Source: an uncultured Acetatifactor sp. (GTDB taxonomy: Bacteria > Bacillota > Clostridia > Lachnospirales > Lachnospiraceae). From it: a DNA stretch of 64,000 nt. Made by a program: the position numbers and the translations under genes. The stretch covers positions 34,093 through 98,092 of the forward strand of contig CAKRUB010000008.1 of the NCBI GenBank assembly GCA_934402375.1, read 5' to 3'. A model generated the notes under the pieces. That model was not told the DNA's origin. It saw nothing but the letters and a program-made list of their open reading frames with translations, and did no database searches. Positions 1 to 64,000 of the stretch are shown here, in pieces (within the stretch, counting starts at the first letter, position 1; every line of letters begins with the position of its first letter).

Positions 1-529
1 CATTGTCCGAAATAGACTCTGCAATAATATCCTTTGCGCCCTGCAACGCTTCCTCAGGCGTTTTCACGCGCTTTTCTTCTTCCACATCATCGCCGGTGAC
101 ATATTTTGCCGCCTCCTCTATTACCGGGGCAGTTGCATTCTGTGCCAGAATAAACTCAGCAAGCCCATCCAGCCCCTTCGCCTTAGCCACGCTTGCTCTT
201 GTCTTTCTCTTCGGTCGATATGGGCGGTACAAATCCTCGACAACCACCAGTGTCTCTGCCGCCAGAATCTTTTCCTTCAGCTCATCCGTCAGCTTTCCCT
301 GCTCCTCTATGCTTCCAAGCACCTGCTCCTTCTTCTCTTCCAGATTGCGGAGATAGACAAGGCGCTCGTGCAGGTCACGAAGCTGCTCATCATTCAGTGA
401 CCCTGTTACTTCCTTTCTGTATCTTGAGATAAAAGGGATTGTGTTGCCCTCGTCAATCAGTTTGACGGCAGCTTCCACCTGCCACTTCTCCACCTTGAGT
501 TCTTCCTTGATTTTCAGAATAATATCCAT
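1..529 (-). CDS. tex: Tex-family S1 RNA-binding protein (N-terminal part, runs off the left edge)
   Basis: The visible 176 codons match the conserved N-terminus of Tex, a cytoplasmic nucleic-acid-binding protein with helical, YqgF-like and C-terminal S1 domains, linked in other bacteria to transcription and toxin expression. The helical start (VEAAVKLIDEGNTIPFISRY) followed by RKEVTGSLNDEQLRDLHERL is the family hallmark; the S1 domain lies outside the window. The start is ATG at 529, with GAGGA 6 nt upstream on the minus strand. The leader holds a hairpin module (536-578), a second hairpin and a good promoter at 667-695. Identification is by recognition of the conserved N-terminus only, since the catalytic-like core is not visible. 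Confidence 0.88.
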   Translation of the reverse strand, partial: MDIILKIKEELKVEKWQVEAAVKLIDEGNTIPFISRYRKEVTGSLNDEQLRDLHERLVYLRNLEEKKEQVLGSIEEQGKLTDELKEKILAAETLVVVEDLYRPYRPKRKTRASVAKAKGLDGLAEFILAQNATAPVIEEAAKYVTGDDVEEEKRVKTPEEALQGAKDIIAESISDN

Positions 530-535
530 ACTTTT

Positions 536-578
536 CCTCATTTCTGCGCACGCTCTTTGCGCATATCGAGTTTGTGTC
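536..578 (-). repeat. Hairpin-RBS leader module, copy a (tex leader)
   Basis: Read on the minus strand, this contains ACTCGATATGCGCA, a 7-nt loop, TGCGCAGAAATGAGG, and then the tex start. TGCGCA pairs with TGCGCA. The same arrangement occurs at 11889-11932, 12081-12117 and in tandem at 18574-18805. Here it abuts a second hairpin, TTTGTGTC (571-578) pairing with GACACAAA (590-597). The module carries the ribosome-binding site itself. Confidence 0.7.
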
Positions 579-666
579 AAGTGCGCGCAGACACAAATCT
601 CTTTTTCTTCTTCCTTCTGTTCCTGGACAGTCTGCAAAATGCATTCTGCAAATGTCCGCTTCCTCT

Positions 667-695
667 ATTGTACTAAAAAAATACCCCCACTGCAA
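667..695 (-). promoter_or_regulatory. Sigma-A type promoter for tex
   Basis: On the minus strand, TTGCAG (-35, 690-695) and TACAAT (-10, 667-672) are separated by 17 nt. The resulting leader of about 130 nt contains two hairpins before the tex start. Confidence 0.6.
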
Positions 696-789
696 TCTTG
701 ATTTCTCTCTGGTTTCCATCAACTTATTTCCGGCACCCTGAAACAATTCTGACAATTTCAGCCAGATGGGGCTTTTGCCCTCAGTATCT

Positions 790-818
790 TTGACAGAACA
801 CAGGAAAAATGGTATATT
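790..818 (+). promoter_or_regulatory. Sigma-A type promoter for the 894-2707 gene group
   Basis: A perfect TTGACA (790-795) and TATATT (813-818) are separated by 17 nt, about 75 nt before the GTG start at 894. Confidence 0.7.
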
Positions 819-893
819 GTAATTGTTCTAAGGTCGTGCGGACATAAAACTCTCCCACGGCAATGCAGACACATGAACAAAGGAGTTTAACTC

Positions 894-1400
894 GTGGATC
901 TCAACGAAAATAATCGTGAAAACCAACAGCAAGACGGTAGTTCCGGCAGCAGCAACGGTTGGGAAAATGCGCGCAAAAACTGGGCGCAATGGGAAGAACA
1001 ACAGGAAAAGAAAAACTGGGATCGCTGGGACAGCAATGCCTCCCACAGCAGTTACTATAATCAGCCGACGCATCCGCCCTTTGATCAGGGCTTCTCTTTC
1101 GCCGCTCTGATCTGCGGTCTGCTCTCGATTACGCTGGGCTGCTGTTATCTCTCACTGCCGATTGGTGCAATGGGAATCCTTTTTGTCCTTCTTTGCCACC
1201 GGCATAAAAAACCTCTGAACAACAACTGCCGCATGGGGCTTTGTCTCAGTGTAATCGGCTGCGTCTACGGGATGTTTATTCTGGCTTACGCATTCAGCCA
1301 TACGCCCGCACAGTCTGCCGACAGCACTTACCTTTTCCAGCAACAGATGAACCAGATGTATGAACGGCTCCTGCAGGATGGAGCCGGGGCTGCAAATTGA
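894..1400 (+). CDS. Small membrane protein with DUF4190-like C-terminal half
   Basis: 168 residues. The first 60 are highly polar and rich in Asn, Gln, Trp and Lys (several N/Q-rich and WE/WD stretches). The second half has two hydrophobic segments (about 65-103 and 115-138) separated by a basic RHKK loop, an arrangement seen in DUF4190-type small membrane proteins. The GTG start at 894 is chosen because AAAGGAG sits 9 nt upstream and no ATG in frame is near it. It is the first gene after the promoter at 790-818 and is probably co-transcribed with the next two genes. The function is unknown; the DUF4190 link is a resemblance, not a firm assignment. Confidence 0.7.
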   Translation: MDLNENNRENQQQDGSSGSSNGWENARKNWAQWEEQQEKKNWDRWDSNASHSSYYNQPTHPPFDQGFSFAALICGLLSITLGCCYLSLPIGAMGILFVLLCHRHKKPLNNNCRMGLCLSVIGCVYGMFILAYAFSHTPAQSADSTYLFQQQMNQMYERLLQDGAGAAN

Positions 1401-1414
1401 CCGGGAGGTAATCT

Positions 1415-1906
1415 ATGAATCTTACGATTGGAAGCATTAATACAAATTATCCGACTGCCGAAGAGAAAGCCAAGGCAGGCATCCCCTTAACTCCCATGGA
1501 GGAGGAAAAAGAAAAGGACCGGAAGGAACGTCTGGGCATAAAGGATCCTTCCGAAGAATGTCAGACCTGCAAGAACAGAAAATATCAGGATGGCTCCGAT
1601 GAGATGGTGTCCTTTAAAAGTGCGGCTCACATCTCCCCCGAAAGCGCCGCCGCGAGAGTTCGCGCCCACGAGCAGGAGCATGTATCCAATGCCTATAAAA
1701 AAGCTGCCATGAATGACGGCAAGGTCATATCCGCCTCCGTCTCCATCCATACAGCAGTCTGCCCTGAATGCGGACGTACCTATATCTCGGGCGGGACGAC
1801 ACACACACAGATCAAATATTACAATGAGGATACCCCCTATCAGAGGGAATTGAAATCCGCCGACCGTGGAAAATATGTAGGGATGAATGCCGACTATGCG
1901 GTTTAG
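1415..1906 (+). CDS. SprA-like putative zinc metallopeptidase
   Basis: 163 residues. A HEQEH motif (HExxH zinc-peptidase signature) lies near residue 87 in the context ARVRAHEQEHVSNAY, which resembles the SprA-related putative metalloprotease family. Two CxxC-type cysteine pairs flank it (CQTC near 45, CPEC near 118), suggesting a structural metal site. There is no signal peptide or membrane segment, so it is predicted to be cytoplasmic. The gene follows the previous one by 14 nt with GGGAGG before its ATG. The substrate is unknown. The zinc-binding motif is seen directly; peptidase activity is inferred from the family. Confidence 0.7.
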   Translation: MNLTIGSINTNYPTAEEKAKAGIPLTPMEEEKEKDRKERLGIKDPSEECQTCKNRKYQDGSDEMVSFKSAAHISPESAAARVRAHEQEHVSNAYKKAAMNDGKVISASVSIHTAVCPECGRTYISGGTTHTQIKYYNEDTPYQRELKSADRGKYVGMNADYAV

Positions 1907-1939
1907 CCGCGGCAAAGAACATTTGAAATGAGGATTGAA

Positions 1940-2707
1940 ATGGAGCAACGTATAAAGGGCTATGAACTGAAGGATAGAGCAAAGGATATTCTGCGTGGGA
2001 ATTACGGTACGATCATACTCGGACAGTTTTTGTTCTGGCTGATCATTTTCGGGGTTATACTCGTATTCAGCTTCCCTTACCTGCTGTCCTCCATCACTGC
2101 GTTGTACTCTTCCGGCGGATACAAAAGCAGCACGGCACTGTATATTTACAGAGCAGGTACGTTCATATCTCAGATATTGTATGGCTTTCTTGATTTTGGT
2201 TCCAGCTATCTCTGCCTGAAAATCATCTGTCGGCAGAGAAACGGGTATCAGGATGTTTTCTTCAGCTTCCGCCGCGAAAATCTGTTAAAAACCTTTTGTC
2301 TGACCGTTGTCCGGCTTGTTTTCAATTATCTTTGCCTTGGCACAGGTCAGTATTTTGCATCAAGTTATCTCGTCACACGGAATTACCGCTGGCTGCTCTA
2401 CGCTCTGATTGCATACGCAGTCGGATACTGTGTCTATATTCCTGTAGCACTTGCATTAGACAATACCTATTTTCTTCTGTTGGACTTCCCCGAGAAAAAG
2501 ATCGGTGACATCCTGAGAAGCAGCTTCCGGCTGATCAAAGGCAACCGCAAGCGTCTCTTTTTACTGGAGCTTAGCTTTATTCCCCTGCAGCTGCTTGCGC
2601 TTCTCTCCTTCGGCGTCGGCAACCTCTGGCTCAGTCCTTATATGCATATGACCTATACACTGTTTTATATGGATCTCGCCAACCCCGGAAGTCTGCAAAA
2701 CAGGTAA
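1940..2707 (+). CDS. DUF975-family integral membrane protein
   Basis: A 255-residue protein beginning with a polar segment ending in RAKDILRGNY, a typical DUF975 opening, followed by about five hydrophobic segments (near 24-48, 65-90, 128-150, 152-175 and 205-230) and the family's KGNRKRLFLLELSFIPL region. The function of DUF975 proteins is unknown; they are multi-pass membrane proteins common in Firmicutes. An earlier ATG exists at 1928, but GAGG at 1930-1933 is correctly spaced only for the ATG at 1940. The gene converges tail to tail on the Rpn-type nuclease, with 4 nt between them. Confidence 0.75.
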   Translation: MEQRIKGYELKDRAKDILRGNYGTIILGQFLFWLIIFGVILVFSFPYLLSSITALYSSGGYKSSTALYIYRAGTFISQILYGFLDFGSSYLCLKIICRQRNGYQDVFFSFRRENLLKTFCLTVVRLVFNYLCLGTGQYFASSYLVTRNYRWLLYALIAYAVGYCVYIPVALALDNTYFLLLDFPEKKIGDILRSSFRLIKGNRKRLFLLELSFIPLQLLALLSFGVGNLWLSPYMHMTYTLFYMDLANPGSLQNR

Positions 2708-2711
2708 ACCT

Positions 2712-3611
2712 TTATTTCTCTGCCAGCCACTGTTCTACGGTCTCTACGCTCTCGCCGACTGCCTGTGCAATCTTCTCCACAGGCATCTGCATCTGAGCCA
2801 GCTTTTTCACTGTGTTCTGCCGCTCCCGATGCCTGCCCTGTTCTATTCCTTGTTCTATTCCTTGTTCTATTCCTTGTTCTATCCCCTGTACTCTGCCCTG
2901 CTCCATTCCATCCTGTACCCCGGCCTCGTATTCCTCTCTGTATTTCTGTTGTAACGTCATATACTCCAGCCTCCATTCTTTATGCTCAGCCGCATTCTTC
3001 ACGCATCTGTCAAGTTTCTCCGTGAAAGCGTCCGTCACTTCATTCGTCCTGATAAACCTTAAGAATGCTGCCAGCTTCTCGGGCATTCCTTTAACGCTGC
3101 CACCTGCATTCAGAAAAACCTTATATGCATCGTCACCGAGTGCCAGCTCCGGCAGCTCACGGCAACGGTTTTCAAAGGTATATACCGGAAGATTTACTCC
3201 GGGAAACAGATCTTCCGGGCTGATAAAGATAACATAACTTTTTTTCAGCCGGTTATAGGATTCTCCCCTCCAGATCAGATTCAGATCAACCATTCCCTGA
3301 TAATATCTGCTTCTTCTGGGAATGTCCTTCTTCAAACTGACCTGCATCTCAATGTCATAGACAGCATCCTCATCATCCTCCAGATACACATCCAGTCTCA
3401 CGCCCTTTGCATCCTTCGTTTGCCGCAGCTCCTGTTGGCTGTTCACATAGGTAATATCACGCACCTTCTTTCCGAGAATCACCTCGAGCAGCTCTATACA
3501 AAGCTCCTTGTCCGAGGTCAGGATCTTGCAAAAAAGAAAATCATCTGTAAAGACAAGCTCCTCATACTGCTTCTGACGGTGTGCACTACTTATTGCTTCA
3601 TTCGTTCCCAT
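2712..3611 (-). CDS. Rpn-family recombination-promoting nuclease / PD-(D/E)XK transposase-like protein
   Basis: 299 residues. The N-terminal TDDFLFCKILTSDKELCIEL and the core RLDVYLEDDEDAVYDIEMQ carry the D...E-Q pattern of the PD-(D/E)XK nuclease fold found in Rpn/transposase_31 proteins, which stimulate recA-independent recombination in E. coli. Near the C-terminus four GIEQ tetrapeptides follow one another (encoded at 2838-2890), and the last 30 residues (MPVEKIAQAVGESVETVEQW) form a helix-turn-helix-like tail. The track start upstream is rejected: the ATG at 3611 has AAAGGAGG directly before it. A degenerate copy of the same C-terminal tail lies at 63445-63525, so the family is dispersed in this genome. 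Confidence 0.8.
   Translation of the reverse strand: MGTNEAISSAHRQKQYEELVFTDDFLFCKILTSDKELCIELLEVILGKKVRDITYVNSQQELRQTKDAKGVRLDVYLEDDEDAVYDIEMQVSLKKDIPRRSRYYQGMVDLNLIWRGESYNRLKKSYVIFISPEDLFPGVNLPVYTFENRCRELPELALGDDAYKVFLNAGGSVKGMPEKLAAFLRFIRTNEVTDAFTEKLDRCVKNAAEHKEWRLEYMTLQQKYREEYEAGVQDGMEQGRVQGIEQGIEQGIEQGIEQGRHRERQNTVKKLAQMQMPVEKIAQAVGESVETVEQWLAEK
2838..2890 (-). repeat. 12-bp tandem repeat inside the Rpn-type gene
   Basis: The unit TGTTCTATTCCT (plus strand) is repeated about four times with a degenerate tail, encoding GIEQ repeats on the minus strand. As a 12-bp unit it preserves frame when copies are gained or lost, so length variation among strains is likely. Confidence 0.8.
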
Positions 3612-3770
3612 ATTTTTCCTCCTTTGAAATACCTTCCGATTCGCAGGAGTAATAGAGGAAACGCTATGCAATCCGTCTGAAATCTCCTGCTGTTTTGTTG
3701 ATAATGGTGTTAAGCATGAAATTTCAAATAGATTGATAATAGATAAATTGAAATCTGATCTGTAAAATAA

Positions 3771-3810
3771 GAAAGTTCTATGCTTACCCTCAGAGTAGCA
3801 CAGAACTTTC
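3771..3810 (-). terminator. Intrinsic terminator after prfB
   Basis: GAAAGTTCTATGCT and its near-perfect complement (ending CAGAACTTTC) form a stem of about 14 bp. On the minus strand the stem is followed by TTATTTT, as expected for termination of the secA-prfB unit. Confidence 0.75.
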
Positions 3811-3850
3811 CTAAATGCAAGTATTTTCTTCAAGAGATATAGTTATCTGT

Positions 3851-4975
3851 CTATTGTTCGGTCACACGATCCTTCGTGTTGACCCACTTCAGATAGCCGT
3901 TGATGAACGGATCGAGTGCACCGTCAAGCACCGCATCCGCATTTCCTGTCTCCACATCCGTTCTCAGATCCTTTACCAGCTTATAAGGCTGTAATACATA
4001 GGAGCGAATCTGGTTTCCCCACGCAATGTCCTTGATCTCACCGCGGATATCCGACAGCTTCTCGACATTTGCCTCCTGCTTGAGCAGGTACAGCTTCGCT
4101 TTCAGCATCTGCATCGCCTTGTCCTTATTCTGGAACTGGCTTCTCTCGTTCTGGCACTGTACCACGGTTCCGGTCGGAATATGCGTGATACGGATAGCCG
4201 ACGAAGTCTTATTGATATGCTGTCCACCGGCGCCACTGCTTCGATAGGTGTCGATACGTAGATCCTTCTCGTCGATCTCCACATCCACATCCTCCTCAAT
4301 GTCCGGCATAACATCCAGAGATACAAAGGAAGTCTGCCGCTTTCCCTGCGCATTAAACGGAGAAATACGAACCAATCTGTGCACTCCCTTTTCAGATTTC
4401 AGATAGCCGTAAGCATTGAGACCATTGACCTGAAACGTAACTGACTTGATTCCCGCCTCGTCACCGTCCAGATAATCCAGCACTTCAACAGAAAAGCCCT
4501 TGCGCTCCGCCCATCTGGTATACATACGGTACAGCATGCTGCACCAGTCGCAGCTCTCGGTTCCGCCCGCACCGGCATTAAGCTTCAATATAGCATTATC
4601 CTTGTCATATTCGCCGGACAGCAGGGTCGAAATTCTTAGCTCATCAAACTTCGCCTTAAAATCCTCCAGCTCACCGCGGATCTCATCCACCATCGCGCTG
4701 TCGTTTTCCTCATATCCCATTTCGATCAGCGTCAGAATATCCTCATACTGGGTAAAGAGACCGCTGCATTCCGCAACGGTATCCTTCATGTTCTTCAATT
4801 CCTTCATCTTGGCGTTGGACTTGTCGGGATCGTCCCAGAAACCGGGCGCCTCCATCTCCATCTCCAACTCCTCGATCCGCTTTGACTTATTGTCAAGATC
4901 CAGAGAATCCCTCACCTCAGCCAACGGAGTCTCATAGGTCAGAATTTCTGTTTTCATCTGATCTAATTCTACCAC
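3851..4975 (-). CDS. prfB: Peptide chain release factor 2
   Basis: 374-residue RF2, which recognises UGA and UAA stop codons on the ribosome. The RF2 anticodon-like SPF tripeptide (VRISPFNAQGK) and the catalytic GGQ loop (GAGGQHINKTSSA) are both present. The GTG at 4975 gives the usual RF2 N-terminus MVELDQMKTEI; an upstream GTG at 4987 is also open, and neither has a strong ribosome site. The programmed +1 frameshift found in many prfB genes is absent: the equivalent region reads continuously through RDSLDLDNK with CTG-GAT and no UGA codon. It lies 70 nt downstream of secA, a common Firmicute arrangement, and ends in the terminator at 3771-3810. Confidence 0.95.
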   Translation of the reverse strand: MVELDQMKTEILTYETPLAEVRDSLDLDNKSKRIEELEMEMEAPGFWDDPDKSNAKMKELKNMKDTVAECSGLFTQYEDILTLIEMGYEENDSAMVDEIRGELEDFKAKFDELRISTLLSGEYDKDNAILKLNAGAGGTESCDWCSMLYRMYTRWAERKGFSVEVLDYLDGDEAGIKSVTFQVNGLNAYGYLKSEKGVHRLVRISPFNAQGKRQTSFVSLDVMPDIEEDVDVEIDEKDLRIDTYRSSGAGGQHINKTSSAIRITHIPTGTVVQCQNERSQFQNKDKAMQMLKAKLYLLKQEANVEKLSDIRGEIKDIAWGNQIRSYVLQPYKLVKDLRTDVETGNADAVLDGALDPFINGYLKWVNTKDRVTEQ

Positions 4976-5044
4976 TTTATGCCACACTCTTTCTTTTTCA
5001 TTATGATGATACTCAGGTCGGAAAGTCGTCAGCCTCTCCGCTCA

Positions 5045-7624
5045 TCACGCCTTCCGTCCACAGCACTGCTTATACTTCTTGCCACTTCCGCAGGGGCAGG
5101 GATCGTTCGGATAGATCTTCGCGTTTTCGCGCTTCACAGGTCCTCTGGGCGCACTGTCATCCTTGTTAGTACCGGTAACCTTCGCAACCTGCTCTCTCTC
5201 CACCTTCTGCTCCACCTTGATATGGAAAAGCAGGCGGACAGTCTCTTCCTTGATATTCTGAATCAATTCATCGAACATCTTGTATCCTCTGGTCTTGTAC
5301 TCCACAAGCGGATCCCGCTGCCCATATGCCTGCAAGCCGATACCCTGACGAAGCTGCTCCATATCGTCAATATGATCCATCCACTTTCTGTCGATAACCT
5401 TCAGCAGAATGACACGCTCCAGCTCTCGTATCGCCTCGGAGTTCGGGAATTCCGCCTCCTTGGTCTCATACATCTTGACAGCCTCTTCCTTCAACTGCTG
5501 CTTCAGACTGTTCTTCTTAGGCTTCTTCACTCTCTCAGCTGTCACAGGCTGCAACGGAACTGTCGGGATGAGCAGCGTATTCAGTTCATTGAAATTCCAC
5601 TCCTCCAGCTCCGCATCCTCGTTGATGCTGATATCCACACAGTTTTCAACAATATCCGTGATCATCTTATAGATGAAATCTCTCATGCTCTCGCCATTTA
5701 AGACACGGCGGCGCTCATCATAGATAATCTCCCTCTGCTCACTCATGACACGGTCATATTCCAGCAGATTCTTACGGATGCCGAAGTTATTGCCCTCGAT
5801 CTTCTTCTGGGCAGTCTCAATCGCATTCGTCAGTGCCTTATGCTCGATTTCCTGTCCCTCCGGGATTCCCATTGCGTTGAACATACCGATCAGCCGCTCA
5901 GAGCCGAACAGTCTCATCAGATCATCCTGCAGGGAAATATAGAACTTCGATTCGCCGGGATCTCCCTGACGACCGGAACGACCTCTCAGCTGGTTATCAA
6001 TACGTCTCGACTCGTGTCTCTCCGTACCGATAATCTTAAGACCTCCAGCCGCTCTCGCTTCCTCATCGAGCTTGATGTCCGTACCACGACCTGCCATGTT
6101 TGTTGCAATCGTCACAGCGCCGTGCACACCTGCATCCGCAACGATCTCAGCCTCCAGCTCATGGAACTTCGCGTTCAGCACCTTATGCTGGATTCCTCTT
6201 CTCTGTAGCATACGGCTCAGCTCTTCACTGGCCTCGATCGTAATCGTGCCGACCAGAACGGGCTGTCCCTTTGCATGCGCCTCCTCGACAGCATCGACGA
6301 TGGCGTGCAGCTTCTCCTGCTTCGTCTTATATACCGCATCCTGTAGATCTTTACGGATAACGGGACGGTTCGTGGGAATGACAACAACATCCATTCCGTA
6401 AATCTCGCGGAACTCCTTCTCCTCCGTCAGCGCCGTACCTGTCATACCACACTTCTTCTCGAAAAGATTAAAGAAATTCTGGAAGGTGATGGATGCAAGT
6501 GTCTTGCTCTCTCTCTTTACCTTCACATGCTCTTTTGCCTCGATCGCCTGATGCAGACCATCAGAGTAACGGCGTCCCGGCATGATACGTCCGGTAAACT
6601 CATCAACAATCAGAACCTGATCATCCTTGACCACATAGTCCTGATCACGGAACATCAGGTTGTGCGCACGAAGCGCCAGAATGATGTTGTGCTGTATCTC
6701 CAGATTCTCGGGATCGGCAAAGTTATCAATATGGAAAAATTCCTCGACCTTCTTCACACCCGCCTCGGTCAGGTTGATCACCTTATCCTTCTCATTTACG
6801 ATAAAGTCACCATTCTCCTCCTGAATCACGCCCATGATGGCATCCATCTTCGTCAGCTGCTGTACATCGTCGCCTCGCTTCATGCGCCTTGCAAGCAGAT
6901 CACACATCTCATACAGAGCCGTAGACTTTCCACTCTGACCCGAAATGATCAACGGCGTTCTCGCCTCATCGATCAATACCGAGTCCACCTCGTCAATGAT
7001 ACAGAAATGCAGTTCTCTCAGCACCAGCTGTTCCTTGTAAATTACCATGTTGTCACGCAGGTAATCAAAGCCGAGTTCATTATTTGTCACATAAGTAATA
7101 TCGCAGGCATATGCCTTCTGACGCTCCTCGCTGGTCATGCTGTTCAGCACAACTCCGACAGACAGCCCGAGGAATTCATGTACCTGTCCCATCCACTCAG
7201 CGTCACGCTTTGCCAGATAGTCGTTGACCGTTACAATATGAACGCCCTTGCCCTCCAGCGCATTCAGATAAGCCGGTGCGGTAGATACCAGCGTTTTTCC
7301 TTCACCGGTACGCATCTCGGCGATACGTCCCTGATGCAGAATAATTCCACCAATCAGCTGTACACGGTAATGCTCCATGTTCAGGACACGGCGCGCAGCC
7401 TCTCTCACCGTTGCAAACGCTTCCGGCAGCAGATCATCCAGAGTCGCTCCCTCCGCCAGTCTCTTCTTGTATTCATCCGTCTTGCCCCGCAGTTCCTCGT
7501 CGGACAGCGCCTGCATCGCAGGGCGGAGCTCCTCGATCTTATCTACCAGAGGCATGATTCTCTTCAATTCTCTGTCACTGTGTGTACCGAATATCTTGTC
7601 AATAACCTTCACGACAATAGCCAT
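5045..7624 (-). CDS. secA: Preprotein translocase ATPase SecA
   Basis: The 859-residue motor of the Sec export pathway, which couples ATP hydrolysis to pushing preproteins through SecYEG. Visible motifs are Walker A MRTGEGKT, the [13 protein letters not shown] helicase motif [12 protein letters not shown] and [13 protein letters not shown], plus the C-terminal zinc-binding [13 protein letters not shown] tail that contacts SecB or the ribosome in other species. The ATG at 7624 is preferred because it gives the standard [13 protein letters not shown] start and has GGA 5 nt upstream; the reading frame also opens at a GTG at 7666. A promoter lies at 7690-7718. The gene is likely transcribed together with prfB. 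Confidence 0.97.
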
Positions 7625-7689
7625 ACCTTTCCGTCGTCTGCGAGTATTGCTTTTCTCAACAGACACCTTGTTTATAAACCATATTGTTC

Positions 7690-7718
7690 ATTGTAACAGA
7701 ATTTCACACCAGATTCAA
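7690..7718 (-). promoter_or_regulatory. Sigma-A type promoter for secA-prfB
   Basis: On the minus strand, TTGAAT (7713-7718) and TACAAT (7690-7695) are separated by 17 nt, about 65 nt before the preferred secA start. Confidence 0.65.
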
Positions 7719-7768
7719 TATAAAGCTGTTTTCATAGAATTAACAATTTGTAAATTTCCTGTTAAAGT

Positions 7769-7797
7769 TTGACTTTCGCGTGGGAAAATATTATAAT
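7769..7797 (+). promoter_or_regulatory. Sigma-A type promoter for the HD-GYP gene
   Basis: TTGACT (7769-7774) and a perfect TATAAT (7792-7797) are separated by 17 nt. The promoter is divergent from the secA promoter. Confidence 0.75.
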
Positions 7798-7873
7798 TTT
7801 ATCATCAAGGCAAACCCCTTTTCAGAACCTACGATATAAGGTTTGCAGCTTACTGAAAGGCATGAGGCTTCAC

Positions 7874-8959
7874 ATGAAAAGACTATCCACAATGCAGCTG
7901 GTTCCCGGGATGATAACCGGGGCTGATATTCTGGACATGGACGGACAACTGATCCTTTCAAAGGGAACCGAGCTGACTGACCGTCTGATTACAAAGCTTG
8001 ATATGTACGGCATACTTACTGTCTCGATTGCAGATAATGTTCCTCTTCCCGAGACTCATGAGATCATTTCTGCCCCGAGAGAGCCCTCTTACTCTGCGCG
8101 CATCCGGAATTCTCCGGCTTTTCAGCAGTTCAGACAGGAATACGAGCTGAACCTCGCCTCATTTAAACAGGCTATGAATGGTGTGGTAGAGAAGAATATG
8201 CCCCTCGACATTGAGGAGCTGCTGAAGCAGACCTTGAATATCACTGCTCTCGGTCAAAACCCGAACAGTATTCTCTCAATGCTTCACAATATGCGGGAAT
8301 ATGACGATTCCACCTATGCCCACTGCATTAACGTAGCTCTGCTCTGCAACATTTTTGCGACCTGGCTGCGCTTCGACAGACGCCAGATCCATCTGGCTAC
8401 CGGCTGCGGACTGCTTCATGATGTCGGCAAGCTGCATATTCCGCACAACATTCTGACAAAGCCCAGCCATCTGACCGAGAATGAGTACAGCGAAATCCAA
8501 AAGCACCCTGTCATCGGCTACCGGCTTCTGAAAAAGGCCGGGGCAAGTATCCACATCCAGAATGCAGCCCTGATGCATCACGAGCGCATGGACGGTTCCG
8601 GTTATCCTCTGCATTGCCAGAGCTCGCAGATCGACAAATATGCCCGCATCGTGGCGATTGCGGATGTGTACGATGCCATGACCGCCACGCGAGTCTACCG
8701 CGGTCCGATGTGTCCCTTCCGGGTCATAGAGCTTTTTGAGTCAGAGGGTTTCCGCAAATATGACGTGGAATATCTTCTGGTTGTCCTCGAAAATATCGTG
8801 AACACCTACATCCAGAACCGCTGCCGGCTTTCTGACGGCAGAGAAGGCGACATCATTTATATCAACAAATTCAACCTTTCGCGTCCCATCGTCCAGTGCG
8901 GCACACAGTACATCGATCTGTCCGAATGCCCGCACCTGACCGTGGAGACGCTGTTGTAA
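7874..8959 (+). CDS. HD-GYP domain cyclic-di-GMP phosphodiesterase
   Basis: 361 residues. An N-terminal region of about 120 residues (LVPGMITGADILDMDGQLIL and following) resembles the small domain that precedes HD-GYP in many proteins. The catalytic domain shows HDVGK (HD motif), the HHERMDGSGYP signature with the GYP triad, and ADVYDAMTATRVYRG. Such enzymes hydrolyse the second messenger c-di-GMP to GMP. There is no signal peptide or membrane segment, so it is cytoplasmic. The ATG at 7874 is chosen because GAGG at 7864-7867 is 6 nt away; an ATG at 7862 lacks correct spacing. The pectinesterase gene follows after 18 nt and is probably in the same transcript. Confidence 0.9.
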   Translation: MKRLSTMQLVPGMITGADILDMDGQLILSKGTELTDRLITKLDMYGILTVSIADNVPLPETHEIISAPREPSYSARIRNSPAFQQFRQEYELNLASFKQAMNGVVEKNMPLDIEELLKQTLNITALGQNPNSILSMLHNMREYDDSTYAHCINVALLCNIFATWLRFDRRQIHLATGCGLLHDVGKLHIPHNILTKPSHLTENEYSEIQKHPVIGYRLLKKAGASIHIQNAALMHHERMDGSGYPLHCQSSQIDKYARIVAIADVYDAMTATRVYRGPMCPFRVIELFESEGFRKYDVEYLLVVLENIVNTYIQNRCRLSDGREGDIIYINKFNLSRPIVQCGTQYIDLSECPHLTVETLL

Positions 8960-8977
8960 GATAAGGAGCCTTTTGCC

Positions 8978-10027
8978 ATGAGCACTGCCCCCCTTCACCT
9001 TTATGTCAATATGCCCGGTCACACCCCATGCTTCGCCACGGTCACTGCCGCGCTGGACAGCATACAGACTGACGCAGAGCAGGAGAAAAAATACCCTGCC
9101 CCCGTCTCCAGTCTTCCCCCTGCCATTCTCCACATCGGCAGCGGCACTTACCGGGAAAAGCTCGTCATCACGCGCCCGAACCTGACCCTGCGCGGTGAAG
9201 GAGACACCCCGTCGGACGTCACGCTCGCCTGGAGCGATGCTGCCTTCGACGAGATGCCGGAGGGTGACAGACGCGGAACCTTCCGCACCGCCACACTCAG
9301 AATCGACACCCATGATTTCACTGCCGAAAACCTGACGATCCAAAATGACGCCGGTTACGGTCACACAGTCGGTCAGGCACTGGCACTCTACGCCGACGGC
9401 GACCGCATCTATCTCGAAAACTGCCGCCTGATCGGCAGTCAGGACACGCTCTTTGCCGCCCCTCTTCCTCTGAAGGAAGCAAAACCGGGCGGCTTCAAAG
9501 GTCCCGGCGAAAACAGACCGCGCATTCCCGGTCGCCATTGCTACCGGAACTGCCTGATACAGGGCGACGTCGATTTCATCTTCGGCGGCGCGACCGCATG
9601 GTTTGAAAACTGTACTCTCTTTTCTAAGCAGCCCGGCGACAGGAAGCCGCCGGAAAGCCCTAACGACACTGTGATCTACGGCTATATCACCGCCGCCTCC
9701 ACACCGGAGAACCAGCCCTTTGGCTTTTGTTTTCTGAACTGTAAGCTCACCGGGGACTGCCCCGCCGGCACGGTCATGCTCGGTCGTCCATGGCGTGAAT
9801 GGGCAAAGACCGTCTACCTGAACTGCAAGCTCGGCGCGCACATCCATCCCGCTGGCTGGGCAGACTGGGAAAAGCCGCATGAACATTTTTACTATGCGGA
9901 ATATCTCTCCTACGGTTCCGGTGCCGCTCTAAAGAACCGCGCTTCCTTCTCAAGACAGCTCACCGATGACGAAGCTGCTGAATATACCATGGAAAATGTG
10001 CTGAACGGCTGGAAGCCGGGAACATAG
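8978..10027 (+). CDS. Pectin methylesterase (CE8), apparently cytoplasmic
   Basis: 349 residues forming the right-handed beta-helix pectinesterase family, which removes methyl groups from polygalacturonate. The signatures are GTYREKL, ENCRLIGSQDTLFA, the catalytic GDVDFIFGGATAWFENC (two Asp residues) and LGRPWREWAKTVYLNC (Arg/Trp). The protein begins MSTAPLHLYVNMPGHTP with no signal peptide, so it should act on imported oligomers rather than on polymer outside the cell. AAGGAG lies 11 nt before the ATG. It fits with the GH28 and uxa genes at 16.5-24.7 kb. The coding end overlaps a stem-loop (10011-10038). Confidence 0.92.
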   Translation: MSTAPLHLYVNMPGHTPCFATVTAALDSIQTDAEQEKKYPAPVSSLPPAILHIGSGTYREKLVITRPNLTLRGEGDTPSDVTLAWSDAAFDEMPEGDRRGTFRTATLRIDTHDFTAENLTIQNDAGYGHTVGQALALYADGDRIYLENCRLIGSQDTLFAAPLPLKEAKPGGFKGPGENRPRIPGRHCYRNCLIQGDVDFIFGGATAWFENCTLFSKQPGDRKPPESPNDTVIYGYITAASTPENQPFGFCFLNCKLTGDCPAGTVMLGRPWREWAKTVYLNCKLGAHIHPAGWADWEKPHEHFYYAEYLSYGSGAALKNRASFSRQLTDDEAAEYTMENVLNGWKPGT

Positions 10028-10038
10028 TCCCGGCTTCC
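10011..10038 (+). terminator. Stem-loop overlapping the pectinesterase stop codon
   Basis: GGAAGCCGGG (10011-10020) pairs with CCCGGCTTCC (10029-10038), enclosing the stop codon. The following bases are only moderately T-rich. It lies between convergent genes and could act as a terminator in either direction. Confidence 0.55.
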
Positions 10039-10069
10039 ATAAATCCTATTTATCTATTCCTTCTGAATT

Positions 10070-10699
10070 TTATTCCTCTTCCTCGGTCTGTGCCGCCTCT
10101 GAACCGGCTCCGATCCTGTTTCCCACATCGGCCTTCATATCGTCCATCTCCTGCTTCATGGACTGGATCTTTGTATCTCTGGCAATCGCCCGCATAATCA
10201 GATTGAGATCTTCTGGTGAGAACATTCCGGCTGCCCTTGCGAGATCACTGATATTATCCCTGTTCACCCGCAGATATCCTCCGCCCGACAAAGCAATATT
10301 AATCACCTTGTCCTTCTCCTCCATATTGCCGAGACAGATACTGTTCGTCCGCTCGTCACATACAAAGCAGACGCCGTTGTAATTGATGACGCCGTCCTGT
10401 GCCAGATTGCCATAAGGCACCTTAGGCACTTCGCGGATGCACGCCGACGGACTCTCCTTACCCGCTGTCACAGCATCATATATTCTTACCGCCTGCGGTC
10501 GCTCTGCCTTCTTCTGCGTGACCTCCTCCGTCTCCTCTGCCGCCAACAGCTGTAATCTGCTGTCTGCCGTCTGCTCCTCATCGCCTGCCTGCCGGATAGC
10601 GTCCAGATAACTCATCCCTGAGAGACGCCCTCCCTTTACTCTGGAGGTCTCATAACCTCCCGCGGAATCCGTTCCTGTGCCGTAAACTCCTAATCGCAA
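10070..10699 (-). CDS. Conserved hypothetical protein, resembles DUF6033
   Basis: 209 residues with no signal peptide or membrane segment. The C-terminal half contains GVCFVCDERTNSICLGNM and GGYLRVNRDNISDLARA followed by a charged helix (about 175-200), which resembles the DUF6033 proteins of Lachnospiraceae; their function is unknown. The start is TTG at 10699: AAAGGAG precedes it at correct spacing, while the longer open frame upstream runs into a repeated palindromic element and is unlikely to be coding. The gene converges on the pectinesterase gene and lies downstream of the element at 10735-10934. Confidence 0.65.
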   Translation of the reverse strand: MRLGVYGTGTDSAGGYETSRVKGGRLSGMSYLDAIRQAGDEEQTADSRLQLLAAEETEEVTQKKAERPQAVRIYDAVTAGKESPSACIREVPKVPYGNLAQDGVINYNGVCFVCDERTNSICLGNMEEKDKVINIALSGGGYLRVNRDNISDLARAAGMFSPEDLNLIMRAIARDTKIQSMKQEMDDMKADVGNRIGAGSEAAQTEEEE

Positions 10700-10734
10700 C
10701 TTTCCGCTCCTTTCATTCGTGCAGTTCCGTAAAT

Positions 10735-10934
10735 AATTGCAAAACTCATACATTCCGGTAACAGTTGCGCAAGATGTACATGGCCACAAGCAGCGCACTC
10801 TGGAGCCGCCGGCGCTTAGTCTCCGTACTGTGGAGACTTATGCGTCCGTTGCGTGCGGAAGGTAGCGAAAGCGTGCCTGCGGTGGTCTGTGCATCTTGTA
10901 CAACGTGCCCTGTAAAAACATGAGTTTTGCAATT
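10735..10934. repeat. Palindromic structured element, copy 1 (core 10764-10904)
   Basis: The 141-nt core has end arms of about 17 bp (GTTGCGCAAGATGTACA against TGTGCATCTTGTACAAC). Inside are a perfect AGTCTCC/GGAGACT hairpin and a GGTAGC-GAAA-GC hairpin with a GNRA loop. Copies 2 (18851-18990) and 3 (32999-33138) share the core with paired substitutions in the stems. Only this copy is enclosed by a further perfect 15-bp inverted repeat, AATTGCAAAACTCAT (10735-10749) and its complement (10920-10934). It lies between two minus-strand genes. It could be a structured RNA, a MITE-like element or a processing site. Confidence 0.85.
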
Positions 10935-11001
10935 TCCCGATACCGTTTCAAAACTCTCTGCACTACTTTTTATTTCGGCTTGAACTGTCCTCCTCTTTAC
11001 C

Positions 11002-11883
11002 CTACCCGCAGCTCTCCCTGTACGCCATCTCCCAATACCGCTCGGGTATATCCGGCCAGTTGCACTCTCCGACCGCCTCCCGGCACAGCTCCATCGCCCT
11101 GAACAGCACATTTGAATGTCCATAATCCGGGAATGTATAACGTCCCCTTGCGGTCAGCAGCATTTCCGTCACCTTGCACCAGTACGGCGCCCTCTCCATC
11201 AGCCCCGAGACGGAAAGCTCCCTGATCACCCGCTCCCTGTCATAGTCGAGACTGATAAATTCCTCCCTCCATGCCTTTGTCTCCTCGTCGCCATGCAGGA
11301 TCAGAAACTGCGCCATACCCTGTCCTCCGATGGAAAGTCCGACAGAGCCGGGATTCAAAAGCAGCTTCCCCTTATACTCCTGCTTTCCCTGACGATGTGT
11401 ATGTCCGCACAGTATCAGTCCCACCTCCGTAGTTTCCAGAAGCCTTTCCACCCGCTCACTGCCCGGAGTAAGGGCCTCCGACACATGATCCGGTGAACCG
11501 TGGCAGAGCTGTAACGTCGGCATCGCCCCATACTGCAGCTTCATGGCAATCGGCATTTCCCCGAAAAAGTCCAGCTCCCTCCTCGTCAGCCGATGGTAGG
11601 CATAATAAAGTGCACCTGTCGTAGAGTCAAATTCCCGCCAACCACACTCGCCGCCTCTCGCATAGTTAAGCCAGTAATTTTCCTTATTTCCGCGAATAAA
11701 GGTACAGTCAAATTCCTCCCTGTACTCCTTCAGCAGCTCCATTGTCCTCTCCGGGTAAGCCATCTCCCCGATATAATCCCCCAGAAACAGGAATTTCCTT
11801 ATCCCTCTCTTCAGTGCAAACCGCATACAGGTCTCAAGCGCGACATAATTGCTGTGAATGTCTGCAAGTACAGCAATCTCCAT
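11002..11883 (-). CDS. Calcineurin-like metallophosphoesterase
   Basis: 293 residues of the binuclear-metal phosphoesterase fold. The metal-binding motifs appear in order: LADIHSN (DxH), FLGDYIG (GDxxG), RGNKENY (GNxE), CHGSPDH and ILCGHTHRQ (GHTH). It resembles the YfcE/MJ0936-type cytoplasmic phosphodiesterases, to which a range of phosphodiester substrates is attributed; the physiological substrate here is unknown. The ATG at 11883 is selected because GGAGGT, part of hairpin-RBS module copy b, precedes it. The longer frame upstream crosses that module and is rejected. The gene is divergent from the HerA-like ATPase gene. Confidence 0.88.
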   Translation of the reverse strand: MEIAVLADIHSNYVALETCMRFALKRGIRKFLFLGDYIGEMAYPERTMELLKEYREEFDCTFIRGNKENYWLNYARGGECGWREFDSTTGALYYAYHRLTRRELDFFGEMPIAMKLQYGAMPTLQLCHGSPDHVSEALTPGSERVERLLETTEVGLILCGHTHRQGKQEYKGKLLLNPGSVGLSIGGQGMAQFLILHGDEETKAWREEFISLDYDRERVIRELSVSGLMERAPYWCKVTEMLLTARGRYTFPDYGHSNVLFRAMELCREAVGECNWPDIPERYWEMAYRESCG

Positions 11884-11888
11884 ATCTA

Positions 11889-11932
11889 CCTCCATTTCTG
11901 CGCACGCTCTTTGCGCATGGCAAGTTTGTGTC
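11889..11932 (-). repeat. Hairpin-RBS leader module, copy b (phosphoesterase leader)
   Basis: On the minus strand this reads GACACAAACTTGCC, then ATGCGCA, a 7-nt loop, TGCGCAGAAATGGAGG, with the ATG start 5 nt later. It shares both the hairpin and the preceding GACACAAACT with the tex leader at 536-578. A short frame, MRKERAQKWR, fits inside it. Confidence 0.75.
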
Positions 11933-12035
11933 CGCCGCAGCGTCCGTTCGTTCCTGCAGACCATATTATAAGAAAAGTTTTAAGATTGCGCGCGCCGCTT
12001 TCTTAAGACATTCTTACGGAATCCGAAAAATAACC

Positions 12036-12064
12036 TTGTGCCACTTTCCGTAATCCACTATAAT
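12036..12064 (+). promoter_or_regulatory. Sigma-A type promoter for the HerA-like ATPase gene
   Basis: TTGTGC (12036-12041) and a perfect TATAAT (12059-12064) are separated by 17 nt, just before hairpin-RBS module copy c. Confidence 0.7.
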
Positions 12065-12080
12065 ATTCTTATCATCTTTA

Positions 12081-12117
12081 ACTCGCTATGCGCAAAGAAC
12101 GTGCGCAGAAATGGAGG
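12081..12117 (+). repeat. Hairpin-RBS leader module, copy c (HerA-like ATPase leader)
   Basis: ACTCGCTATGCGCA, a 7-nt loop and TGCGCAGAAATGGAGG are followed by the ATG at 12123. Transcription from 12059-12064 would start only about 10 nt before the hairpin, so the hairpin would sit near the 5' end of the mRNA. It faces away from copy b, which serves the divergent gene. Confidence 0.75.
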
Positions 12118-12122
12118 AAACT

Positions 12123-13697
12123 ATGTACTATAATGATAAAATCTGGATCGGAGAATCCGACGGTGAAAAAATCTGCATCCTGCCGAATATGGCAAACCGC
12201 CACGGTCTGATCGCCGGCGCTACCGGAACCGGTAAAACGATTACTTTAAAAGTTCTGGCAGAGTCCTTCAGCGATGCCGGCGTGCCGGTCTTCCTCGCGG
12301 ACGTCAAGGGCGACCTCGCGGGTATGTGCCGCCCCGGAAGAGACAGCGAGGATATGCAGAAGCGCATCGCCTCATTCGGTCTCGCCCAGTGCGGTTTTTC
12401 CTACCAGTCCTACCCCAGTGTCTTCTGGGATGTCTACGGCAGAATGGGAATCCCGCTGCGCACAACCATTTCCGAGATGGGGCCTCTGCTCCTCGGCAGA
12501 CTGATGAACCTGACCCCGGCTCAGACCGATGTGCTCAACGTCACCTTTAAAATTGCGGACGACAACAATCTGCTGCTGATCGATACAAAGGATCTGAAAT
12601 CCATGCTCCAGTACATCGGTGAAAACGCTGCCGATTTCAGCAATGACTATGGACATATCGCCAAGGCAAGCGCGACAACCATCATCCGCCATGTTGTTGC
12701 TCTGGAAGCGCAGGGCGCGCAGGAATTCTTCACAGAGCCTGCCCTGAACATTGCGGACTGGTTCACCACCGGCGCAGGTGGCAAGGGAGCCATCAATATT
12801 CTGGACTGCCGCGAGCTGGTGAATGATCCGACCATGTACTCGCTCTTCCTGCTTTGGATGCTGGCAGAGCTTTTCGAGACGCTGCCGGAGGTCGGCGATC
12901 CCGCAAAGCCCCGCATGGTATTCTTCTTCGATGAAGCACATCTGCTCTTCAACAATGTCTCCAAAGCATTGCAGGAAAAGATTGAGCAGATCGTCAAGCT
13001 GATCCGCTCCCGCGGTGTCGGCATTTATTTCATCACGCAGGCGCCCAAGGACATTCCCGACGGCGTCCTCAGCCAGCTCGGCAATAAGATCCAGCATGCG
13101 CTGAGAGCCTACACGCCCGCCGATGAGAAGGCGATCAAGGCTGCTGCCGCATCCTTCCGCACCAATCCGGCATTCGATACCAAGACCGTGCTGTCCGAGC
13201 TTGGAACCGGCGAGGCATTGGTCTCCGTACTGGACGAAGCCGGAATCCCCACCGTGGTAAAACGCTGTAAGATCCTGCCCCCGCAGAGCCTCATGGGGCC
13301 GATCTCCGACGAGGAGAAAAAGCAGGAGGTGCTGATGAGCAATCTTTACCTGAAATATAAGGATGCCCACGATCCCGACAGCGCTTATGAATTCCTGCAA
13401 AGAAAGCATCTGGAGGATGAAGCCGCACTGGAACAGCAGAAGAAAGCCGCGGCGGACGAGAAGGCGGCTGCAAAAGAAAAAGCGGCTGCCGAAAAAGCCG
13501 CTTTGCGTGAAAAGGCAAAAAAAGACCGGGCAATCAAGTCCGGTATGAAGAGTGTTGCAAACAGTGCCGCGGGAACCATCGGACGCGAGGTCGGAAACAC
13601 CATCGGAAAATCCCTCGGAGGCTCCTTCGGCAAGAAGCTCGGCGGAAACGTAGGCGCCCAGCTCGGCAGAAGCATCCTCGGCACATTGTTCAAATAG
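12123..13697 (+). CDS. HerA/DUF853-type ATPase
   Basis: 524 residues of the HerA-FtsK ATPase superfamily, DUF853 branch. Walker A is AGATGTGKT near residue 37 and Walker B is MVFFFDEAHLLF near 262. DVKGDLAGM and SQLGNKIQHALRAYTPADEK are typical of this branch. After about residue 425 comes an Ala/Lys/Glu coiled coil, then a glycine-rich tail (GREVGNTIGKSLGGSFGKKL) that could contact membranes or assemble. The family is often called a bipolar DNA helicase, but its role is poorly defined. GGAGG from module copy c precedes the ATG at 12123. The 3' end overlaps the YolD gene by 8 nt, tail to tail. Confidence 0.88.
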   Translation: MYYNDKIWIGESDGEKICILPNMANRHGLIAGATGTGKTITLKVLAESFSDAGVPVFLADVKGDLAGMCRPGRDSEDMQKRIASFGLAQCGFSYQSYPSVFWDVYGRMGIPLRTTISEMGPLLLGRLMNLTPAQTDVLNVTFKIADDNNLLLIDTKDLKSMLQYIGENAADFSNDYGHIAKASATTIIRHVVALEAQGAQEFFTEPALNIADWFTTGAGGKGAINILDCRELVNDPTMYSLFLLWMLAELFETLPEVGDPAKPRMVFFFDEAHLLFNNVSKALQEKIEQIVKLIRSRGVGIYFITQAPKDIPDGVLSQLGNKIQHALRAYTPADEKAIKAAAASFRTNPAFDTKTVLSELGTGEALVSVLDEAGIPTVVKRCKILPPQSLMGPISDEEKKQEVLMSNLYLKYKDAHDPDSAYEFLQRKHLEDEAALEQQKKAAADEKAAAKEKAAAEKAALREKAKKDRAIKSGMKSVANSAAGTIGREVGNTIGKSLGGSFGKKLGGNVGAQLGRSILGTLFK

Positions 13698-14103
13698 TAC
13701 ACTGTAAAATATCCTCAGCCCTGACCATAGTTCCATCCGTAAAGAAGATCGCATGAGTGTACTCATCGATCTTCTTTACTTTGCCGGTGATCGTCACATA
13801 AGCGCCGCCATCCTTCCGCGCGTCCTTCTGAAAATAAGTTACGGTAATTTCAGGATGTGCTTCGCCACACTCCCTGATCTGCCGCAGCTTTTCATCCAGC
13901 TCCTCCCTGGCGTTCTCGTCCAGTTCAATGCGCTCCTCCGTCAGCCGGGCGCTCTCATCGATCGCGTCCTCATACCCCGTCAGCGCAGCAAAAGGCGAAA
14001 ACTGTGCCGCACGGTCTGCCAGAGACATCTGCGGATGGCTGGCGGAGACATGGTGCGGCAGCGCGATAATGTCCTCATATTCAAATATTCCGGCTTCCTT
14101 CAC
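13690..14103 (-). CDS. YolD-like protein
   Basis: 137 residues of the YolD-like family, recognised by SLADRAAQFSPFAALTGYED followed by a charged helix and a C-terminal beta-rich region. YolD-like genes commonly lie beside Y-family polymerase genes in Firmicutes and may regulate or assist translesion synthesis; the mechanism is not established. The start codon overlaps the stop of the polymerase gene (14100-14103), implying translational coupling and a shared operon. The protein is predicted to be soluble and cytoplasmic. Confidence 0.85.
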   Translation of the reverse strand: MKEAGIFEYEDIIALPHHVSASHPQMSLADRAAQFSPFAALTGYEDAIDESARLTEERIELDENAREELDEKLRQIRECGEAHPEITVTYFQKDARKDGGAYVTITGKVKKIDEYTHAIFFTDGTMVRAEDILQCTI

Positions 14104-15632
14104 GCCTTATGCCCTCCGATCTGATTGTTGCGCTCGATTGTCGTCGCGCCCTCCTGCAGATTCGTGCCCTTCAGAATAGCATTCTTCCCGTACTTCTTCT
14201 TCACTTCCAGCATCGCCTCCTGAAGTCTTCGCTCCTTTTGCAGACGCTTTTCTTCCTCTTCCCTCTCCCGATCTCGGACGCTGTAATCAGTGAAAAGCTC
14301 CAGTTGTTCAAAGCTCTCTGCCTTCTTCGCGTCCGCCTCATCCGTCAGGTGGTTCGCCGTGACCGTGACCCTGCGTACAAGCAGTCGCGGATCGACATGC
14401 TTCTCATACAACTCCATCATGGCATCGACAATGATCTGCGTCGAACTCGTCGGCATGGGCAGATTCGCCGTTCCCGCCGCATGCTTCGGCACGCTTCTGC
14501 CGTAGCGGTCAACGCTCACCTCTCCCTTATATGCCCTTCTGATCTCAGGCTTTTTCAGACTGTCCACGTCATAGCCGATCAGCAGGCATATCTGATCCGT
14601 CACAAGCTTCTTCTCCACGAGATCAAGCACAAGCAGATCTGTCATCTCCCGCACGATAATCTTCGCCTTTCCGAACTCATACGGACATTGCAAAACCTGC
14701 CCGGAGCTCATGGAGCTGCTCTCCGGCTTATATGCCTTGATAAGCTCTATCGTCGTCGGCTCCCAGCCCCACGCATGATCGATCAGAAGCTCTGCATTGA
14801 TCCCGAACATCCGGTACAGAAGCTCCTCGTTGTAATAATCCCGGTCGCCGCCAAGGGAACACCTGGCAACATCCCCCATAGTAAACAGTCCGACCTCCTC
14901 CAGCCGCTTCTGATACCCATGCCCGACCCGCCAGAAATCCGTCAGCGGTCTGTGCGTCCAAAGCACCCGTCGATAGCTCATCTCGTCCAGCTCCGCAATA
15001 CAGCAGCCGTTCCCGTCCGGCTCCACATGCTTAGCCATGATGTCCATCGCAACCTTTGCAAGATAAAGATTCGTGCCGATTCCGGCGGTTGCCGTGATGC
15101 CGGTCTCCGCAAGAACCTCCCCTGCCAGCTTCGCCGCAAGCTGCCTCGCCGTCATTCCATAGGTGTCAAGATACTGCGTCACATCCATAAACACCTCATC
15201 AATGGAATAGACATGAATGTCCTCCGGCGCAATATACCTGAGATAAATCTTGTAAATCTGCGTGCTCACCTGCATATAAAATGCCATCCTCGGCGGGGCG
15301 GTGATATAATCCACCTCCAGCTCCGGGTGACAGGCAAGCTCCGGCGCCTGATTCGACAAGCCCGTAAATCTCCCGCCCGGCGCGTGGAGTCTCCTGCCCG
15401 CATTCACCTCACGGACCTTCTGCACCACCTCAAACAGCCTCGCCCTGCCGGGAATCCCATATGCCTTCAGCGACGGCGAAACCGCCAGGCAGATCGTCTT
15501 CTCCGTGCGCGAGCGGTCAGCCACGACCAGATTCGTTGTCAGTGGGTCTAATTCCCTCGCCCTGCACTCCACGGAGGCATAGAAGGATTTCAGATCGATG
15601 GCAATATAAGTACGCTGCTTAAATTTCTGCAT
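14100..15632 (-). CDS. Y-family DNA polymerase (UvrX/DinB type)
   Basis: 510 residues. The catalytic carboxylates are visible in IAIDLKSFYASVECR and YSIDEVFMDVTQYL, with the palm motif TATAGIGTNLYLAKVAMDI and the helix-hairpin-helix and little-finger regions after about residue 200. Y-family enzymes copy damaged DNA with low fidelity. The C-terminal charged tail (about 460-490) is extended relative to DinB, as in UvrX-type proteins. The ATG at 15632 lies inside the end of the upstream isomerase gene (14-nt overlap), and the gene is coupled to the YolD gene. No clear LexA box (GAAC-N4-GTTC) was found upstream, so SOS control is not evident. Confidence 0.9.
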   Translation of the reverse strand: MQKFKQRTYIAIDLKSFYASVECRARELDPLTTNLVVADRSRTEKTICLAVSPSLKAYGIPGRARLFEVVQKVREVNAGRRLHAPGGRFTGLSNQAPELACHPELEVDYITAPPRMAFYMQVSTQIYKIYLRYIAPEDIHVYSIDEVFMDVTQYLDTYGMTARQLAAKLAGEVLAETGITATAGIGTNLYLAKVAMDIMAKHVEPDGNGCCIAELDEMSYRRVLWTHRPLTDFWRVGHGYQKRLEEVGLFTMGDVARCSLGGDRDYYNEELLYRMFGINAELLIDHAWGWEPTTIELIKAYKPESSSMSSGQVLQCPYEFGKAKIIVREMTDLLVLDLVEKKLVTDQICLLIGYDVDSLKKPEIRRAYKGEVSVDRYGRSVPKHAAGTANLPMPTSSTQIIVDAMMELYEKHVDPRLLVRRVTVTANHLTDEADAKKAESFEQLELFTDYSVRDREREEEEKRLQKERRLQEAMLEVKKKYGKNAILKGTNLQEGATTIERNNQIGGHKA

Positions 15633-16455
15633 ATCTCTGTAAAATGAAGTTCTTCGCCGCCTGATTGTTCTCCGGCTTTGTGTCCTCCAGCGTCGCATGG
15701 ATAAACGGCTTTCTCGCCTTCATGAACTTTAAGATCTCCGTGTAATCCATCTCTCCCATGCCGCAGCCCGCCGCGATCATTTTTCCGTTTTCCACTCTGA
15801 AGTCCTTCAGGTGTACCATGGCAATGTCCTCTCCCAGAAGCTCGATCGCCTCGCGGAACACCGCCTCCCTGTCACGGTAATTCGCAACATCCAGAAGGTT
15901 CACCGGATCGAAGATGATCTGAAGATTCGGCGAAGCAATCTCGTCGAGCACGCGCCGCGCCCGGACGGGATTACACACAATATGTCTGAAAACAGGCTCG
16001 ATTGCAAAGACAACACCCATCTTCTCAGCATAGGCAACGATGGGCTTTAACCGCTCGATAAAGAGCTGCAGTGCCTCCTCCGTACCGCACTCCGGCGTGA
16101 AGGCATACGCTGTGTTCGGCGCTCCCGTCTCCGTCCCGACCACACCGCAGCCCAGCCACGACGCGAAGCGGATGTGCGCCATATAGCGGTGCACCGTTTT
16201 TTCCAGCTCCTTCTCATCCGGCGTTGCGAGATTCAGGTAGCAGCCCAGCACCGCAATATCCACATGATTCCGCGCAAACACATCCCGGATATACATGGCA
16301 AGTCCCGGAGTCAGCGTCTCGTCCGTCGTCGGAAACTCCGTGATGAACTTGGAGAGCGCAAGATGTCCACAGGCAAACCCCGCCTCATGCACCCTCGCAA
16401 CTCTCTCCTCAAAAGGAAGCTTCTCCATATCATGTAACCTGATCCCCAACTGCAT
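15619..16455 (-). CDS. Sugar phosphate isomerase/epimerase-like TIM barrel protein
   Basis: 278 residues of the AP-endonuclease-2/xylose-isomerase-like barrel. Metal-binding acids are apparent in VFAIEPVFRHIV, LQIIFDPVNLLD, MVHLKDFRVENGKM and PFIHATLEDTKPEN. Such proteins interconvert sugars or polyols; the substrate cannot be read from sequence. Its position 21 nt after the GH28 gene suggests a role in uronate or pectin-sugar use. The ATG at 16455 gives the usual short MQLGIRLHD opening and has GGAG close by; TTG/GTG codons a few residues earlier are also possible. Confidence 0.82.
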   Translation of the reverse strand: MQLGIRLHDMEKLPFEERVARVHEAGFACGHLALSKFITEFPTTDETLTPGLAMYIRDVFARNHVDIAVLGCYLNLATPDEKELEKTVHRYMAHIRFASWLGCGVVGTETGAPNTAYAFTPECGTEEALQLFIERLKPIVAYAEKMGVVFAIEPVFRHIVCNPVRARRVLDEIASPNLQIIFDPVNLLDVANYRDREAVFREAIELLGEDIAMVHLKDFRVENGKMIAAGCGMGEMDYTEILKFMKARKPFIHATLEDTKPENNQAAKNFILQRYAEI

Positions 16456-16476
16456 TGTCTCCACCAAACCTTTCCG

Positions 16477-18564
16477 TTATTTCTGTATCTCCGAGCTGTC
16501 CTCTACCCTGTCCACGTCGACCAGCTCATAAGCCTCGCCGTCCTGCCCTTCAATCGTGACATGATCCAGCACAAGTCTGGCAACGTTCCGGGCAAAAATG
16601 CCCTTCCTGCTGCACTTCGGCACACCCTCCGACATGGCAGGGACATCACACTTCGGCTCTGCCGCGTAGCTGACCGAGATGTTCCGCATCACGATCTCCT
16701 CTATCTTCTGCTCCGGCAGTCCGTCAAAGTAGGCTGCCGCCACATGGCAGTTTGTACATTTCATGTTCTCAAATACCAGCTTCTTGATCGAGGGCGTCCT
16801 GTCATCCACCGGATAAGGCTCCCGGGATTGCACATAGGGCGTCTTCCCGTCGGGATCGCAGAAATAGAATGCATTGACAACGAGCGGTGTCATGACATGA
16901 TCCAGCTCAAGGTTCCGGAAAATGATATTGCTTAAAACAGCATCCTTTCCGCGCCCGCGTCTAGTCTTGATCCTGAGTCCCCTGTCCGTATGACTGAAAA
17001 TACAGTCCTCCACCGTAAGGTTCAAAATTCCGCCCGCCATCTCGCTTCCGAGTGTCACCGCGCCATGTCCGTTTTCCATCAGGCACTGGCGGATCATGAT
17101 ATTCTCCGACGGGGTCTTATAGGTCTTTCCCATATAGATCTTGCCGCTCTTTACCGCGATGCAGTCATCTCCCAGCGAAAAACGCACCCCGAGAATCTCA
17201 ACGTTCCTGCAGGACTCCGGATCGCAGCCGTCCGTGTTGGGCGAATCTGCGGGATTCTGGATATTCAGTCCGATGAAATGCAGGTTGTCGCTGAAATAGG
17301 GATGCAGCGTCCATGCCGGCGAGTTGCAGCAGGTCACTCCCTGCAAGGTGATGTTTCTGCAATGATTGACAAAGAACAGCCTCGGGCGGAATGCCTCCTT
17401 ATAGCCCTTTGGATTCTTCCACCAGTCCTCGCGTGAAGCATTTCCGTTGATTGTTCCCTCGCCGTAGATCACGACGTCCTCCACATCAATACCGCAGATA
17501 ATGCCGGTATAGGAAGGCAGGGGATTTCCCTCCCAGCTGCCAAGATTATACTGATCTCTCTCGTCATAGCTCTCGATCAGCCCGGGCAGCACCGGAAAGC
17601 GCTCCTTCTCCGTGAATGCCCGGAGCTCCGCGCCCTTTGCGAGCTCTATTTTCGTGTGGCTCTTCAGGAAAAGACTGGTAATCCTGTACACACCCGCCGG
17701 AATCAGCACGCGGCTGTCCTCCGGACATGCGAGAATCGCCGCCTGGATAAACGGTGTGTCATCCTGAATGCCATCTCCCTTTGCCCCGAAACGCCGGACA
17801 TCCAGCGTCACAAACTCATAATCCGTATGGAAGAAAAGCTCTCCGCATTTTTCCTCTACGTCAAGGATTTCCACCTGATAATCCGTGTCCGGCCGCAGTC
17901 CGTAGAGCGCCGTGATCGTCCTCTCTGTCACAAACTCCTCAATCCCATTAACCGTAACACGATAGGGCTTCTTTGTAAAGTATTTCCCGCCGTCCGCAAT
18001 TTCAATCACTGCGCTGCGTGCCGTCTTGCAGACAAGGCTTAAGGCTCCCACCGCGCGCTTTCCTTCCGCGGCTCTCTCCTCCACGCTTCGCCGTTCATAC
18101 TTCTCGCCCTGCAAAATATGAAGCTCCACCGCGTGCGCCACAAGCTGCCACAGAGTCTCCTCGTCCGCCTCCTGCACAGCTTCCGTCCCGGCTACGGCAA
18201 AGCTCCCGCTCTCCCTGTATCTGGCATACATTCCGCCCCACACCTGCTTGAACATATCGGTCAGCCCGCGGTAATACTCATATACCTGCGGACTGATATT
18301 GTCTATCGTCCCGAGCAGCGCTTTCAGGAAAAACACCTCATTTTCAAAGCTGTCCCGGCATTCCAGTTCCCGCCACAGTATCTGCAGCTGCGCCAGAATG
18401 TCCGGGTAGCCCGCCTTCTTGTTATATTCTGTCTCAAATGCAGCATAGGCAGGGTAAATATACCCTGCCGCCTTAAATACATTTTCGTCCAGTTGCTGAA
18501 TTTCAAACAGACCGTCAGCCCTTCTCGGCAGCTTCCTGATCTGCTCACCCTGTAACTGTTCCAT
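16477..18564 (-). CDS. GH28 polygalacturonase with an N-terminal helical domain and FN3-like linker
   Basis: 695 residues. All GH28 active-site motifs are present after residue 240: PNTDGCDPES (NTD), SLGDDCIAVKSG (DD), NGHGAVTLGSEM (GHG) and RGLRIKTRRGRGG (RIK), predicting release of galacturonate from polygalacturonate ends. Residues 1 to about 165 are helical, and IYPAYAAFETEYNKKAGYPD resembles a piece of the GH105/GH88 barrel. A fibronectin-III-like stretch (LYGLRPDTDYQVEI) precedes the beta-helix. No signal peptide is present. The ATG at 18564 follows GGAGATAAGG from the last unit of a seven-copy leader array. It lies downstream of uxaB-uxaA. Confidence 0.9.
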   Translation of the reverse strand: MEQLQGEQIRKLPRRADGLFEIQQLDENVFKAAGYIYPAYAAFETEYNKKAGYPDILAQLQILWRELECRDSFENEVFFLKALLGTIDNISPQVYEYYRGLTDMFKQVWGGMYARYRESGSFAVAGTEAVQEADEETLWQLVAHAVELHILQGEKYERRSVEERAAEGKRAVGALSLVCKTARSAVIEIADGGKYFTKKPYRVTVNGIEEFVTERTITALYGLRPDTDYQVEILDVEEKCGELFFHTDYEFVTLDVRRFGAKGDGIQDDTPFIQAAILACPEDSRVLIPAGVYRITSLFLKSHTKIELAKGAELRAFTEKERFPVLPGLIESYDERDQYNLGSWEGNPLPSYTGIICGIDVEDVVIYGEGTINGNASREDWWKNPKGYKEAFRPRLFFVNHCRNITLQGVTCCNSPAWTLHPYFSDNLHFIGLNIQNPADSPNTDGCDPESCRNVEILGVRFSLGDDCIAVKSGKIYMGKTYKTPSENIMIRQCLMENGHGAVTLGSEMAGGILNLTVEDCIFSHTDRGLRIKTRRGRGKDAVLSNIIFRNLELDHVMTPLVVNAFYFCDPDGKTPYVQSREPYPVDDRTPSIKKLVFENMKCTNCHVAAAYFDGLPEQKIEEIVMRNISVSYAAEPKCDVPAMSEGVPKCSRKGIFARNVARLVLDHVTIEGQDGEAYELVDVDRVEDSSEIQK

Positions 18565-18573
18565 CCTTATCTC

Positions 18574-18805
18574 CATTTCTGCGCATATTTTTGCACATAG
18601 CGAATTTCATTTCTGTGCACGTTTTGCACATAGCGAGTTTCATTTCTGCGTACGTTTTGCACATAGCGAATTTCATTTCTGTGCACGTTTTGCACATAGC
18701 GAGTTTCATTTCTGCGTACGTTTTGCACATAGCGAGTTTCATTTCTGTGCACGTTTTGCACATAGCGAGTTTCATTTCTGTGCACGTTTTGCACATAGCG
18801 AGTTT
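18574..18805 (-). repeat. Seven tandem hairpin-RBS leader modules before the GH28 gene
   Basis: Units begin (plus-strand CATTTCT) at 18574, 18608, 18641, 18674, 18707, 18740 and 18773; six are 33 bp and the gene-proximal one is 34 bp. On the minus strand most read ACTCGCTATGTGCA, a 5-nt loop, then TGCACAGAAATGAA, so TGTGCA pairs with TGCACA. The single-copy leaders elsewhere have TGCGCA paired with TGCGCA, a compensated change. Two inner units carry TACGCA. Only the last unit has a ribosome site (GGAGATAAGG). The repeats keep an 83-codon frame open from 18796 to 18545. Confidence 0.9.
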
Positions 18806-18850
18806 CTCTTCTCTTTAAATTAAGCACGCAGTTCCACCCCGCAAGCATCA

Positions 18851-18990
18851 GTTGTGCAGAATGCACCTGACCACAAGCAGTGCACTCTGGAGCCGCCGGC
18901 ACTTAGCTGGCGTACTGTGACAGCTTATGTGCCGTTGCGTGCGGAAGGTAGCGAAAGCGTGCCTGCGGTGGTCTGTGCATCCTGCGCAAC
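18851..18990. repeat. Palindromic structured element, copy 2
   Basis: 140 nt. The end arms are GTTGTGCAGAATGCAC and GTGCATCCTGCGCAAC. The internal hairpin reads AGCTG...CAGCT, where copies 1 and 3 have AGTCTCC...GGAGACT, so several pairs changed on both sides. The GGTAGC-GAAA-GC hairpin is conserved. It lies between the end of uxaA and the leader array of the GH28 gene, in the same orientation as the other copies. Confidence 0.85.
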
Positions 18991-19026
18991 GTCCCTTACA
19001 CCATCCCTCGTCCCTTGCAACCCCCC

Positions 19027-20520
19027 CTACAGCGTCACACCCTGCTTAAAGATTGCCATATCATGGAAGCCCGCCTCCTCGCTGCAAACCTTTCTTCCGG
19101 AAGCCACCTCGACAACATACGCAAACAGCTTCGCCGTCTCCTCCTCCATCGAACGATCCTCAACCAGCACCCCTGCATTGAAATCAATCCAGTTCTTCTT
19201 CCTGCCTGCCAGCGTCGAATTCGTCGCAATCTTGACTGTCGGTACCGGAGACGCAAAGGGCGTTCCCCTGCCCGTCGTAAACAGGACGATCTGTGCTCCT
19301 GCCGCCGCAAGCGCCGTCGCCGCCACAAGATCGTTGCCCGGCGCGCTGAGAAGATTCAGCCCTGCCGTCTTCACCGTCTCGCCATAGCGGAGCACACCCT
19401 TCACCTTCGCGCTGCCCGACTTCTGGGTACAGCCGAGCGACTTATCCTCCAGCGTCGAGATTCCTCCCTTCTTATTTCCGGGGGAAGGATTCTCATAAAT
19501 CGTCTGGTTATGGCTCTTGAAATAATTCTTGAAATCGTTGATCAGCTCCACGGTCTTGTCAAACAGCTCCCTGTCGGCACACCGGTTCATCAGAATCGTC
19601 TCCGCGCCGAACATTTCGGGCACCTCTGTCAGAATCGTCGTCCCGCCCTTGGAGATCAGCGTATCCGAGAATCTGCCGACAAGAGGGTTTGCCGTGATGC
19701 CGGAAAGCCCGTCGCTGCCGCCGCACTTCATGCCAATGACAAGCCTGCTGACGCTGACCGGCTCCCTCTCGAAGCCGGAAGCGTACCCGATCAGCTCCTT
19801 CACCACCTCGACCGCCTCCGCAATCTCGTCCTCGCACTCCTGCGCCACCAGAAACCGCACTCTGTTTTCGTCATAGTCCCCAATATAATTCTTCAGGACA
19901 TCAATATTGCTGTTCTCGCATCCCAATCCCAGCACAAGAACCCCACCGGCATTCGGATGATTGATCAGATCCGCGAGGATCTGCCTTGTATGCTCCTGAT
20001 CGTCACCCATCTGGGAGCAACCGTAAGGGTGCGGGAAGGCAATGACCTCCTCCACCGTGCCCTTCACAAAGCGGTTTGCCTGTCTGGCAATGGTGGTTGC
20101 TACATTGTTCACGCAGCCGACCGTCGGAATAATCCAGATTTCATTGCGGACACCCACCTTGCCGTCCGGACGCTTGAAGCCCATGAACGTCACATCCTCC
20201 GTGTGCTTTTCTTCGACCTCCACCGGCTCATACTGGTATTCCAGCAAATCGCCGAGCGCCGTCTTTAAATTATGCGTGTGTACCCATGCACCGGCACGGA
20301 TATTCTCCTTCGCGTTGCCGATCCGGTAGCCGTACTTAATTACCTCTTCCCCCGCAGGAATGTCACAGATCGCCATCTTATGCCCCGCAGGAATCTCCTC
20401 AAGTGCCGTGATCTGCTTCTTCTCTCCCTGCACATCCACTGTGACCGTCTCTCCTGCCGGAATCGTTTTCAGCGCAACTACGACCTTATCATTTTCATTG
20501 ATCTTTAAGAAATCCTGCAT
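19027..20520 (-). CDS. uxaA: Altronate dehydratase
   Basis: 497 residues of UxaA, which dehydrates D-altronate to 2-keto-3-deoxy-D-gluconate in galacturonate breakdown. The N-terminal 95 residues form the SAF-like domain (IPAGETVTVDV, IPAGHKMAICDI). The catalytic part contains VGVRNEIWIIPTVGCVNNVA, FPHPYGCSQMGDD, LGLGCENSN and MKCGGSDGLSGITANPLVG, with the cysteines and acids typical of this iron-dependent family. The start overlaps the end of uxaB by 16 nt with GAGG 8 nt upstream, so translation is likely coupled. The pathway partners are uxaB just upstream and uxaC at 23310. Confidence 0.96.
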   Translation of the reverse strand: MQDFLKINENDKVVVALKTIPAGETVTVDVQGEKKQITALEEIPAGHKMAICDIPAGEEVIKYGYRIGNAKENIRAGAWVHTHNLKTALGDLLEYQYEPVEVEEKHTEDVTFMGFKRPDGKVGVRNEIWIIPTVGCVNNVATTIARQANRFVKGTVEEVIAFPHPYGCSQMGDDQEHTRQILADLINHPNAGGVLVLGLGCENSNIDVLKNYIGDYDENRVRFLVAQECEDEIAEAVEVVKELIGYASGFEREPVSVSRLVIGMKCGGSDGLSGITANPLVGRFSDTLISKGGTTILTEVPEMFGAETILMNRCADRELFDKTVELINDFKNYFKSHNQTIYENPSPGNKKGGISTLEDKSLGCTQKSGSAKVKGVLRYGETVKTAGLNLLSAPGNDLVAATALAAAGAQIVLFTTGRGTPFASPVPTVKIATNSTLAGRKKNWIDFNAGVLVEDRSMEEETAKLFAYVVEVASGRKVCSEEAGFHDMAIFKQGVTL

Positions 20521-21965
20521 AATGCCGCCCTCATGCCGTTTGCCTTAATGTCATCCAGATAAGCTGTAACCGCCTCCGTCAGACCGGGAACCTGATTCAG
20601 ATCCTGTCCGTGGAAATCCTCCCTGCCGAGATAAGCCTTCACAAAGCTCTCTGTCGCGTCGTTGCAATGGTCGCGGAAGAACTCCAGCACTGCCAAATCA
20701 TCCTTAATATCATAAGACTGCCCGTCACGATCTCCCTTTAACACTCCATCCTTTATTTCGGTTCCGTGATAGAATGCCATGAGTGCCGCAATGGAAAAAG
20801 TCAGATGAGCGGGGAGCTTTCCGAACTTCTCCACATAACCCAGCAGACTGGGCAGACATCTTGCACGCCATTTGGACACCGAATTCAGAGAGATTGCAAG
20901 CAGCGCATGATCCACATAGGGATTGTTAAAGCGGTTGACTACCTCCGCCGCAAACTGCTTCAGCTCCTCCTCGGGAAGCGTCAGCGTCGGAATTACCTCG
21001 TCGAAGATCGTTTTGTTCATGAAATTACGGATGTCCGCGTCCTCCATGGACTGTCTGACAATATCGTTTCCGCAGAGCCACGACGCAAGGACGAAGGAGG
21101 TATGCGCACCGTTCAGAATACGCACCTTTCTCTGCTTATAGGGATGATGATCCTTGGTAAAGATAACAGGAAGTCCTGCCCCCGGAAGATCAAATTCTCC
21201 GCTGATGTCCTTCTCGGACTCGATGACCCAGAGGGCAAAGGGCTCGCCTGTCACCATGATATGATCCTCATAGCCAAGCTTCTCCCACTCCTCTTTTTCC
21301 GTTGCTCTCGGATAGCCCGTGACAATACGGTCTACCAGCGTCGAGGTAAAGATGCATGCCTCCTCGACCCACTTCTTAAATTCATCGGAGAGACCCCAGT
21401 TTTCGATCTGCTCCATAACGCATTTGCGCAGCATAATTCCATTGTCGTCGATCAGCTCCACCGGCAGCATGACAAGTCCCTTGCCCATATCGCCGTGGAA
21501 GGTCTCGAATCTGTGATATAAGAATTTCGTCAGCTTTCCGGGGAAGGTCTTCGGCGGATTCAGTTCAAAGCGATCCGACGCATCATAGACGATTCCCGCC
21601 TCAGTCGTATTGGAGACCACAAAACGGAGCGTGTCGATCTCGGCAAGTCCCATGTATTTTTCATACTCATTGATGGCATCCACCGCATCCGCAACGCTGG
21701 TCACGATACGGTTGATGATCTTACCCTCGCCGTTCACATTTCCTCTGAGGGAAACCGTGTACTGGCAGTCCTGTCTGTGGAAGTTATCCAGATTACCGAA
21801 CTCGATCGGCTTGATCAGCACAATATCCCCATCAAACTTTCCTTCCTCGTTGGCTATGTCGATCATATAATCCACAAAAGCCCTCAGGAAATTTCCCTCT
21901 CCAAACTGGACTACCTTAACCGGTCTGTCCTTTTTGCCAGTCATGTTCCGACTTAATACTTCCAT
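20505..21965 (-). CDS. uxaB: Tagaturonate reductase (altronate oxidoreductase)
   Basis: 486 residues of the mannitol dehydrogenase family. UxaB reduces D-tagaturonate to D-altronate with NADH. The N-terminal nucleotide-binding region is VKVVQFGEGNFLRAFVDYMI, and KVRILNGAHTSFV carries the conserved Lys/Asn/His active-site pattern. The ATG at 21965 is chosen because AGAAGG lies 7 nt upstream; a TTG two codons earlier is too close. Transcription starts from the promoter at 22052-22080, with an operator immediately downstream of its -10 box. It forms an operon with uxaA. Confidence 0.95.
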   Translation of the reverse strand: MEVLSRNMTGKKDRPVKVVQFGEGNFLRAFVDYMIDIANEEGKFDGDIVLIKPIEFGNLDNFHRQDCQYTVSLRGNVNGEGKIINRIVTSVADAVDAINEYEKYMGLAEIDTLRFVVSNTTEAGIVYDASDRFELNPPKTFPGKLTKFLYHRFETFHGDMGKGLVMLPVELIDDNGIMLRKCVMEQIENWGLSDEFKKWVEEACIFTSTLVDRIVTGYPRATEKEEWEKLGYEDHIMVTGEPFALWVIESEKDISGEFDLPGAGLPVIFTKDHHPYKQRKVRILNGAHTSFVLASWLCGNDIVRQSMEDADIRNFMNKTIFDEVIPTLTLPEEELKQFAAEVVNRFNNPYVDHALLAISLNSVSKWRARCLPSLLGYVEKFGKLPAHLTFSIAALMAFYHGTEIKDGVLKGDRDGQSYDIKDDLAVLEFFRDHCNDATESFVKAYLGREDFHGQDLNQVPGLTEAVTAYLDDIKANGMRAALCRIS

Positions 21966-22031
21966 TTTCAAACCTTCTCCCTTCCATCCCTGTATCTTTT
22001 CTCAACCCGCACATATCGGGTGAAAATTTTA

Positions 22032-22045
22032 TGTAAGTGCTTACA
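22032..22045. promoter_or_regulatory. LacI-family operator between uxaB and the regulator gene
   Basis: TGTAAGTGCTTACA has 6-bp inverted arms (TGTAAG/CTTACA) and matches the LacI-family operator form. It starts 6 nt beyond the -10 box of the uxaB promoter, a position where a bound repressor would block transcription. It also resembles a CcpA cre site, so either the local LacI protein or catabolite control could act here. Confidence 0.75.
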
Positions 22046-22051
22046 TTTTCT

Positions 22052-22080
22052 ATTTTACTTCCATTCCCACTTTTCGTCAA
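22052..22080 (-). promoter_or_regulatory. Sigma-A type promoter for uxaB-uxaA
   Basis: On the minus strand, TTGACG (22075-22080) and TAAAAT (22052-22057) are separated by 17 nt and followed by the palindromic operator at 22032-22045. Confidence 0.7.
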
Positions 22081-22253
22081 CACCAAATGTCTTTGTTTTT
22101 TGATTACCTCATGCTTATTTATAATAAGAAGAAACTCTCGTCCGCGAAAAATAAAACTTGAAAAAGAAACCCTGTTCAGATATAATTATAGATGGATTTC
22201 ATGAAACCACTTACACATGTTTTCTTACAACTTTGCAGAAAGGCTTCACCTAT

Positions 22254-23264
22254 ATGACCATCTACGATATTTCCGAAAAAGCCGGGGTATCCATTGCGAC
22301 GGTATCCCGGGTACTGAATGGCAGCAGCAACGTAAGCGAAAAGACAAAGAAAAAGGTACTGGATGTCATTAACCAGTACGAATACACGCCGAATGCCTTT
22401 GCTCGGGGCTTAGGTCTCAACACGATGAAAACCATCGGCATCATGTGCGCTGACAGCTCTGATCTGTATCTCGCAAAGGCGATCTATTACATAGAACAGA
22501 AGCTGCGTGCAAACGGCTACGACAGCATTCTCTGCTGCACCGGCTACGAGCTGGACGCCAAAATTGCCGCCATGAATCTTCTTATTACAAAGAAGGTGGA
22601 CGGCATCATCCTCGTCGGTTCCAACTTCATCTATGAGAAGGACGCCGACAATCACTATATCGTCGAAGCTGCCAGCCAGATTCCGGTCATGCTGCTCAAC
22701 GCAGCTCTGGATGCACCGAATGTCTACAGCATCGTCTCCGACGACTTCAATTCCATGTATGACGCAACGCTGCAGATGCTCTCCACCGGCATTAAAGACA
22801 TCGTTTATTTCTACAACTCCACCTCCTACAGCGGAAAGAAAAAGCTTGCAGGCTACCGTGCCGCCATGGAGGAGAAGAAGCTGCTGACCGGGGCGAACCT
22901 GCTGCAATTCTATCACGGCTCTCACGAGGACATTCCCGCAATGACCGAGCACCTGAAAAAGCTGCACGACAAGGGGCTGCAGTTTCATGGGATCATTGCC
23001 GCGGACGACAACCTCGCTCTCGCCGCCGTAAAGTATGCAAAGCTGATGAACTACTCTATTCCGGAAGAATTTTCGATTCTCGGATATAATAACTCCATGC
23101 TTGTCAACTGCTGCGAACCCGAACTCACCAGCATTGACAATAAGCTCGAAACACTCTGTCAGCACCTGATCACAACCCTGATGGGCGTGCTCAGCGGAAA
23201 CGAAATGCCGAAGAAGACCATCTTCTCCGGCGAGATCATCAAACGCGGAACAACCAAATTCTAA
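22254..23264 (+). CDS. LacI-family transcriptional regulator of the uronate genes
   Basis: 336 residues. The N-terminal helix-turn-helix (TIYDISEKAGVSIATVSRVL) and hinge are followed by a periplasmic-binding-protein-like sensor domain (ADSSDLYLAKAIYYIEQKLR onward). The ATG at 22254 starts the classic LacI opening; the longer frame to 22158 only adds unrelated residues. AAAGG lies about 10 nt upstream. The gene is divergent from uxaB, with TGTAAGTGCTTACA between them, and is followed by uxaC after 45 nt. It probably represses the uxa genes until a uronate-derived ligand binds; the ligand is inferred. Confidence 0.92.
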   Translation: MTIYDISEKAGVSIATVSRVLNGSSNVSEKTKKKVLDVINQYEYTPNAFARGLGLNTMKTIGIMCADSSDLYLAKAIYYIEQKLRANGYDSILCCTGYELDAKIAAMNLLITKKVDGIILVGSNFIYEKDADNHYIVEAASQIPVMLLNAALDAPNVYSIVSDDFNSMYDATLQMLSTGIKDIVYFYNSTSYSGKKKLAGYRAAMEEKKLLTGANLLQFYHGSHEDIPAMTEHLKKLHDKGLQFHGIIAADDNLALAAVKYAKLMNYSIPEEFSILGYNNSMLVNCCEPELTSIDNKLETLCQHLITTLMGVLSGNEMPKKTIFSGEIIKRGTTKF

Positions 23265-23309
23265 TGTCAGGATAAAAAGCCGCTTAAGGCGGCAGAAAGA
23301 AGGTAAAAA

Positions 23310-24719
23310 ATGAAAGCATTTATGGACAAGGATTTTCTGTTGGAGACAGAGACAGCGAAGAAGCTCTTTCACGAATACGCTGCAGAGACACCGGTACTCG
23401 ACTACCACTGTCACATCAACCCCAGAGAGATTGCGGAGGATCGCCAGTTTGACAACATCACCCAGGTCTGGCTCGGCGGCGATCATTACAAGTGGCGCTT
23501 CATGCGCTCCTGCGGCGTCGATGAAAAGTACATCACCGGAGATGCCTCCGATTATGAGAAGTTCTGCTGCTGGGCAGAATGTCTCGGCAAGGCAATCGGC
23601 AACCCGCTGTTCCACTGGAGCCACCTTGAGCTTCAGCGCTATTTCGGCTATACCGGCGTCCTGAACAAGAATACCGCCGACGAGGTCTGGAAGCTCTGCA
23701 ACGAAAAGCTGGCTCAGCCCTCCATGAGCGTGCGCAACCTGATCCGTCAGAGCAACGTCACCCTGATCTGCACCACCGACGATCCCGTAGATTCTCTCGA
23801 GTGGCACAAGATAATCGCCGAGGACAAGACCTTCGAGGCGAAGGTGCTGCCCGCATGGAGACCCGACAAGGCGATGAACATTGAAAAGCCGGACTATCCC
23901 GAGTACCTCGACAAGCTCGCCGCTGCCGCAGGACTGCCTGAGATCAACAGCTTTGGTGCATTGAAGGAAGCCCTGAAAAAGCGTATGGAATTCTTCGCCT
24001 CCATGGGCTGCTGCGTGTCCGACCACGCTCTGGAGTATGTCATGTACTGCCCAGCTGACGAGGATGAGATTGAGGCCATCTTCTTAAAGAGATTAAACCG
24101 CATGGTTCTCACAAAGGAAGAGGAATTAAAGTTCAAGACTGCGTTCATGCTCTTTGTCGGTAAGGAATACCACAAGCTCGACTGGGCAATGCAGCTCCAC
24201 TATGGCTGTAAGCGCGACAACAATACCCTGATGTATGAAAAGCTCGGCCCGGATACCGGCTATGACTGCATCAACAACTATGCGCCCTCCGCACAGATGG
24301 CAGATTTCCTGAATGCCTTAAACGTTACAGACGAGCTGCCCAGAACGATCCTTTACAGCCTGAATCCCAACGACAACCAGTCGATCGGAACGATTCTCGG
24401 CTGCTTCCAGGATTCCACGGCAACCGCCAAGATCCAGCAGGGAAGCGCATGGTGGTTCAACGATCACAAGACCGGCATGATCGATCAGCTGACCTCCCTC
24501 GCAAACCTCGGAAACCTCTCCGGCTTTGTCGGAATGCTGACAGACTCCCGGAGCTTCCTCTCTTACACCAGACATGAATATTTCCGCCGTATTCTCTGCA
24601 ACCTGATCGGCGGCTGGGTAGAGAACGGAGAATTCCCGCAGGACTACGAGACGCTGGGTGAGATCGTGAAAAATATTTCTTATTACAACGCAAGGAACTA
24701 TTTCAGATTCGACGTGTAA
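23310..24719 (+). CDS. uxaC: Glucuronate/galacturonate isomerase
   Basis: 469 residues of UxaC, an amidohydrolase-fold isomerase converting D-galacturonate to D-tagaturonate and D-glucuronate to D-fructuronate. The family motifs are VLDYHCHINPREIAEDRQFD near the N-terminus, WLGGDHYKWRFMRSCGV, LICTTDDPVDSLEWH and, near the C-terminus, GMLTDSRSFLSYTRHEYFRR. AGAAGG precedes the ATG. It follows the LacI gene and ends with a strong terminator at 24732-24760, so LacI-uxaC probably form one transcript. It supplies the first step before UxaB and UxaA. Confidence 0.97.
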   Translation: MKAFMDKDFLLETETAKKLFHEYAAETPVLDYHCHINPREIAEDRQFDNITQVWLGGDHYKWRFMRSCGVDEKYITGDASDYEKFCCWAECLGKAIGNPLFHWSHLELQRYFGYTGVLNKNTADEVWKLCNEKLAQPSMSVRNLIRQSNVTLICTTDDPVDSLEWHKIIAEDKTFEAKVLPAWRPDKAMNIEKPDYPEYLDKLAAAAGLPEINSFGALKEALKKRMEFFASMGCCVSDHALEYVMYCPADEDEIEAIFLKRLNRMVLTKEEELKFKTAFMLFVGKEYHKLDWAMQLHYGCKRDNNTLMYEKLGPDTGYDCINNYAPSAQMADFLNALNVTDELPRTILYSLNPNDNQSIGTILGCFQDSTATAKIQQGSAWWFNDHKTGMIDQLTSLANLGNLSGFVGMLTDSRSFLSYTRHEYFRRILCNLIGGWVENGEFPQDYETLGEIVKNISYYNARNYFRFDV

Positions 24720-24731
24720 AGAAGGACAGTA

Positions 24732-24760
24732 AAACGCCCCGGGTGCAGACCGGGGCGTTT
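24732..24760 (+). terminator. Intrinsic terminator after uxaC
   Basis: AAACGCCCCGG and CCGGGGCGTTT form an 11-bp stem with a 7-nt loop. Confidence 0.85.
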
Positions 24761-24947
24761 CGTATGAGAGAAAAGTTTTAGAGGAATATTTCATTCCCAA
24801 AGGAATATTACCTCATATTTGCTTTGGGTTCAAGTGTTTTCTAGTCAAAAAAGTAAAAAATCACTGTTTTTTTGTGTCCGGGCACGTTAAACGCAGTATT
24901 TAAGCAGGAAATATACCGAAAAAAGGATGTAAGAGGTTTCAAAGAAT

Positions 24948-25769
24948 ATGAGTCAGGGAAAGACAAGAGACATTGACAGAATCATGGTAGAGCGGGGGCG
25001 CAGGGGCGATTTTTCTCCCAGGCAGTCCGACCATTACCACAACTATTACGAAATTTTCTTTTTGCTGTCGGGAAACTGCCGTTTTCTTCTCAACGACAGT
25101 GTCTACCCACTCGAGAAGGGAGATTTTGTGCTGATTGCTCCCGGCAGCCTGCATCATGCCCTGTATGACACTGCCGCGTGTGAAATTCTCACCATCTATT
25201 TCAAAAAGGAATACATCGACCGGAATCTGCTCACGCCCAACGCCTCCGAGGTCTTTCGTTCCTTTATGGGCAGCATTCCCGCGCTCTATCAGGATGCGAT
25301 TTCCTCCCTCTTAGGCCGTATGCTGTCCGAGGGCACACAAATCGACGAATTTTCGGATCGTTTCATGACCTGTTATCTTCTGGAGCTTCTACTGATGCTG
25401 ATGCGCCATTCCGTCATGAACGAGGAAGAGCCGGAGCTTCTCAACTCCCGCGACGCCGACATCCTAACCGCGACGAAATACATCTACCGGAATTACAAAA
25501 AACCGCTCACCTTAGCGGAAGTATCGGCGCAGGCAGCACTCAGTCCGACCTACTTCAGCAAAAAGTTCAAGCAGATCACTGGAATGAGTTTCAAGGAGTA
25601 CCTGAACTTTGTGCGTCTCCGACATGCCCAGACGGCACTGCTGACAACCAGCAGCACCATCACGGACATCGCCTTGGAAAACGGTTTTAATGACAGTAAT
25701 TATTTTAAGGATCTCTTTAAGAAGGTCTACGGCAAATCTCCCAGAGAATACCGCAGGAATCAGAGTTAA
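24948..25769 (+). CDS. AraC-family transcriptional regulator
   Basis: 273 residues. The N-terminal cupin-like sensing domain ([33 protein letters not shown]) is followed by the two-helix-turn-helix AraC domain ([40 protein letters not shown]). Such proteins usually activate nearby carbohydrate genes on ligand binding. GAGG lies upstream of the ATG at 24948. The 187 nt between the uxaC terminator and this gene are AT-rich, with no clear operator seen. It converges on buk with a 4-nt overlap. The target is probably the pectin or uronate genes, inferred from position only. Confidence 0.92.
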
Positions 25770-26833
25770 TACTCCATTACCTTCTCTTCGCCGTTCATGA
25801 CACGCATAGCGCCCTGTGCCAGAGCCAGCAGCTCATCCTCGCCGGGATATACAGTAACAGGTGCAATCCAGCCGGTTCTCTCCTTCAGAACCTCGCAGAC
25901 GTCCTTGCCGTATGCGATACCGCCTGTCAGAATGATCTGATCAACCTTGCCGTTCAGCACACATGCCATGGAACCGATATCCTTTGCGACCTGAAGCAGG
26001 AATGCCTGCTTTGCCTCCGCAGCCTTCTCGTCGCCCTCGTTTGCACGCTTCGTCACATCACGCATATCGTTCGTTCCGAGGTAAGCGTTGAAGCCGCCCT
26101 TGCCGATCAGCTTGCTGTACACTTCCTTCTCTGTATACTTACCGGAGAAGCACATCTTTACCAGTGCACCGCAAGGCACACCGCCGGCACGCTCCGGTGA
26201 GAATGCTCCATCTCCATCAAAAGCGCTGAACACATCGACTACTCTGCCGCCCTCATGTGCGCCGACAGATACGCCGCCACCCATGTGTACCACGATCAGT
26301 CTCAGAGACTCATAAGGCTTTCCAACCTCCTTCGCATATCTCTTCGCAACTGCCTTCTGGTTTAGAGCATGGAAGATACTGCCGCGGGGAATCTCCGGCA
26401 TACCGGAATATCTTGCGATAGGCATCAGCTCGTCCACAACGACCGGATCAACGATGTATGCGGGAACGCCGATGGAATCAGCCAGCTCTCTTGCAAGAAT
26501 ACCGCCGAGATTGGACGCATGCTGTCCCTGTACACCCTTCTTCAGATCAGCAAGAAGCTCGTCCGTAACCGCATAGGTTCCTCCGGGAATGGGCTTTAAC
26601 ATGCCGCCGCGTCCTACGACAACATTCAGGGAATGAATGTCGAAATTCTTTGACGCGAGAAGATCGGTGATGATCTTCTTTCTGAAATCCTTCTGATCCA
26701 CGATCGTCTCATACTGGGAAATCTCCTCTGTGGAGTGTCTCAGCGTCTCCTCAAACAGGAGATTCTCGTCCTCAAACACACCGATCTTTGTCGATGTAGA
26801 GCCGGGATTGATGATCAAGCTCTTAATTGCCAT
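25766..26833 (-). CDS. buk: Butyrate kinase
   Basis: 355 residues of the acetokinase (ASKHA) fold. Phosphate-binding [18 protein letters not shown] at the N-terminus, [20 protein letters not shown] and [17 protein letters not shown] identify butyrate kinase, which makes ATP and butyrate from butyryl phosphate. Length and motifs match the Clostridium Buk type. It is the second gene of a ptb-buk operon with a 30-nt gap, and GGAGG precedes its ATG. This shows that butyrate is formed by the kinase route in this organism, whether or not a CoA-transferase route also exists elsewhere. Confidence 0.95.
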
Positions 26834-26863
26834 TACTTTATCCTCCTTAATACATTATTTTGC

Positions 26864-27790
26864 TTAAGAATTTTTCTTTTTCAGCTCCTCAGCCACAACT
26901 GCAGCCAGTGCGATCGAATTTACCTTCGTCTCGAAGGTGTCGGAACGGCTGGTCAGGATAACGGGAACCTTTGTGCCGGTCAGGATACAACCGTTCTTTA
27001 CGCCGGGCACCATATGTACAATCGCCTTGTAGACAAGGTTTCCTGCGTGGATGTCGGGGAAGAGAAGCACATCCGCATCTCCCTGGATCTTTCTGTCGGT
27101 CGCTGCCTTATGCTTTGCAGCCTCCGCATCAATCGCCAGATCAAGGGAAAGAGGCCCGTCTACGATGCAGTCCGTGATCTGACCCTCTTCGCACATCTTT
27201 GTCAACTCTGCCGCTTCCACGGTGACAGGCATCTTCGGGTTTACCACCTCGACTGCTGCCAGAGGAGCCACCTTGGGATTCTCGATGCCGCAGGCATTGC
27301 ATACCGGAATCGTATTCCTGATAATGTTCACCTTATCCTCCAGTGTCGGATAGGTCATGAACGCAACATCCGTCAGGAAAAGAAGTCTGTCGATGCAGGG
27401 AATGTCAAATACACACACATGTGACAGCGATCCGCCGGTTCTCAGTCCGACTTCCTTGTCCAGCACGCTCTTTAAGAAGTTCTTAGAGTCGATCAGACCC
27501 TTCATGTACATATCTACTTCGCCGTCATGTGCCAGCTTTACCGCCTTGAGGGATGCCTGTATCATATCCGGCTCGTCGATGATTCTGTAACCGGTCAGAT
27601 CCATATCCATCGATGCCGCGATCTCCCTGATCTTAGCCTCATCACCTACCAGAACCGCCTCCGCGATGCCCTGTGCCTTCGCCTCCCTTACAGCCTCCAG
27701 CACTGCGGAATCCTGCGCTGCCGCTACGGCGATCTTCTTCATGCTGTAGCTCTTTACCTTTGAGATCACATGTTCAAAACCCTGCTTCAT
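26864..27790 (-). CDS. ptb: Phosphate butyryltransferase
   Basis: 308 residues of the phosphate acetyl/butyryltransferase family. It converts butyryl-CoA and phosphate to butyryl phosphate for Buk. Recognisable stretches are KKIAVAAAQDSAVLEAVREA, YMKGLIDSKNFLKSVLDKEV, the LTDVAFMTYPTLEDKVNII block and DVLLFPDIHAGNLVYKAIVH. The ATG at 27790 has AAGGAAG upstream; the longer open frame adds an unrelated 33 residues and is rejected. It is followed directly by buk. Confidence 0.95.
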   Translation of the reverse strand: MKQGFEHVISKVKSYSMKKIAVAAAQDSAVLEAVREAKAQGIAEAVLVGDEAKIREIAASMDMDLTGYRIIDEPDMIQASLKAVKLAHDGEVDMYMKGLIDSKNFLKSVLDKEVGLRTGGSLSHVCVFDIPCIDRLLFLTDVAFMTYPTLEDKVNIIRNTIPVCNACGIENPKVAPLAAVEVVNPKMPVTVEAAELTKMCEEGQITDCIVDGPLSLDLAIDAEAAKHKAATDRKIQGDADVLLFPDIHAGNLVYKAIVHMVPGVKNGCILTGTKVPVILTSRSDTFETKVNSIALAAVVAEELKKKNS

Positions 27791-27909
27791 TTGTCGTTGC
27801 TTCCTTTCTTCTTCGCTGCCGGAGTTCTCCGACAGACTTTTCTCAACATTTTTCCATGCAGTCCGGCAACACTCACAGACCACATACAATCGTTAAAATA
27901 ATAACACGC

Positions 27910-28482
27910 TCAACCGCAAATTGCAAGACTTGTACCCACAAGAATGCCCAATACCGCCGATAAAATGATAATGAGAATCGGATGCACCTTTTTCAGCGCC
28001 AGCACAAACATGAGAATAAAAATAGCGGTGGGAACCAAAAGTTCCGGCACGGAAATGTTTTGCATAGAAAAACCATCCGGGAAAAACACTGTCGCTCCCG
28101 TTGAAAGCAGCGCCGCACCAATCAGCCCGATCACCGCAGGCTTCAGCCCGGACATACAGCCCTTCACAATCCTGCTGTTCCGAAACCGGTCAAAGCATTT
28201 CGCAACGATCAGCACGATGACAAAGGACGGCAGGACGACGCCGAGCGTCGCGCAGAACGCCCCGAAGATGCCTCCCGCCTCACGCCCGACATAGGTCGCC
28301 ATGTTGACGGCAAAAGGACCCGGCGTGCTCTCGCTGACCGCGATAAAGTCTATGATCTCCTCCATGTCCAGCCAGCCGTGCTTTATGACCTGTTCTTCGA
28401 CAAGCGGCAGCATGGCATAGCCTCCTCCGAAGGTAAATGCCCCGATCTCCAGAAAGACGAGAAACAGCTGTAAATAAATCAT
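27910..28482 (-). CDS. Chromate transporter, half-size CHR protein (second of pair)
   Basis: 190 residues, one six-helix CHR domain with the family signature FTFGGGYAMLPLVEEQV and SESTPGPFAVNMATYVG. Split ChrA pairs work as heterodimers, and in gut bacteria their physiological anion is uncertain; chromate efflux is the family name rather than a demonstrated role. The ATG at 28482 follows GGAGGAACAGG. It overlaps the stop of the upstream half by 4 nt (ATGA), so the two halves are translationally coupled. Confidence 0.9.
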   Translation of the reverse strand: MIYLQLFLVFLEIGAFTFGGGYAMLPLVEEQVIKHGWLDMEEIIDFIAVSESTPGPFAVNMATYVGREAGGIFGAFCATLGVVLPSFVIVLIVAKCFDRFRNSRIVKGCMSGLKPAVIGLIGAALLSTGATVFFPDGFSMQNISVPELLVPTAIFILMFVLALKKVHPILIIILSAVLGILVGTSLAICG

Positions 28483-29024
28483 TCCCTGTTCCTCCTCTCT
28501 GCGAGCAGTGAGGCGGCAAGACCCGCAGCCGCGCAGCACACGAGGACAAGCAGCACATTGACCTTCAAAAATGCCACGCAGACAAACGCAGCCGCCATAA
28601 TAAGATAGGATGCGACCGACTTCGGGCACTGCCTGTACATGGAGAGCAGCGCCTTTGCGATCAGTGCGAGCACTCCCGCCCGGATACCGTAAAAGGCATA
28701 CTGTACTGCTTTCAGCTCCTGAAACTGCCGCAGGACGAAGGATACCGCCAGAATGATCAGAAACGAGGGCAGAACCACCCCCACCGTTGCCAGAAATGCT
28801 CCCCAGAAGCCCGCCACGCGGTAGCCCACAAAGGTTGCCGCATTGATGGCAATCGGGCCGGGCGTGGATTCCGAGATAGCAATGACCTCAAGAATATCCT
28901 CATCTGATAGCCATTTTCTCTTTTCGGAGATTTCCTTCTGGATCAGCGGGATCATGGCATAGCCGCCGCCAAAGGTAAACGCTCCGATCTTCAGAAAGGT
29001 GAAAAACAGCGTCCGTCTATTCAT
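28479..29024 (-). CDS. Chromate transporter, half-size CHR protein (first of pair)
   Basis: 181 residues with the same CHR signature (IGAFTFGGGYAMIPLIQKEI; SESTPGPIAINAATFVGYRV) and about six membrane segments. It pairs with the downstream half at 27910-28482, as in other Firmicutes with split ChrA. The ATG at 29024 has GAGGGAG upstream. The start overlaps the end of the HAD gene by 8 nt, so HAD phosphatase, ChrA1 and ChrA2 form one transcription unit driven from 29780-29808. Confidence 0.9.
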   Translation of the reverse strand: MNRRTLFFTFLKIGAFTFGGGYAMIPLIQKEISEKRKWLSDEDILEVIAISESTPGPIAINAATFVGYRVAGFWGAFLATVGVVLPSFLIILAVSFVLRQFQELKAVQYAFYGIRAGVLALIAKALLSMYRQCPKSVASYLIMAAAFVCVAFLKVNVLLVLVCCAAAGLAASLLAERRNRE

Positions 29025-29694
29025 TCCGCGCTCCCTCACCGGCATTGCATTCCTGCATGATCCCGTAGACCTCGTCAAGACCCTGTGCCGTCCGGTAGAG
29101 ATACTTTTTCAGCTCCTCGTCCGGCGGCGTCTGATCAGGCACCATCACGACCCTGCAGCCCGCCCGATAAGCCGACAGCACGCCGTTCGGCGAGTCCTCG
29201 ACCGCAATGCATTCCTCCGGCTTAAATGCCAGCTGCTCACAGGCATAGAGATAGATGTCGGGAGAGGGCTTCCCCTCCTTTACCATCGTCGCGCTGATGA
29301 TCCGGTCAAAGCAGTCCTCCATGCCGGTCAGCCGCAGATATTTCCGGGTTCGCTCGGGATCTGTCGCCGTCGCAATCGCCGTCGTGACGCCGCTGTCCCG
29401 GAGCTTCCGCACAAGCTCCAGCGCGCCCGGCTTTCTCTGTATGCCCTCCCTGTCAAGGCACTCCTCCATCATTTCCTTGCGCTTGTCCCTCACGGCATAA
29501 TAGTCCAGTTCCTCCCCGAACCATTCCTTCAACTGCTTTGGCGCAAAGGGTCTGCCGAGACTGCGCATCGTCAGTGCCTGCCCATCTGTCATATGGTAGC
29601 CAAATTCCGCCAGCGCCTTCGGCCAGAAAATCCGATAATATTTTTCCGTGTCAATCAATGTTCCGTCAAGATCAAAGATAACAGCCTTTATCAT
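29017..29694 (-). CDS. HAD-superfamily sugar-phosphate phosphatase or phosphoglucomutase-like protein
   Basis: 225 residues. Motif I VIFDLDGTLIDTE (nucleophile Asp), motif II TAIATATD, the Lys of motif III in VKEGKPSPDIYLYA and motif IV AVEDSPNGVLSA define a HAD phosphatase with a small helical cap. This subgroup includes beta-phosphoglucomutase and 2-deoxyglucose-6-phosphate phosphatases, so the substrate cannot be fixed. The ATG at 29694 follows GGGAAGGG; the upstream extension is not conserved coding. A promoter lies at 29780-29808. Confidence 0.88.
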   Translation of the reverse strand: MIKAVIFDLDGTLIDTEKYYRIFWPKALAEFGYHMTDGQALTMRSLGRPFAPKQLKEWFGEELDYYAVRDKRKEMMEECLDREGIQRKPGALELVRKLRDSGVTTAIATATDPERTRKYLRLTGMEDCFDRIISATMVKEGKPSPDIYLYACEQLAFKPEECIAVEDSPNGVLSAYRAGCRVVMVPDQTPPDEELKKYLYRTAQGLDEVYGIMQECNAGEGARNE

Positions 29695-29779
29695 GTCTTG
29701 TCCCTTCCCGCGGCATCTCGTGAATGTGTACTTCTCCCGGTCTTTGCCGGGCGCTGCCGCGTCTGCACTCTCTTCGCCC

Positions 29780-29808
29780 ATTATAGCCGCAAACGCGTTG
29801 CAGTGCAA
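29780..29808 (-). promoter_or_regulatory. Sigma-A type promoter for HAD-chromate transporter genes
   Basis: On the minus strand, TTGCAC (29803-29808) and a perfect TATAAT (29780-29785) are separated by 17 nt. Confidence 0.65.
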
Positions 29809-29858
29809 CGGGATATGCTCTCTAGGCTTCTCCGGATGACTATTTTTGTTTTGCATAA

Positions 29859-30161
29859 TTATTTTTGCTTTGCATAGGTGAAGGAATCCGGCAGGATCAG
29901 ACAAGCCAGAAAATAGAGATGCGGTGCATAATTGCCTGAGCACTGCGTCATGACATAATCAAATGTGTGAAGCTCACAGCCGAGCGCCTGACGGATGTCG
30001 GAAACCAATGCAAATACTGCCACCCGGAGAACCGGTGTAAAGAGAAGCATCCTCCGGGAATAGACCATCTTTCCACGCAGCAGCATAACCAGCTGTATCA
30101 GGAAGATAAGGATCATGAACGGGTACACCACATAAAAGGCGGACCCGGTAAAGCAGAACAT
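29859..30161 (-). CDS. Small hypothetical membrane protein, coupled to the gene upstream
   Basis: 100 residues with hydrophobic segments near 8-29 (AFYVVYPFMILIFLIQLVML) and 38-55, then a region ending in QCSGNYAPHLYFLACLILPD. No family is recognised. Its ATG at 30161 follows the stop codon of the 54-residue frame by one base (TAGGATG), a layout typical of translational coupling, which explains the lack of its own good ribosome site. Alternatively the pair could be one gene split by a frameshift; comparison with related genomes would settle this. Confidence 0.5.
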   Translation of the reverse strand: MFCFTGSAFYVVYPFMILIFLIQLVMLLRGKMVYSRRMLLFTPVLRVAVFALVSDIRQALGCELHTFDYVMTQCSGNYAPHLYFLACLILPDSFTYAKQK

Positions 30162-30162
30162 C

Positions 30163-30327
30163 CTACTGCAAAAGCGGAAGCAAGCCTTCGTCTTCCGGCA
30201 CTCTTTCTTCCTCTGTACCCTCCTCCTGCTCCCGGCAGGGGTATATGAACAATCTTTCTTCCTCTGTACCCTCTTCCTGCATTAGACAAGGGTATGGAAG
30301 CAATTTTTCTGCTACCATACCCTTCAT
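30163..30327 (-). CDS. 54-residue peptide with two YPC-QEEGTEEER repeats
   Basis: A short reading frame beginning ATG at 30327 with AAAGGA 6 nt upstream. After MKGMVAEKLL it contains a 17-residue tandem duplication, LPYPCLMQEEGTEEER and FIYPCREQEEGTEEER, then an acidic tail ending LLPLLQ. Each repeat has one cysteine. There is no membrane segment. The DNA shows matching direct repeats of about 45 bp. It lies between a 47-residue membrane peptide gene and a 100-residue membrane protein gene. The function is unknown; a signalling or modified peptide is a speculative possibility. Confidence 0.5.
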   Translation of the reverse strand: MKGMVAEKLLPYPCLMQEEGTEEERLFIYPCREQEEGTEEERVPEDEGLLPLLQ

Positions 30328-30390
30328 GATTTTCCTTTATTAGTGCTCCGATATATGATACCGTCATTTCCGACGCAATGAAACCGGATT

Positions 30391-30534
30391 CTACCGAAGC
30401 AATTCTCCCATATAGCTCAAAGCACTACGCACATTATCACCCGCATCCCTGATTGCCTGCGAAATAAGGATGCCACAGATAATAATAGCCACTGCAATGA
30501 TGATCATGCCAATGAGTCGTTGCCAGTCCTTCAT
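30391..30534 (-). CDS. 47-residue single-pass membrane peptide
   Basis: A small gene with strong expression signals: promoter at 30565-30593 and a perfect GAAGGAGG 7 nt before the ATG at 30534. The product starts MKDWQRL, has one membrane helix (IGMIIIAVAIIICGILISQA) and ends in a polar helix with several charges. Many bacterial proteins of this form bind and adjust larger membrane partners; no partner can be named here. It is the first of three small genes read in the same direction toward 29859. Confidence 0.7.
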   Translation of the reverse strand: MKDWQRLIGMIIIAVAIIICGILISQAIRDAGDNVRSALSYMGELLR

Positions 30535-30564
30535 AAAAAATCCTCCTTCGATTTACTCATCGAC

Positions 30565-30593
30565 ATTGTAGCACATTCCCTATCTCGCTTCAA
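30565..30593 (-). promoter_or_regulatory. Sigma-A type promoter for the small-gene group
   Basis: On the minus strand, TTGAAG (30588-30593) and TACAAT (30565-30570) are separated by 17 nt, about 30 nt before the 47-residue gene. Confidence 0.65.
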
Positions 30594-30723
30594 TCTTATT
30601 TCATAAAGGCAAATCCAGCTGAAGCCTCCCCACAACGGTTCCATTCTGCACCAAAGATTATACTCTGACCACATTCCTCACTCAGCACATGACTTTACAA
30701 CACATAAGTCGCTGTCGGTTTCC

Positions 30724-32901
30724 TCACTCAATCACACGGCTTCCCCAGAGCGTGATCTGATCCTTGTCGCCAAGCGCCGTGAAAACCATGGTATTCAGCT
30801 TCGTATTTTCGACAAGCATCTCCAGCATAACACCGCTGTACTTCTCCCCGTTCATGGAAAGCGTGATATAGGATGTGCCCGGCTCCAGCGTCCAGCTTCC
30901 AGTATACTCGCCGGTAATCGTGCCGTTCTCGTGCAAGGTGATCAGATCGGGCTGCTTTGCCTCGAGCGCCTTATAGTCAATATCCAGCTCATGCAGGATG
31001 ATCTCGTAATCCCCCGCAACCTCAGAGACGGAATAGCCGCCCTTTTTCAGCGCCTCCCCCGTCGTCTGGTAGGGCGCTGCCACAAGCCAGCCCTCCTTCG
31101 TCTGGAAGAGCTGATGTACTTTTACAAAATGTCCCTCCGTTCCGTTGGTCGTTCTGGTATGGTAGACAATGTAAGCTCTGCCGTCATCATCCACAAACGC
31201 CGAGTTGTGCCCTTGTGCCACCTGCCCATTATTAAAATTCCGCCACTTATAGCCACCCATCAGGCGCACGCCGACAGACTGGTTATAGTTGAAAACATAT
31301 TTGTCATAGAAAGCCGAGTTTCCGAGCGCATCCACATAATCTCCGTCAGGACGCTCCGAGCGGAATACGCGGACATTATATCCTCCCGCCGCCTCAAGAT
31401 TTCCGTAGGAGATAAAGAGATAATAGTAATCCCCGATCTTCTGCACATAGGATGCCTCACCGGACACATAAGTGCCGCCAGCGATTTTCTTCCCGAAATA
31501 GGCATCGGAATGAATGTCTGTGTCATAGCTCACGCTGTAGTCGCGCAGCCCTGTCTCCTCGTCCAGCGCCAGCATGAAAATTCCACCCGACCAGGAACCG
31601 TATGTCATCCAGAGATTTCCGTCGTCATCATAGAATACACAGGGATCAATACAGTTCGGCCACATATCGCCCCACTTCCTGTTATCCACACCGTTCTTCA
31701 CATAGCGCTCGGGAATCTCCTCCGTCCCCAGAACCTGCGGCGCATCCGTCTCACCGAAATCAGCCGCATTGAAGCCGCCATAGACCACTGTTCCGACATA
31801 AGTATACGGTCCGGTCACACTGTCTGCGGTGAGCATGACAATGTTGGACTTCCAGTCATCACCGTTTGCGCTCAGATACACACAATACTTCTCCAGCACA
31901 GGATTGTAAATGATGTCCGGCGCCCAGAGATAACCGAGCCAGCTTCCGGCGCTGTCATCGTCATTCCATGCCCTGACCTCGTCCCTCGTCTCCTGCGAAT
32001 AGCCGTCCTGAATCACACTGTCAAGGCTGACCCAGTCATAGAGATTCTCACTGCTTCCTCCGGTGATATGCGTACCGATAATATAATAGGTGCCGTCAAA
32101 ATCCTTAAATATGGACGGATCATGACAGGTGATTCGCTTATACTGCATCCTGTCCTCATAGTTGATTTCCCATAACTTCTGTGTCACTTCCAGTTTCATC
32201 ACGGCGCGGATCATAACCTCCTGTCCTGCATATTCAAACCTAACATAGGGGCGCAGAATAATCTCCTCTCCGCCAGCCGCCTGTACGGGAAACGCCTCCC
32301 CGAGCAGGCAGACCGTCAGCAAAAGTGCAGCCACACCCTTTCCCTTTTTCTTTTTAATCAGCAGAGCCATGCCAAGTCCGCCCACGATTACCACTGCCGC
32401 CGCTGCAGCAAAAATGACAGCGACGCTCCTGCCATCAGAAGCCTTTCCGAAAATTTCCTCGTCACCGACCAGCGTGCCATTTAAAGTGACACTCTCTCCG
32501 GCAGCAATGTCAGGAAGCGTATAAGGTCTGGAATCCTCCGCCGCGGCGATCAGTCCCTCCGTATTACTGTAGGTGAACTCGGTTCCCTTAATGTCCCACA
32601 GCGTTTTTCCGTTCTCCACCCGGATCGTGTAATGAATTTCTTCGCCGGCGCGGTAGGATGTCTTATCCGTTGTAAGAGTGACCGTGATGCCATCCTCCGA
32701 GGTGCTGTTGACTGCGCCGGTCATCTCCATTTCCGCTGTATCTGCCGTCTCCGCTGTCCCCGCAGCATCCGCCTCTGTTGTACCGCCAGCTGCCTCAGCC
32801 TTCGCCCTCTCCGGCACAGCCGCTGCCGCCACCAGAACCGCCAGCACGCACGCTGCCGCCACCAGCCCTCTTCTCCACTTTCCATACATTCTTTTCTTCA
32901 T
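30724..32901 (-). CDS. Cell-surface GH43 endo-arabinanase-like enzyme
   Basis: 725 residues. A signal segment (about 12-34) is followed by a beta domain (TVTLTTDKTSYRAGEEIHYT) and then, unusually, a membrane segment with a KKKKGKG stop (about 165-195) and a second signal-like segment ending FPVQAAGG. The catalytic five-blade propeller starts near 245: CHDPSIFKDFDGTYYIIGTH (base Asp), YLWAPDIIYNP, MWPNCIDPCVFYDDDGN, SGEASYVQKIGDYYY (acid Glu) and VAQGHNSAFVDDDG are GH43 arabinanase features. A C-terminal beta domain follows. It probably cuts alpha-1,5-arabinan at the cell surface. The ATG at 32901 follows GAGGTG. Confidence 0.87.
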   Translation of the reverse strand: MKKRMYGKWRRGLVAAACVLAVLVAAAAVPERAKAEAAGGTTEADAAGTAETADTAEMEMTGAVNSTSEDGITVTLTTDKTSYRAGEEIHYTIRVENGKTLWDIKGTEFTYSNTEGLIAAAEDSRPYTLPDIAAGESVTLNGTLVGDEEIFGKASDGRSVAVIFAAAAAVVIVGGLGMALLIKKKKGKGVAALLLTVCLLGEAFPVQAAGGEEIILRPYVRFEYAGQEVMIRAVMKLEVTQKLWEINYEDRMQYKRITCHDPSIFKDFDGTYYIIGTHITGGSSENLYDWVSLDSVIQDGYSQETRDEVRAWNDDDSAGSWLGYLWAPDIIYNPVLEKYCVYLSANGDDWKSNIVMLTADSVTGPYTYVGTVVYGGFNAADFGETDAPQVLGTEEIPERYVKNGVDNRKWGDMWPNCIDPCVFYDDDGNLWMTYGSWSGGIFMLALDEETGLRDYSVSYDTDIHSDAYFGKKIAGGTYVSGEASYVQKIGDYYYLFISYGNLEAAGGYNVRVFRSERPDGDYVDALGNSAFYDKYVFNYNQSVGVRLMGGYKWRNFNNGQVAQGHNSAFVDDDGRAYIVYHTRTTNGTEGHFVKVHQLFQTKEGWLVAAPYQTTGEALKKGGYSVSEVAGDYEIILHELDIDYKALEAKQPDLITLHENGTITGEYTGSWTLEPGTSYITLSMNGEKYSGVMLEMLVENTKLNTMVFTALGDKDQITLWGSRVIE

Positions 32902-32918
32902 ATTACACCTCATGTTTC

Positions 32919-32960
32919 ATGTTACAGTTGTACAACACCACTCGCCACATCCTACTACCC
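32919..32960. repeat. Apparent empty copy of the palindromic element
   Basis: CATGTTACAGTTG followed directly by TACAAC and then CACTCGCC matches the left and right flanks of element copy 3 (CATGTTACAGTTG... and ...CAACGTCACTCGCC), with the 125-130-nt interior missing. The junction is the palindrome GTTGTACAAC (32927-32936). It lies 60-70 nt from the full copy. Confidence 0.65.
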
Positions 32961-32998
32961 TCAACTTTCGGTGATTGCACCCCTTATTCCATGTTACA

Positions 32999-33138
32999 GT
33001 TGTGCGGGATGCACATGACCACAAGCAGTGCACTCTGGAGCCGCCGGCGCTTAGTCTCCGTACTTTGGAGACTTATGCACCGCTGCGTGCGGAAGGTAGC
33101 GAGAGCGTGCCTGCGGTGGTCTGTGCATTCCACGCAAC
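32999..33138. repeat. Palindromic structured element, copy 3
   Basis: 140 nt. The end arms are GTTGTGCGGGATGCACA and TGTGCATTCCACGCAAC. The internal hairpin AGTCTCC/GGAGACT is identical to copy 1 with one loop change. The short hairpin has a GAGA loop in place of GAAA, which keeps the GNRA rule. It lies between two GH43 genes, in the same orientation as the other copies relative to the flanking minus-strand genes. Confidence 0.85.
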
Positions 33139-33160
33139 GTCACTCGCCGCAAACAGCGCA

Positions 33161-34138
33161 CTACCCAATATTATTCCTTATATCAAACACCGGATACCCC
33201 TTCTCGTCCCACTCCAGCTTCATCACCATCGCGTGCCGGTTCGGATCGTACAGCGGCTCTCCTTCAATCTCCGCATAGGTTCGCGCGTGATAGACGCAGG
33301 CCTCCGTCCCGTCCTCCAGCACCGTAAAGCTGTTGTGCCCCGGGCCGTAAATACCGTACTCCCGGCTGCTCCTCAGCACCGGCTGCCTCTCCTTCTTCCA
33401 CGCCCTCGGGTCAAGCACATCCTCATCCTCCCCGATGCTCAGAAGCCCCATGCAATAGCACTCCCCGGTCGCGCTCGCCGAGAACGTCAGGAAAATCCGT
33501 CCGTTCTTCTTTATGACAGCCGGACCCTCGTTCACCCAGATGTCCACTCTCTCCCAGTCATAGTCCGGCGTCGTCAGCAGCTCCTGCGCTGTCGCAAGCT
33601 TAGTCGGAGTCTCCATTCTCGCAATATAAAGGTTGGAAATCTGGATGCCGACGCCTACCTTCTCCGCCCAGACATAATACAGCTCGCCCTTGTGTTCAAA
33701 GACCGTGGCATCGAGAGAAAACGCCTCAAAGGAATAAATGTCGTCGTCCGCCCTCTGGATCTTTCCCATTTCCTTCCATGGATCGCTCAGCGGATCCTGT
33801 CCCTGACATTCCAGCACATAAGGTCTGATTGCCCACTTGTTCTCTGCCTCTCCCGCTGCAAAATACAGATACCATTTTCCCCTGAGATAATGCAGCTCCG
33901 GCGCCCAGATGTGCTGTCCCATGATGCCTGTCTCATGACGGCGCCAGACCGTCACCTCCTCCGCATCCCGAAGCCCATCAAGCGTTGCCGCCCTGCGGAG
34001 AATAATGCGGTCATACTCCGGCACGGATGCCGTAAAATAATAATTGCCGTCCTCGTGTCTGTATACATAGGGATCTGCTCTCTGCTCAATAAATGCTCTG
34101 TTGTAGGGGGTGATCAAGCCGTTTCTCTTCTTTTCCAT
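33161..34138 (-). CDS. Intracellular GH43 glycosidase (probable arabinofuranosidase)
   Basis: 325 residues with no signal peptide. The propeller blades carry the GH43 residues: RADPYVYRHEDGNYYFTASV (base Asp), MGQHIWAPELHYLRGKWYLY, SLDATVFEHKGELYYVWA (modulating Asp) and VNEGPAVIKKNGRIFLTFSA (acid Glu), plus GPGHNSFT. It probably removes arabinose from imported arabino-oligosaccharides. It follows the LamG lipoprotein gene and a terminator-like hairpin, so it may be only partly co-transcribed with the transporter operon. AAAAGG precedes the ATG. Confidence 0.88.
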   Translation of the reverse strand: MEKKRNGLITPYNRAFIEQRADPYVYRHEDGNYYFTASVPEYDRIILRRAATLDGLRDAEEVTVWRRHETGIMGQHIWAPELHYLRGKWYLYFAAGEAENKWAIRPYVLECQGQDPLSDPWKEMGKIQRADDDIYSFEAFSLDATVFEHKGELYYVWAEKVGVGIQISNLYIARMETPTKLATAQELLTTPDYDWERVDIWVNEGPAVIKKNGRIFLTFSASATGECYCMGLLSIGEDEDVLDPRAWKKERQPVLRSSREYGIYGPGHNSFTVLEDGTEACVYHARTYAEIEGEPLYDPNRHAMVMKLEWDEKGYPVFDIRNNIG

Positions 34139-34213
34139 TTTATTTTTACCTTTTCACTCATTCTGAGACCGTACAGCCTCTTATTGACAGATTCCGTTCT
34201 CTCTTCCTCTGCC

Positions 34214-34284
34214 TTTCAGAAAGCGGGAAGCTCTCCTGCCCTCTGAAAGACACCCCGGAACCGGTATTCTCCGAATCCCGGGGT
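34214..34284. terminator. Two adjacent stem-loops after the LamG lipoprotein gene
   Basis: TTTCAGA and TCTGAAA (34216-34249) form one stem. ACCCCGG (34252-34258) and CCCGGGGT (34277-34284) form a second, which on the plus strand is followed by ATTTTTAT and on the minus strand is preceded by ATAAAAAT. They lie in the minus-strand operon and may attenuate transcription before the GH43 gene. Confidence 0.6.
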
Positions 34285-34310
34285 ATTTTTATTCAGCGCT
34301 TATTCAGCGC

Positions 34311-35888
34311 TTATTCCACGCTGATAACGTCGATATAGCACTCTTCACAGGTGAAGAAGAAATAGCAGGGTGCATCTGCTGTCAGGGTAGATGCAACAAC
34401 AACCTTCTCGGTCATCTCCGTGCCGTCAGCGCCTGTAAACACATAGTCAAGCGTGAGCTCGCTGCCGCTTCTGGAGATTGTCAGCTTGATGTCTGCATCT
34501 GTCATCAGTGCAAGCCAGCCTGCCCAGTCGTCTCCCCATGAGCACTCAGAGCTCGTCATTGCATAGGATGCGTCGCCCCAGCCGAAAGCGTCCGAACGTA
34601 CAACAGCATACTCTGCATAGTCAGCGCTCTGGTCAGCGGGTGCGGAATGTCCCTTTGTCTCTGTGTTCGTGAAGGCTGTTACCAGATTATCCCAGTTGTT
34701 GATTCCGTCGGAATAGTTCTTCAGTGTCACGGTCTTTGTCTCGCCGTCAGCGATTGCGTAGCTGTCAGACCAGTCGCTCCACCAGCCGTTGGAGAAATCT
34801 ACTGCACCGACCTTGTCGATTGCGCTCTCATCGGGAACGATCTCAACAGTGGAAACAGAAGGCTCTGCCTCTTCCTCCTCGACAGCGGGTGCTTCGGGAG
34901 CAACGCTCTCAACGTTGGGATCACCCAGCGCGTACAGAGATGCAACCTGACCTGCGCTCAGCGCGCTGTCAAACACATAGAGATCATCTACAAAGCCCTT
35001 GAAAATGGTGTCCCAATAGTTGATTCCGAAGTAGGACTCAAACTCGGAGCTGCCGGGCTGCATGATGTTGGGAGCAAGGGTAGCATCCCATGTGTAACCG
35101 CCTTCCCATCCCATGGACTCACCATTGGTGGAATAGCATGCCTGAGAGTCATATGCGAGCTGTCCGTTCAGATAGAGCTGTGCACCGGCAGTCGTGGAGC
35201 CGACAGGGCTGTTCTGGCTCTCGCCTGAGCAGACAACCGTAACCATTACCCATTCCTTCTTACCGGAAATGCTGTGCTCCTCATCCGAGAAGGACCACAT
35301 CCACGGCCAGCAGTCTGTACCGTCCTGTGCATCGGAAGCCTCGTTACGGCTCCAGATGATCGGGAAGCCCTTGTAGCCGGGGAACTCGGTCTGGGTGACA
35401 TTCATCCATGTAACATTGTTTCCTGCATCTGCCGCTCTGCCGATGTTGTAGCCGATCTGCAGGGTCGGTCCGAAATTGCTCAGTCTTGCCGCATTTACCC
35501 AGAAGGACACGGTGTAAGCATCCGTGTTGGTCGCCTGAAGACCGAGGTCAAGTCCGTAAGAACCGTCAAGGTAGATCGCCTTGCCAACCGGTCCGTCAGC
35601 ATAGACGAAGGTGGTGTCCTGCTCAGCTATGCCGAGGCTTCCACCGTCGGGTGCGTCAGTGTCGGTGTTGACTACTGCCTTATAGCCCTCGTCCTCACCG
35701 TCGAAGGTCAGATGTGCGAACGCATCGGGAAGCGCCTCGGGAGTTACCTCCGCGCTCTGCTCGGGTGCCTTGGATTCCTCCGTCTTGCTCTCCTGTGAAG
35801 AGCTGCCGTTGTTGCTGTCTCCGCATGCTGTCAGCATTGTCGCTGTCATTGCTGTGCAGAGCAAAAGTGCCATTGCTTTCTTTTTCAT
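34311..35888 (-). CDS. LamG/concanavalin-like domain lipoprotein
   Basis: 525 residues. The lipobox is in MTATMLTACGDSN (lipidated Cys near 22), followed by an acidic Ser/Glu linker. Residues about 50-290 form a LamG-type jelly roll: FAHLTFDGEDEGYKAVVN, AYTVSFWVNAARLSNFGPTL, AQLYLNGQLAYDSQ and FKGFVDDLYVFDSALSAGQV. A second beta domain follows after a Glu/Pro linker (about 330-525). It is predicted to be a surface glycan-binding protein feeding the adjacent transporter. AATGGAGGG lies before the ATG at 35888. It is last in the transporter operon before the hairpins at 34214-34284. The ligand is inferred to be arabinan-like. Confidence 0.85.
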   Translation of the reverse strand: MKKKAMALLLCTAMTATMLTACGDSNNGSSSQESKTEESKAPEQSAEVTPEALPDAFAHLTFDGEDEGYKAVVNTDTDAPDGGSLGIAEQDTTFVYADGPVGKAIYLDGSYGLDLGLQATNTDAYTVSFWVNAARLSNFGPTLQIGYNIGRAADAGNNVTWMNVTQTEFPGYKGFPIIWSRNEASDAQDGTDCWPWMWSFSDEEHSISGKKEWVMVTVVCSGESQNSPVGSTTAGAQLYLNGQLAYDSQACYSTNGESMGWEGGYTWDATLAPNIMQPGSSEFESYFGINYWDTIFKGFVDDLYVFDSALSAGQVASLYALGDPNVESVAPEAPAVEEEEAEPSVSTVEIVPDESAIDKVGAVDFSNGWWSDWSDSYAIADGETKTVTLKNYSDGINNWDNLVTAFTNTETKGHSAPADQSADYAEYAVVRSDAFGWGDASYAMTSSECSWGDDWAGWLALMTDADIKLTISRSGSELTLDYVFTGADGTEMTEKVVVASTLTADAPCYFFFTCEECYIDVISVE

Positions 35889-35928
35889 GATTTCCCTCCA
35901 TTGATTAAGTTTTAATATAGTTTTTTGT

Positions 35929-37437
35929 TTATTGTGCAAAAGAATCTACCACTGCCTGATACTGCGCAAGCTCTTCATCTGAGAGCACATCATAGCCGTC
36001 AGGTCCGAAGTACGAGATCATCGCCTCGGCATGATAATAGTTCGCCTGCTCGGTAGCCTCCTCTACATAGTCGGCTGCCTTTGCCTTTCCCTGATCCACA
36101 AGGTCATGAATACCAATCTTGTTGAAGTACTGGTCACAGAAGTTCCAATAGCCTGCAATGCTGTACCAGCCGTAAGGTACCGGGCGGGTAATGCTTGCAA
36201 AATAGTCATCCCAGTAAGCCTTGTGATCTGCATCCTGCGGGAAGAGGGCGCTGAAGCCGTCCCATACTTCCTTGTCGAGCGTGATCGGGTAAGGCATCTG
36301 TGAATTTTTCAGCGGTACACCGGAAGCGTTTGTAATGGAAGTATCGGAGTAAATGTCCAGTCTTTCCTTCCAGCCGTCGATGCCCCAGCCCATGAATTTC
36401 AGAAGCAGATATGCCTCGTAAGGGTACTTACAGGAGGTGGAAACACCGCCCATGTACATATTTGCAATGACATTGTGCTGCTTCTCATCAACAACATTCG
36501 GTGTTACATAGGGAACGATGTCCAGACCGTACTGCTCCTGATAGCCCTCATAGCCCCAGAGATTCATGTAAGTCCATGAGCCCTCGGAGAATACCGCGAC
36601 ATGAGCGGTAGCACCAAACCATGCCTCCCAGTCTCCCGTCCAGTCTTCCATCTCCTGCGTCTCCTGGGAAGGAGCCACATAGCCGCCGAGCTTCAGGTCT
36701 GAGAACTGCTGCTCGCCCTTTGCCCAGTAGGAAAGGTCGAAGTCTGTGCCGTTGAAGCCGAACTCGCCCTTCAAAGCTCTCTCCTCGGGAGAACATGCGG
36801 CGATGCCGTACAGGGAATCCAGTCTGTTGTAATAGCCGAGTCCGAAATACTTCATCTGTCCGCCGCCCGGATCAACGGTGGCATCCTTGATGAGCTGGAT
36901 CATCTCATCCCATGTCCAGTCGGTTCTGGGCATCTCAAGGTTCAGGGTCTTGATAACGTTTCTGTCGATGAACACGGCGCTGGGCCAGTATACCATCGGA
37001 ACCGCAAATCTTGCGCTGGTGTCAAAGCAGCCGATGCCGTACTCCGTAACGGTCGGCATCAGGTTCTGGTTCTCCGGGTCAGCGTCAAAATAATCCGAAA
37101 TATCCAGCCAGTATTGATTTGCAAGCGCGGTGTCGGAATCGGTTCCCTCGAAGACATCCGGGAAGGTTCCCGCCGCTGCCGCCGCGGAAAGGTCTGTGCT
37201 CATATCCTCGATCACACGGCATTCCACCTTGATGTTCGGATACTTTTCCATGAACTTCTCAGCCAGCATGTTGATCGTCGTCTCGTCCTCATAATGCCAG
37301 AAGGTCAGCGTGATGTCGTCTGTCGTCACGCCGTTCTCGTCCACCTTGCCGGACGGTCCGCCGGAACCGCTGCCGCATGCTGTCAGACCAAGAACCATTG
37401 CGCCCGCCAGCAGCAAACTTAAAACTCTCTTTTTCAT
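35929..37437 (-). CDS. Sugar ABC transporter solute-binding lipoprotein
   Basis: 502 residues with a lipobox (VLGLTACGSGSGG) and an extracellular solute-binding fold of the family 1 type (DITLTFWHYEDETTINMLAE; TFPDVFEGTDSD; FSEGSWTYMNLWGYEGY). It would capture an oligosaccharide and pass it to the permease pair encoded just upstream (38444-39493 and 37507-38439). AAGGAGG precedes the ATG. No ATPase gene is near, so a shared MsmK-like ATPase encoded elsewhere is expected. The arabinan specificity is inferred from the neighbouring GH43 genes. Confidence 0.93.
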   Translation of the reverse strand: MKKRVLSLLLAGAMVLGLTACGSGSGGPSGKVDENGVTTDDITLTFWHYEDETTINMLAEKFMEKYPNIKVECRVIEDMSTDLSAAAAAGTFPDVFEGTDSDTALANQYWLDISDYFDADPENQNLMPTVTEYGIGCFDTSARFAVPMVYWPSAVFIDRNVIKTLNLEMPRTDWTWDEMIQLIKDATVDPGGGQMKYFGLGYYNRLDSLYGIAACSPEERALKGEFGFNGTDFDLSYWAKGEQQFSDLKLGGYVAPSQETQEMEDWTGDWEAWFGATAHVAVFSEGSWTYMNLWGYEGYQEQYGLDIVPYVTPNVVDEKQHNVIANMYMGGVSTSCKYPYEAYLLLKFMGWGIDGWKERLDIYSDTSITNASGVPLKNSQMPYPITLDKEVWDGFSALFPQDADHKAYWDDYFASITRPVPYGWYSIAGYWNFCDQYFNKIGIHDLVDQGKAKAADYVEEATEQANYYHAEAMISYFGPDGYDVLSDEELAQYQAVVDSFAQ

Positions 37438-37506
37438 TACTTTTCCTCCTTAAAAAATTATCTCATAGCCCCTCAGAGGCTTAAGAAACGTTGTGTTGTT
37501 GCCGGG

Positions 37507-38439
37507 TTATTCACCCGTGATACCCGTTCTGTCGATACTCTCAACAAAATACTTCTGCAGGAAGAAGTACATGATGAGCAGCGGCAGGATGGAGAGTGCC
37601 GTCGCCGCCATTCTGACAGATTCGTTCAGGCTGGTCGCCGTATCTCCCGTAGTCGCCAGCGTATTGAAGCTCGCGTCGAAATTTTTCAGCTGCACCACAA
37701 GATTTACCCATATGCTCTTCGTGGAAAGCCCCTGCACATACAGCTCTGTCAGATAGGATTCGTTCCAGTACCAGACAAAGGAGAACAGAAAAACCGTCAG
37801 TATCGCAGGCGCCGCAGAGGGCACCGCAATCTTTATGAAGGATTTCAGATAGCCTGCTCCGTCGATCTGTGCAGCCTCGATCAGCACCTTTGGCACCTGT
37901 TTGAAAAACTGGTAAAAGATCAATATGAAGATCGGTGCATTCAGTCCGTTTCCGAAAACCGCCGGGAGGACAAATGCCCAGATCGTGCCGAGAATGCCCG
38001 TGTCATTGTACAGCACATAGGTCGGTATCATCGTCACCTGACTCGGCAGGATATAGGAAAAGATCAGCAATGCCATCAGTATCTTTTTCCCCTTGAACTC
38101 AAATCTGGCGAAGCCGTAACCCACAAGCATGCAGATCAGCACATTGCAGAGCGTCGGCAGACCCGCGATCAGAATCCCCTTCAGCAGCGAGCTCCAGAAG
38201 CTCATGCTCTTTGCCGCGTCTATGTAATTCTGGAGATAAAGCGTGCTCGGAATCCACTTTACCGAGGAATCCAGCAGATCATCCCTGTTCATGAAGCTGT
38301 AGCTGAACATATAAAGGATAGGGTAGAGATACACGAAACCGATACAGATCAGCAGCCCGTACACCACGATCTGCTTTCCGGCGCCTTCCTTCTCCTTGCT
38401 GCCGAACACAAACCGGTGCAGCTTCTCCCGCGTAAACAT
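37507..38439 (-). CDS. Carbohydrate ABC permease, MalG-like (second pair)
   Basis: 310 residues with six predicted membrane helices and the permease EAA loop VLIEAAQIDGAGYLKSFIKI that contacts the ATPase. The reading frame continues upstream to an ATG at 38514, but that would overlap the preceding permease by 71 nt. The ATG at 38439 starts 4 nt after its stop and gives a normal N-terminus, so it is preferred, although GGAG is somewhat far (12 nt). The protein pairs with the MalF-like permease at 38444. Confidence 0.9.
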   Translation of the reverse strand: MFTREKLHRFVFGSKEKEGAGKQIVVYGLLICIGFVYLYPILYMFSYSFMNRDDLLDSSVKWIPSTLYLQNYIDAAKSMSFWSSLLKGILIAGLPTLCNVLICMLVGYGFARFEFKGKKILMALLIFSYILPSQVTMIPTYVLYNDTGILGTIWAFVLPAVFGNGLNAPIFILIFYQFFKQVPKVLIEAAQIDGAGYLKSFIKIAVPSAAPAILTVFLFSFVWYWNESYLTELYVQGLSTKSIWVNLVVQLKNFDASFNTLATTGDTATSLNESVRMAATALSILPLLIMYFFLQKYFVESIDRTGITGE

Positions 38440-38443
38440 TTTC

Positions 38444-39493
38444 TTAATAGTCTCCGCTGCCGTCGTAGGTGCGGTAGTTGCGCTTTTTCCTTGTCCTTTC
38501 GATCTTTCTCGCATTTCTCTCTCCCCTCCTCTCTATCCGTTTTACGGTTCTTGCCTCTTTTTTCATTTCTCTCTTGTGACGCTTTACCTGTCTGTCGTAA
38601 ATGTCCTTCTTCGAGCCGAGCAGCAGGAAGAAGAGAAGCACGATCAGCGTCACGATCACCGCGTACATCCATGCCATCGCCGAAGCGTAGCCGTAACCCT
38701 TTTCCTTGGTTCCCGAGAACATTGCCGACTCGATCATGTTGATCAGCGAGTTCTGTTCGTTTCCGGAGAGGAAAATGACGGAATACACGGCATTGAGCAG
38801 GATCATCGGTTTGATAGTCGGAAGTGTGATCTTCCAGAAGCATTCCCACTGGGAGCCTCCGTCGATCTTCGCCGCCTCATACAGCGCGGAATCGATCTTT
38901 TGCAGCGCCGACAGGAAGATCAGTATCTGTACTCCCGAATACCAGAGTATCATGATCATGTTTGAGAAGATCTCTCCGATCGAGCTCGCCAGACTTGCCG
39001 GCAGGAAATTTTCCAGCGCCGCGACAATCGACTGTACATTCATCGCCGGGATGGTCGCCGCTCCCTCTCCCACCAGCATGTTCATCACCGGTCCGCTGAC
39101 GATGATGACCGGCAGGAAGAAGATCAGTCTGAAAAAGCCCTTGCACTTGATATTTCCGTTGAGCATGATCGCGATCATCAGGGCGAAGACCACGATGATC
39201 GGAACCTCCACGATCGTCTGCCACAGATAGGTGACGATCTGCTGCGGGAACTCCGGATTCTCCATCCATATCTGCGTGAAATTACCTGTGCCGACATAGG
39301 TGAACTTCGTTCCCAGCGGTGTGATCCTGATATTGAACCACATATAATAGAAGGACTGGCAAAGCGGGTAAAGCATGAAGAGAAGAACTCCGATGACCCA
39401 CGGGAGCACAAACAGATACCCCGCTCTCGCCTCGCGCTTTTCCAGCTTGCCCAGCTTCCCTTTCGGTTTTTTTACTTTCTTTTCTCTGCTCAT
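38444..39493 (-). CDS. Carbohydrate ABC permease, MalF-like (second pair)
   Basis: 349 residues with six membrane helices and the EAA loop LYEAAKIDGGSQWECFWKI. It starts MSREKKVKKPKGKL directly after the stop of the DUF5696 gene (one base apart), with GAGGTGG in the end of that gene, indicating coupling. The C-terminal 45 residues are an unusually long, strongly basic cytoplasmic tail (many Arg, Lys and Glu) not seen in typical MalF proteins. It works with the permease at 37507 and the binding protein at 35929. Confidence 0.92.
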   Translation of the reverse strand: MSREKKVKKPKGKLGKLEKREARAGYLFVLPWVIGVLLFMLYPLCQSFYYMWFNIRITPLGTKFTYVGTGNFTQIWMENPEFPQQIVTYLWQTIVEVPIIVVFALMIAIMLNGNIKCKGFFRLIFFLPVIIVSGPVMNMLVGEGAATIPAMNVQSIVAALENFLPASLASSIGEIFSNMIMILWYSGVQILIFLSALQKIDSALYEAAKIDGGSQWECFWKITLPTIKPMILLNAVYSVIFLSGNEQNSLINMIESAMFSGTKEKGYGYASAMAWMYAVIVTLIVLLFFLLLGSKKDIYDRQVKRHKREMKKEARTVKRIERRGERNARKIERTRKKRNYRTYDGSGDY

Positions 39494-41689
39494 TTACTCA
39501 ACCACCTCATAGGTCATTCCTTCCAGCGTGTGTCCGTCCGCGCTCTGTGCTTCCGCGCTGTAATTGAGATAGATCTTCACACCGTTGTCATAGGTGACCA
39601 CTGTAATGCCGTTGCCCAGAATTTCATGCCCCACAATGCAGGCTCCCTGTGTCTTCTCATATACCGCTGCAAGCTCCTTCGTGTAGGAGAGTATCGTGTC
39701 TCTGTAGACGCTGTACTCGGAGCTGTATATGTCACTGGAGTTCGTATAGATCAGCCGGGATGAATTTTCCTTTGTGATGTAGAACGAAGGTCTTGTTCCC
39801 GTCTCCACCAGCTTTAAGAAGAACTCCTGCTTATTCGCTTCAAAGTTCACATACTCGGAGTACACCGGCATGATTCCCTTCTGCACGATCGAGAGGAACG
39901 GTACGCTCTCATCTTCAAAGATGTAATTCGAGGTGTACAGCGGCATATCCAGAAAGCTCTCGGTATGGTTCCAGAGATATGCGAACGGCTGCTCCAGCAC
40001 CAGCTCCGTGCTCTCATCCACCTTTGCCACTGTGTCACAATAGCTCTCAGCACATTGATACCTCGTGTAAAAGCTTCCGCTGTAGTTGTAGGAATACAGC
40101 GTATCCGAAATTCCGCCGAGCGCCAGCCGGTTGACTCCGCTCTTTGTATAGCTGTTTACAAACCGGTTCAGCACCTCATCCGTTCTCGCCGGGGTCAGCC
40201 ACATGAACTTCTCATATACGTCCTTGTAGGTCTCCTCCTCGAGCTTTCTCTTATTGATCTTCTTCACAACATTGAAGGTCGCGTTCTGCTCGTCGGGATT
40301 GATGCGCAGCGCGTCATTGTAAAGGTACAGGCGGATGTCCTTCTCCCCGGTCTCCTCCAGCAGCTTTGTCAGTTCCTTTGTGCCGCCGATGTCGGAGTCT
40401 GCCTTGTACTTCGTGATCGGCAGATTGTAGAGCCCGCCCTTCTGCCAGCCCTTGTACACGCCGAACAGCTCTGTGACTCCCTGCTCCTCAAGATCGCTGT
40501 AGATTTCCCTGATGTCATCCACCGTCGTCATGACTACGGAGCTGGTTCCGACAACCCATGCCTCCCGCTCCGCCCCGAGGAAGTCAACCCTCGTCCGGTA
40601 ATCATCCTCCAATGCTTTCAGCGTTCCGTTTTCCAGAAGGTAATTTCTGTAGGCGTTTGCCATTCCGCAGTAGTTTGCCTCCGCCCCGCTTAAGAACAGA
40701 TATCTCACCTGTAGATCGGAATGGCTCCTGTCCGTCTCCACCATCTTGAAGGAACCGGAGGTTCCGTTGTTGCTGGTGGGCTGATTGTAAAGCCTGCGCT
40801 CCGTGAACCTTGCAAAAATTCGGTTGTAGTCGATGCTGACGCCGTTGGGCGATGCCTCGATCGTCGCACGCTGATCGCCTTCCTCCACCACCGCGAGATA
40901 CGCAATTCCCTCATCCGTGTGCGCCATGCCGAAGACCGGTGCGAGAATGTTGTTGGCGTCATTCACCATCTCGTATTTATCCTTCCAGAGCCGCACCACC
41001 TCGGAATCGACGAAACCTGTGTCCGTTCCGTAGATCACGCCGGTGTAACCGCTGTTGAAACGCCCTTCCTTGTCATCCAGATAGATCAGCGCCCCGTTTC
41101 CGTCCGGCAGAAGCATGTAGCCTTCCTTTGTATCCAGATAGCTGTAGCCGAGATAGGGGTAAAGGGCAATGGAGCCGATGTAGTAGCTGTCGCTGTTCTC
41201 GACAATAGATTCATCCGGCACGCGCGCCGTGATACCGTCCTCGTTGAGCGTGACCTCCAGTGTCATTCCCAGCTTATATTTGTTCCAGTAGACCTTCGCG
41301 GAAAAACCGTTGTCCGTGTAGGTGATCTGCTGGCTGACATCGTCGTTGATCAGATCCGCCTGCTGGGTGTCCACACTGGAATAGATCAGGTTCAGCACCA
41401 GCGCCGACTGCATCGCTCCCATCCAGAGCTCGTTGTTCTTTCCGTCGTCATGGCTCACAGCCGATTCCATGTACGCCCCCGTCGCCTTGTCAAGGACAAC
41501 AACGGAAAGTCCCTGTTCCCTCATATAGAGAGCGTAGTTTTCATTCTCTGCGATCAGGCTGTGATCCCCGAAGCTGTCCGCCGCTGCCGCCCGCGCCCTG
41601 AGCGGGGTGCCAAAGAAGCTTCCCGCCGTCGGGAGAAGAAGCAGCACTGCCAGCAGAACCGCAAATATCCTTTTTCGTCTAGTTGCCAA
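39494..41689 (-). CDS. DUF5696-domain secreted protein
   Basis: 731 residues with an N-terminal signal peptide (FAVLLAVLLLLPTAGSFFG) and a large extracellular region resembling DUF5696, a domain found in sugar-transporter loci and thought to have a glycosidase-like barrel (GVTELFGVYKGWQKGGLYNL and LDMPLYTSNYIFEDESVPFL are barrel-like strands). No catalytic residues are assigned. The start is TTG at 41689, preceded by AGGTGG and overlapping the Yip1 gene end by 11 nt. It sits between the Yip1 protein and the second permease pair, so it is likely involved in glycan handling at the membrane. Confidence 0.82.
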   Translation of the reverse strand: MATRRKRIFAVLLAVLLLLPTAGSFFGTPLRARAAAADSFGDHSLIAENENYALYMREQGLSVVVLDKATGAYMESAVSHDDGKNNELWMGAMQSALVLNLIYSSVDTQQADLINDDVSQQITYTDNGFSAKVYWNKYKLGMTLEVTLNEDGITARVPDESIVENSDSYYIGSIALYPYLGYSYLDTKEGYMLLPDGNGALIYLDDKEGRFNSGYTGVIYGTDTGFVDSEVVRLWKDKYEMVNDANNILAPVFGMAHTDEGIAYLAVVEEGDQRATIEASPNGVSIDYNRIFARFTERRLYNQPTSNNGTSGSFKMVETDRSHSDLQVRYLFLSGAEANYCGMANAYRNYLLENGTLKALEDDYRTRVDFLGAEREAWVVGTSSVVMTTVDDIREIYSDLEEQGVTELFGVYKGWQKGGLYNLPITKYKADSDIGGTKELTKLLEETGEKDIRLYLYNDALRINPDEQNATFNVVKKINKRKLEEETYKDVYEKFMWLTPARTDEVLNRFVNSYTKSGVNRLALGGISDTLYSYNYSGSFYTRYQCAESYCDTVAKVDESTELVLEQPFAYLWNHTESFLDMPLYTSNYIFEDESVPFLSIVQKGIMPVYSEYVNFEANKQEFFLKLVETGTRPSFYITKENSSRLIYTNSSDIYSSEYSVYRDTILSYTKELAAVYEKTQGACIVGHEILGNGITVVTYDNGVKIYLNYSAEAQSADGHTLEGMTYEVVE

Positions 41690-43730
41690 TCTTGTACACC
41701 ACCTCTCCGAATAGCGACTGAATAAAGTCGATCACCTGTGCCCAGAGCACATAGATGATAAACGCAAGCAACAGTGCAATCAGTATCGTGAACACGGTCA
41801 GTCCGATGATCTTCACCGTCTCTCCCACCGTGTAATTGTTGATCTCACGGATGGAGATGAACAGCAGCACCGCGATCCAGACGTACATGAATACCGACGC
41901 AAACTCAACGAAGAACGATTCGTTGTAGGTCACCACATGCGAGATTGCGAAGATGACCGGCATAAACAGCAGATACGGCGTCAGGCTGTAGATGAAGGAA
42001 CAGTAGATTGCCTTCAGCTTTCCCTCTCCGTCGTTGATCGTACACATCAGGTAATTACAGCCCGTGATCAGAAGCAGCGCCACCAGCAGAAGCCCGATGT
42101 CAGAGAGGATGTCGTAGCTGCCCTCCCGCACCGTCTTGAACAGGAAACCGCAGAAATACTTGTTTACGATGTAAAAAGCAATTCCAATCACCAGCATCAC
42201 GTTGGCGCTTGCCAGCGACACCCTGTTCTGTCTCTTGATTCCGTAGCAGCCCTCGATGGGATGCTTTACAAAATAGAACATATATCTGAGTTCCCGTATC
42301 AGCCTCAGATCAGTGAACCTCTTCCAAAACTCCCTCGGCTTTTTCAGGATTCCCCACTTCTTATCCGCCAGCTTTAGGAGCTTCTGTGCCAGCCAGATTC
42401 CGGCGAAAATGAAGATCACCGTCACCAGATTCCGCTTCAGCCAGTTGTTCCGGATTTCCCAGAAGGCATCGGAATAGCCGTCGTAGTCCTTCGCCAGCTT
42501 CGCGTAGCTGATTGCCTCGTCGTAGTTCTCCTCCTGCAGGAGCGCCTTTCCCATCGCCATGTTGGCATAGTCGAAAAGGTTATTCATCCTGAGGACTTCC
42601 CCGAGCGGCTCCTTGCTCTCCGTGTATCTTCCCTTTGAGAAGAGGTAGAGCGCCGTGTGCAGGTGATCCGTGAACTCCGTCGGCTCGAACACCTGAATCT
42701 GTGCCTTATCGGAATCCAGAATGTAAATCTTGTCGTCCTTGCCGATCTGGATTGCCTCGACCTTTGTGGAAAGTCCGATTCTCTGCTGTCCGTCGTCGCT
42801 TCCGCCGAATACAAACAGCAGATTGCCCTCGTTGTTGTACTCGTATATGTAACCGTTCGTCGATGCTACGAACACGTTGTCATGGTTTCCCACCGCCACC
42901 GCCGCGGGAACATCCTCGTAGGCATCGCACTCGATCATGTTGACTCCGGCGATATTCAGCCGTTTCAGTGTGTCCTCCTTCTCGCCTCTTGTGACTGTGT
43001 AAATCAGTCCCTTTTCGTCGATTGCCATATTGTCAGGCGTTGAAGGGAGGTTTCCCTGTGACTTTGCCCGTTGAGCATCCGTCTGGATAGCTCTCCAGAT
43101 GATCCGCCACAGGGAGGCACTGGTATTGTTAGTACCGAAGTAGCCCAGAAAGGTTCCGCCCTCTACCGGACTAATCTGTACAATACCGTTGTTGTTGGAT
43201 TCACAGATGATATACATGGTTCCCGATTCGTTGACCACGATTTTCAGCGGCAGGAAGTCCTGCGTGCTGCCGTAGAGCGGATGCTCCGGCTTTCCGTAAG
43301 TCTGAATCAGTTCCCCGGCGGCATCAAACACGAAGATGCTTCTCGCATCCCGGTCCGCCACATAGCAGATTCTGTCCTTTGTCACATACATTCCGCGGGG
43401 AGCCATCAGTATTCCCTCGCCGAAGGTGTCTATGAGATTTGCATCCATATCCGAGACGACCACTCTGCCGTTTCCGCTGTCGAGGATGTACATATAGCCG
43501 TCCTCCGTCAGGGTCAGGTCCGTGGGTCCGATCAAAGCCTCGTCTCCGATTTTCGTAATGGTTTCATATGGAAGATATGCCGTCTGTGTCTCTGTCACAT
43601 AGCCGTAGCCGTCGATGGTGTAGGTTCTGTAGGGCGAATCCGCCTGCACCCTCATGCCGCCTGCCGCCACCCCGAGCACCAACAGGAACGCAGTCAATGG
43701 CACGAAGAGTTTTTTCCACGCTTTTTTCAT
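41679..43730 (-). CDS. NHL-propeller/TPR membrane protein with C-terminal Yip1-like domain
   Basis: 683 residues. A signal segment (to about 31) is followed by an NHL/beta-propeller (LIGPTDLTLTEDGYMYILDS, MAPRGMYVTKDRICYVADRD, TPDNMAIDEKGLIYTVTRG), a TPR-like helical pair (HTALYLFSKGRYTESKEPLG; LLQEENYDEAISYAKLAKDY), a membrane helix near 445, and a C-terminal Yip1-like bundle of about five helices. The propeller should face outside. This architecture recurs in transporter loci with DUF5696 proteins and may be an accessory subunit. The ATG at 43730 has AAAGGTGAG at good spacing; a GTG four codons earlier is less likely. Confidence 0.85.
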   Translation of the reverse strand: MKKAWKKLFVPLTAFLLVLGVAAGGMRVQADSPYRTYTIDGYGYVTETQTAYLPYETITKIGDEALIGPTDLTLTEDGYMYILDSGNGRVVVSDMDANLIDTFGEGILMAPRGMYVTKDRICYVADRDARSIFVFDAAGELIQTYGKPEHPLYGSTQDFLPLKIVVNESGTMYIICESNNNGIVQISPVEGGTFLGYFGTNNTSASLWRIIWRAIQTDAQRAKSQGNLPSTPDNMAIDEKGLIYTVTRGEKEDTLKRLNIAGVNMIECDAYEDVPAAVAVGNHDNVFVASTNGYIYEYNNEGNLLFVFGGSDDGQQRIGLSTKVEAIQIGKDDKIYILDSDKAQIQVFEPTEFTDHLHTALYLFSKGRYTESKEPLGEVLRMNNLFDYANMAMGKALLQEENYDEAISYAKLAKDYDGYSDAFWEIRNNWLKRNLVTVIFIFAGIWLAQKLLKLADKKWGILKKPREFWKRFTDLRLIRELRYMFYFVKHPIEGCYGIKRQNRVSLASANVMLVIGIAFYIVNKYFCGFLFKTVREGSYDILSDIGLLLVALLLITGCNYLMCTINDGEGKLKAIYCSFIYSLTPYLLFMPVIFAISHVVTYNESFFVEFASVFMYVWIAVLLFISIREINNYTVGETVKIIGLTVFTILIALLLAFIIYVLWAQVIDFIQSLFGEVVYKIGN

Positions 43731-43751
43731 CAATCTACTCACCTTTCCTGT

Positions 43752-44627
43752 TTACTTGATACCGGAATGTGCCATGGTGTTCATGACATTCTTCTGCAGG
43801 ATGCAGAACAATACCAGATTCGGCACGAACATGATCAGGGACGCCGCCGCTGCAACTCCCTGTCCTGCCACGGTGTTCGTCGTACTCGTGCTCGTCAGGG
43901 TGTTCATATAGAATGCCAGCGATTTCAGTCCGTCATCGTTTACATAGTAGTTGGACGCCTCAAGATTCGTCCATACCTGCTGGAATACCAGGATCGCCGC
44001 CGTGGCGATTGCCGGCTTGATCAGCGGGATGATTACCTTTGTATAAATCTGAAGCTCCCTCGCCCCGTCCATATATGCCGCCTCAATCAGGGAGTCGGGC
44101 ACCTGATCTACAAACTGCTTTACCAGAAACAGCGCCACCGGCAGCGGAATCAAAGGAAGGATCTGCGCCCAGTAGGTATTCGTCATGTGCAGGACATTGA
44201 CAACCAGATACCTCGGTATCATGACTGCCACCGGCACAAACATCAGCGCGAGCTGGTTAATGTTCATCATTGCCGCCCTGCCCTTGAATTTCAGCTTTGA
44301 TAGCGCATATGCCGCTGCCGTCGTGAAGATCAGGGACGAGAAAACGACGCTTCCCGTGATCAGCAGACTGTTGAACACGTATTTCGACAGCGGGATGCCC
44401 GCCGATCTCGAAGCCTTGAACAGCTGTCTGAAATTATCCAGTGTCGGGTGGGTCGTGATAAACCTCGGCGGGAAAGCGAACAGCTCTTCCATCGGCTTGA
44501 ACGCGTGGAAGATGATGAACACGATCGGCAGTCCCGTCAGTATCACCAGAGGAAGCACCAGCAGCAGGATCTTGATCTGACCTTTTTCAAATTTCTTGGG
44601 GTTGATTCTGTTCCCTTTATAAGCCAT
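43752..44627 (-). CDS. Carbohydrate ABC permease, MalG-like (first pair)
   Basis: 291 residues with six membrane helices and the EAA loop SLIEAAYMDGARELQIYTKV. The ATG at 44627 has TAGGAGGAAG directly upstream. It pairs with the MalF-like permease at 44638-45546 and is followed by the Yip1 protein. It probably forms a channel fed by the giant binding protein at 45555-48521, with an ATPase encoded elsewhere. Confidence 0.93.
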   Translation of the reverse strand: MAYKGNRINPKKFEKGQIKILLLVLPLVILTGLPIVFIIFHAFKPMEELFAFPPRFITTHPTLDNFRQLFKASRSAGIPLSKYVFNSLLITGSVVFSSLIFTTAAAYALSKLKFKGRAAMMNINQLALMFVPVAVMIPRYLVVNVLHMTNTYWAQILPLIPLPVALFLVKQFVDQVPDSLIEAAYMDGARELQIYTKVIIPLIKPAIATAAILVFQQVWTNLEASNYYVNDDGLKSLAFYMNTLTSTSTTNTVAGQGVAAAASLIMFVPNLVLFCILQKNVMNTMAHSGIK

Positions 44628-44637
44628 CTTCTTCCTC

Positions 44638-45546
44638 CTAATCCCTCTCCCCGAACAATCTGTTCGAGAGCTTTGAGAATATCTGTACAATCAGCAGCAG
44701 CGCCACGGAGACGGCTGCCGCATAGCCCATCTCATACCGGATAAAGCCGTAGTCCTCGATGTGGTTGACAATGAGCTGCGCCGCGTAATTCGGAGTCGGG
44801 TTGCCCGCCAGCATCGAGGCGATCTGTCCGTTCTGGAACGCTCCCACAATCTGCATGACTGCCGCGAAGAGCATCTGCGGCTTCATGCTCGGTATTGTCA
44901 CATAGATCATCTCCTGGAAGCGGTTCTTCACACCGTCGATTGCCGCCGCCTCATACAGGCTTTCATCCGTGTTCAGAATACCCGCGAGAATTGCGAGGAA
45001 GCCGACGCCCATGCTGCTCCAGAGACCGATCAGTATGACGATCGGCAGGAGGTAGTTGGAATTTACCAGCCAGATGATCGGCTCGTTGATGATGCCGAGA
45101 TCCATGAGCCAGCTGTTGATATATCCCGTCTGGTCTCCCGTGAACATGATCTTCCAGAGCACTGCCATCGCAACACCCGTTGTCATGCTGGGCGAGTAAA
45201 GGATCAGTGCGAAGACCGTCCGCAGCTTTCCCGGGAGGTTCGCCAGCGCCCACGCCAACAGGAATGAGAGCACATAGCCCCCGACGCCGACGATCAATGC
45301 GTATTTCACGGTGTTCGGCAATACATACTGCATGAACACCTCATCGCTGGTGATCAGATTTATGTAGTTCAGAAAGCCTACAAATTTCGGAAACTGTATG
45401 ACATTGAAGTTCGTAAAGGAAAGAACAACTGCCAGACACACCGGAGTCAATATGAAAATGGTAAACAGGAGGGCATATGGAAGGAGGAACAGATAGCCTG
45501 CCTTATTGGAACGTTCCCTTCTGCTGATCTTGGTTGTTTTCTTCAT
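44638..45546 (-). CDS. Carbohydrate ABC permease, MalF-like (first pair)
   Basis: 302 residues with six membrane helices (first near 21-45) and the EAA loop [20 protein letters not shown]. The ATG at 45546 follows AGGCGG, and a GTG four codons earlier is not needed. It starts 8 nt after the giant solute-binding protein gene and precedes its MalG-like partner by 10 nt, so the three genes are one transport module. Confidence 0.93.
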
Positions 45547-45554
45547 TGTCCGCC

Positions 45555-48521
45555 TCACTTTGTCTCGAAAATTCTCCTCACCGCCTCAACGGACGGAACT
45601 CTGTATTCCCTGAGGATGTTTCCTTCACTGTCTATGTAACCGAATTCCTCCAGCTTGCGCTCCGTCTCGCGCTCCACGGTCTTTACCGTCTCATCAATTC
45701 TCGCTCTCAGCGTCTCGCCGTTGACGACAATATCGTTGAAGGAATTGCTCAGTTCCCGCTCCATCATGTAGCTTCCCAGAAGTCTGGGTGCCTCGAGAAT
45801 GTTTTCCGCCTGCTCCATGATGATGTCCTTATGTGCTGTGGGGAAGGGCAGCTCGGCAAAGGCTTCCAGATTCGCAGTCGGCCAGATGTATTCGTCGCCG
45901 TACATGATCTGGAGCATCTGTCCGAATTCCGCCTGTACCTGTGTGCCTGACCACCAGTCCATAAACTGCCATGCCTGCTGTTCTCTCTGATCATCGGAGG
46001 CAAACATCACTGTGCTCTCCGCGCCGCCGGACATATACCGGTTGATCTCGCCCGTCTCGTCATCCACGATGCCGGGGATGAGCGCTATGCTCCATGAGTT
46101 TGCAATCTCCGGCGCAGCGTTCAGAATCAGGTTATAAGAATTGAAATCCGCGATTCCGATCGGCAGATCCCCGTTTCTGAAATGCTGATAAAAATTCGGG
46201 ATGTCCACCGGCAGATCATAGAGGGTGAACAGCTCTGTCAGCGCCGTCAGTCCCTTGACGGACGATTCGCTGTTTACCTCGATCTCCTGTGCAGTATCTC
46301 CGTAGAGGCTGCCGCCATACTGGAACAGGAGCGGTGTCGTGCCGTGGAAGTTTCTCATCACCAGCATGGATGCTGTCGGGTAATATACGTTCAGTCCTCT
46401 CATCTGGAGATCCGGCAGCATGGCGATCAGGTCATCCATCGTCTCCGGCGCTTCCAGTCCCAGCTTCTCAAGAATGTCCGTCCGGTAAAACATAACATAG
46501 AAGTTCATCGTCTCCGGCAGGGAGTACAGCCCGTCATCAATTACCGAGGAGACAAGAATACCTTCGCTGTATCTGCCGAACACTTCCTTATAATTATCAA
46601 ACTTCGTCAGATCGACCAACGCGCCCCGGATTCCCAGCTCGAACGGAATGGAATAGTTGATTCCCGTCGCAATGTCCGGCGTGTCGCCCGACGCATTTGC
46701 GAGCACGAGCTTCTGCGGGTCCGTCATGATCGAAAGGTCTACCTGTATTCCCGTCTGCGGTGTGAACTGTTCGTCTATCATCTTCTGCATGATCTCGACA
46801 TATTGTCTCGGTCGGTTCACCCATACCTGCAGGTGCGAGGCGTCCGTGTTGCTCGCGGAGTAGGAGGTTCCGAAGAAGGAATGCGTAAACCGCTGTACAG
46901 AGAGCAGCGCACTCCGGAAAATATTCAGCTTCTTCGGGAGCTTTGCGCCCTCCTGATAGAGATAGATCCTGTCGATTGAAAGGTTGTTCTTATTAATCAG
47001 GTCAACGAAATTCGCAATCTGGGTATTGATGGAGTTGACGCTTGTGGAAAGCTCATCCACACGATAAATCAGCTCGTTCGGATCATCCCCCAGCGTTTTC
47101 AGCTGCTTCGCGGCAATGATCAGGTAGGCGAATGCCGCCACATCCTCCGCGTCCTTCGCATCCACATACTGCGTTGCGATCTCCGCCAGCTCATACAGTT
47201 CATCAACCCAGCCATATAGCCTCTCCTGTACATCCGGTATGTATCTTGTCAGCTTCAGGTCGCGGTACTTATCCTTATTCGTGCCCGCCACCTTGGTCAC
47301 CTCGAGGGAAAGGTCGTTGACCCCATTCATGATCTCGTCAACCTTCTCTAAAATGTAGCAGAGGTTCTCTGCACTGATCGTCGCGGAAATCGTGTGGGTT
47401 CCCTTTTCCAGCCAGACGCTCAGTTTCTCTCCGTCGGCATCCGTCAGGCTTTTTGTCGCATATTTTGCAGTGTATTCCACCGGGTAGCTCTCAAATGCCG
47501 TGTTCGGGATCTCCCCGTCGATCCGCCAGTCCACAAATACCGGGAAGTCATTCTTGTCTGACTGTCTGTAATTCATCGCCAGATAATAGTAACCCTCCGT
47601 TCCCACCTCGAACTGCCATGTGATTGTCTGACCCGCCGTGCCGAAGGAATCGCCGTCCACCGTGTTGAGCACCGTCTCCGTTGCCGACAGAGGATACAGT
47701 GCCGAGTCATACTCGCCTGTCGCATGGATGGAGGAGCTGTTTCTAAGGTAGAAGTTCTCTCCCTGAATGGTAATCAGCTCCGAGCCCTCCGCCTTTGCGG
47801 AGGTAGTGTACTCCGCCACCTTCTCCGGTGCCTGCAGGCTCACATTTCCCAGAAGGAAGCTTCCCTCGCTGACACTGATCTCCAGCTCGTGTTTGCCTTT
47901 TTCCAGTTGAACCTTGAGGGGCTTAGCGTAGCGGTAGCTGTTGTCGCTCAACGCCTTTGTCTCCCAGCAGATCAGCTTTGACGGCATCGAGACAATTTCA
48001 TTTCCGTATCTGTCGGTCGAGATTGCCTCGTCCTGTACCCAGTGTGTCTCGAAGGTCAGGTTTCTCGCCTCATAAAAGGGAAATTCTCCGTCAATCTTCA
48101 ATGCGAACTCGATCGGCAGAATAGATTCATCATAAGATAAGTAGTCGAAGCTCATCCAGTACAGGGCTGTCTCCGGCGCATCGATTGTCAGCTTGAGCGT
48201 CGTTCCGTGCTGCACATCCGCAACTCTGCCGTCATAGCTGTAGCTTTCATCCGTCAGAAGCCCGCTGTCTTCCGCCGCGATTGTGTCTTCCATGCGGAAC
48301 GTCTTTTCCTCCCCCTGATAATCGGCAGCCGTGTATCCTGCGCTGATGTTGGTATAGCCGGAGGTCAGTCTCTCAATGCTGAAAGAGGTGGCAGCTGTTC
48401 CCGTCTCCTGTCCGTCTCCGGCTGCAAGCGCTGTACCCGCGCTCCCATTCGCAAAGATACCGCCGGAAATTGCCACCGCCAGAATGCACGCTATCATTTT
48501 CCTATACTTCTTCCGTGCCAT
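45555..48521 (-). CDS. Giant extracellular solute-binding protein with N-terminal beta domains
   Basis: 988 residues, about twice the usual binding-protein length. A signal peptide (about 8-33; no lipobox seen) is followed by two carbohydrate-binding-like beta modules (about 45-245 and 255-410) that share the [14 protein letters not shown] / [14 protein letters not shown] motif and end in a KGxHxIxxxIS strand. A helical linker (about 410-565) follows, then a complete family 1 solute-binding domain (about 590-960; [20 protein letters not shown]). CAAGGAGG precedes the ATG. It is first in a 10-gene operon and divergent from the ArsR-type regulator, with operator-like sites between them. Confidence 0.9.
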
Positions 48522-48544
48522 GCAAAGCCTCCTTGAATTACTTT

Positions 48545-48560
48545 TTACTCAAACAGTCAA
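48545..48560. promoter_or_regulatory. Weaker operator-like site near the binding protein start
   Basis: TTACTCAAACAGTCAA is, on the minus strand, TTGACTGTTTGAGTAA and agrees with the site at 48709-48724 at about 13 of 16 positions. It lies 24 nt upstream of the binding protein start. Confidence 0.4.
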
Positions 48561-48657
48561 GTCCTTTATGAATCTCAGCGGTTATGTACAGTTTGACGAA
48601 ATTCTAACGAAATACTTTCCGTTTTGATTCATTATGTCTATATATTTAAGCCTGTTT

Positions 48658-48673
48658 TTAAGTATTTGCTCAA
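48658..48673. promoter_or_regulatory. Operator-like palindrome 1 for the arabinan operon
   Basis: TTAAGTATTTGCTCAA has arms TTAAG and CTCAA around a 6-nt centre. It is repeated in altered form at 48709-48724, with 51 nt between starts (about five helical turns), in the AT-rich gap between the regulator and the binding protein genes. Confidence 0.55.
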
Positions 48674-48708
48674 TATTTTCATAAAAAACACATTTATTTG
48701 CATTTTGT

Positions 48709-48724
48709 TTGAGTGTTTGCTTAA
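48709..48724. promoter_or_regulatory. Operator-like palindrome 2 for the arabinan operon
   Basis: TTGAGTGTTTGCTTAA has arms TTGAG and CTTAA around TGTTTG. Together with 48658-48673 it gives the consensus TTRAGTRTTTGCTYAA. It is a likely target of the divergent ArsR-type regulator. The rest of the 450-nt gap (48522-48971) shows AT-rich DNA and no coding. Confidence 0.55.
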
Positions 48725-48901
48725 ATATTATCTATTTGGTTTAACTTTATCTTTAAGTTACCATACTCGTTACCAACATTCAACCCACATTTTGCTTCTT
48801 AGCTTCCAAAATTAGCCGTTCGTTTTTGTGTATCTTGCACAATAAAATAGCCTTTTTTTCTTTTATCAATTTTTTTCGTTACTTTTTTGACTATTTATGT
48901 A

Positions 48902-48930
48902 TTGACTTAACTTTTCACCCTGTTTATAAT
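48902..48930 (+). promoter_or_regulatory. Sigma-A type promoter for the ArsR-type regulator
   Basis: TTGACT (48902-48907) and a perfect TATAAT (48925-48930) are separated by 17 nt, 41 nt before the start codon. Confidence 0.75.
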
Positions 48931-48971
48931 CAATTCATGTTCAATGTATAGGATAATCAGGAGGAAGCGGA

Positions 48972-49895
48972 ATGTTATATCTACGTTCGCTGGCAGAGGC
49001 GGAAGAGATTTTCAAGGCGCTGAGTACGCCGATGAGACTGCGGATCATGGAATTGATCTATGAAAATGACCAGATGAGTATGAATGATCTTGCGGAAGCG
49101 CTGGAGCTGACAAACAGCGCAATCTCGCTGCATGTCAGCAAGCTCGAAAGCGCCGGACTGGTCTCCATCCATACGACCTCGGGAAAGCGCGGCGTCATGA
49201 AGATTGTCCGCCCGGTCTACTCCCGTCTGCTGGTGGACATGGCGCCTCAGGCAAAGCCGAGGCACTGTTACACCGACGATATTTCCGTGGGACATTATAT
49301 TGCCTGTGACGTGCATCCGACCTGCGGACTCGCTTCCCCGACAAATATTATAGGAGAACTGGACAATCCGAGAGTCTTCGCCTACCCGGAGCGCTTCCGC
49401 GCAGACATCGTCTGGATCGGCTACGGCAGCCTGACCTACAGTCTGCCAAACCGTCTGAATCCCGGCCAGACCTTACAGGAGCTGAATATCTCTTTCGAGA
49501 TCTCCTCGGAGTGCCCGGAGTTCAACGAGGACTATCCAAGCGACATCCACTTTTCCATCAACGGCATTCCGCTTGGAAAATGGATCAGTCCCGGCGACTA
49601 CGGCTCCAGAAGAGGCATTATTTCCCCCTACTGGTGGCCCGAGCTGCTGAATCAGTACGGACTGTTAAAGTCACTGATCATCAACTCCGAGGGAACCTTC
49701 ATCGACGGAACGCTGCGAATCTCCAAGACGACGATACAGGATCTCCACATCGATCACAACAGCACCATCGAATTTACCTTCTCCGTTCCCAAGGACACTG
49801 CGAACTGCGGCGGTCTGACGCTGTTCGGAGAGAATTTCGGCGATTACAATCAGGCAATCCGCGTCAAGGCATACTACGGTGACGCCAACGCTTAA
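48972..49895 (+). CDS. ArsR-type regulator with a fused C-terminal beta-sandwich-like domain
   Basis: 307 residues. The first 90 are a winged helix of the ArsR type (EEIFKALSTPMRLRIMELIY; MSMNDLAEALELTNSAISLH as helix-turn-helix), with no metal-binding cysteine motif in the recognition helix. Residues 100-307 are a beta-rich domain (ISVGHYIACDVHPTCGLASP; SDIHFSINGIPLGKWISPGD; NSTIEFTFSVPKDTANCGGL) that probably senses a small molecule. GGAGGAAG precedes the ATG at 48972. It is divergent from the giant binding protein gene, and paired palindromes lie between them. It probably controls the arabinan operon; the ligand is unknown. Confidence 0.85.
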   Translation: MLYLRSLAEAEEIFKALSTPMRLRIMELIYENDQMSMNDLAEALELTNSAISLHVSKLESAGLVSIHTTSGKRGVMKIVRPVYSRLLVDMAPQAKPRHCYTDDISVGHYIACDVHPTCGLASPTNIIGELDNPRVFAYPERFRADIVWIGYGSLTYSLPNRLNPGQTLQELNISFEISSECPEFNEDYPSDIHFSINGIPLGKWISPGDYGSRRGIISPYWWPELLNQYGLLKSLIINSEGTFIDGTLRISKTTIQDLHIDHNSTIEFTFSVPKDTANCGGLTLFGENFGDYNQAIRVKAYYGDANA

Positions 49896-49915
49896 GGTTT
49901 TGTCTGACGGCATAT

Positions 49916-49952
49916 AAAAAAGGTACGCTCCATCATGGGGCGCACCTTTCTT
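49916..49952. terminator. Bidirectional terminator between the regulator and the GLUG protein genes
   Basis: GGTACGCTCC (49922-49931) and GGGGCGCACC (49937-49946) form a stem with AAAAAA on the left and TTTCTTTTTTT on the right, suited to both convergent genes. Confidence 0.85.
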
Positions 49953-49955
49953 TTT

Positions 49956-52900
49956 TTATTTCTGCTTATTCTTTTTTTCTTCGCTCTGCTTCTCTTTCTT
50001 ACGCTTTCTCTTCTTCGCCGCCTTGACAACTATGATAATCAGGAGCACTGCTGCCGCCGCTCCTCCCGCAACCGGAAGAATGACCTTCAGCTTGCCGCCC
50101 TGTTCTGTCTCCGCAACACGGAAGGTTCCCTCGGCATCCGCCTTGAACTCCCGGTAGCTTCCGACTACTTCGGAATCCACCGCCACAAACTCTCCGTTCT
50201 GCTCCACCTCGATCTGCGCATTGTCGGCATCCGTGCAGAACACTCTCAGCATCAGCTCTCCGGTATAAGCCGTCTCCCCGTCCGATGTGGCATTTTTCAC
50301 CGAGTAAGTGTAATTGTCTCCGTCTCTGTCCAGATACAGCTTTGTCTCCGGATAGAACTCACCCTTCGCCATCAGCAGGGGTCTTCCGCTGTCCGATGTC
50401 TCGTCGGCAGCAATCGAGGATATCCATTCCTCATAGACTGCCTCCAGAATCTTATTCCCGGTGATGTTGTCATAGTCAAACTCCGGCCAGCTGCCATAGC
50501 AGCCATCCTTTACCGGAACTGCCGGAATCTGATCCGCCGGCATCGCCTCCCCATATCCGCACTCATAGGAAGCGATCTCTTTTCCGTCCGCCTGGAACAC
50601 GATCCGGAATCTGGAAAATGCCTCGGGCACATTCTGTCTGCTGCAAAATTCCTCATAGTTCAGGGGTGTCACTCCCCCTTCGTAGCCGATTCCGTCAACA
50701 CCGCCGATGCCTCCCGCCACATAGTAATTGCCGTACAGCGTGCCGTCATCGCTGACCATGCCCGCGATTGCTCCCTGGCGCTCTCCCGTCAGCGTGATTT
50801 CATTGTAGGCATAGCTGTAGAAAATGTCGCAGCCCTTGCCCGCGATACCGCCGACATCATTTTTGCCGCTCACGCTTCCCATGCTGTAACAGCTGCGGAT
50901 GGCATAGCTGGAAGTTCCGGCGATTCCTCCGACTTCGCTTCCCCCCGTGCTCTCAATATCCCCGTAGGATTCACAGGAAATCACGGCACCGAATTCAGCC
51001 CTGCCAACAATGCCTCCGACGCAGTCCTTCTTGCCGGTCACATCACCAAAGTTCCGGCTGTCGCGCACGACCGCCTTGATCGTCTGCTCAATGTCAAAGC
51101 TCTCCGTGCCGGTGAGGGTGATGTCGTCCTCCGGATCAAAGTCATACTCCGTTGCAACCTGACCGACAATACCACCGACGTTGGCATCCGCCTCCACGGT
51201 TCCACGGTTTACGCAGAGGGTAATCTTGCCCTTCTGGAAGCTGGAGGTATCATACTTCGCCTCCTCTGTTCCCGCTGCGTCTTCCTCCTCCGCAGTTTCT
51301 GCGCCTTCCGCGTCAGGATCGCCGGGGGCAACCGCTTCGCTGCTCGCCGCCTCGTCCGAGGTATCCTCCACCGAGATTCCCTCATAGCGGAACAGATCAT
51401 CCCGGATCTCACTCACCAACTTTCTGAGCACCTTCGACTGTGCCGACAGTGCATCCGCATTGGCATCCATGCTGTCCATGCCCTTTTCCAGTGAATCCGA
51501 GAGCTGTCCAAGCTGGTCGAACGCCGCCGAAAGATTTTGGTTCAGTGACTCCAGATTATTCTTGATCGTCCCCGTGCGCTCCGTGGAGGCATTCGCTATA
51601 GTGCCCAGATGTCCGGTCGTGCTGTCGCCGAATTTTCTCAGCGCCGCAAGATAGCTCTCCCTGTCATCGTCCCAGCCCGAAGGGATCAGATCGCCGCCGG
51701 AGACACTGCCGTCGAATATGTCATTTCCGCTGATGGAGAGACGATGATCTTCATTACTGGCAGAGCTGCTGCCTAAGCCATTATTGCCGGTATCCTTGTT
51801 TCCGATCTGGTTCCACTCGTCATTCAGCGTCTTTATATCACTGCTGATTCCGTTCAGCTCCTGATTGTAAATGTACCATAAGTCCGTCGCTGTCGTGTTG
51901 AGCACCCTGCCCGCACTGTTGGCATTCTGAAGGTGGGTGCTGATATTTTTCAGTATCGCCGTCGTCTCGTCCGCGCTGGCGCTGAAATCGTCATAAGCCG
52001 CATCCATCAGGTCTATGAACTTATCCGTCTCCTTGTCCAGCTGGCTGAGCTTGTCGCTGAGATACTGTATCTCAAGGAAAGGCTCCATCTGTCCGACGAT
52101 GCCACCGACATCCTTCCTGCCGCGCACAGCTCCCGAGTTCGTGCAGCTCTGTAAATAGCCCTGATGCAGACGTCCGACGATGCCGCCGGTGTTATAGCCG
52201 ACGTGCTGGTAGCCGATCGTTCCCGAATTGGAGCAATAATAAATCTTTCCCGAGGAAATCCCGGCAATTCCGCCGGTGTCCGTGTGCGCGGCGACATTCG
52301 AGGTGCTATTGATCTGCTCCAGATTCTCCGTCGTGAAATCGTCCAGCCCATAGGTCACTTCCGTACTGGAGATGTTGATTGCACCGCTGTTTGTACAGTT
52401 ATTCAGGACACCCTTATTATTTCCGGTGATACCGCCTGCGGAATGGTTGCCGACTACGGAAGCCGAGTTTTCACATTCCCGGATCTCGCCCGTCTCCTCA
52501 TTGACGCCGACAATACCGCCGACCTCACTGTTTCCGGAAACCCTGCCGGAAAAGCTGCACTTTGAAATTCTTCCGTAGTTCACTCCGGCAATGCCGCCGA
52601 CCTGATCCTGACTTCCCTCGGGAGCAATCTCTCCCTTTACCGTCAGGTTCTGCACTCTCGCCCCCTCCTGCACATACCGGAAGAGTCCGACCGCTGATCC
52701 CATCTCTGTGAGCTTCAGACCTGTTATGCTGTGGTCATTGCCGTCGAAGATTCCGGCGAACACCGGAATGCACAGCGGCTCGTCTCCTGTCAGCTCAATG
52801 TCCGCCGTCAGCACTACCTTCTTATCCCTCGACCAGCTGTCCAGAATACAGTTTTCCGCGAGTTCCCGTAGCTCCGCCTCCGTGCCGATTTCCAGCAGTG

Positions 52901-53048
52901 TATAATCCGCATCCGACCTGCCGGTCTGCCGGTCGGTTCCGCCGCGATACTGTTCATAGGTCGACGCCTCAGCCGCCAGCACCGCCACCGGCGACTGCAT
53001 GCACAGCGCCGCACTGAGCAAAAAGCATACCATTTTCTTATTTCTCAT
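49956..53048 (-). CDS. Large GLUG-repeat surface protein with membrane anchor
   Basis: 1030 residues. A signal peptide (1-26) is followed by two blocks of GLUG-type repeats (pattern GGIAG...I..C...G.V), about 145-325 and 645-810, which form a beta-helix. Between them is a long helical segment (about 330-580) with many Asn, Leu and Asp residues, then an acidic linker. A Listeria-Bacteroides-type repeat (FRIVFQADGKEIASYE), a further beta domain and a C-terminal membrane helix (VILPVAGGAAAAVLLIIIVV) with a Lys/Arg tail complete it. GLUG proteins are adhesins or surface-binding proteins. It overlaps the MMPL gene by 11 nt, so the two are coupled. Confidence 0.85.
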   Translation of the reverse strand: MRNKKMVCFLLSAALCMQSPVAVLAAEASTYEQYRGGTDRQTGRSDADYTLLEIGTEAELRELAENCILDSWSRDKKVVLTADIELTGDEPLCIPVFAGIFDGNDHSITGLKLTEMGSAVGLFRYVQEGARVQNLTVKGEIAPEGSQDQVGGIAGVNYGRISKCSFSGRVSGNSEVGGIVGVNEETGEIRECENSASVVGNHSAGGITGNNKGVLNNCTNSGAINISSTEVTYGLDDFTTENLEQINSTSNVAAHTDTGGIAGISSGKIYYCSNSGTIGYQHVGYNTGGIVGRLHQGYLQSCTNSGAVRGRKDVGGIVGQMEPFLEIQYLSDKLSQLDKETDKFIDLMDAAYDDFSASADETTAILKNISTHLQNANSAGRVLNTTATDLWYIYNQELNGISSDIKTLNDEWNQIGNKDTGNNGLGSSSASNEDHRLSISGNDIFDGSVSGGDLIPSGWDDDRESYLAALRKFGDSTTGHLGTIANASTERTGTIKNNLESLNQNLSAAFDQLGQLSDSLEKGMDSMDANADALSAQSKVLRKLVSEIRDDLFRYEGISVEDTSDEAASSEAVAPGDPDAEGAETAEEEDAAGTEEAKYDTSSFQKGKITLCVNRGTVEADANVGGIVGQVATEYDFDPEDDITLTGTESFDIEQTIKAVVRDSRNFGDVTGKKDCVGGIVGRAEFGAVISCESYGDIESTGGSEVGGIAGTSSYAIRSCYSMGSVSGKNDVGGIAGKGCDIFYSYAYNEITLTGERQGAIAGMVSDDGTLYGNYYVAGGIGGVDGIGYEGGVTPLNYEEFCSRQNVPEAFSRFRIVFQADGKEIASYECGYGEAMPADQIPAVPVKDGCYGSWPEFDYDNITGNKILEAVYEEWISSIAADETSDSGRPLLMAKGEFYPETKLYLDRDGDNYTYSVKNATSDGETAYTGELMLRVFCTDADNAQIEVEQNGEFVAVDSEVVGSYREFKADAEGTFRVAETEQGGKLKVILPVAGGAAAAVLLIIIVVKAAKKRKRKKEKQSEEKKNKQK

Positions 53049-55572
53049 CCTTGGCCGCCTCACTTTCTGCTGTATTTTCCTCCGGCTTCTCCTCAATACC
53101 GGCAATCTCCGTCTCGATAATCTCCGTGTCCTCTTCCCCGGCTTCCTTCTGCACCGTGTCTCTGGGACGCACGACCGCTCCCATCTCACCGTCGATCACG
53201 CCGGTAAATTCACCGTCGATTACACCGTTGACATAGCCGCGGATATGTCCCGACATGCGGATTCTGCCCTTGGATGGCAGAGGCTTCGCAAGATCTCTCT
53301 TCAACGTGAACGCCGTCTTCTGGATAATGATGTCACCGATCAGCAGCGTCTGCGGAAGAGCAAGCAGCACGAGCAGGATCGATGTCAGCGTGCCGCGTCC
53401 CAACGCCAGTCCGATCGCCGCAACCGCGGCATTTGAGGAAATATTGCTGATGATGAAGCCCGCCGCAACCAGCATGGAACCGCTCGTCACGATTGTCGGA
53501 AACGCCTGGTTCAGCGCCTCGATTGCCGCCTCCTTGATCGGCATATAAGTCTTTAAATCCATATACCGGCTCGTGATGACGATTGCGTAGTCGATCGTCG
53601 CACCCATCTGGATTGCGGAGACGACCAGATAGCCGAGGAAATATACCGGTTCATTCAGCAGATACGGCAGTGAGAAGTTCATCCAGATACTTCCCTGTAT
53701 CGTGACAACCAGCAGCACCGGCAGTCCCGCCGACTGGAAGGTAAATAACAGGATAATCATGACAAAGAGTGCAGTCAGCACAGTGATGATCGTGTTATCC
53801 GTCGCAAAGGAAGCGCCGAGGTCTTTATCGCTCGTCGAATTACCCACGAGAAGAATATCGTCCACGCTGTAATACCTCGCAACCGTGTCCCTGATTTTCT
53901 CCAGCGCCTCCGTCGTCTCCTCACCCTCCAGCGGAACATTGAGTTCGAGGACAAAACGGGAATCGTCCTCGCCGTGAAGCTGATCCTTCGCTATGCTGAT
54001 CTGGGAATAGGCATCCGTCAAGGTCTCCTCCAGATCGTCATCCAGCGTGATATTTCCGTTCTCTTTCTGATCGTAAATAAACAGGAACATGTCAATCAGC
54101 GGAACCTTGTAATCCGAGACACCGCTGACCAATGCCCCGTAATTGCTCTGGTCGAGCGCATATGCCGAGTACAGGAGATCAGCCACCTCGACATCCATAT
54201 CGATCATCTCCGAAAACTGCCTCGGTGTCAGCTGCTGTGTCAGCATGTAGCCGTCCATCGCCTCGATATTCGCAAGTCCCATGCAGGAGTTTACCTCATC
54301 CAGCCGTGACAGGGCATCAAGCGCCTTTGCCTCCCGCTCATAGTCTCCGTTCGGAACAATGACCGCAAGCTGGTTGATCTCGCCAAATTCCTTGTTCACC
54401 ATGCTGACCGAGAACTTGTTGTCGCTCATTCTGCTCGAGCTGAGCGAATTGACATCATAGGCATAATTCGCCTTGCTCGACAGAATAAATGCCGCAATTA
54501 CCGCAACCACAAGGAGCGGCGGCACGATAAATCTCGTCAGGACGCAGAACTTTCCGACCGCCGTGATCTTCGGCACGAAGCTCCTGTGATGGGAACCGTC
54601 GATCGCCTTGGAAAAGGTGAGCAGCAGCCCCGGCATCAGGAAGAACACCGCCACCATACTGAATATGATGGACTTTGCCAGAATAATACCCATATCATAG
54701 CCGATCCGAAACTGCATGAACATCATGGCAACCATGCCGGAGATTGTCGTCAGGGAGCTCGAGGAAATTTCCGGGATTGCCTTGCTCAGCGCCACAATCA
54801 CCGCCTCCCTCGCATCCTTGTCCTCGTGCTCCTCCATGAAACGGTGTGCCAGGATAATCGCATAATCCACCGCCAGACCGAGTTGCAGAACGACCGCAAT
54901 GGAGTTCGTCACAAAGCTGATTGTTCCGAACCAGTAGTTTGTTCCTTTATTTAAAATTGCCGCGACAATAAACGTCATCAGGTATACCGGGATCTCCGCG
55001 TAGGTCGTGGAGGTGAACAACAGTACCGCCACGATAACCACACCTGCAAGCATCAGTATCAGGATCATGTCGCCGTTCAGGTCGTCCGCGTCCCGCTCCT
55101 CCTGACCGATGTCCGAGGAATAGTAAGTGTCGTAGTCCGACAGCCCGTCGAGCACCTGCTCCAGATGCTGCTTTGTTGCTTCCGCATCCGCATCCTCGTC
55201 AAAGGTAACGGAAAACAGCGCCTCCATGTCGTGATAATGCGCATCCGTGTCATCGAAATCCAGCATGCTGACACTGTCCATCGCCTTGATCTCGTCCGCC
55301 AGCGCCTGCGCCTCGTCATAGGTGATATTGCACACCAGTATACGCGCGCTTCCGTAGGTGATAAACTGTTCCTCCATACGGTCAAGACCTCTTCTCGTCT
55401 CCGTCGTATCCGGCAGATAGGTCGTCAGATCATTATTTACCCTTACCTTATCCATCGACAAAATACAGAACACGCATATCACAATGAAAATCAGGTAGAA
55501 CCCTTTCCGCTTGTCAACGATCAGCGTGGCAAGCTTTATCATAAAGGATTCGTCTTTTTTCTCTTTTGCCAT
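53038..55572 (-). CDS. MMPL/RND-family transporter
   Basis: 844 residues with two six-helix halves and large extracellular loops (about 60-170 and 395-555). Family motifs are GLAVDYAIILAHRFMEEHED near 230 and GATIDYAIVITSRYMDLKTY near 655. MMPL proteins export lipids, siderophores or peptides, or assist surface-protein assembly, using the proton gradient. A cytoplasmic tail after about 765 contains a GYVNGVIDGEFTGVIDGEMG repeat and a long acidic end. It is the middle gene of an operon with a clostripain-type protease and a GLUG surface protein, suggesting a shared surface function. No ATPase or canonical secretion partner is present. Confidence 0.9.
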   Translation of the reverse strand: MAKEKKDESFMIKLATLIVDKRKGFYLIFIVICVFCILSMDKVRVNNDLTTYLPDTTETRRGLDRMEEQFITYGSARILVCNITYDEAQALADEIKAMDSVSMLDFDDTDAHYHDMEALFSVTFDEDADAEATKQHLEQVLDGLSDYDTYYSSDIGQEERDADDLNGDMILILMLAGVVIVAVLLFTSTTYAEIPVYLMTFIVAAILNKGTNYWFGTISFVTNSIAVVLQLGLAVDYAIILAHRFMEEHEDKDAREAVIVALSKAIPEISSSSLTTISGMVAMMFMQFRIGYDMGIILAKSIIFSMVAVFFLMPGLLLTFSKAIDGSHHRSFVPKITAVGKFCVLTRFIVPPLLVVAVIAAFILSSKANYAYDVNSLSSSRMSDNKFSVSMVNKEFGEINQLAVIVPNGDYEREAKALDALSRLDEVNSCMGLANIEAMDGYMLTQQLTPRQFSEMIDMDVEVADLLYSAYALDQSNYGALVSGVSDYKVPLIDMFLFIYDQKENGNITLDDDLEETLTDAYSQISIAKDQLHGEDDSRFVLELNVPLEGEETTEALEKIRDTVARYYSVDDILLVGNSTSDKDLGASFATDNTIITVLTALFVMIILLFTFQSAGLPVLLVVTIQGSIWMNFSLPYLLNEPVYFLGYLVVSAIQMGATIDYAIVITSRYMDLKTYMPIKEAAIEALNQAFPTIVTSGSMLVAAGFIISNISSNAAVAAIGLALGRGTLTSILLVLLALPQTLLIGDIIIQKTAFTLKRDLAKPLPSKGRIRMSGHIRGYVNGVIDGEFTGVIDGEMGAVVRPRDTVQKEAGEEDTEIIETEIAGIEEKPEENTAESEAAKDEK

Positions 55573-55601
55573 AGTCCTCTCCTGTTCCTTTCCCGCCTCT
55601 T

Positions 55602-57176
55602 CTAATCATAATAGCCGCAGCCGCCGTCATCCCAGAAATAATCATAGCTGTCCCAGCCCCAGTCGCTGTCGTCATACCAGTCGTCGTCATCTGTCAGCCA
55701 CCATTCGATCAGGTCAAGCAGCCCGAAATCATCCGTATAGTCGTCCCAGCCGCTCCAGTCATTCTCATACCAGTCATCATAGTCAAAATAATTATCAACA
55801 CCGCTGGCACTCACAAATTTCTCGAGCCATGTGACATATTCCCTGTCAATTCCGACATTGAGGAAAATCCTCTCCAGCGACTCATAAAACTCGGCATCCC
55901 CATAAGGCAGTGTGACGGATAGTCCCGTCATGCCAATTTCATCGGAGGTACAGCCGAAATAGGCGATTGCAAGATTGACCGCCGCCGACAATGCCTTCGC
56001 CTCCTCGGAGCTGATATTCTGTGCGACTGCCATGATGTCCGTGATGTAATAATCGGACATATCGTAATCGAACAGACCTCTGTCCCGGAGCGCGGGATGT
56101 GCCCTTCCGCCGCCCTTGACATGCATGCTGTAGTTCTCTCCCAGTAGCACGCTCTCATTGGCATATGCAAAATCAAGCCATGCCCTGTACAATATCTTCA
56201 TATAAGACTCATCGATCAGCGCCAGCGTGGAGCCGTCCTGATCATAGTCCTCGTTGTCGGAGATCATGTCATCCACAATAATTTTTCCAAGCTCCGCCGT
56301 GGCAATCGACGGATTCCGCGCGAGTGCATCCAGCCAGCCCGTGTAGGACCAGCCCAGACCGGACTCAAAATCCTCCGACAATATCATGTAGTCGCAGTAA
56401 TCATACATTGCACAGCACAGCTCCAGCGAGGACATGATACAGCAGTCCATGCCGATGAAGTCAAAGTAGATGCCACTCTTCCTGACCGCCTCCTGCATCT
56501 CATCGATTGTCAGAGAAGCATCCTCCGGCTGATGCTCGTCGTAGCCGTAGCCGTACACCGGACCGGCACCGTGGTTCCAGAGGATCAGGATATATCTGTT
56601 TGCCGGATAATTCTCCGCACCCCAGCGGATGAAATCCGCGAGCGTCTCCGGCGCCGTGCAGTCCAGTTGTCCGAGGGAATCATCCACCAGAACAAGCCCT
56701 CCGTCCTCCGCCTTGTACCGCTGGGTATGATCCGAGGCAATCCCATGCGTGCGCGCCCATTTTTTCGTTCCCAGTGTCTCGATGAGCAGATTGACTTGGC
56801 TGTTCGTCCGCGCCGCCAGCATTTCACTGATGTCCTCCGACGCCTCTTCCGCCTCCGTCTCCAGATCCGAGCCGTTCATATAGATCATGACGGTGACGAC
56901 ATCGCTGCCGTCACCGTTCAGGCTCACCTGCTTTCCCTCCAGCACATCCTCCGGGAAGCCGTATGACACATCCGCAGCCGCAGAGCCCTCGACACTTCCA
57001 TCGCTCCCATCCGTCTGCGTGTTCTGCTCCGCTGTCGATACCGTATTTTCCGTCAGAGTGTCCGCTCCTTGCTCCTCCTCATCCAGAGGAATAATCATCA
57101 ATATCACGAACCCAACTGCGAGAATCAGCAGGATATTCCGCACCGTCCTCATAAAACCCTTTTTCTTTTTCCTCAT
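55602..57176 (-). CDS. Clostripain-family (C11) cysteine protease, membrane anchored
   Basis: 524 residues. One N-terminal membrane helix (TVRNILLILAVGFVILMI) anchors it outside the cell, then a Ser/Thr/Glu linker leads to the C11 domain: VTVMIYMNGSDLETEAEEAS, ILILWNHGAGPVYGYGYDEH (catalytic His) and FDFIGMDCCIMSSLE (catalytic Cys). C11 enzymes cut after Arg or Lys. Most unusual is the last 60 residues, composed almost only of Asp, Trp, Tyr, Gly and Ser. The ATG at 57176 is preferred, with GGAAGAAG upstream; an ATG at 57203 is also open. A promoter at 57220-57248 drives the three-gene operon. Confidence 0.88.
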   Translation of the reverse strand: MRKKKKGFMRTVRNILLILAVGFVILMIIPLDEEEQGADTLTENTVSTAEQNTQTDGSDGSVEGSAAADVSYGFPEDVLEGKQVSLNGDGSDVVTVMIYMNGSDLETEAEEASEDISEMLAARTNSQVNLLIETLGTKKWARTHGIASDHTQRYKAEDGGLVLVDDSLGQLDCTAPETLADFIRWGAENYPANRYILILWNHGAGPVYGYGYDEHQPEDASLTIDEMQEAVRKSGIYFDFIGMDCCIMSSLELCCAMYDYCDYMILSEDFESGLGWSYTGWLDALARNPSIATAELGKIIVDDMISDNEDYDQDGSTLALIDESYMKILYRAWLDFAYANESVLLGENYSMHVKGGGRAHPALRDRGLFDYDMSDYYITDIMAVAQNISSEEAKALSAAVNLAIAYFGCTSDEIGMTGLSVTLPYGDAEFYESLERIFLNVGIDREYVTWLEKFVSASGVDNYFDYDDWYENDWSGWDDYTDDFGLLDLIEWWLTDDDDWYDDSDWGWDSYDYFWDDGGCGYYD

Positions 57177-57219
57177 CCGACCACTTCTTCCTTTGCGATG
57201 CATTCATTTGTTGTATGGT

Positions 57220-57248
57220 ATTATACTTCTATCCGGCGAAATCAGCAA
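57220..57248 (-). promoter_or_regulatory. Sigma-A type promoter for the protease-MMPL-GLUG operon
   Basis: On the minus strand, TTGCTG (57243-57248) and a perfect TATAAT (57220-57225) are separated by 17 nt. Confidence 0.65.
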
Positions 57249-57270
57249 GCGCAGATCATTCATTTTTTTC

Positions 57271-57299
57271 TTGTCATGTGGAATATCCTGCTATATAGT
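57271..57299 (+). promoter_or_regulatory. Sigma-A type promoter for sdaAB-sdaAA
   Basis: TTGTCA (57271-57276) and TATAGT (57294-57299) are separated by 17 nt, 50 nt before sdaAB and divergent from the protease promoter. Confidence 0.65.
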
Positions 57300-57348
57300 T
57301 AGGGAAAGATATGTGTGAGTAAAAAGGAAAGGAATACAGGAAACAAAA

Positions 57349-58014
57349 ATGAATTCATTCGATATTATAGGACCTGTCATGGTCGGTCCTTCCAGCTCCC
57401 ACACTGCAGGCGCCGTCCGCATCGGAAACATTGCACAGCGATTGCTCGGCGAACCCGTCAAGCGCGCCGAAGTCTTCTTTCACGGCTCCTTCCTCTCCAC
57501 CGGAAAGGGGCACGGCACAGACCGCGCGGTCATCGCCGGACTGCTCGGCTTTTCCGTGGATGACCCGCGCATCGCGGACAGCTTCCGATATGCGGACGAA
57601 GCCGGAATGCTCTACAAGCTCTCGGGCACGGATCTCGGAGATGTCCATCCGAATTCCGTGAAGCTGGTTCTCGCAGGGATGCACGGCAATACGCTCCGGC
57701 TGATTGCGTCCTCCATCGGCGGCGGTGCCGTCCGCGTCACGGAGATTGACGGTCTGAGCGTGAATTTTTCAGGTGACTCACCGACGCTCATCATCAACAA
57801 CCAGGACAGACCCGGGCGCGTGACTGAGGTGACATCCCTGCTTGGCACAGCGAACATCAATGTCGCCACGATGCAGCTGCACAGGGCGGAGCGCGGTGGG
57901 AATGCCGTCATGGTGCTGGAATGCGATCAGGAGGTGCCGGCGCAGGTCATCCGGCAGCTGTCGGAGCTGGAGGGGATTCTGAAGGTTACTTACTTAAGTG
58001 GGGAGGGTGCGTAA
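57349..58014 (+). CDS. sdaAB: L-serine dehydratase, beta subunit
   Basis: 221 residues. IIGPVMVGPSSSHTAGAVRI and FHGSFLSTGKGHGTDRA are conserved in the beta subunit of the iron-sulfur serine dehydratase, which deaminates L-serine to pyruvate. The C-terminal ACT domain (LIINNQDRPGRVTEVTSLLG; NINVATMQLHRAERGGNAVM) probably mediates regulation by serine. AGGAAAC precedes the ATG. It is followed by sdaAA after 104 nt, a longer gap than usual that contains element-like sequence. The anaerobic type with two genes is standard in clostridia. Confidence 0.95.
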   Translation: MNSFDIIGPVMVGPSSSHTAGAVRIGNIAQRLLGEPVKRAEVFFHGSFLSTGKGHGTDRAVIAGLLGFSVDDPRIADSFRYADEAGMLYKLSGTDLGDVHPNSVKLVLAGMHGNTLRLIASSIGGGAVRVTEIDGLSVNFSGDSPTLIINNQDRPGRVTEVTSLLGTANINVATMQLHRAERGGNAVMVLECDQEVPAQVIRQLSELEGILKVTYLSGEGA

Positions 58015-58118
58015 CAGATGAGACTTGTCCGAGTGACGTTGCGCGAAATGCACCTGTTATAGAAATTTGTGGGTTCTGTATGCACCTATTACGCATAAGA
58101 AAAAAAGGGGAAAATACA
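58015..58118. other. Gap between sdaAB and sdaAA with a fragment like the palindromic element end
   Basis: CGTTGCGCGAAATGCACCTG resembles the left arm of element copy 2 (GTTGTGCAGAATGCACCTGA), and TGTATGCACCTATTACGC follows about 35 nt later. The internal hairpins are absent. It may be a deleted copy or a chance resemblance. Confidence 0.3.
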
Positions 58119-58988
58119 ATGTATCAGTCATTTGAGGAAATTGAAGAGATAGGGAAGGCTACCGGAAAGGCATTCTGGGAGATTGTCAGGGATGCCGACT
58201 GCCGGGAGCTGGAGATTACCGCAGAGGAAGCCTTCCACCGGATGGCACAGAGATATGAGGCAATGCGGAGCGCGGACGCCTCCTACAGTCCGGCACTCAC
58301 CTCCTCGAGCGGGCTCACTGGCGGAGACGGCGAGAAAATTGCTGCAGCCAGACAGGCAGGGACGCTGCTCTGCGGCTCCTTCATCGGACTTGTCATGGAG
58401 AAGGCGGTAAAGATGGGCGAATCCAACGCCTGTATGCGGCGTATCGTCGCCGCACCGACCGCCGGCTCCTGCGGCGTTCTGCCCGCCGTGCTCCTCTCGC
58501 TGGAAACGGAGCGGAAATATCCTGTCACAGAGATGGTAAAGGCTCTGTATACCGCGGCAGGCATCGGCGGAATCATCGCGCAGCGCGCCTCCGTGTCGGG
58601 TGCTGCGGGGGGCTGTCAGGCAGAGATTGGCGCAGCGTCTGCCATGGCTGCCGGCAGTGTTGCCTATCTACTCGGCGGCGGCAGCGAGGTCATAGCCCAC
58701 GCCGCCGCTCTTGCCATGAAGAATCTGCTCGGACTTGCCTGTGATCCGGTGGCAGGGCTTGTCGAAGTGCCCTGCGTCAAGCGCAATGTGATCGGCGCCG
58801 TCAACGCTCTGACAAGCGCTGACCTCTCGGTCTCCGGCATCCGCAGCCGGATTCCGCCCGACGAAGTCTTTGACGCGATGAGAAGCATCGGACGCATCAT
58901 GCCGGAGGAACTCAAAGAGACCGGCAGGGGCGGTCTCGCCGCAACTCCCACCGGTCTCTCTTATAAGGAAGCCCTGAAAGGCTTCTGA
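58119..58988 (+). CDS. sdaAA: L-serine dehydratase, alpha subunit (iron-sulfur)
   Basis: 289 residues. The cysteines thought to bind the 4Fe-4S cluster lie in AAPTAGSCGVLPAVLLS, SGAAGGCQAEIGAASAMA and VEVPCVKRNVIGAVNAL. With SdaAB it forms the oxygen-sensitive serine dehydratase producing pyruvate and ammonia. The ATG at 58119 follows AAGGGG and gives the standard MYQSFEEIEEIGKATG opening. The longer frame back to 57921 overlaps sdaAB and is rejected. Confidence 0.95.
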   Translation: MYQSFEEIEEIGKATGKAFWEIVRDADCRELEITAEEAFHRMAQRYEAMRSADASYSPALTSSSGLTGGDGEKIAAARQAGTLLCGSFIGLVMEKAVKMGESNACMRRIVAAPTAGSCGVLPAVLLSLETERKYPVTEMVKALYTAAGIGGIIAQRASVSGAAGGCQAEIGAASAMAAGSVAYLLGGGSEVIAHAAALAMKNLLGLACDPVAGLVEVPCVKRNVIGAVNALTSADLSVSGIRSRIPPDEVFDAMRSIGRIMPEELKETGRGGLAATPTGLSYKEALKGF

Positions 58989-58999
58989 TTCTTTCTGCC

Positions 59000-60322
59000 C
59001 TACTCCTGCTCCGCTTTCAGCCACGTCTGGTAAAGCTCTACCTGATCGGCAATACATTTCCATGTGCTTGTGGAACCGGCAGTGACGCAGATGTACTCCC
59101 TGCCGCTGCCGTCCGCCGCAAGGCTTGCCGCACAGCTCTTCGACTGTACGACATATCCCGTCTTCGCACAGATGACCTCCCCGTGCGTGTCCCTGTCCTC
59201 AATACGGCGCAGGAACCAGTTCGAGAGCAGCAGCCCCTCCGGGTGCTGTTCCGTCGGTGCCGTGTTATAGGTGTGTGCCGACAGCACCTCCCGGCAGAAC
59301 GGATTATCCGCCGCCATCTTAAGAATCACTCCAATATCATAGACGGTGCTGTAATGCTCCTCGTCATACAATCCCACACAATTTGTAATATGGGAGCTTT
59401 CCGAAAGTCCCAGCTTTTCCAGCTCCTGATTCATCAGCTCCACAAAGCCCTCATGCGTCTCAGCGACATACATGGCAAGCCCCAGCGCTGCATCGGCGCC
59501 GGATGGCAGGATTGTTCCGTAGAACAGATCCCTGACCGTCACTTCCTCTCCCACATCAAAACCGACATTACTGCAATCATTCACAAAGCTGTAATCCGTG
59601 ATCTGGATGGTTATGGTAAACGTTTCATCCAGAATCGGATTCGACTCCCAGTCCTCCCCACCGATACCGAGCGCATCCGCCGCAGTGAGCACCGTGAGCA
59701 CCTTCGTCATGGATGCCGGACTGATCCGCGACTTTGCACCCTTCTGTGCCAGAATCTTATTGTCCGCAACATCAATTACCACCCCATACTCGCTGATGAT
59801 GTTGTCAGAAAACCCGGTTGTTGCCGCGGTGCTGACTGCCTGATAAGTCTCCGGCTGCGGCTTCTCCGTCGGGAACGGTCCGTATGCCTCGCCGCTCCCT
59901 GTGTCCGGATTATCCGATTCCCCTGCGGGATTGCTGCCCGGTGCGCTACTCTCCGTTGAATCGCCATCTCCTGTGGTGCCGCTTTCCGATGCGTCAGCAT
60001 TTGCCGCAGGACTGTTCTTCGTGGTATTGCCATTTTCCGCCGTATCGCTCTCCGGGACATCTGCATCTTCTACGGCGCTGCTTTCCTGAGACACCACCTG
60101 TCCCACAGACGACGGGCTCTCTTCTCCAACTCTGCCGCGCCTGCTGCTCCCGGCGATTCTCACTGCGAATACAACGACGATAAGCAGAAAAACGGCTGCC
60201 GCCGGAATCACACACTTCTGCACCAGCTCCGCCTGCCGCTTTTTCCGCTTCATTTCCTCTATCCGTTTTCTTCGTCTCAGACTCCGCTCCTCATCGGACT
60301 CCACTCTGTTTTCCTCACTCAT
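59000..60322 (-). CDS. D-alanyl-D-alanine carboxypeptidase, membrane anchored
   Basis: 440 residues. A charged cytoplasmic head (about 1-35) and one membrane helix (VIPAAAVFLLIVVVFAVRIA) lead to a long low-complexity Ser/Asp/Glu/Asn linker (about 60-165) and a penicillin-binding-type domain. The SxxK motif is SMTK (in RISPASMTKVLTVL), the second motif is PSGADAALGLA and the third is KTG (ICAKTGYVVQSK). Such enzymes trim the pentapeptide in peptidoglycan. This is an anchored form rather than the usual secreted DacA with a C-terminal anchor. It is the last gene of a minus-strand operon starting near 63367. Confidence 0.88.
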   Translation of the reverse strand: MSEENRVESDEERSLRRRKRIEEMKRKKRQAELVQKCVIPAAAVFLLIVVVFAVRIAGSSRRGRVGEESPSSVGQVVSQESSAVEDADVPESDTAENGNTTKNSPAANADASESGTTGDGDSTESSAPGSNPAGESDNPDTGSGEAYGPFPTEKPQPETYQAVSTAATTGFSDNIISEYGVVIDVADNKILAQKGAKSRISPASMTKVLTVLTAADALGIGGEDWESNPILDETFTITIQITDYSFVNDCSNVGFDVGEEVTVRDLFYGTILPSGADAALGLAMYVAETHEGFVELMNQELEKLGLSESSHITNCVGLYDEEHYSTVYDIGVILKMAADNPFCREVLSAHTYNTAPTEQHPEGLLLSNWFLRRIEDRDTHGEVICAKTGYVVQSKSCAASLAADGSGREYICVTAGSTSTWKCIADQVELYQTWLKAEQE

Positions 60323-60357
60323 ATATCTGCTCTGATACCCTTCTGTCTATTTTTATT

Positions 60358-61785
60358 TCAACTCTCACCTGTAATACGGTCACGCAGAATACCCTTCACA
60401 TTCTCGTTCAGCTTTTCCGTCAGTTCCAGATAAGCCTTCTTCTCTTGCTCGGTAAACCTTCGCAACCGCACCGTCTCAAAATCCTTCTCCGCCAGCTCCA
60501 GATCACGGAGCACCGGCTCTGCCTCTGGCATAAGCTCAAACTGCCAGCCTCCGCGCTTCGTAGTTCTGGACTCCTGCTTCTGCTTTGATGTCCGCTTTGC
60601 CTCCCTGACGACCTTGATCGGCACCCTGCGCAGCATCTGCCTTTTCTCCAGCTTCTGCAGCGCCGTCCCTATGCTTCTCTTCGTCATGCCGGCCAGCTCG
60701 GAGAGCTGCCCGATCTCCGTCACGGCAAAGCTCTGCTTCAGATACAACAGAACCAGCACCTCTCCCAGCGTCAGTCCGTTCTTAATCGCAACAGACTCAC
60801 AATAGCGCTCCCAAAGCTTGCGGTACCGGTAGAAATCCATCGCAACCCCATTCTCCTCCACCGCCTCCGGAAGTGCAAAGGATTGCCTTTCTTCCCCGAG
60901 CTTTACGCTTCCCGGCAGAATGGACGGACCGACAAAGCCGTCGCGCGCCGCCATCAGGAAAAATTTATAGACATGGAACCGGATGTCGTCATAGCTCTCC
61001 TCGTCATAAATTTCCTTATAGAACTGATTATAATATTCAAACACGTTCAGCTTCATGCGGATGGTATTATTGATGCTGCTGCCCTGACTGCTTACAAGAC
61101 TGCCCTTGGTGCGCACATAATAATAGACCGGAGCCTGCAACGCATAAATGCTCCGGCAATGCCGGATATATTCCAGATTAAAAATAAAGTCCTCGCACCA
61201 GCTAATCTCCGGATCCATCCGCAGCCGGTATTTCTCGATAATGGAGCGCTTAAACAGCTTATTCCACAACACGCCGTAATAGAAATCCGCAGGATTCTCC
61301 ATCATCTGCGCCGCAAATTCCTGTCTGGTCAGCAGTCCCTCCTTCTCAATGTCTCCCTTATGAGAAAGATTTTCCCCCGCCACGCGGTAAAAGTCAGCGA
61401 TCACCATGTCGCAGCCGCTGCTCTCAGCACTGCGCACAAAGAGCTTTGTCGCTTCTGGCGTCAGCCAGTCATCACTGTCCAGAAACTGGATATATTTCCC
61501 CTTCGCCTCTGTCAGCGCACGGTTTCTGCTGTCCGATACTCCGGTGTTCTCCTTGTGGATCACACGCACTCTTTCGTCCTTCTGTGCAAAGCTGTCACAC
61601 AGGGCGGCTGAGCCGTCACTACTGCCGTCATTTACAAGCAGCAGCTCAAAATTCGTATATTCCTGATTCATGACGCTGTTAATACAGCGCGCAAGATAAT
61701 CCTCCGCATTATACACCGGCACGATGATCGAAACCAGAGGCTCCCCGCCTTCTCCCATGCCGGAATTTTCTGTATTAAATCCCAT
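60358..61785 (-). CDS. Family 2 glycosyltransferase fused to a MarR-like winged helix
   Basis: 475 residues. Residues about 15-250 are a GT-A glycosyltransferase: VSIIVPVYNAEDYLARCINS, LLLVNDGSSDGSAALCDSFA, FLDSDDWLTPEA (DxD) and the acceptor helix region WNKLFKRSIIEKYRL. After a helical linker, residues about 345-475 carry a winged helix of the MarR type (VLVLLYLKQSFAVTEIGQLS; ELAGMTKRSIGTALQKLEKR) with a basic wing and long C-terminal helix. The ATG at 61785 has CAGGAG upstream. It overlaps the upstream cysteine-cluster gene by 11 nt. It may be a wall or exopolysaccharide enzyme with regulatory ability; the combined role is unknown. Confidence 0.85.
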   Translation of the reverse strand: MGFNTENSGMGEGGEPLVSIIVPVYNAEDYLARCINSVMNQEYTNFELLLVNDGSSDGSAALCDSFAQKDERVRVIHKENTGVSDSRNRALTEAKGKYIQFLDSDDWLTPEATKLFVRSAESSGCDMVIADFYRVAGENLSHKGDIEKEGLLTRQEFAAQMMENPADFYYGVLWNKLFKRSIIEKYRLRMDPEISWCEDFIFNLEYIRHCRSIYALQAPVYYYVRTKGSLVSSQGSSINNTIRMKLNVFEYYNQFYKEIYDEESYDDIRFHVYKFFLMAARDGFVGPSILPGSVKLGEERQSFALPEAVEENGVAMDFYRYRKLWERYCESVAIKNGLTLGEVLVLLYLKQSFAVTEIGQLSELAGMTKRSIGTALQKLEKRQMLRRVPIKVVREAKRTSKQKQESRTTKRGGWQFELMPEAEPVLRDLELAEKDFETVRLRRFTEQEKKAYLELTEKLNENVKGILRDRITGES

Positions 61786-62443
61786 ATTGTCTCCTGAAAC
61801 GCTTCTCGCGCTCCCCATACACAGCATAAAAATCTTCTCCGCCATTCGACGGCTCCAGATAGAAGCAGGTCAGCAGCGCCATATTGAGCTGTCTGGCAAG
61901 CTGACCGTCCTCCTGCCCCCTCACAGCATCCTCCACATCCTTTAGCAATCTGTGCCAGCTGCACACAAAATCATGGTTTGCCGTCTGTTCCGGTGTGTCG
62001 ATCCACTTGCTGACCTTAACCTTTGAACGGTTTGTGCCGGCACATTCTCCAATTTGCAGAAAGTACCGGAAATCATCGTTCTCGTAATAACGTCCCAGCG
62101 GAAAAAGTCTGCACACTCCCGGCCTGCAGGCATGGATGCTGCACCTTCCCTCCGCATCCAGAAAGCCGCACGCCTCCTCTTCGCCGGACATGCGCAGATT
62201 TGGCAGAATACAGCCATCCACTACATTCAGTTCTACCTTACCCTCTGCCAATAAGCCCTGTAGGCTCTTTCCGGTTCCCTCACATAATCTCCATGCATCA
62301 AAAGGATCAAGAATGACGGAATTTCCCATTCCGGTACAACACTTATGGCAGCCCTGACAGCCATGGCAGTCAGCCTTCACCATGTCATTCACACCGTACA
62401 ACCGTCCATCTGAAATTTCATCCAGACTGACATTTCGCCTCAT
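61775..62443 (-). CDS. YkgJ-type cysteine-cluster protein
   Basis: 222 residues. A cysteine cluster CHGCQGCHKCC (near 26-36) and later CRPGVCRLFPLGRY and GRCSIHAC follow the pattern of the YkgJ/CxxCxxCC family, thought to bind zinc or an iron-sulfur cluster. The family is linked to protein or flagellin N-methylation in some enterobacteria, but the role here is unknown. GGGAGG precedes the ATG at 62443. The gene is translationally coupled to the glycosyltransferase gene and follows the GH43 gene by 30 nt. Confidence 0.88.
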   Translation of the reverse strand: MRRNVSLDEISDGRLYGVNDMVKADCHGCQGCHKCCTGMGNSVILDPFDAWRLCEGTGKSLQGLLAEGKVELNVVDGCILPNLRMSGEEEACGFLDAEGRCSIHACRPGVCRLFPLGRYYENDDFRYFLQIGECAGTNRSKVKVSKWIDTPEQTANHDFVCSWHRLLKDVEDAVRGQEDGQLARQLNMALLTCFYLEPSNGGEDFYAVYGEREKRFRRQYGI

Positions 62444-62473
62444 AAAGCCTCCCTAGTCTATTGACTGTCATAG

Positions 62474-63367
62474 TCATTGGCACAAACGCTGATACTCTTC
62501 CTCCGTTATCGGGATGATGCCTCCATGGCGTTTTTTTGTGACGCCCATGCCAAATTGCGTGTCGTTTAATACCGTAAAATCTCCTGTTTTCAGGCTTTTT
62601 GTCACAAGGGGCAGATAACCTTTTCCGGTGGCAAACCTGTCAACAATAAGGCACCATTCCTCCCGGTCATTGAATTTAAAGATTTCCGGCCCTTCCACAC
62701 CGTAAAGCTCCGACAAGGTTCCGGACGGTATCTCCTTAAAATCGTCCGGCTTCAGCGTCTTCGCAAAATCAACGACAATATTCTTCGTCGTCTCATCCTT
62801 CGTATAGCGGTAATATCCCTCTTCCGTGCGGATAATCGTGCTGTCGATCACATGATTTTCTTTCTCCAGAAAGAGAAAGGGATCACCAAAGGTTCTAAAA
62901 TCCTTGGTGTAGGCTGCATAGATTCTCTGCTTGCGTTCTACCATGGATGCCCAGAACACGAGAATGGCATCCTCGCTCTCGTCATAGATTGCCTCCGGCG
63001 CCCAGACGCAGCCCGCTCCCTCCACACCAATCGTATGTGCCTTCGGCTCCTTCCATGACACCAGATCTTCAGATTCCCAGACAAGAATGTCCCGGCTACC
63101 GGAATACTGGGCCGCCTCCCAGCCCTTCCCCGCCTCAATCCTGAGATCGGTCGCTATCAGGTAATATTTTTTCTCCTCCGTCCATGGCGAGCGGATCAGA
63201 AACGGATCTCTTGCACCAAGCTCTCCGACGTTACTGTAGAGGACAGGCTTTCCGCCATTCAGATCCTTCCAGTGCAGTCCATCGCGGCTGACTGAGAAAT
63301 AAATCTGCTCTCCATCCTTCTGTTCTCCTATAAAATGCGCAAAAAGGTACCCTGAATATTCCATCAT
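62474..63367 (-). CDS. Intracellular GH43-type glycosidase
   Basis: 297 residues with no signal peptide. The propeller carries GH43-like motifs: LGARDPFLIRSPWTEEKKYY (Asp), GCVWAPEAIYDESEDAILVF (WAPE) and YGVEGPEIFKFNDREEWCLI (acid Glu). It is shorter than the other two GH43 enzymes and probably acts on arabinose- or xylose-containing oligomers. The ATG at 63367 has AGAGGAA upstream; a second ATG follows directly. It heads a minus-strand operon with the cysteine-cluster, glycosyltransferase and carboxypeptidase genes, an unexpected partnership for a glycosidase. Confidence 0.85.
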   Translation of the reverse strand: MMEYSGYLFAHFIGEQKDGEQIYFSVSRDGLHWKDLNGGKPVLYSNVGELGARDPFLIRSPWTEEKKYYLIATDLRIEAGKGWEAAQYSGSRDILVWESEDLVSWKEPKAHTIGVEGAGCVWAPEAIYDESEDAILVFWASMVERKQRIYAAYTKDFRTFGDPFLFLEKENHVIDSTIIRTEEGYYRYTKDETTKNIVVDFAKTLKPDDFKEIPSGTLSELYGVEGPEIFKFNDREEWCLIVDRFATGKGYLPLVTKSLKTGDFTVLNDTQFGMGVTKKRHGGIIPITEEEYQRLCQ

Positions 63368-63444
63368 TTTTTCCTCTCTTCCCACCAATTATGCTCTGCA
63401 CGCATCTCCGGGCTAATCCGGCAACTTTCAGTATAACACAGCTC

Positions 63445-63525
63445 TCACGCCTCCGCCAGCCATTGCTTCACAACTTCCACATTTTCTTCGAGTGCCTGTG
63501 CAATCCGCTCTGTCGGCATCTTCAT
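63445..63525 (-). pseudogene. Degenerate C-terminal fragment of an Rpn-type nuclease gene
   Basis: The minus strand encodes MKMPTERIAQALEENVEVV and KQWLAEA before a stop, matching the last residues of the protein at 2712-3611 (QMPVEKIAQAVGESVETVEQ, then WLAEK). The nuclease domain is absent: upstream sequence to about 63600 has stop codons in this frame. The remaining bases from 63368 to 63765 show no other gene. Confidence 0.75.
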
Positions 63526-63765
63526 GCAATAGCTCTTTCATGTACTCCGTCCTCCCGGCAAAGCACCTTATCCTCTATTTCCGGGTCTCACCATATCTTC
63601 CCCCGCTCTATGATTTTTATTGGGTAACTAAGCAGGGATTTCTCTGACCTCATAGACATCGGCTTACGCCGGCACAGAAATTTGAAAATAGAAAATCTGC
63701 TTATGAGTAAAGGATAGCAAAGGCTCATTTATTTGTCAACATAGAAAAATGCCTGTCTTATAAGA

Positions 63766-63805
63766 AAGAACGCCAGTCCCGGCAAATGTCGGTTCTGGCG
63801 TTCTT
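63766..63805 (-). terminator. Intrinsic terminator after the sortase-anchored protein gene
   Basis: AAGAACGCCAG (63766-63776) and CTGGCGTTCTT (63795-63805) form an 11-bp stem. On the minus strand it follows the stop codon by about 17 nt and is followed by TCTTAT. Confidence 0.8.
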
Positions 63806-63821
63806 CCCTGTTGCTTACCTA

Positions 63822-64000
63822 TTACTTACCATTATTCTTTTTTCTTATTGCAAGAATTTCCACAGCTCCTGCAAGCCCTGCGATGGATGCCACGACAAGT
63901 AATATCATCCAAAGCGCATCCTTGGAAGCATCTCCTGTCTTCGGAGCGATTGCCGATGTAACATCTGTCGTATGATCACCGCCTGCATTATTGCTGTTGC
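63822..64000 (-). CDS. Sortase-anchored surface protein (C-terminal end, runs off the right edge)
   Basis: The last 58 residues of a protein whose N-terminus is outside the window. A Gly/Asn/Thr-rich spacer precedes APKTGDASKDA, a PxTG sortase-type motif, followed by a membrane helix (LWMILLVVASIAGLAGAVEI) and the charged tail RKKNNGK. This is the usual Lachnospiraceae cell-wall anchor signal. The body of the protein cannot be seen, so its function is unknown; surface adhesins and large glycosidases commonly end this way. Confidence 0.85.
   Translation of the reverse strand, partial: NSNNAGGDHTTDVTSAIAPKTGDASKDALWMILLVVASIAGLAGAVEILAIRKKNNGK

Follow-up and report, generated by a model that had tools for sequence, protein, structure and literature searches.

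A folded intergenic palindrome repeated across Lachnospiraceae, with features of mobile elements

The three palindromic copies found in the window (a stretch of 64,000 nucleotides from an uncultured Acetatifactor sp.) belong to a large and apparently so far undescribed repeat family. We lean towards reading the copies as non-autonomous, selfish REP/MITE-like mobile palindromes of Lachnospiraceae, in which the folded head would be a mobility signal and not a service to the host. What has been shown is that the family is homologous across many genomes, that its structure covaries, that copies are spread between genes and form doublets of one orientation, and that one clade has a MITE form with terminal repeats, target duplications and a clean empty site.

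All three copies of the initial annotation were confirmed on the + strand (Table 1). They fold far better than shuffles: the folding energies of copies 1, 2 and 3 on this strand were -75.3, -73.9 and -78.7 kcal/mol (z -5.40, -4.86 and -6.12), and 0 of 200 shuffles folded as well in each case. The - strand also folds well (z -4.43, -5.08 and -5.16). Mean column identity was 86% in the alignment of the copies with their flanks. The paired differences between copies 1 and 3 (AGTCTCC/GGAGACT) and copy 2 (AGCTG/CAGCT) were as first described, as was the loop change from GAAA to GAGA.

According to the program-made ORF listing, all three copies lie directly 3' of a minus-strand ORF; copy 1 is 97 bp from the stop of a metallophosphatase ORF on that strand. 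The copies are intergenic by this listing, as had been claimed, except at the edge of copy 1, which the minus-strand ORF 10070-10798 overlaps by its listed start. Read by eye, the degenerate ends of copy 1 (TAAATAATTGCAAAAC ... GTTTTGCAATTTCCCG) resemble the TAGGCAATTGCGAAAC ends of relatives; a target duplication was also looked for by eye there, and none was seen. No terminal inverted repeats with target duplications were seen at copies 2 and 3. The probable remnant next to copy 3 comprises, by eye, a copy-3-type 5' flank (CATGTTACAGTTGT), ACAAC and a copy-3-like tail (ACCACTCGCCAC).

Table 1. Features of the repeat family in the window
Feature	Position	Strand	Evidence
Copy 1: P1 arms and three-way-junction head	10764..10904	+	Covariance-model R1 match 10780-10889, 102.6 bits
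Copy 2: P1 arms and head, 36 bp 3' of uxaA	18851..18990	+	R1 match 18867-18975, 104.7 bits
Copy 3: P1 arms and head, 22 bp 3' of GH43 gene	32999..33138	+	R1 match 33015-33123, 108.3 bits
GC-GAAA-GC hairpin, copy 1	10865..10872	+	Sequence; loop tabulation over 131 copies
GC-GAAA-GC hairpin, copy 2	18951..18958	+	Sequence
GC-GAGA-GC hairpin, copy 3	33099..33106	+	Sequence
Degenerate terminal inverted repeats flanking copy 1 (TAAATAATTGCAAAAC ... GTTTTGCAATTTCCCG)	10730..10939	+	By eye
Probable headless remnant adjoining copy 3	32918..32948	+	By eye; repeat D11

The conserved part of the element is a three-way junction in which the P1 stem meets a GNRA hairpin of two pairs and a long arm, P2. P1 keeps its length (~20-22 bp) and is free in sequence, and P2 bears a conserved internal loop, UUAG/UUAU. 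The covariation proposed from the window copies was borne out: 26 of 29 modelled pairs had two-sided changes versus 19.6 in shuffled alignments, and the covariation score was 0.564 compared with 0.172 after shuffling and at most 0.118 after sliding, in an alignment that had been fitted to the structure of the covariance model. The GNRA rule held as well. Of the 131 copies examined, 121 fitted a loop pattern that left positions 2 and 3 open, and position 3 was a purine in all 121.

A structured RNA that benefits the host would agree with the covariation and with GNRA loops having a purine at position 3 on one strand; in this view the GNRA strand, alone or in untranslated regions, stabilises or processes transcripts and the copies are selected singly. 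We consider such an RNA unlikely. The predominance of G-U over A-C pairs in P1 of set A5 (22:5) and of genome G005 (48:13) agrees with it, but the bias was absent in G004 (10:17) and in an independent set (4:6). As the excess came and went between sets, the RNA reading was not rested on it. In G004, the median distance from the element's 3' side was 91 bp for stop codons (36 copies) and 196 bp for start codons (27 copies), and this closeness to stops favours a host RNA; placement antisense to the flanking genes did not hold as a rule there, with 36 of 63 copies so placed. Further points against a host RNA are that a sequence scan upstream of the copies gave no promoter-like excess, and that no T-run excess typical of an intrinsic terminator directly followed the hairpin in G004, the diverse set, G005, G225 or G235. 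At least six T in eight bases occurred on the + strand in 12/66, 16/54, 1/26, 2/30 and 0/11 copies of these sets, respectively, and on the - strand in 24/66 (G004) and 9/54 (diverse set). That one clade has a MITE form flanked by target duplications also speaks against it, as does the lack of a match in 109 of 200 sampled family genomes under strict filters with 19 candidates scored per genome. Rfam 15 covariance models gave no family over the copies (window at gathering thresholds; copy 1 with E up to 5), so that the failure to match a known RNA family stands; the best overlaps were far under threshold (Clostridiales-1 with 24 bits, cut-off 48; MIR408 with 22.2, cut-off 64). Selection on RNA structure, as first suggested, is thus upheld for the fold by covariation and the GNRA loop, but no clear host RNA emerged.

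Further copies had been expected, and the covariance-model search found many. Four sets, which have a few genomes in common, contained relatives in 9 of 10, 91 of 200, 20 of 31 and 14 of 28 genomes; the sample of 200 was drawn from one bacterial family, apparently Lachnospiraceae. The element is spread over many genera and is intergenic across carrier genomes, with copy numbers from one to a few hundred per genome. These counts are lower bounds because the candidates scored per genome were limited (150 in the 10-genome set, 19 in the 200-genome set and 125 in the 31-genome set). Matches under 85-95 nt, those cut at contig ends and those with repeated flanks were omitted from the tallies of features such as loops, G-U pairs, flanks, doublets and T-runs. 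Cultured carriers were Brotaphodocola catenula (41 matches), Falcatimonas sp. MSJ-15 (34) and Schaedlerella arabinosiphila (3). Searches with exact core patterns gave no match in genome or viral contigs, and blastn gave none in phages and plasmids, as the sequence varies too freely to be found by exact matching. With a looser pattern, four viral stretches were obtained, two of which contain a divergent copy according to the covariance model.

Close neighbours were divergent (-,+) in 14/14 cases in G004, 11/11 in G235 and 13/13 in G056, i.e. in 38 of 38. G005 had one neighbour pair of each of three orientation types, and in G225 four of six had the preferred orientation. At other loci it was 10 of 12, including duplicates (L204 repeats L127, L283 repeats a G225 doublet and L081 is within G005); the 29 rows of the doublet listing correspond to 27 distinct doublets. 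By reading, most G225/G235 doublets combine two head types. Doublets in one orientation, paired head types and intergenic position are what a REP/REPIN element would show, the hairpin being acted on as single-stranded DNA by a RAYT-like Y1 (HUH) transposase; excerpts of PMC3733652 describe a preferred dimer orientation and heterodimers for REPs. This origin is very improbable in our view, since Y1_Tnp had no match in 6 of 12 carriers (draft genomes, so that the gene could be missing), including G225 with at least 124 matches of the element and G235 with 44. RAYT/Y1 movement is therefore not supported as a general mechanism. According to PMC3733652, CGTC REPs likewise lack a known transposase. 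REP/REPIN elements are 20-40 bp hairpins tagged GTAG or CGTC in the excerpts of PMC3733652 and PMC3116915. They share with our element the many intergenic palindromes per genome, the dimer orientation preference and the heterodimers, whereas ours is ~140-180 nt long, with a three-way junction, a side hairpin capped by a GNRA loop and a P1 free in sequence. Neither clostridi nor lachnospir appears anywhere in the text of PMC3733652.

After the 3' arm, CGTSMC was found in 9/11 G235 copies and elsewhere in 2/41 and 3/22 (shuffled: 0, 0 and 3). A CGTSAC 3' tail was dropped as a general feature, being clade-bound when the sets were compared. An autonomous element carrying genes between two heads was likewise rejected, as ten ORFs between neighbouring copies included no recurrent transposase. 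Eight matched Pfam (GNAT twice, flavin reductase, DapB, PBECR4, pectinacetylesterase, DUF3796 and cyclophilin) and two had no Pfam match. PBECR4 is a phage-type nuclease.

In one clade (G005/G225 type), a MITE of ~200 bp encloses the element, and the terminal repeats of this MITE are the same as in an IS1182-like insertion sequence. The terminal inverted repeat (TIR) TAGRCRWTTGCRAAAC occurred 123 times in G005 versus 0 for the reversed control. Target duplications were mostly 10-11 bp: direct repeats stood at the TIR ends in at least 9 of 20 fetched stretches, and words of at least 9 were common to both flanks in 15/29 copies versus 14% for mispaired flanks. A copy inserted beside uxaA in G225 has a clean empty site in the sister species G235. 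Two further G225/G235 differences were discarded as empty sites because G235 keeps TIR remnants; they look like deletions in G235, which counts against our reading. Window copy 2 and the G225 copy occupy the same gap beside uxaA; a conserved copy was rejected since the G225 one is an insertion absent from G235, and the two probably arose independently.

The TIR was found at both ends of a ~1.77-kb IS in L247 (no clear target duplication), 141 bp before a related transposase ORF in L233 and against a transposase fragment in G002. The element's ends are common to the autonomous-IS loci L247, L233 and L239. The IS shares the TIR of the G005-type element in L233 and L247, but the element encodes nothing. 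The transposase is DUF772/DDE_Tnp_1-like, with only a distant match to IS1182 (69.1 bits, cut-off 270). It counts against our reading that G005, where the TIR is chiefly found, gave no relative of the transposase, that PF05598 matched in just three of eight carriers, and that its four loci there were without the TIR, as were two of the three loci found by searching for relatives of the transposase. The IS1182-like DDE transposase may act in trans on the copies of this clade, and copies elsewhere would be moved by other machinery. G004 is the densest genome, yet TIRs were not recognised there and direct repeats (14/73) stayed close to the control (10.9%), a further point against; that its copies are mobile is only inferred.

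Transposon ends, which the initial annotation had named along with an Rfam match as counter-evidence, were hence found in one clade, and an Rfam match was not. The TIR, the target duplications and the empty site of the G005/G225 type, together with the TIR common to an IS and the occurrence of headless TIR pieces, could mean an ordinary MITE with short IS1182-type ends, an unimportant palindromic interior and a head shared by common descent only. We judge this quite unlikely: the head is also present in genomes without that TIR, and two-sided pair changes with a kept GNRA loop are not a product of neutral descent. The interiors of the headless TIR pieces in G005, partly chosen for short TIR spacing, were all different (7/7), so none of those seen has spread. 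MITEs as given in excerpts of PMC10969869 agree with our element in terminal inverted repeats, target duplications, the lack of an ORF and, in one clade, IS-like ends; they differ in that ours has a covarying head common to genomes with different outer ends and, outside the MITE clade, doublets in one orientation.

Decay and exchange are both seen among orthologous copies. In three of them, the differences in P2 are clustered and affect both sides of the pairs. One orthologous P1 had four one-sided changes, which counts against a host RNA; in another, both arms were altered together with a matching one-pair length change, which counts for it, as such joint change would also result from selection on each copy. 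If the copies are selfish mobile palindromes, head sequence may be exchanged among them by gene conversion, and propagation would need the strand in its folded form, as RNA or as single-stranded DNA. The head would then be conserved because of this need and not because each copy serves the host. Tentatively, and with considerable doubt, the family could even represent a new class of mobile element whose inherited signal is the fold and not the sequence. Host or IS machinery would recognise its three-way-junction head with the GNRA loop, either as RNA or as single-stranded DNA, and P1, of fixed length and free sequence, would have arms that are perhaps re-copied from each other. This reading would account for two-sided changes with few wobble intermediates and for the matching P1 length change. 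P1 as a guide copied from elsewhere was not supported: the longest matches of 66 arm 18-mers were 10-13 versus 9-14 for shuffled ones in ~0.4 Mb of the same genome.

The pneumococcal BOX, RUP and SPRITE repeats are also small, structured Firmicute repeats, probably parasitic and slow-moving, but by the description in excerpts of PMC3049150 they are set apart, being nearly restricted to pneumococcus and S. mitis. If our reading is true, a major gut-bacterial group has an unlisted repeat family whose copies number as many as a few hundred in a genome, and one conserved fold joins two kinds that are usually separated, REP-like doublets and IS-borne MITEs. It would also be a test case for whether strong covariation is proof of RNA or can be produced at the DNA level by mobile palindromes, a question that affects the calling of new structured RNAs from alignments. 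Copies were frequently located at contig ends, which makes the family relevant for assemblies.

The three copies that the initial annotation had placed in the window were confirmed in its sequence. Their mean column identity in an alignment with flanks was 86%. On the + strand, copies 1-3 folded with z values of -5.40, -4.86 and -6.12, and none of 200 shuffles equalled any of these. The opposite strand also folded well, as a palindrome should. Copies of the element are intergenic. The window also carries genes of pectin use (pectinesterase, GH28, GH43 and uxaA) and further repeats.

Coordinates of the element and of other repeats
Feature	Sequence	Position	Remarks
Element, copy 1	window	10764-10904	+
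Element, copy 2	window	18851-18990	+
Element, copy 3	window	32999-33138	+
33-bp unit, palindromic core TGTGCACGTTTTGCACA	window	18574-18806	tandem array of seven units, with GH28 and copy 2 on either side
Single units akin to the 33-bp repeat	window	509-578, 11875-11932, 12080-12143	another dispersed repeat
51-bp tandem repeat	window	30198-30310	2.2 copies, adjoins GH43 gene
Divergent head	L227	1666-1799	52.6 bits, contig filed as viral
Divergent head	L230	2584-2717	52.6 bits, contig filed as viral
Second palindromic family, arms GGAAATGTTCAATATAGACAAAA	L302 (G225)	16395-16504	many matches in G235

The uxaA protein was up to 87% identical to records of uncultured Acetatifactor and other Lachnospiraceae. 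Proteins 85, 71 and 82% identical to it occur in bins L004, L048 and L078, titled Gastranaerophilales, Alistipes and Muribaculum, titles that may be wrong. Loci fetched solely for uxaA contained divergent relatives of the three copies (nhmmer, three copies as query). A covariance-model search, as the initial annotation had proposed, was run with model R1, built from nine sequences with a three-way junction as its structure, and found matches in many genomes. Nine of the ten genomes behind the uxaA loci were positive (64, 26, 16, at least 150, 72, 18, 1, 0, 17 and 2 matches). So were at least 91 of 200 genomes belonging to the same family as one of these ten (E no higher than 1e-3, no more than 19 candidates per genome scored; record titles mostly Lachnospiraceae), 20 of 31 members of a single genus (E no higher than 1e-6) and, among 28 other genomes to which named loci led, 14 (E no higher than 1e-5); these sets share a few genomes. 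In genome G004, 66 copies were counted in 0.4 Mb, which would be roughly 500 in 3.3 Mb if evenly spread. A literature search with limited coverage of subscription papers found no description of the family.

The element consists of a stem (P1) and a head, in which an arm (P2) and a GC-GNRA-GC side hairpin form a three-way junction. The median length of P1 was 20 Watson-Crick pairs in one set (41 copies), 21 in a second (22 copies) and 22 in a third (11 copies). Its sequence varies between genomes, and in G004 also from copy to copy. The P2 strands are CGUCGGYACUUAG and CUUAUGUACCGUUACG-like. Covariation was borne out: in an alignment of 41 distinct rows, two-sided changes affected 26 of the 29 pairs (19.6 when shuffled). 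The score was 0.564, versus 0.172 (sd 0.011) after shuffling and no more than 0.118 with partners slid. These figures are not probabilities, because the rows are related and the alignment had been fitted to the structure of the model. The GNRA rule held as well. With loop positions 2 and 3 left free, 121 of 131 distinct copies fitted the pattern, and position 3 was A or G in every one of these 121 (66 GAAA, 25 GAGA, 14 GCAA, 9 GGGA, 7 GGAA); ten copies were unmatched. Outside the model-building set, 21 of 22 copies fitted.

The main rival to mobility is a function as host RNA. The purine rule at loop position 3 favours RNA. Great stability is also a property of DNA hairpins such as GCGAAAGC. 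G-U pairs are scarce. In P1, read on the GNRA strand, G-U outnumbered A-C in a diverse set (22:5) and in genome G005 (48:13), but not in G004 (10:17) or in an independent set (4:6). These counts do not settle the RNA reading. No excess of promoters or T-runs was seen at the element. A position antisense to and 3' of a gene applied to all three window copies, but not as a rule: of 63 copies in G004, 36 have a stop codon on their 3' side, at a median distance of 91 bp, and 27 a start codon, at 196 bp, so the window arrangement is a tendency at most. On the 5' side there was little difference (297 vs 322 bp).

In one clade, the element takes the form of a MITE, and there its mobility is shown. 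Copies in G005 are bounded by TAGRCRWTTGCRAAAC terminal inverted repeats (TIRs; 123 sites, versus none with the control sequence reversed). At the TIR ends, direct repeats of 10-15 nt could be read in at least 9 of 20 fetched stretches (L207, L208, L212, L214, L216, L218, L221 with one mismatch, L222 and L225). In an automatic search of 29 G005 copies, 15 had words of at least 9 nt in common between their two flanks, mostly at TIR ends, versus 14% for mispaired flanks; the same search in G004 gave 14 of 73 versus 10.9% in the control. The TIR also occurs at eight sites in viral contigs, in one of them (L233) 141 bp ahead of a transposase ORF. A protein 72% identical to this transposase lies at L247 in an IS of ~1.77 kb with the TIR at both ends, and in genome G002 a fragment 48% identical directly adjoins the TIR. 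The L233-type protein matched DUF772, DDE_Tnp_1 below the curated cut-off and, distantly, IS1182. Several results speak against this link to an IS. No relative of the protein was found in G005 itself, and L240 and L241 lack the TIR. PF05598 matches occurred in 3 of 8 carriers, and the four PF05598 loci were all without the TIR. At L247, a target duplication was not clear. The initial annotation knew no RNA family for the element, and the copies indeed had no Rfam match; the other match that it had set against its reading, to a known transposon end, was seen in part, as IS TIRs around the element in this clade.

Among seven headless TIR pieces in G005, some of them chosen for short spacing, no two shared an interior, so none of the headless forms observed in that genome has spread. 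Because of this, and because the head is the part common to the TIR form and the form found elsewhere, we infer that it is a mobility signal. The P2 apex was swapped for a longer extra hairpin in G005 copies L211, L212, L213 and L219; the head tip therefore tolerates inserts.

Outside the TIR clade, copy number, dispersal and doublets suggest mobility. Neighbouring copies whose starts lay no more than about 1.1 kb apart were divergent in 14/14 cases in G004, 11/11 in G235, 13/13 in G056, 4/6 in G225 and 10/12 at other loci, duplicates included, while G005 was mixed, with one each of three types. Genes around doublets lay in every orientation (12 --, 9 ++, 6 +- and 2 -+; 29 rows, 27 distinct), and ORFs of at least 60 aa lay between the copies in 6 of 29 rows. 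By reading, most G225/G235 doublets join two head types. For REPs, PMC3733652 describes a preferred orientation of dimers, heterodimers, and a CGTC kind for which no transposase is known. Six of 12 carriers had no Y1 transposase match.

The sister genomes G225 and G235 are syntenic, with long blocks 92-97% identical. A G225 copy beside uxaA is absent from G235, where the sequence reads straight through; judged by eye, its flanks GTGTGAAATA and ATATAAAATA resemble a duplication of 10 bp that differs at three positions. Facing two other G225 copies, one with GTTACTATATT on both sides, G235 keeps TIR remnants, so these two differences look like deletions. Differences in P2 were clustered and two-sided (for example TTAC/GTAA vs CAGC/GCTG) in orthologous copies A (L298/L275), B (L301/L344; G235 ortholog incomplete) and D (L297/L309). 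Exchange between copies would produce such changes, as would other two-sided processes. P1 differed case by case and is thus not strictly maintained copy by copy. Of the two copies in doublet C, one had a P1 paired at 22/22 positions in G235 and with four one-sided changes in G225; in the other, two pairs changed on both sides, both arms differed by one pair in length and G225 had two G-U pairs. D showed two pairs with two-sided changes and one with a one-sided change, and A had 4 and 1 mismatches in 29 (by eye). Arm-to-arm copying may take place in P1.
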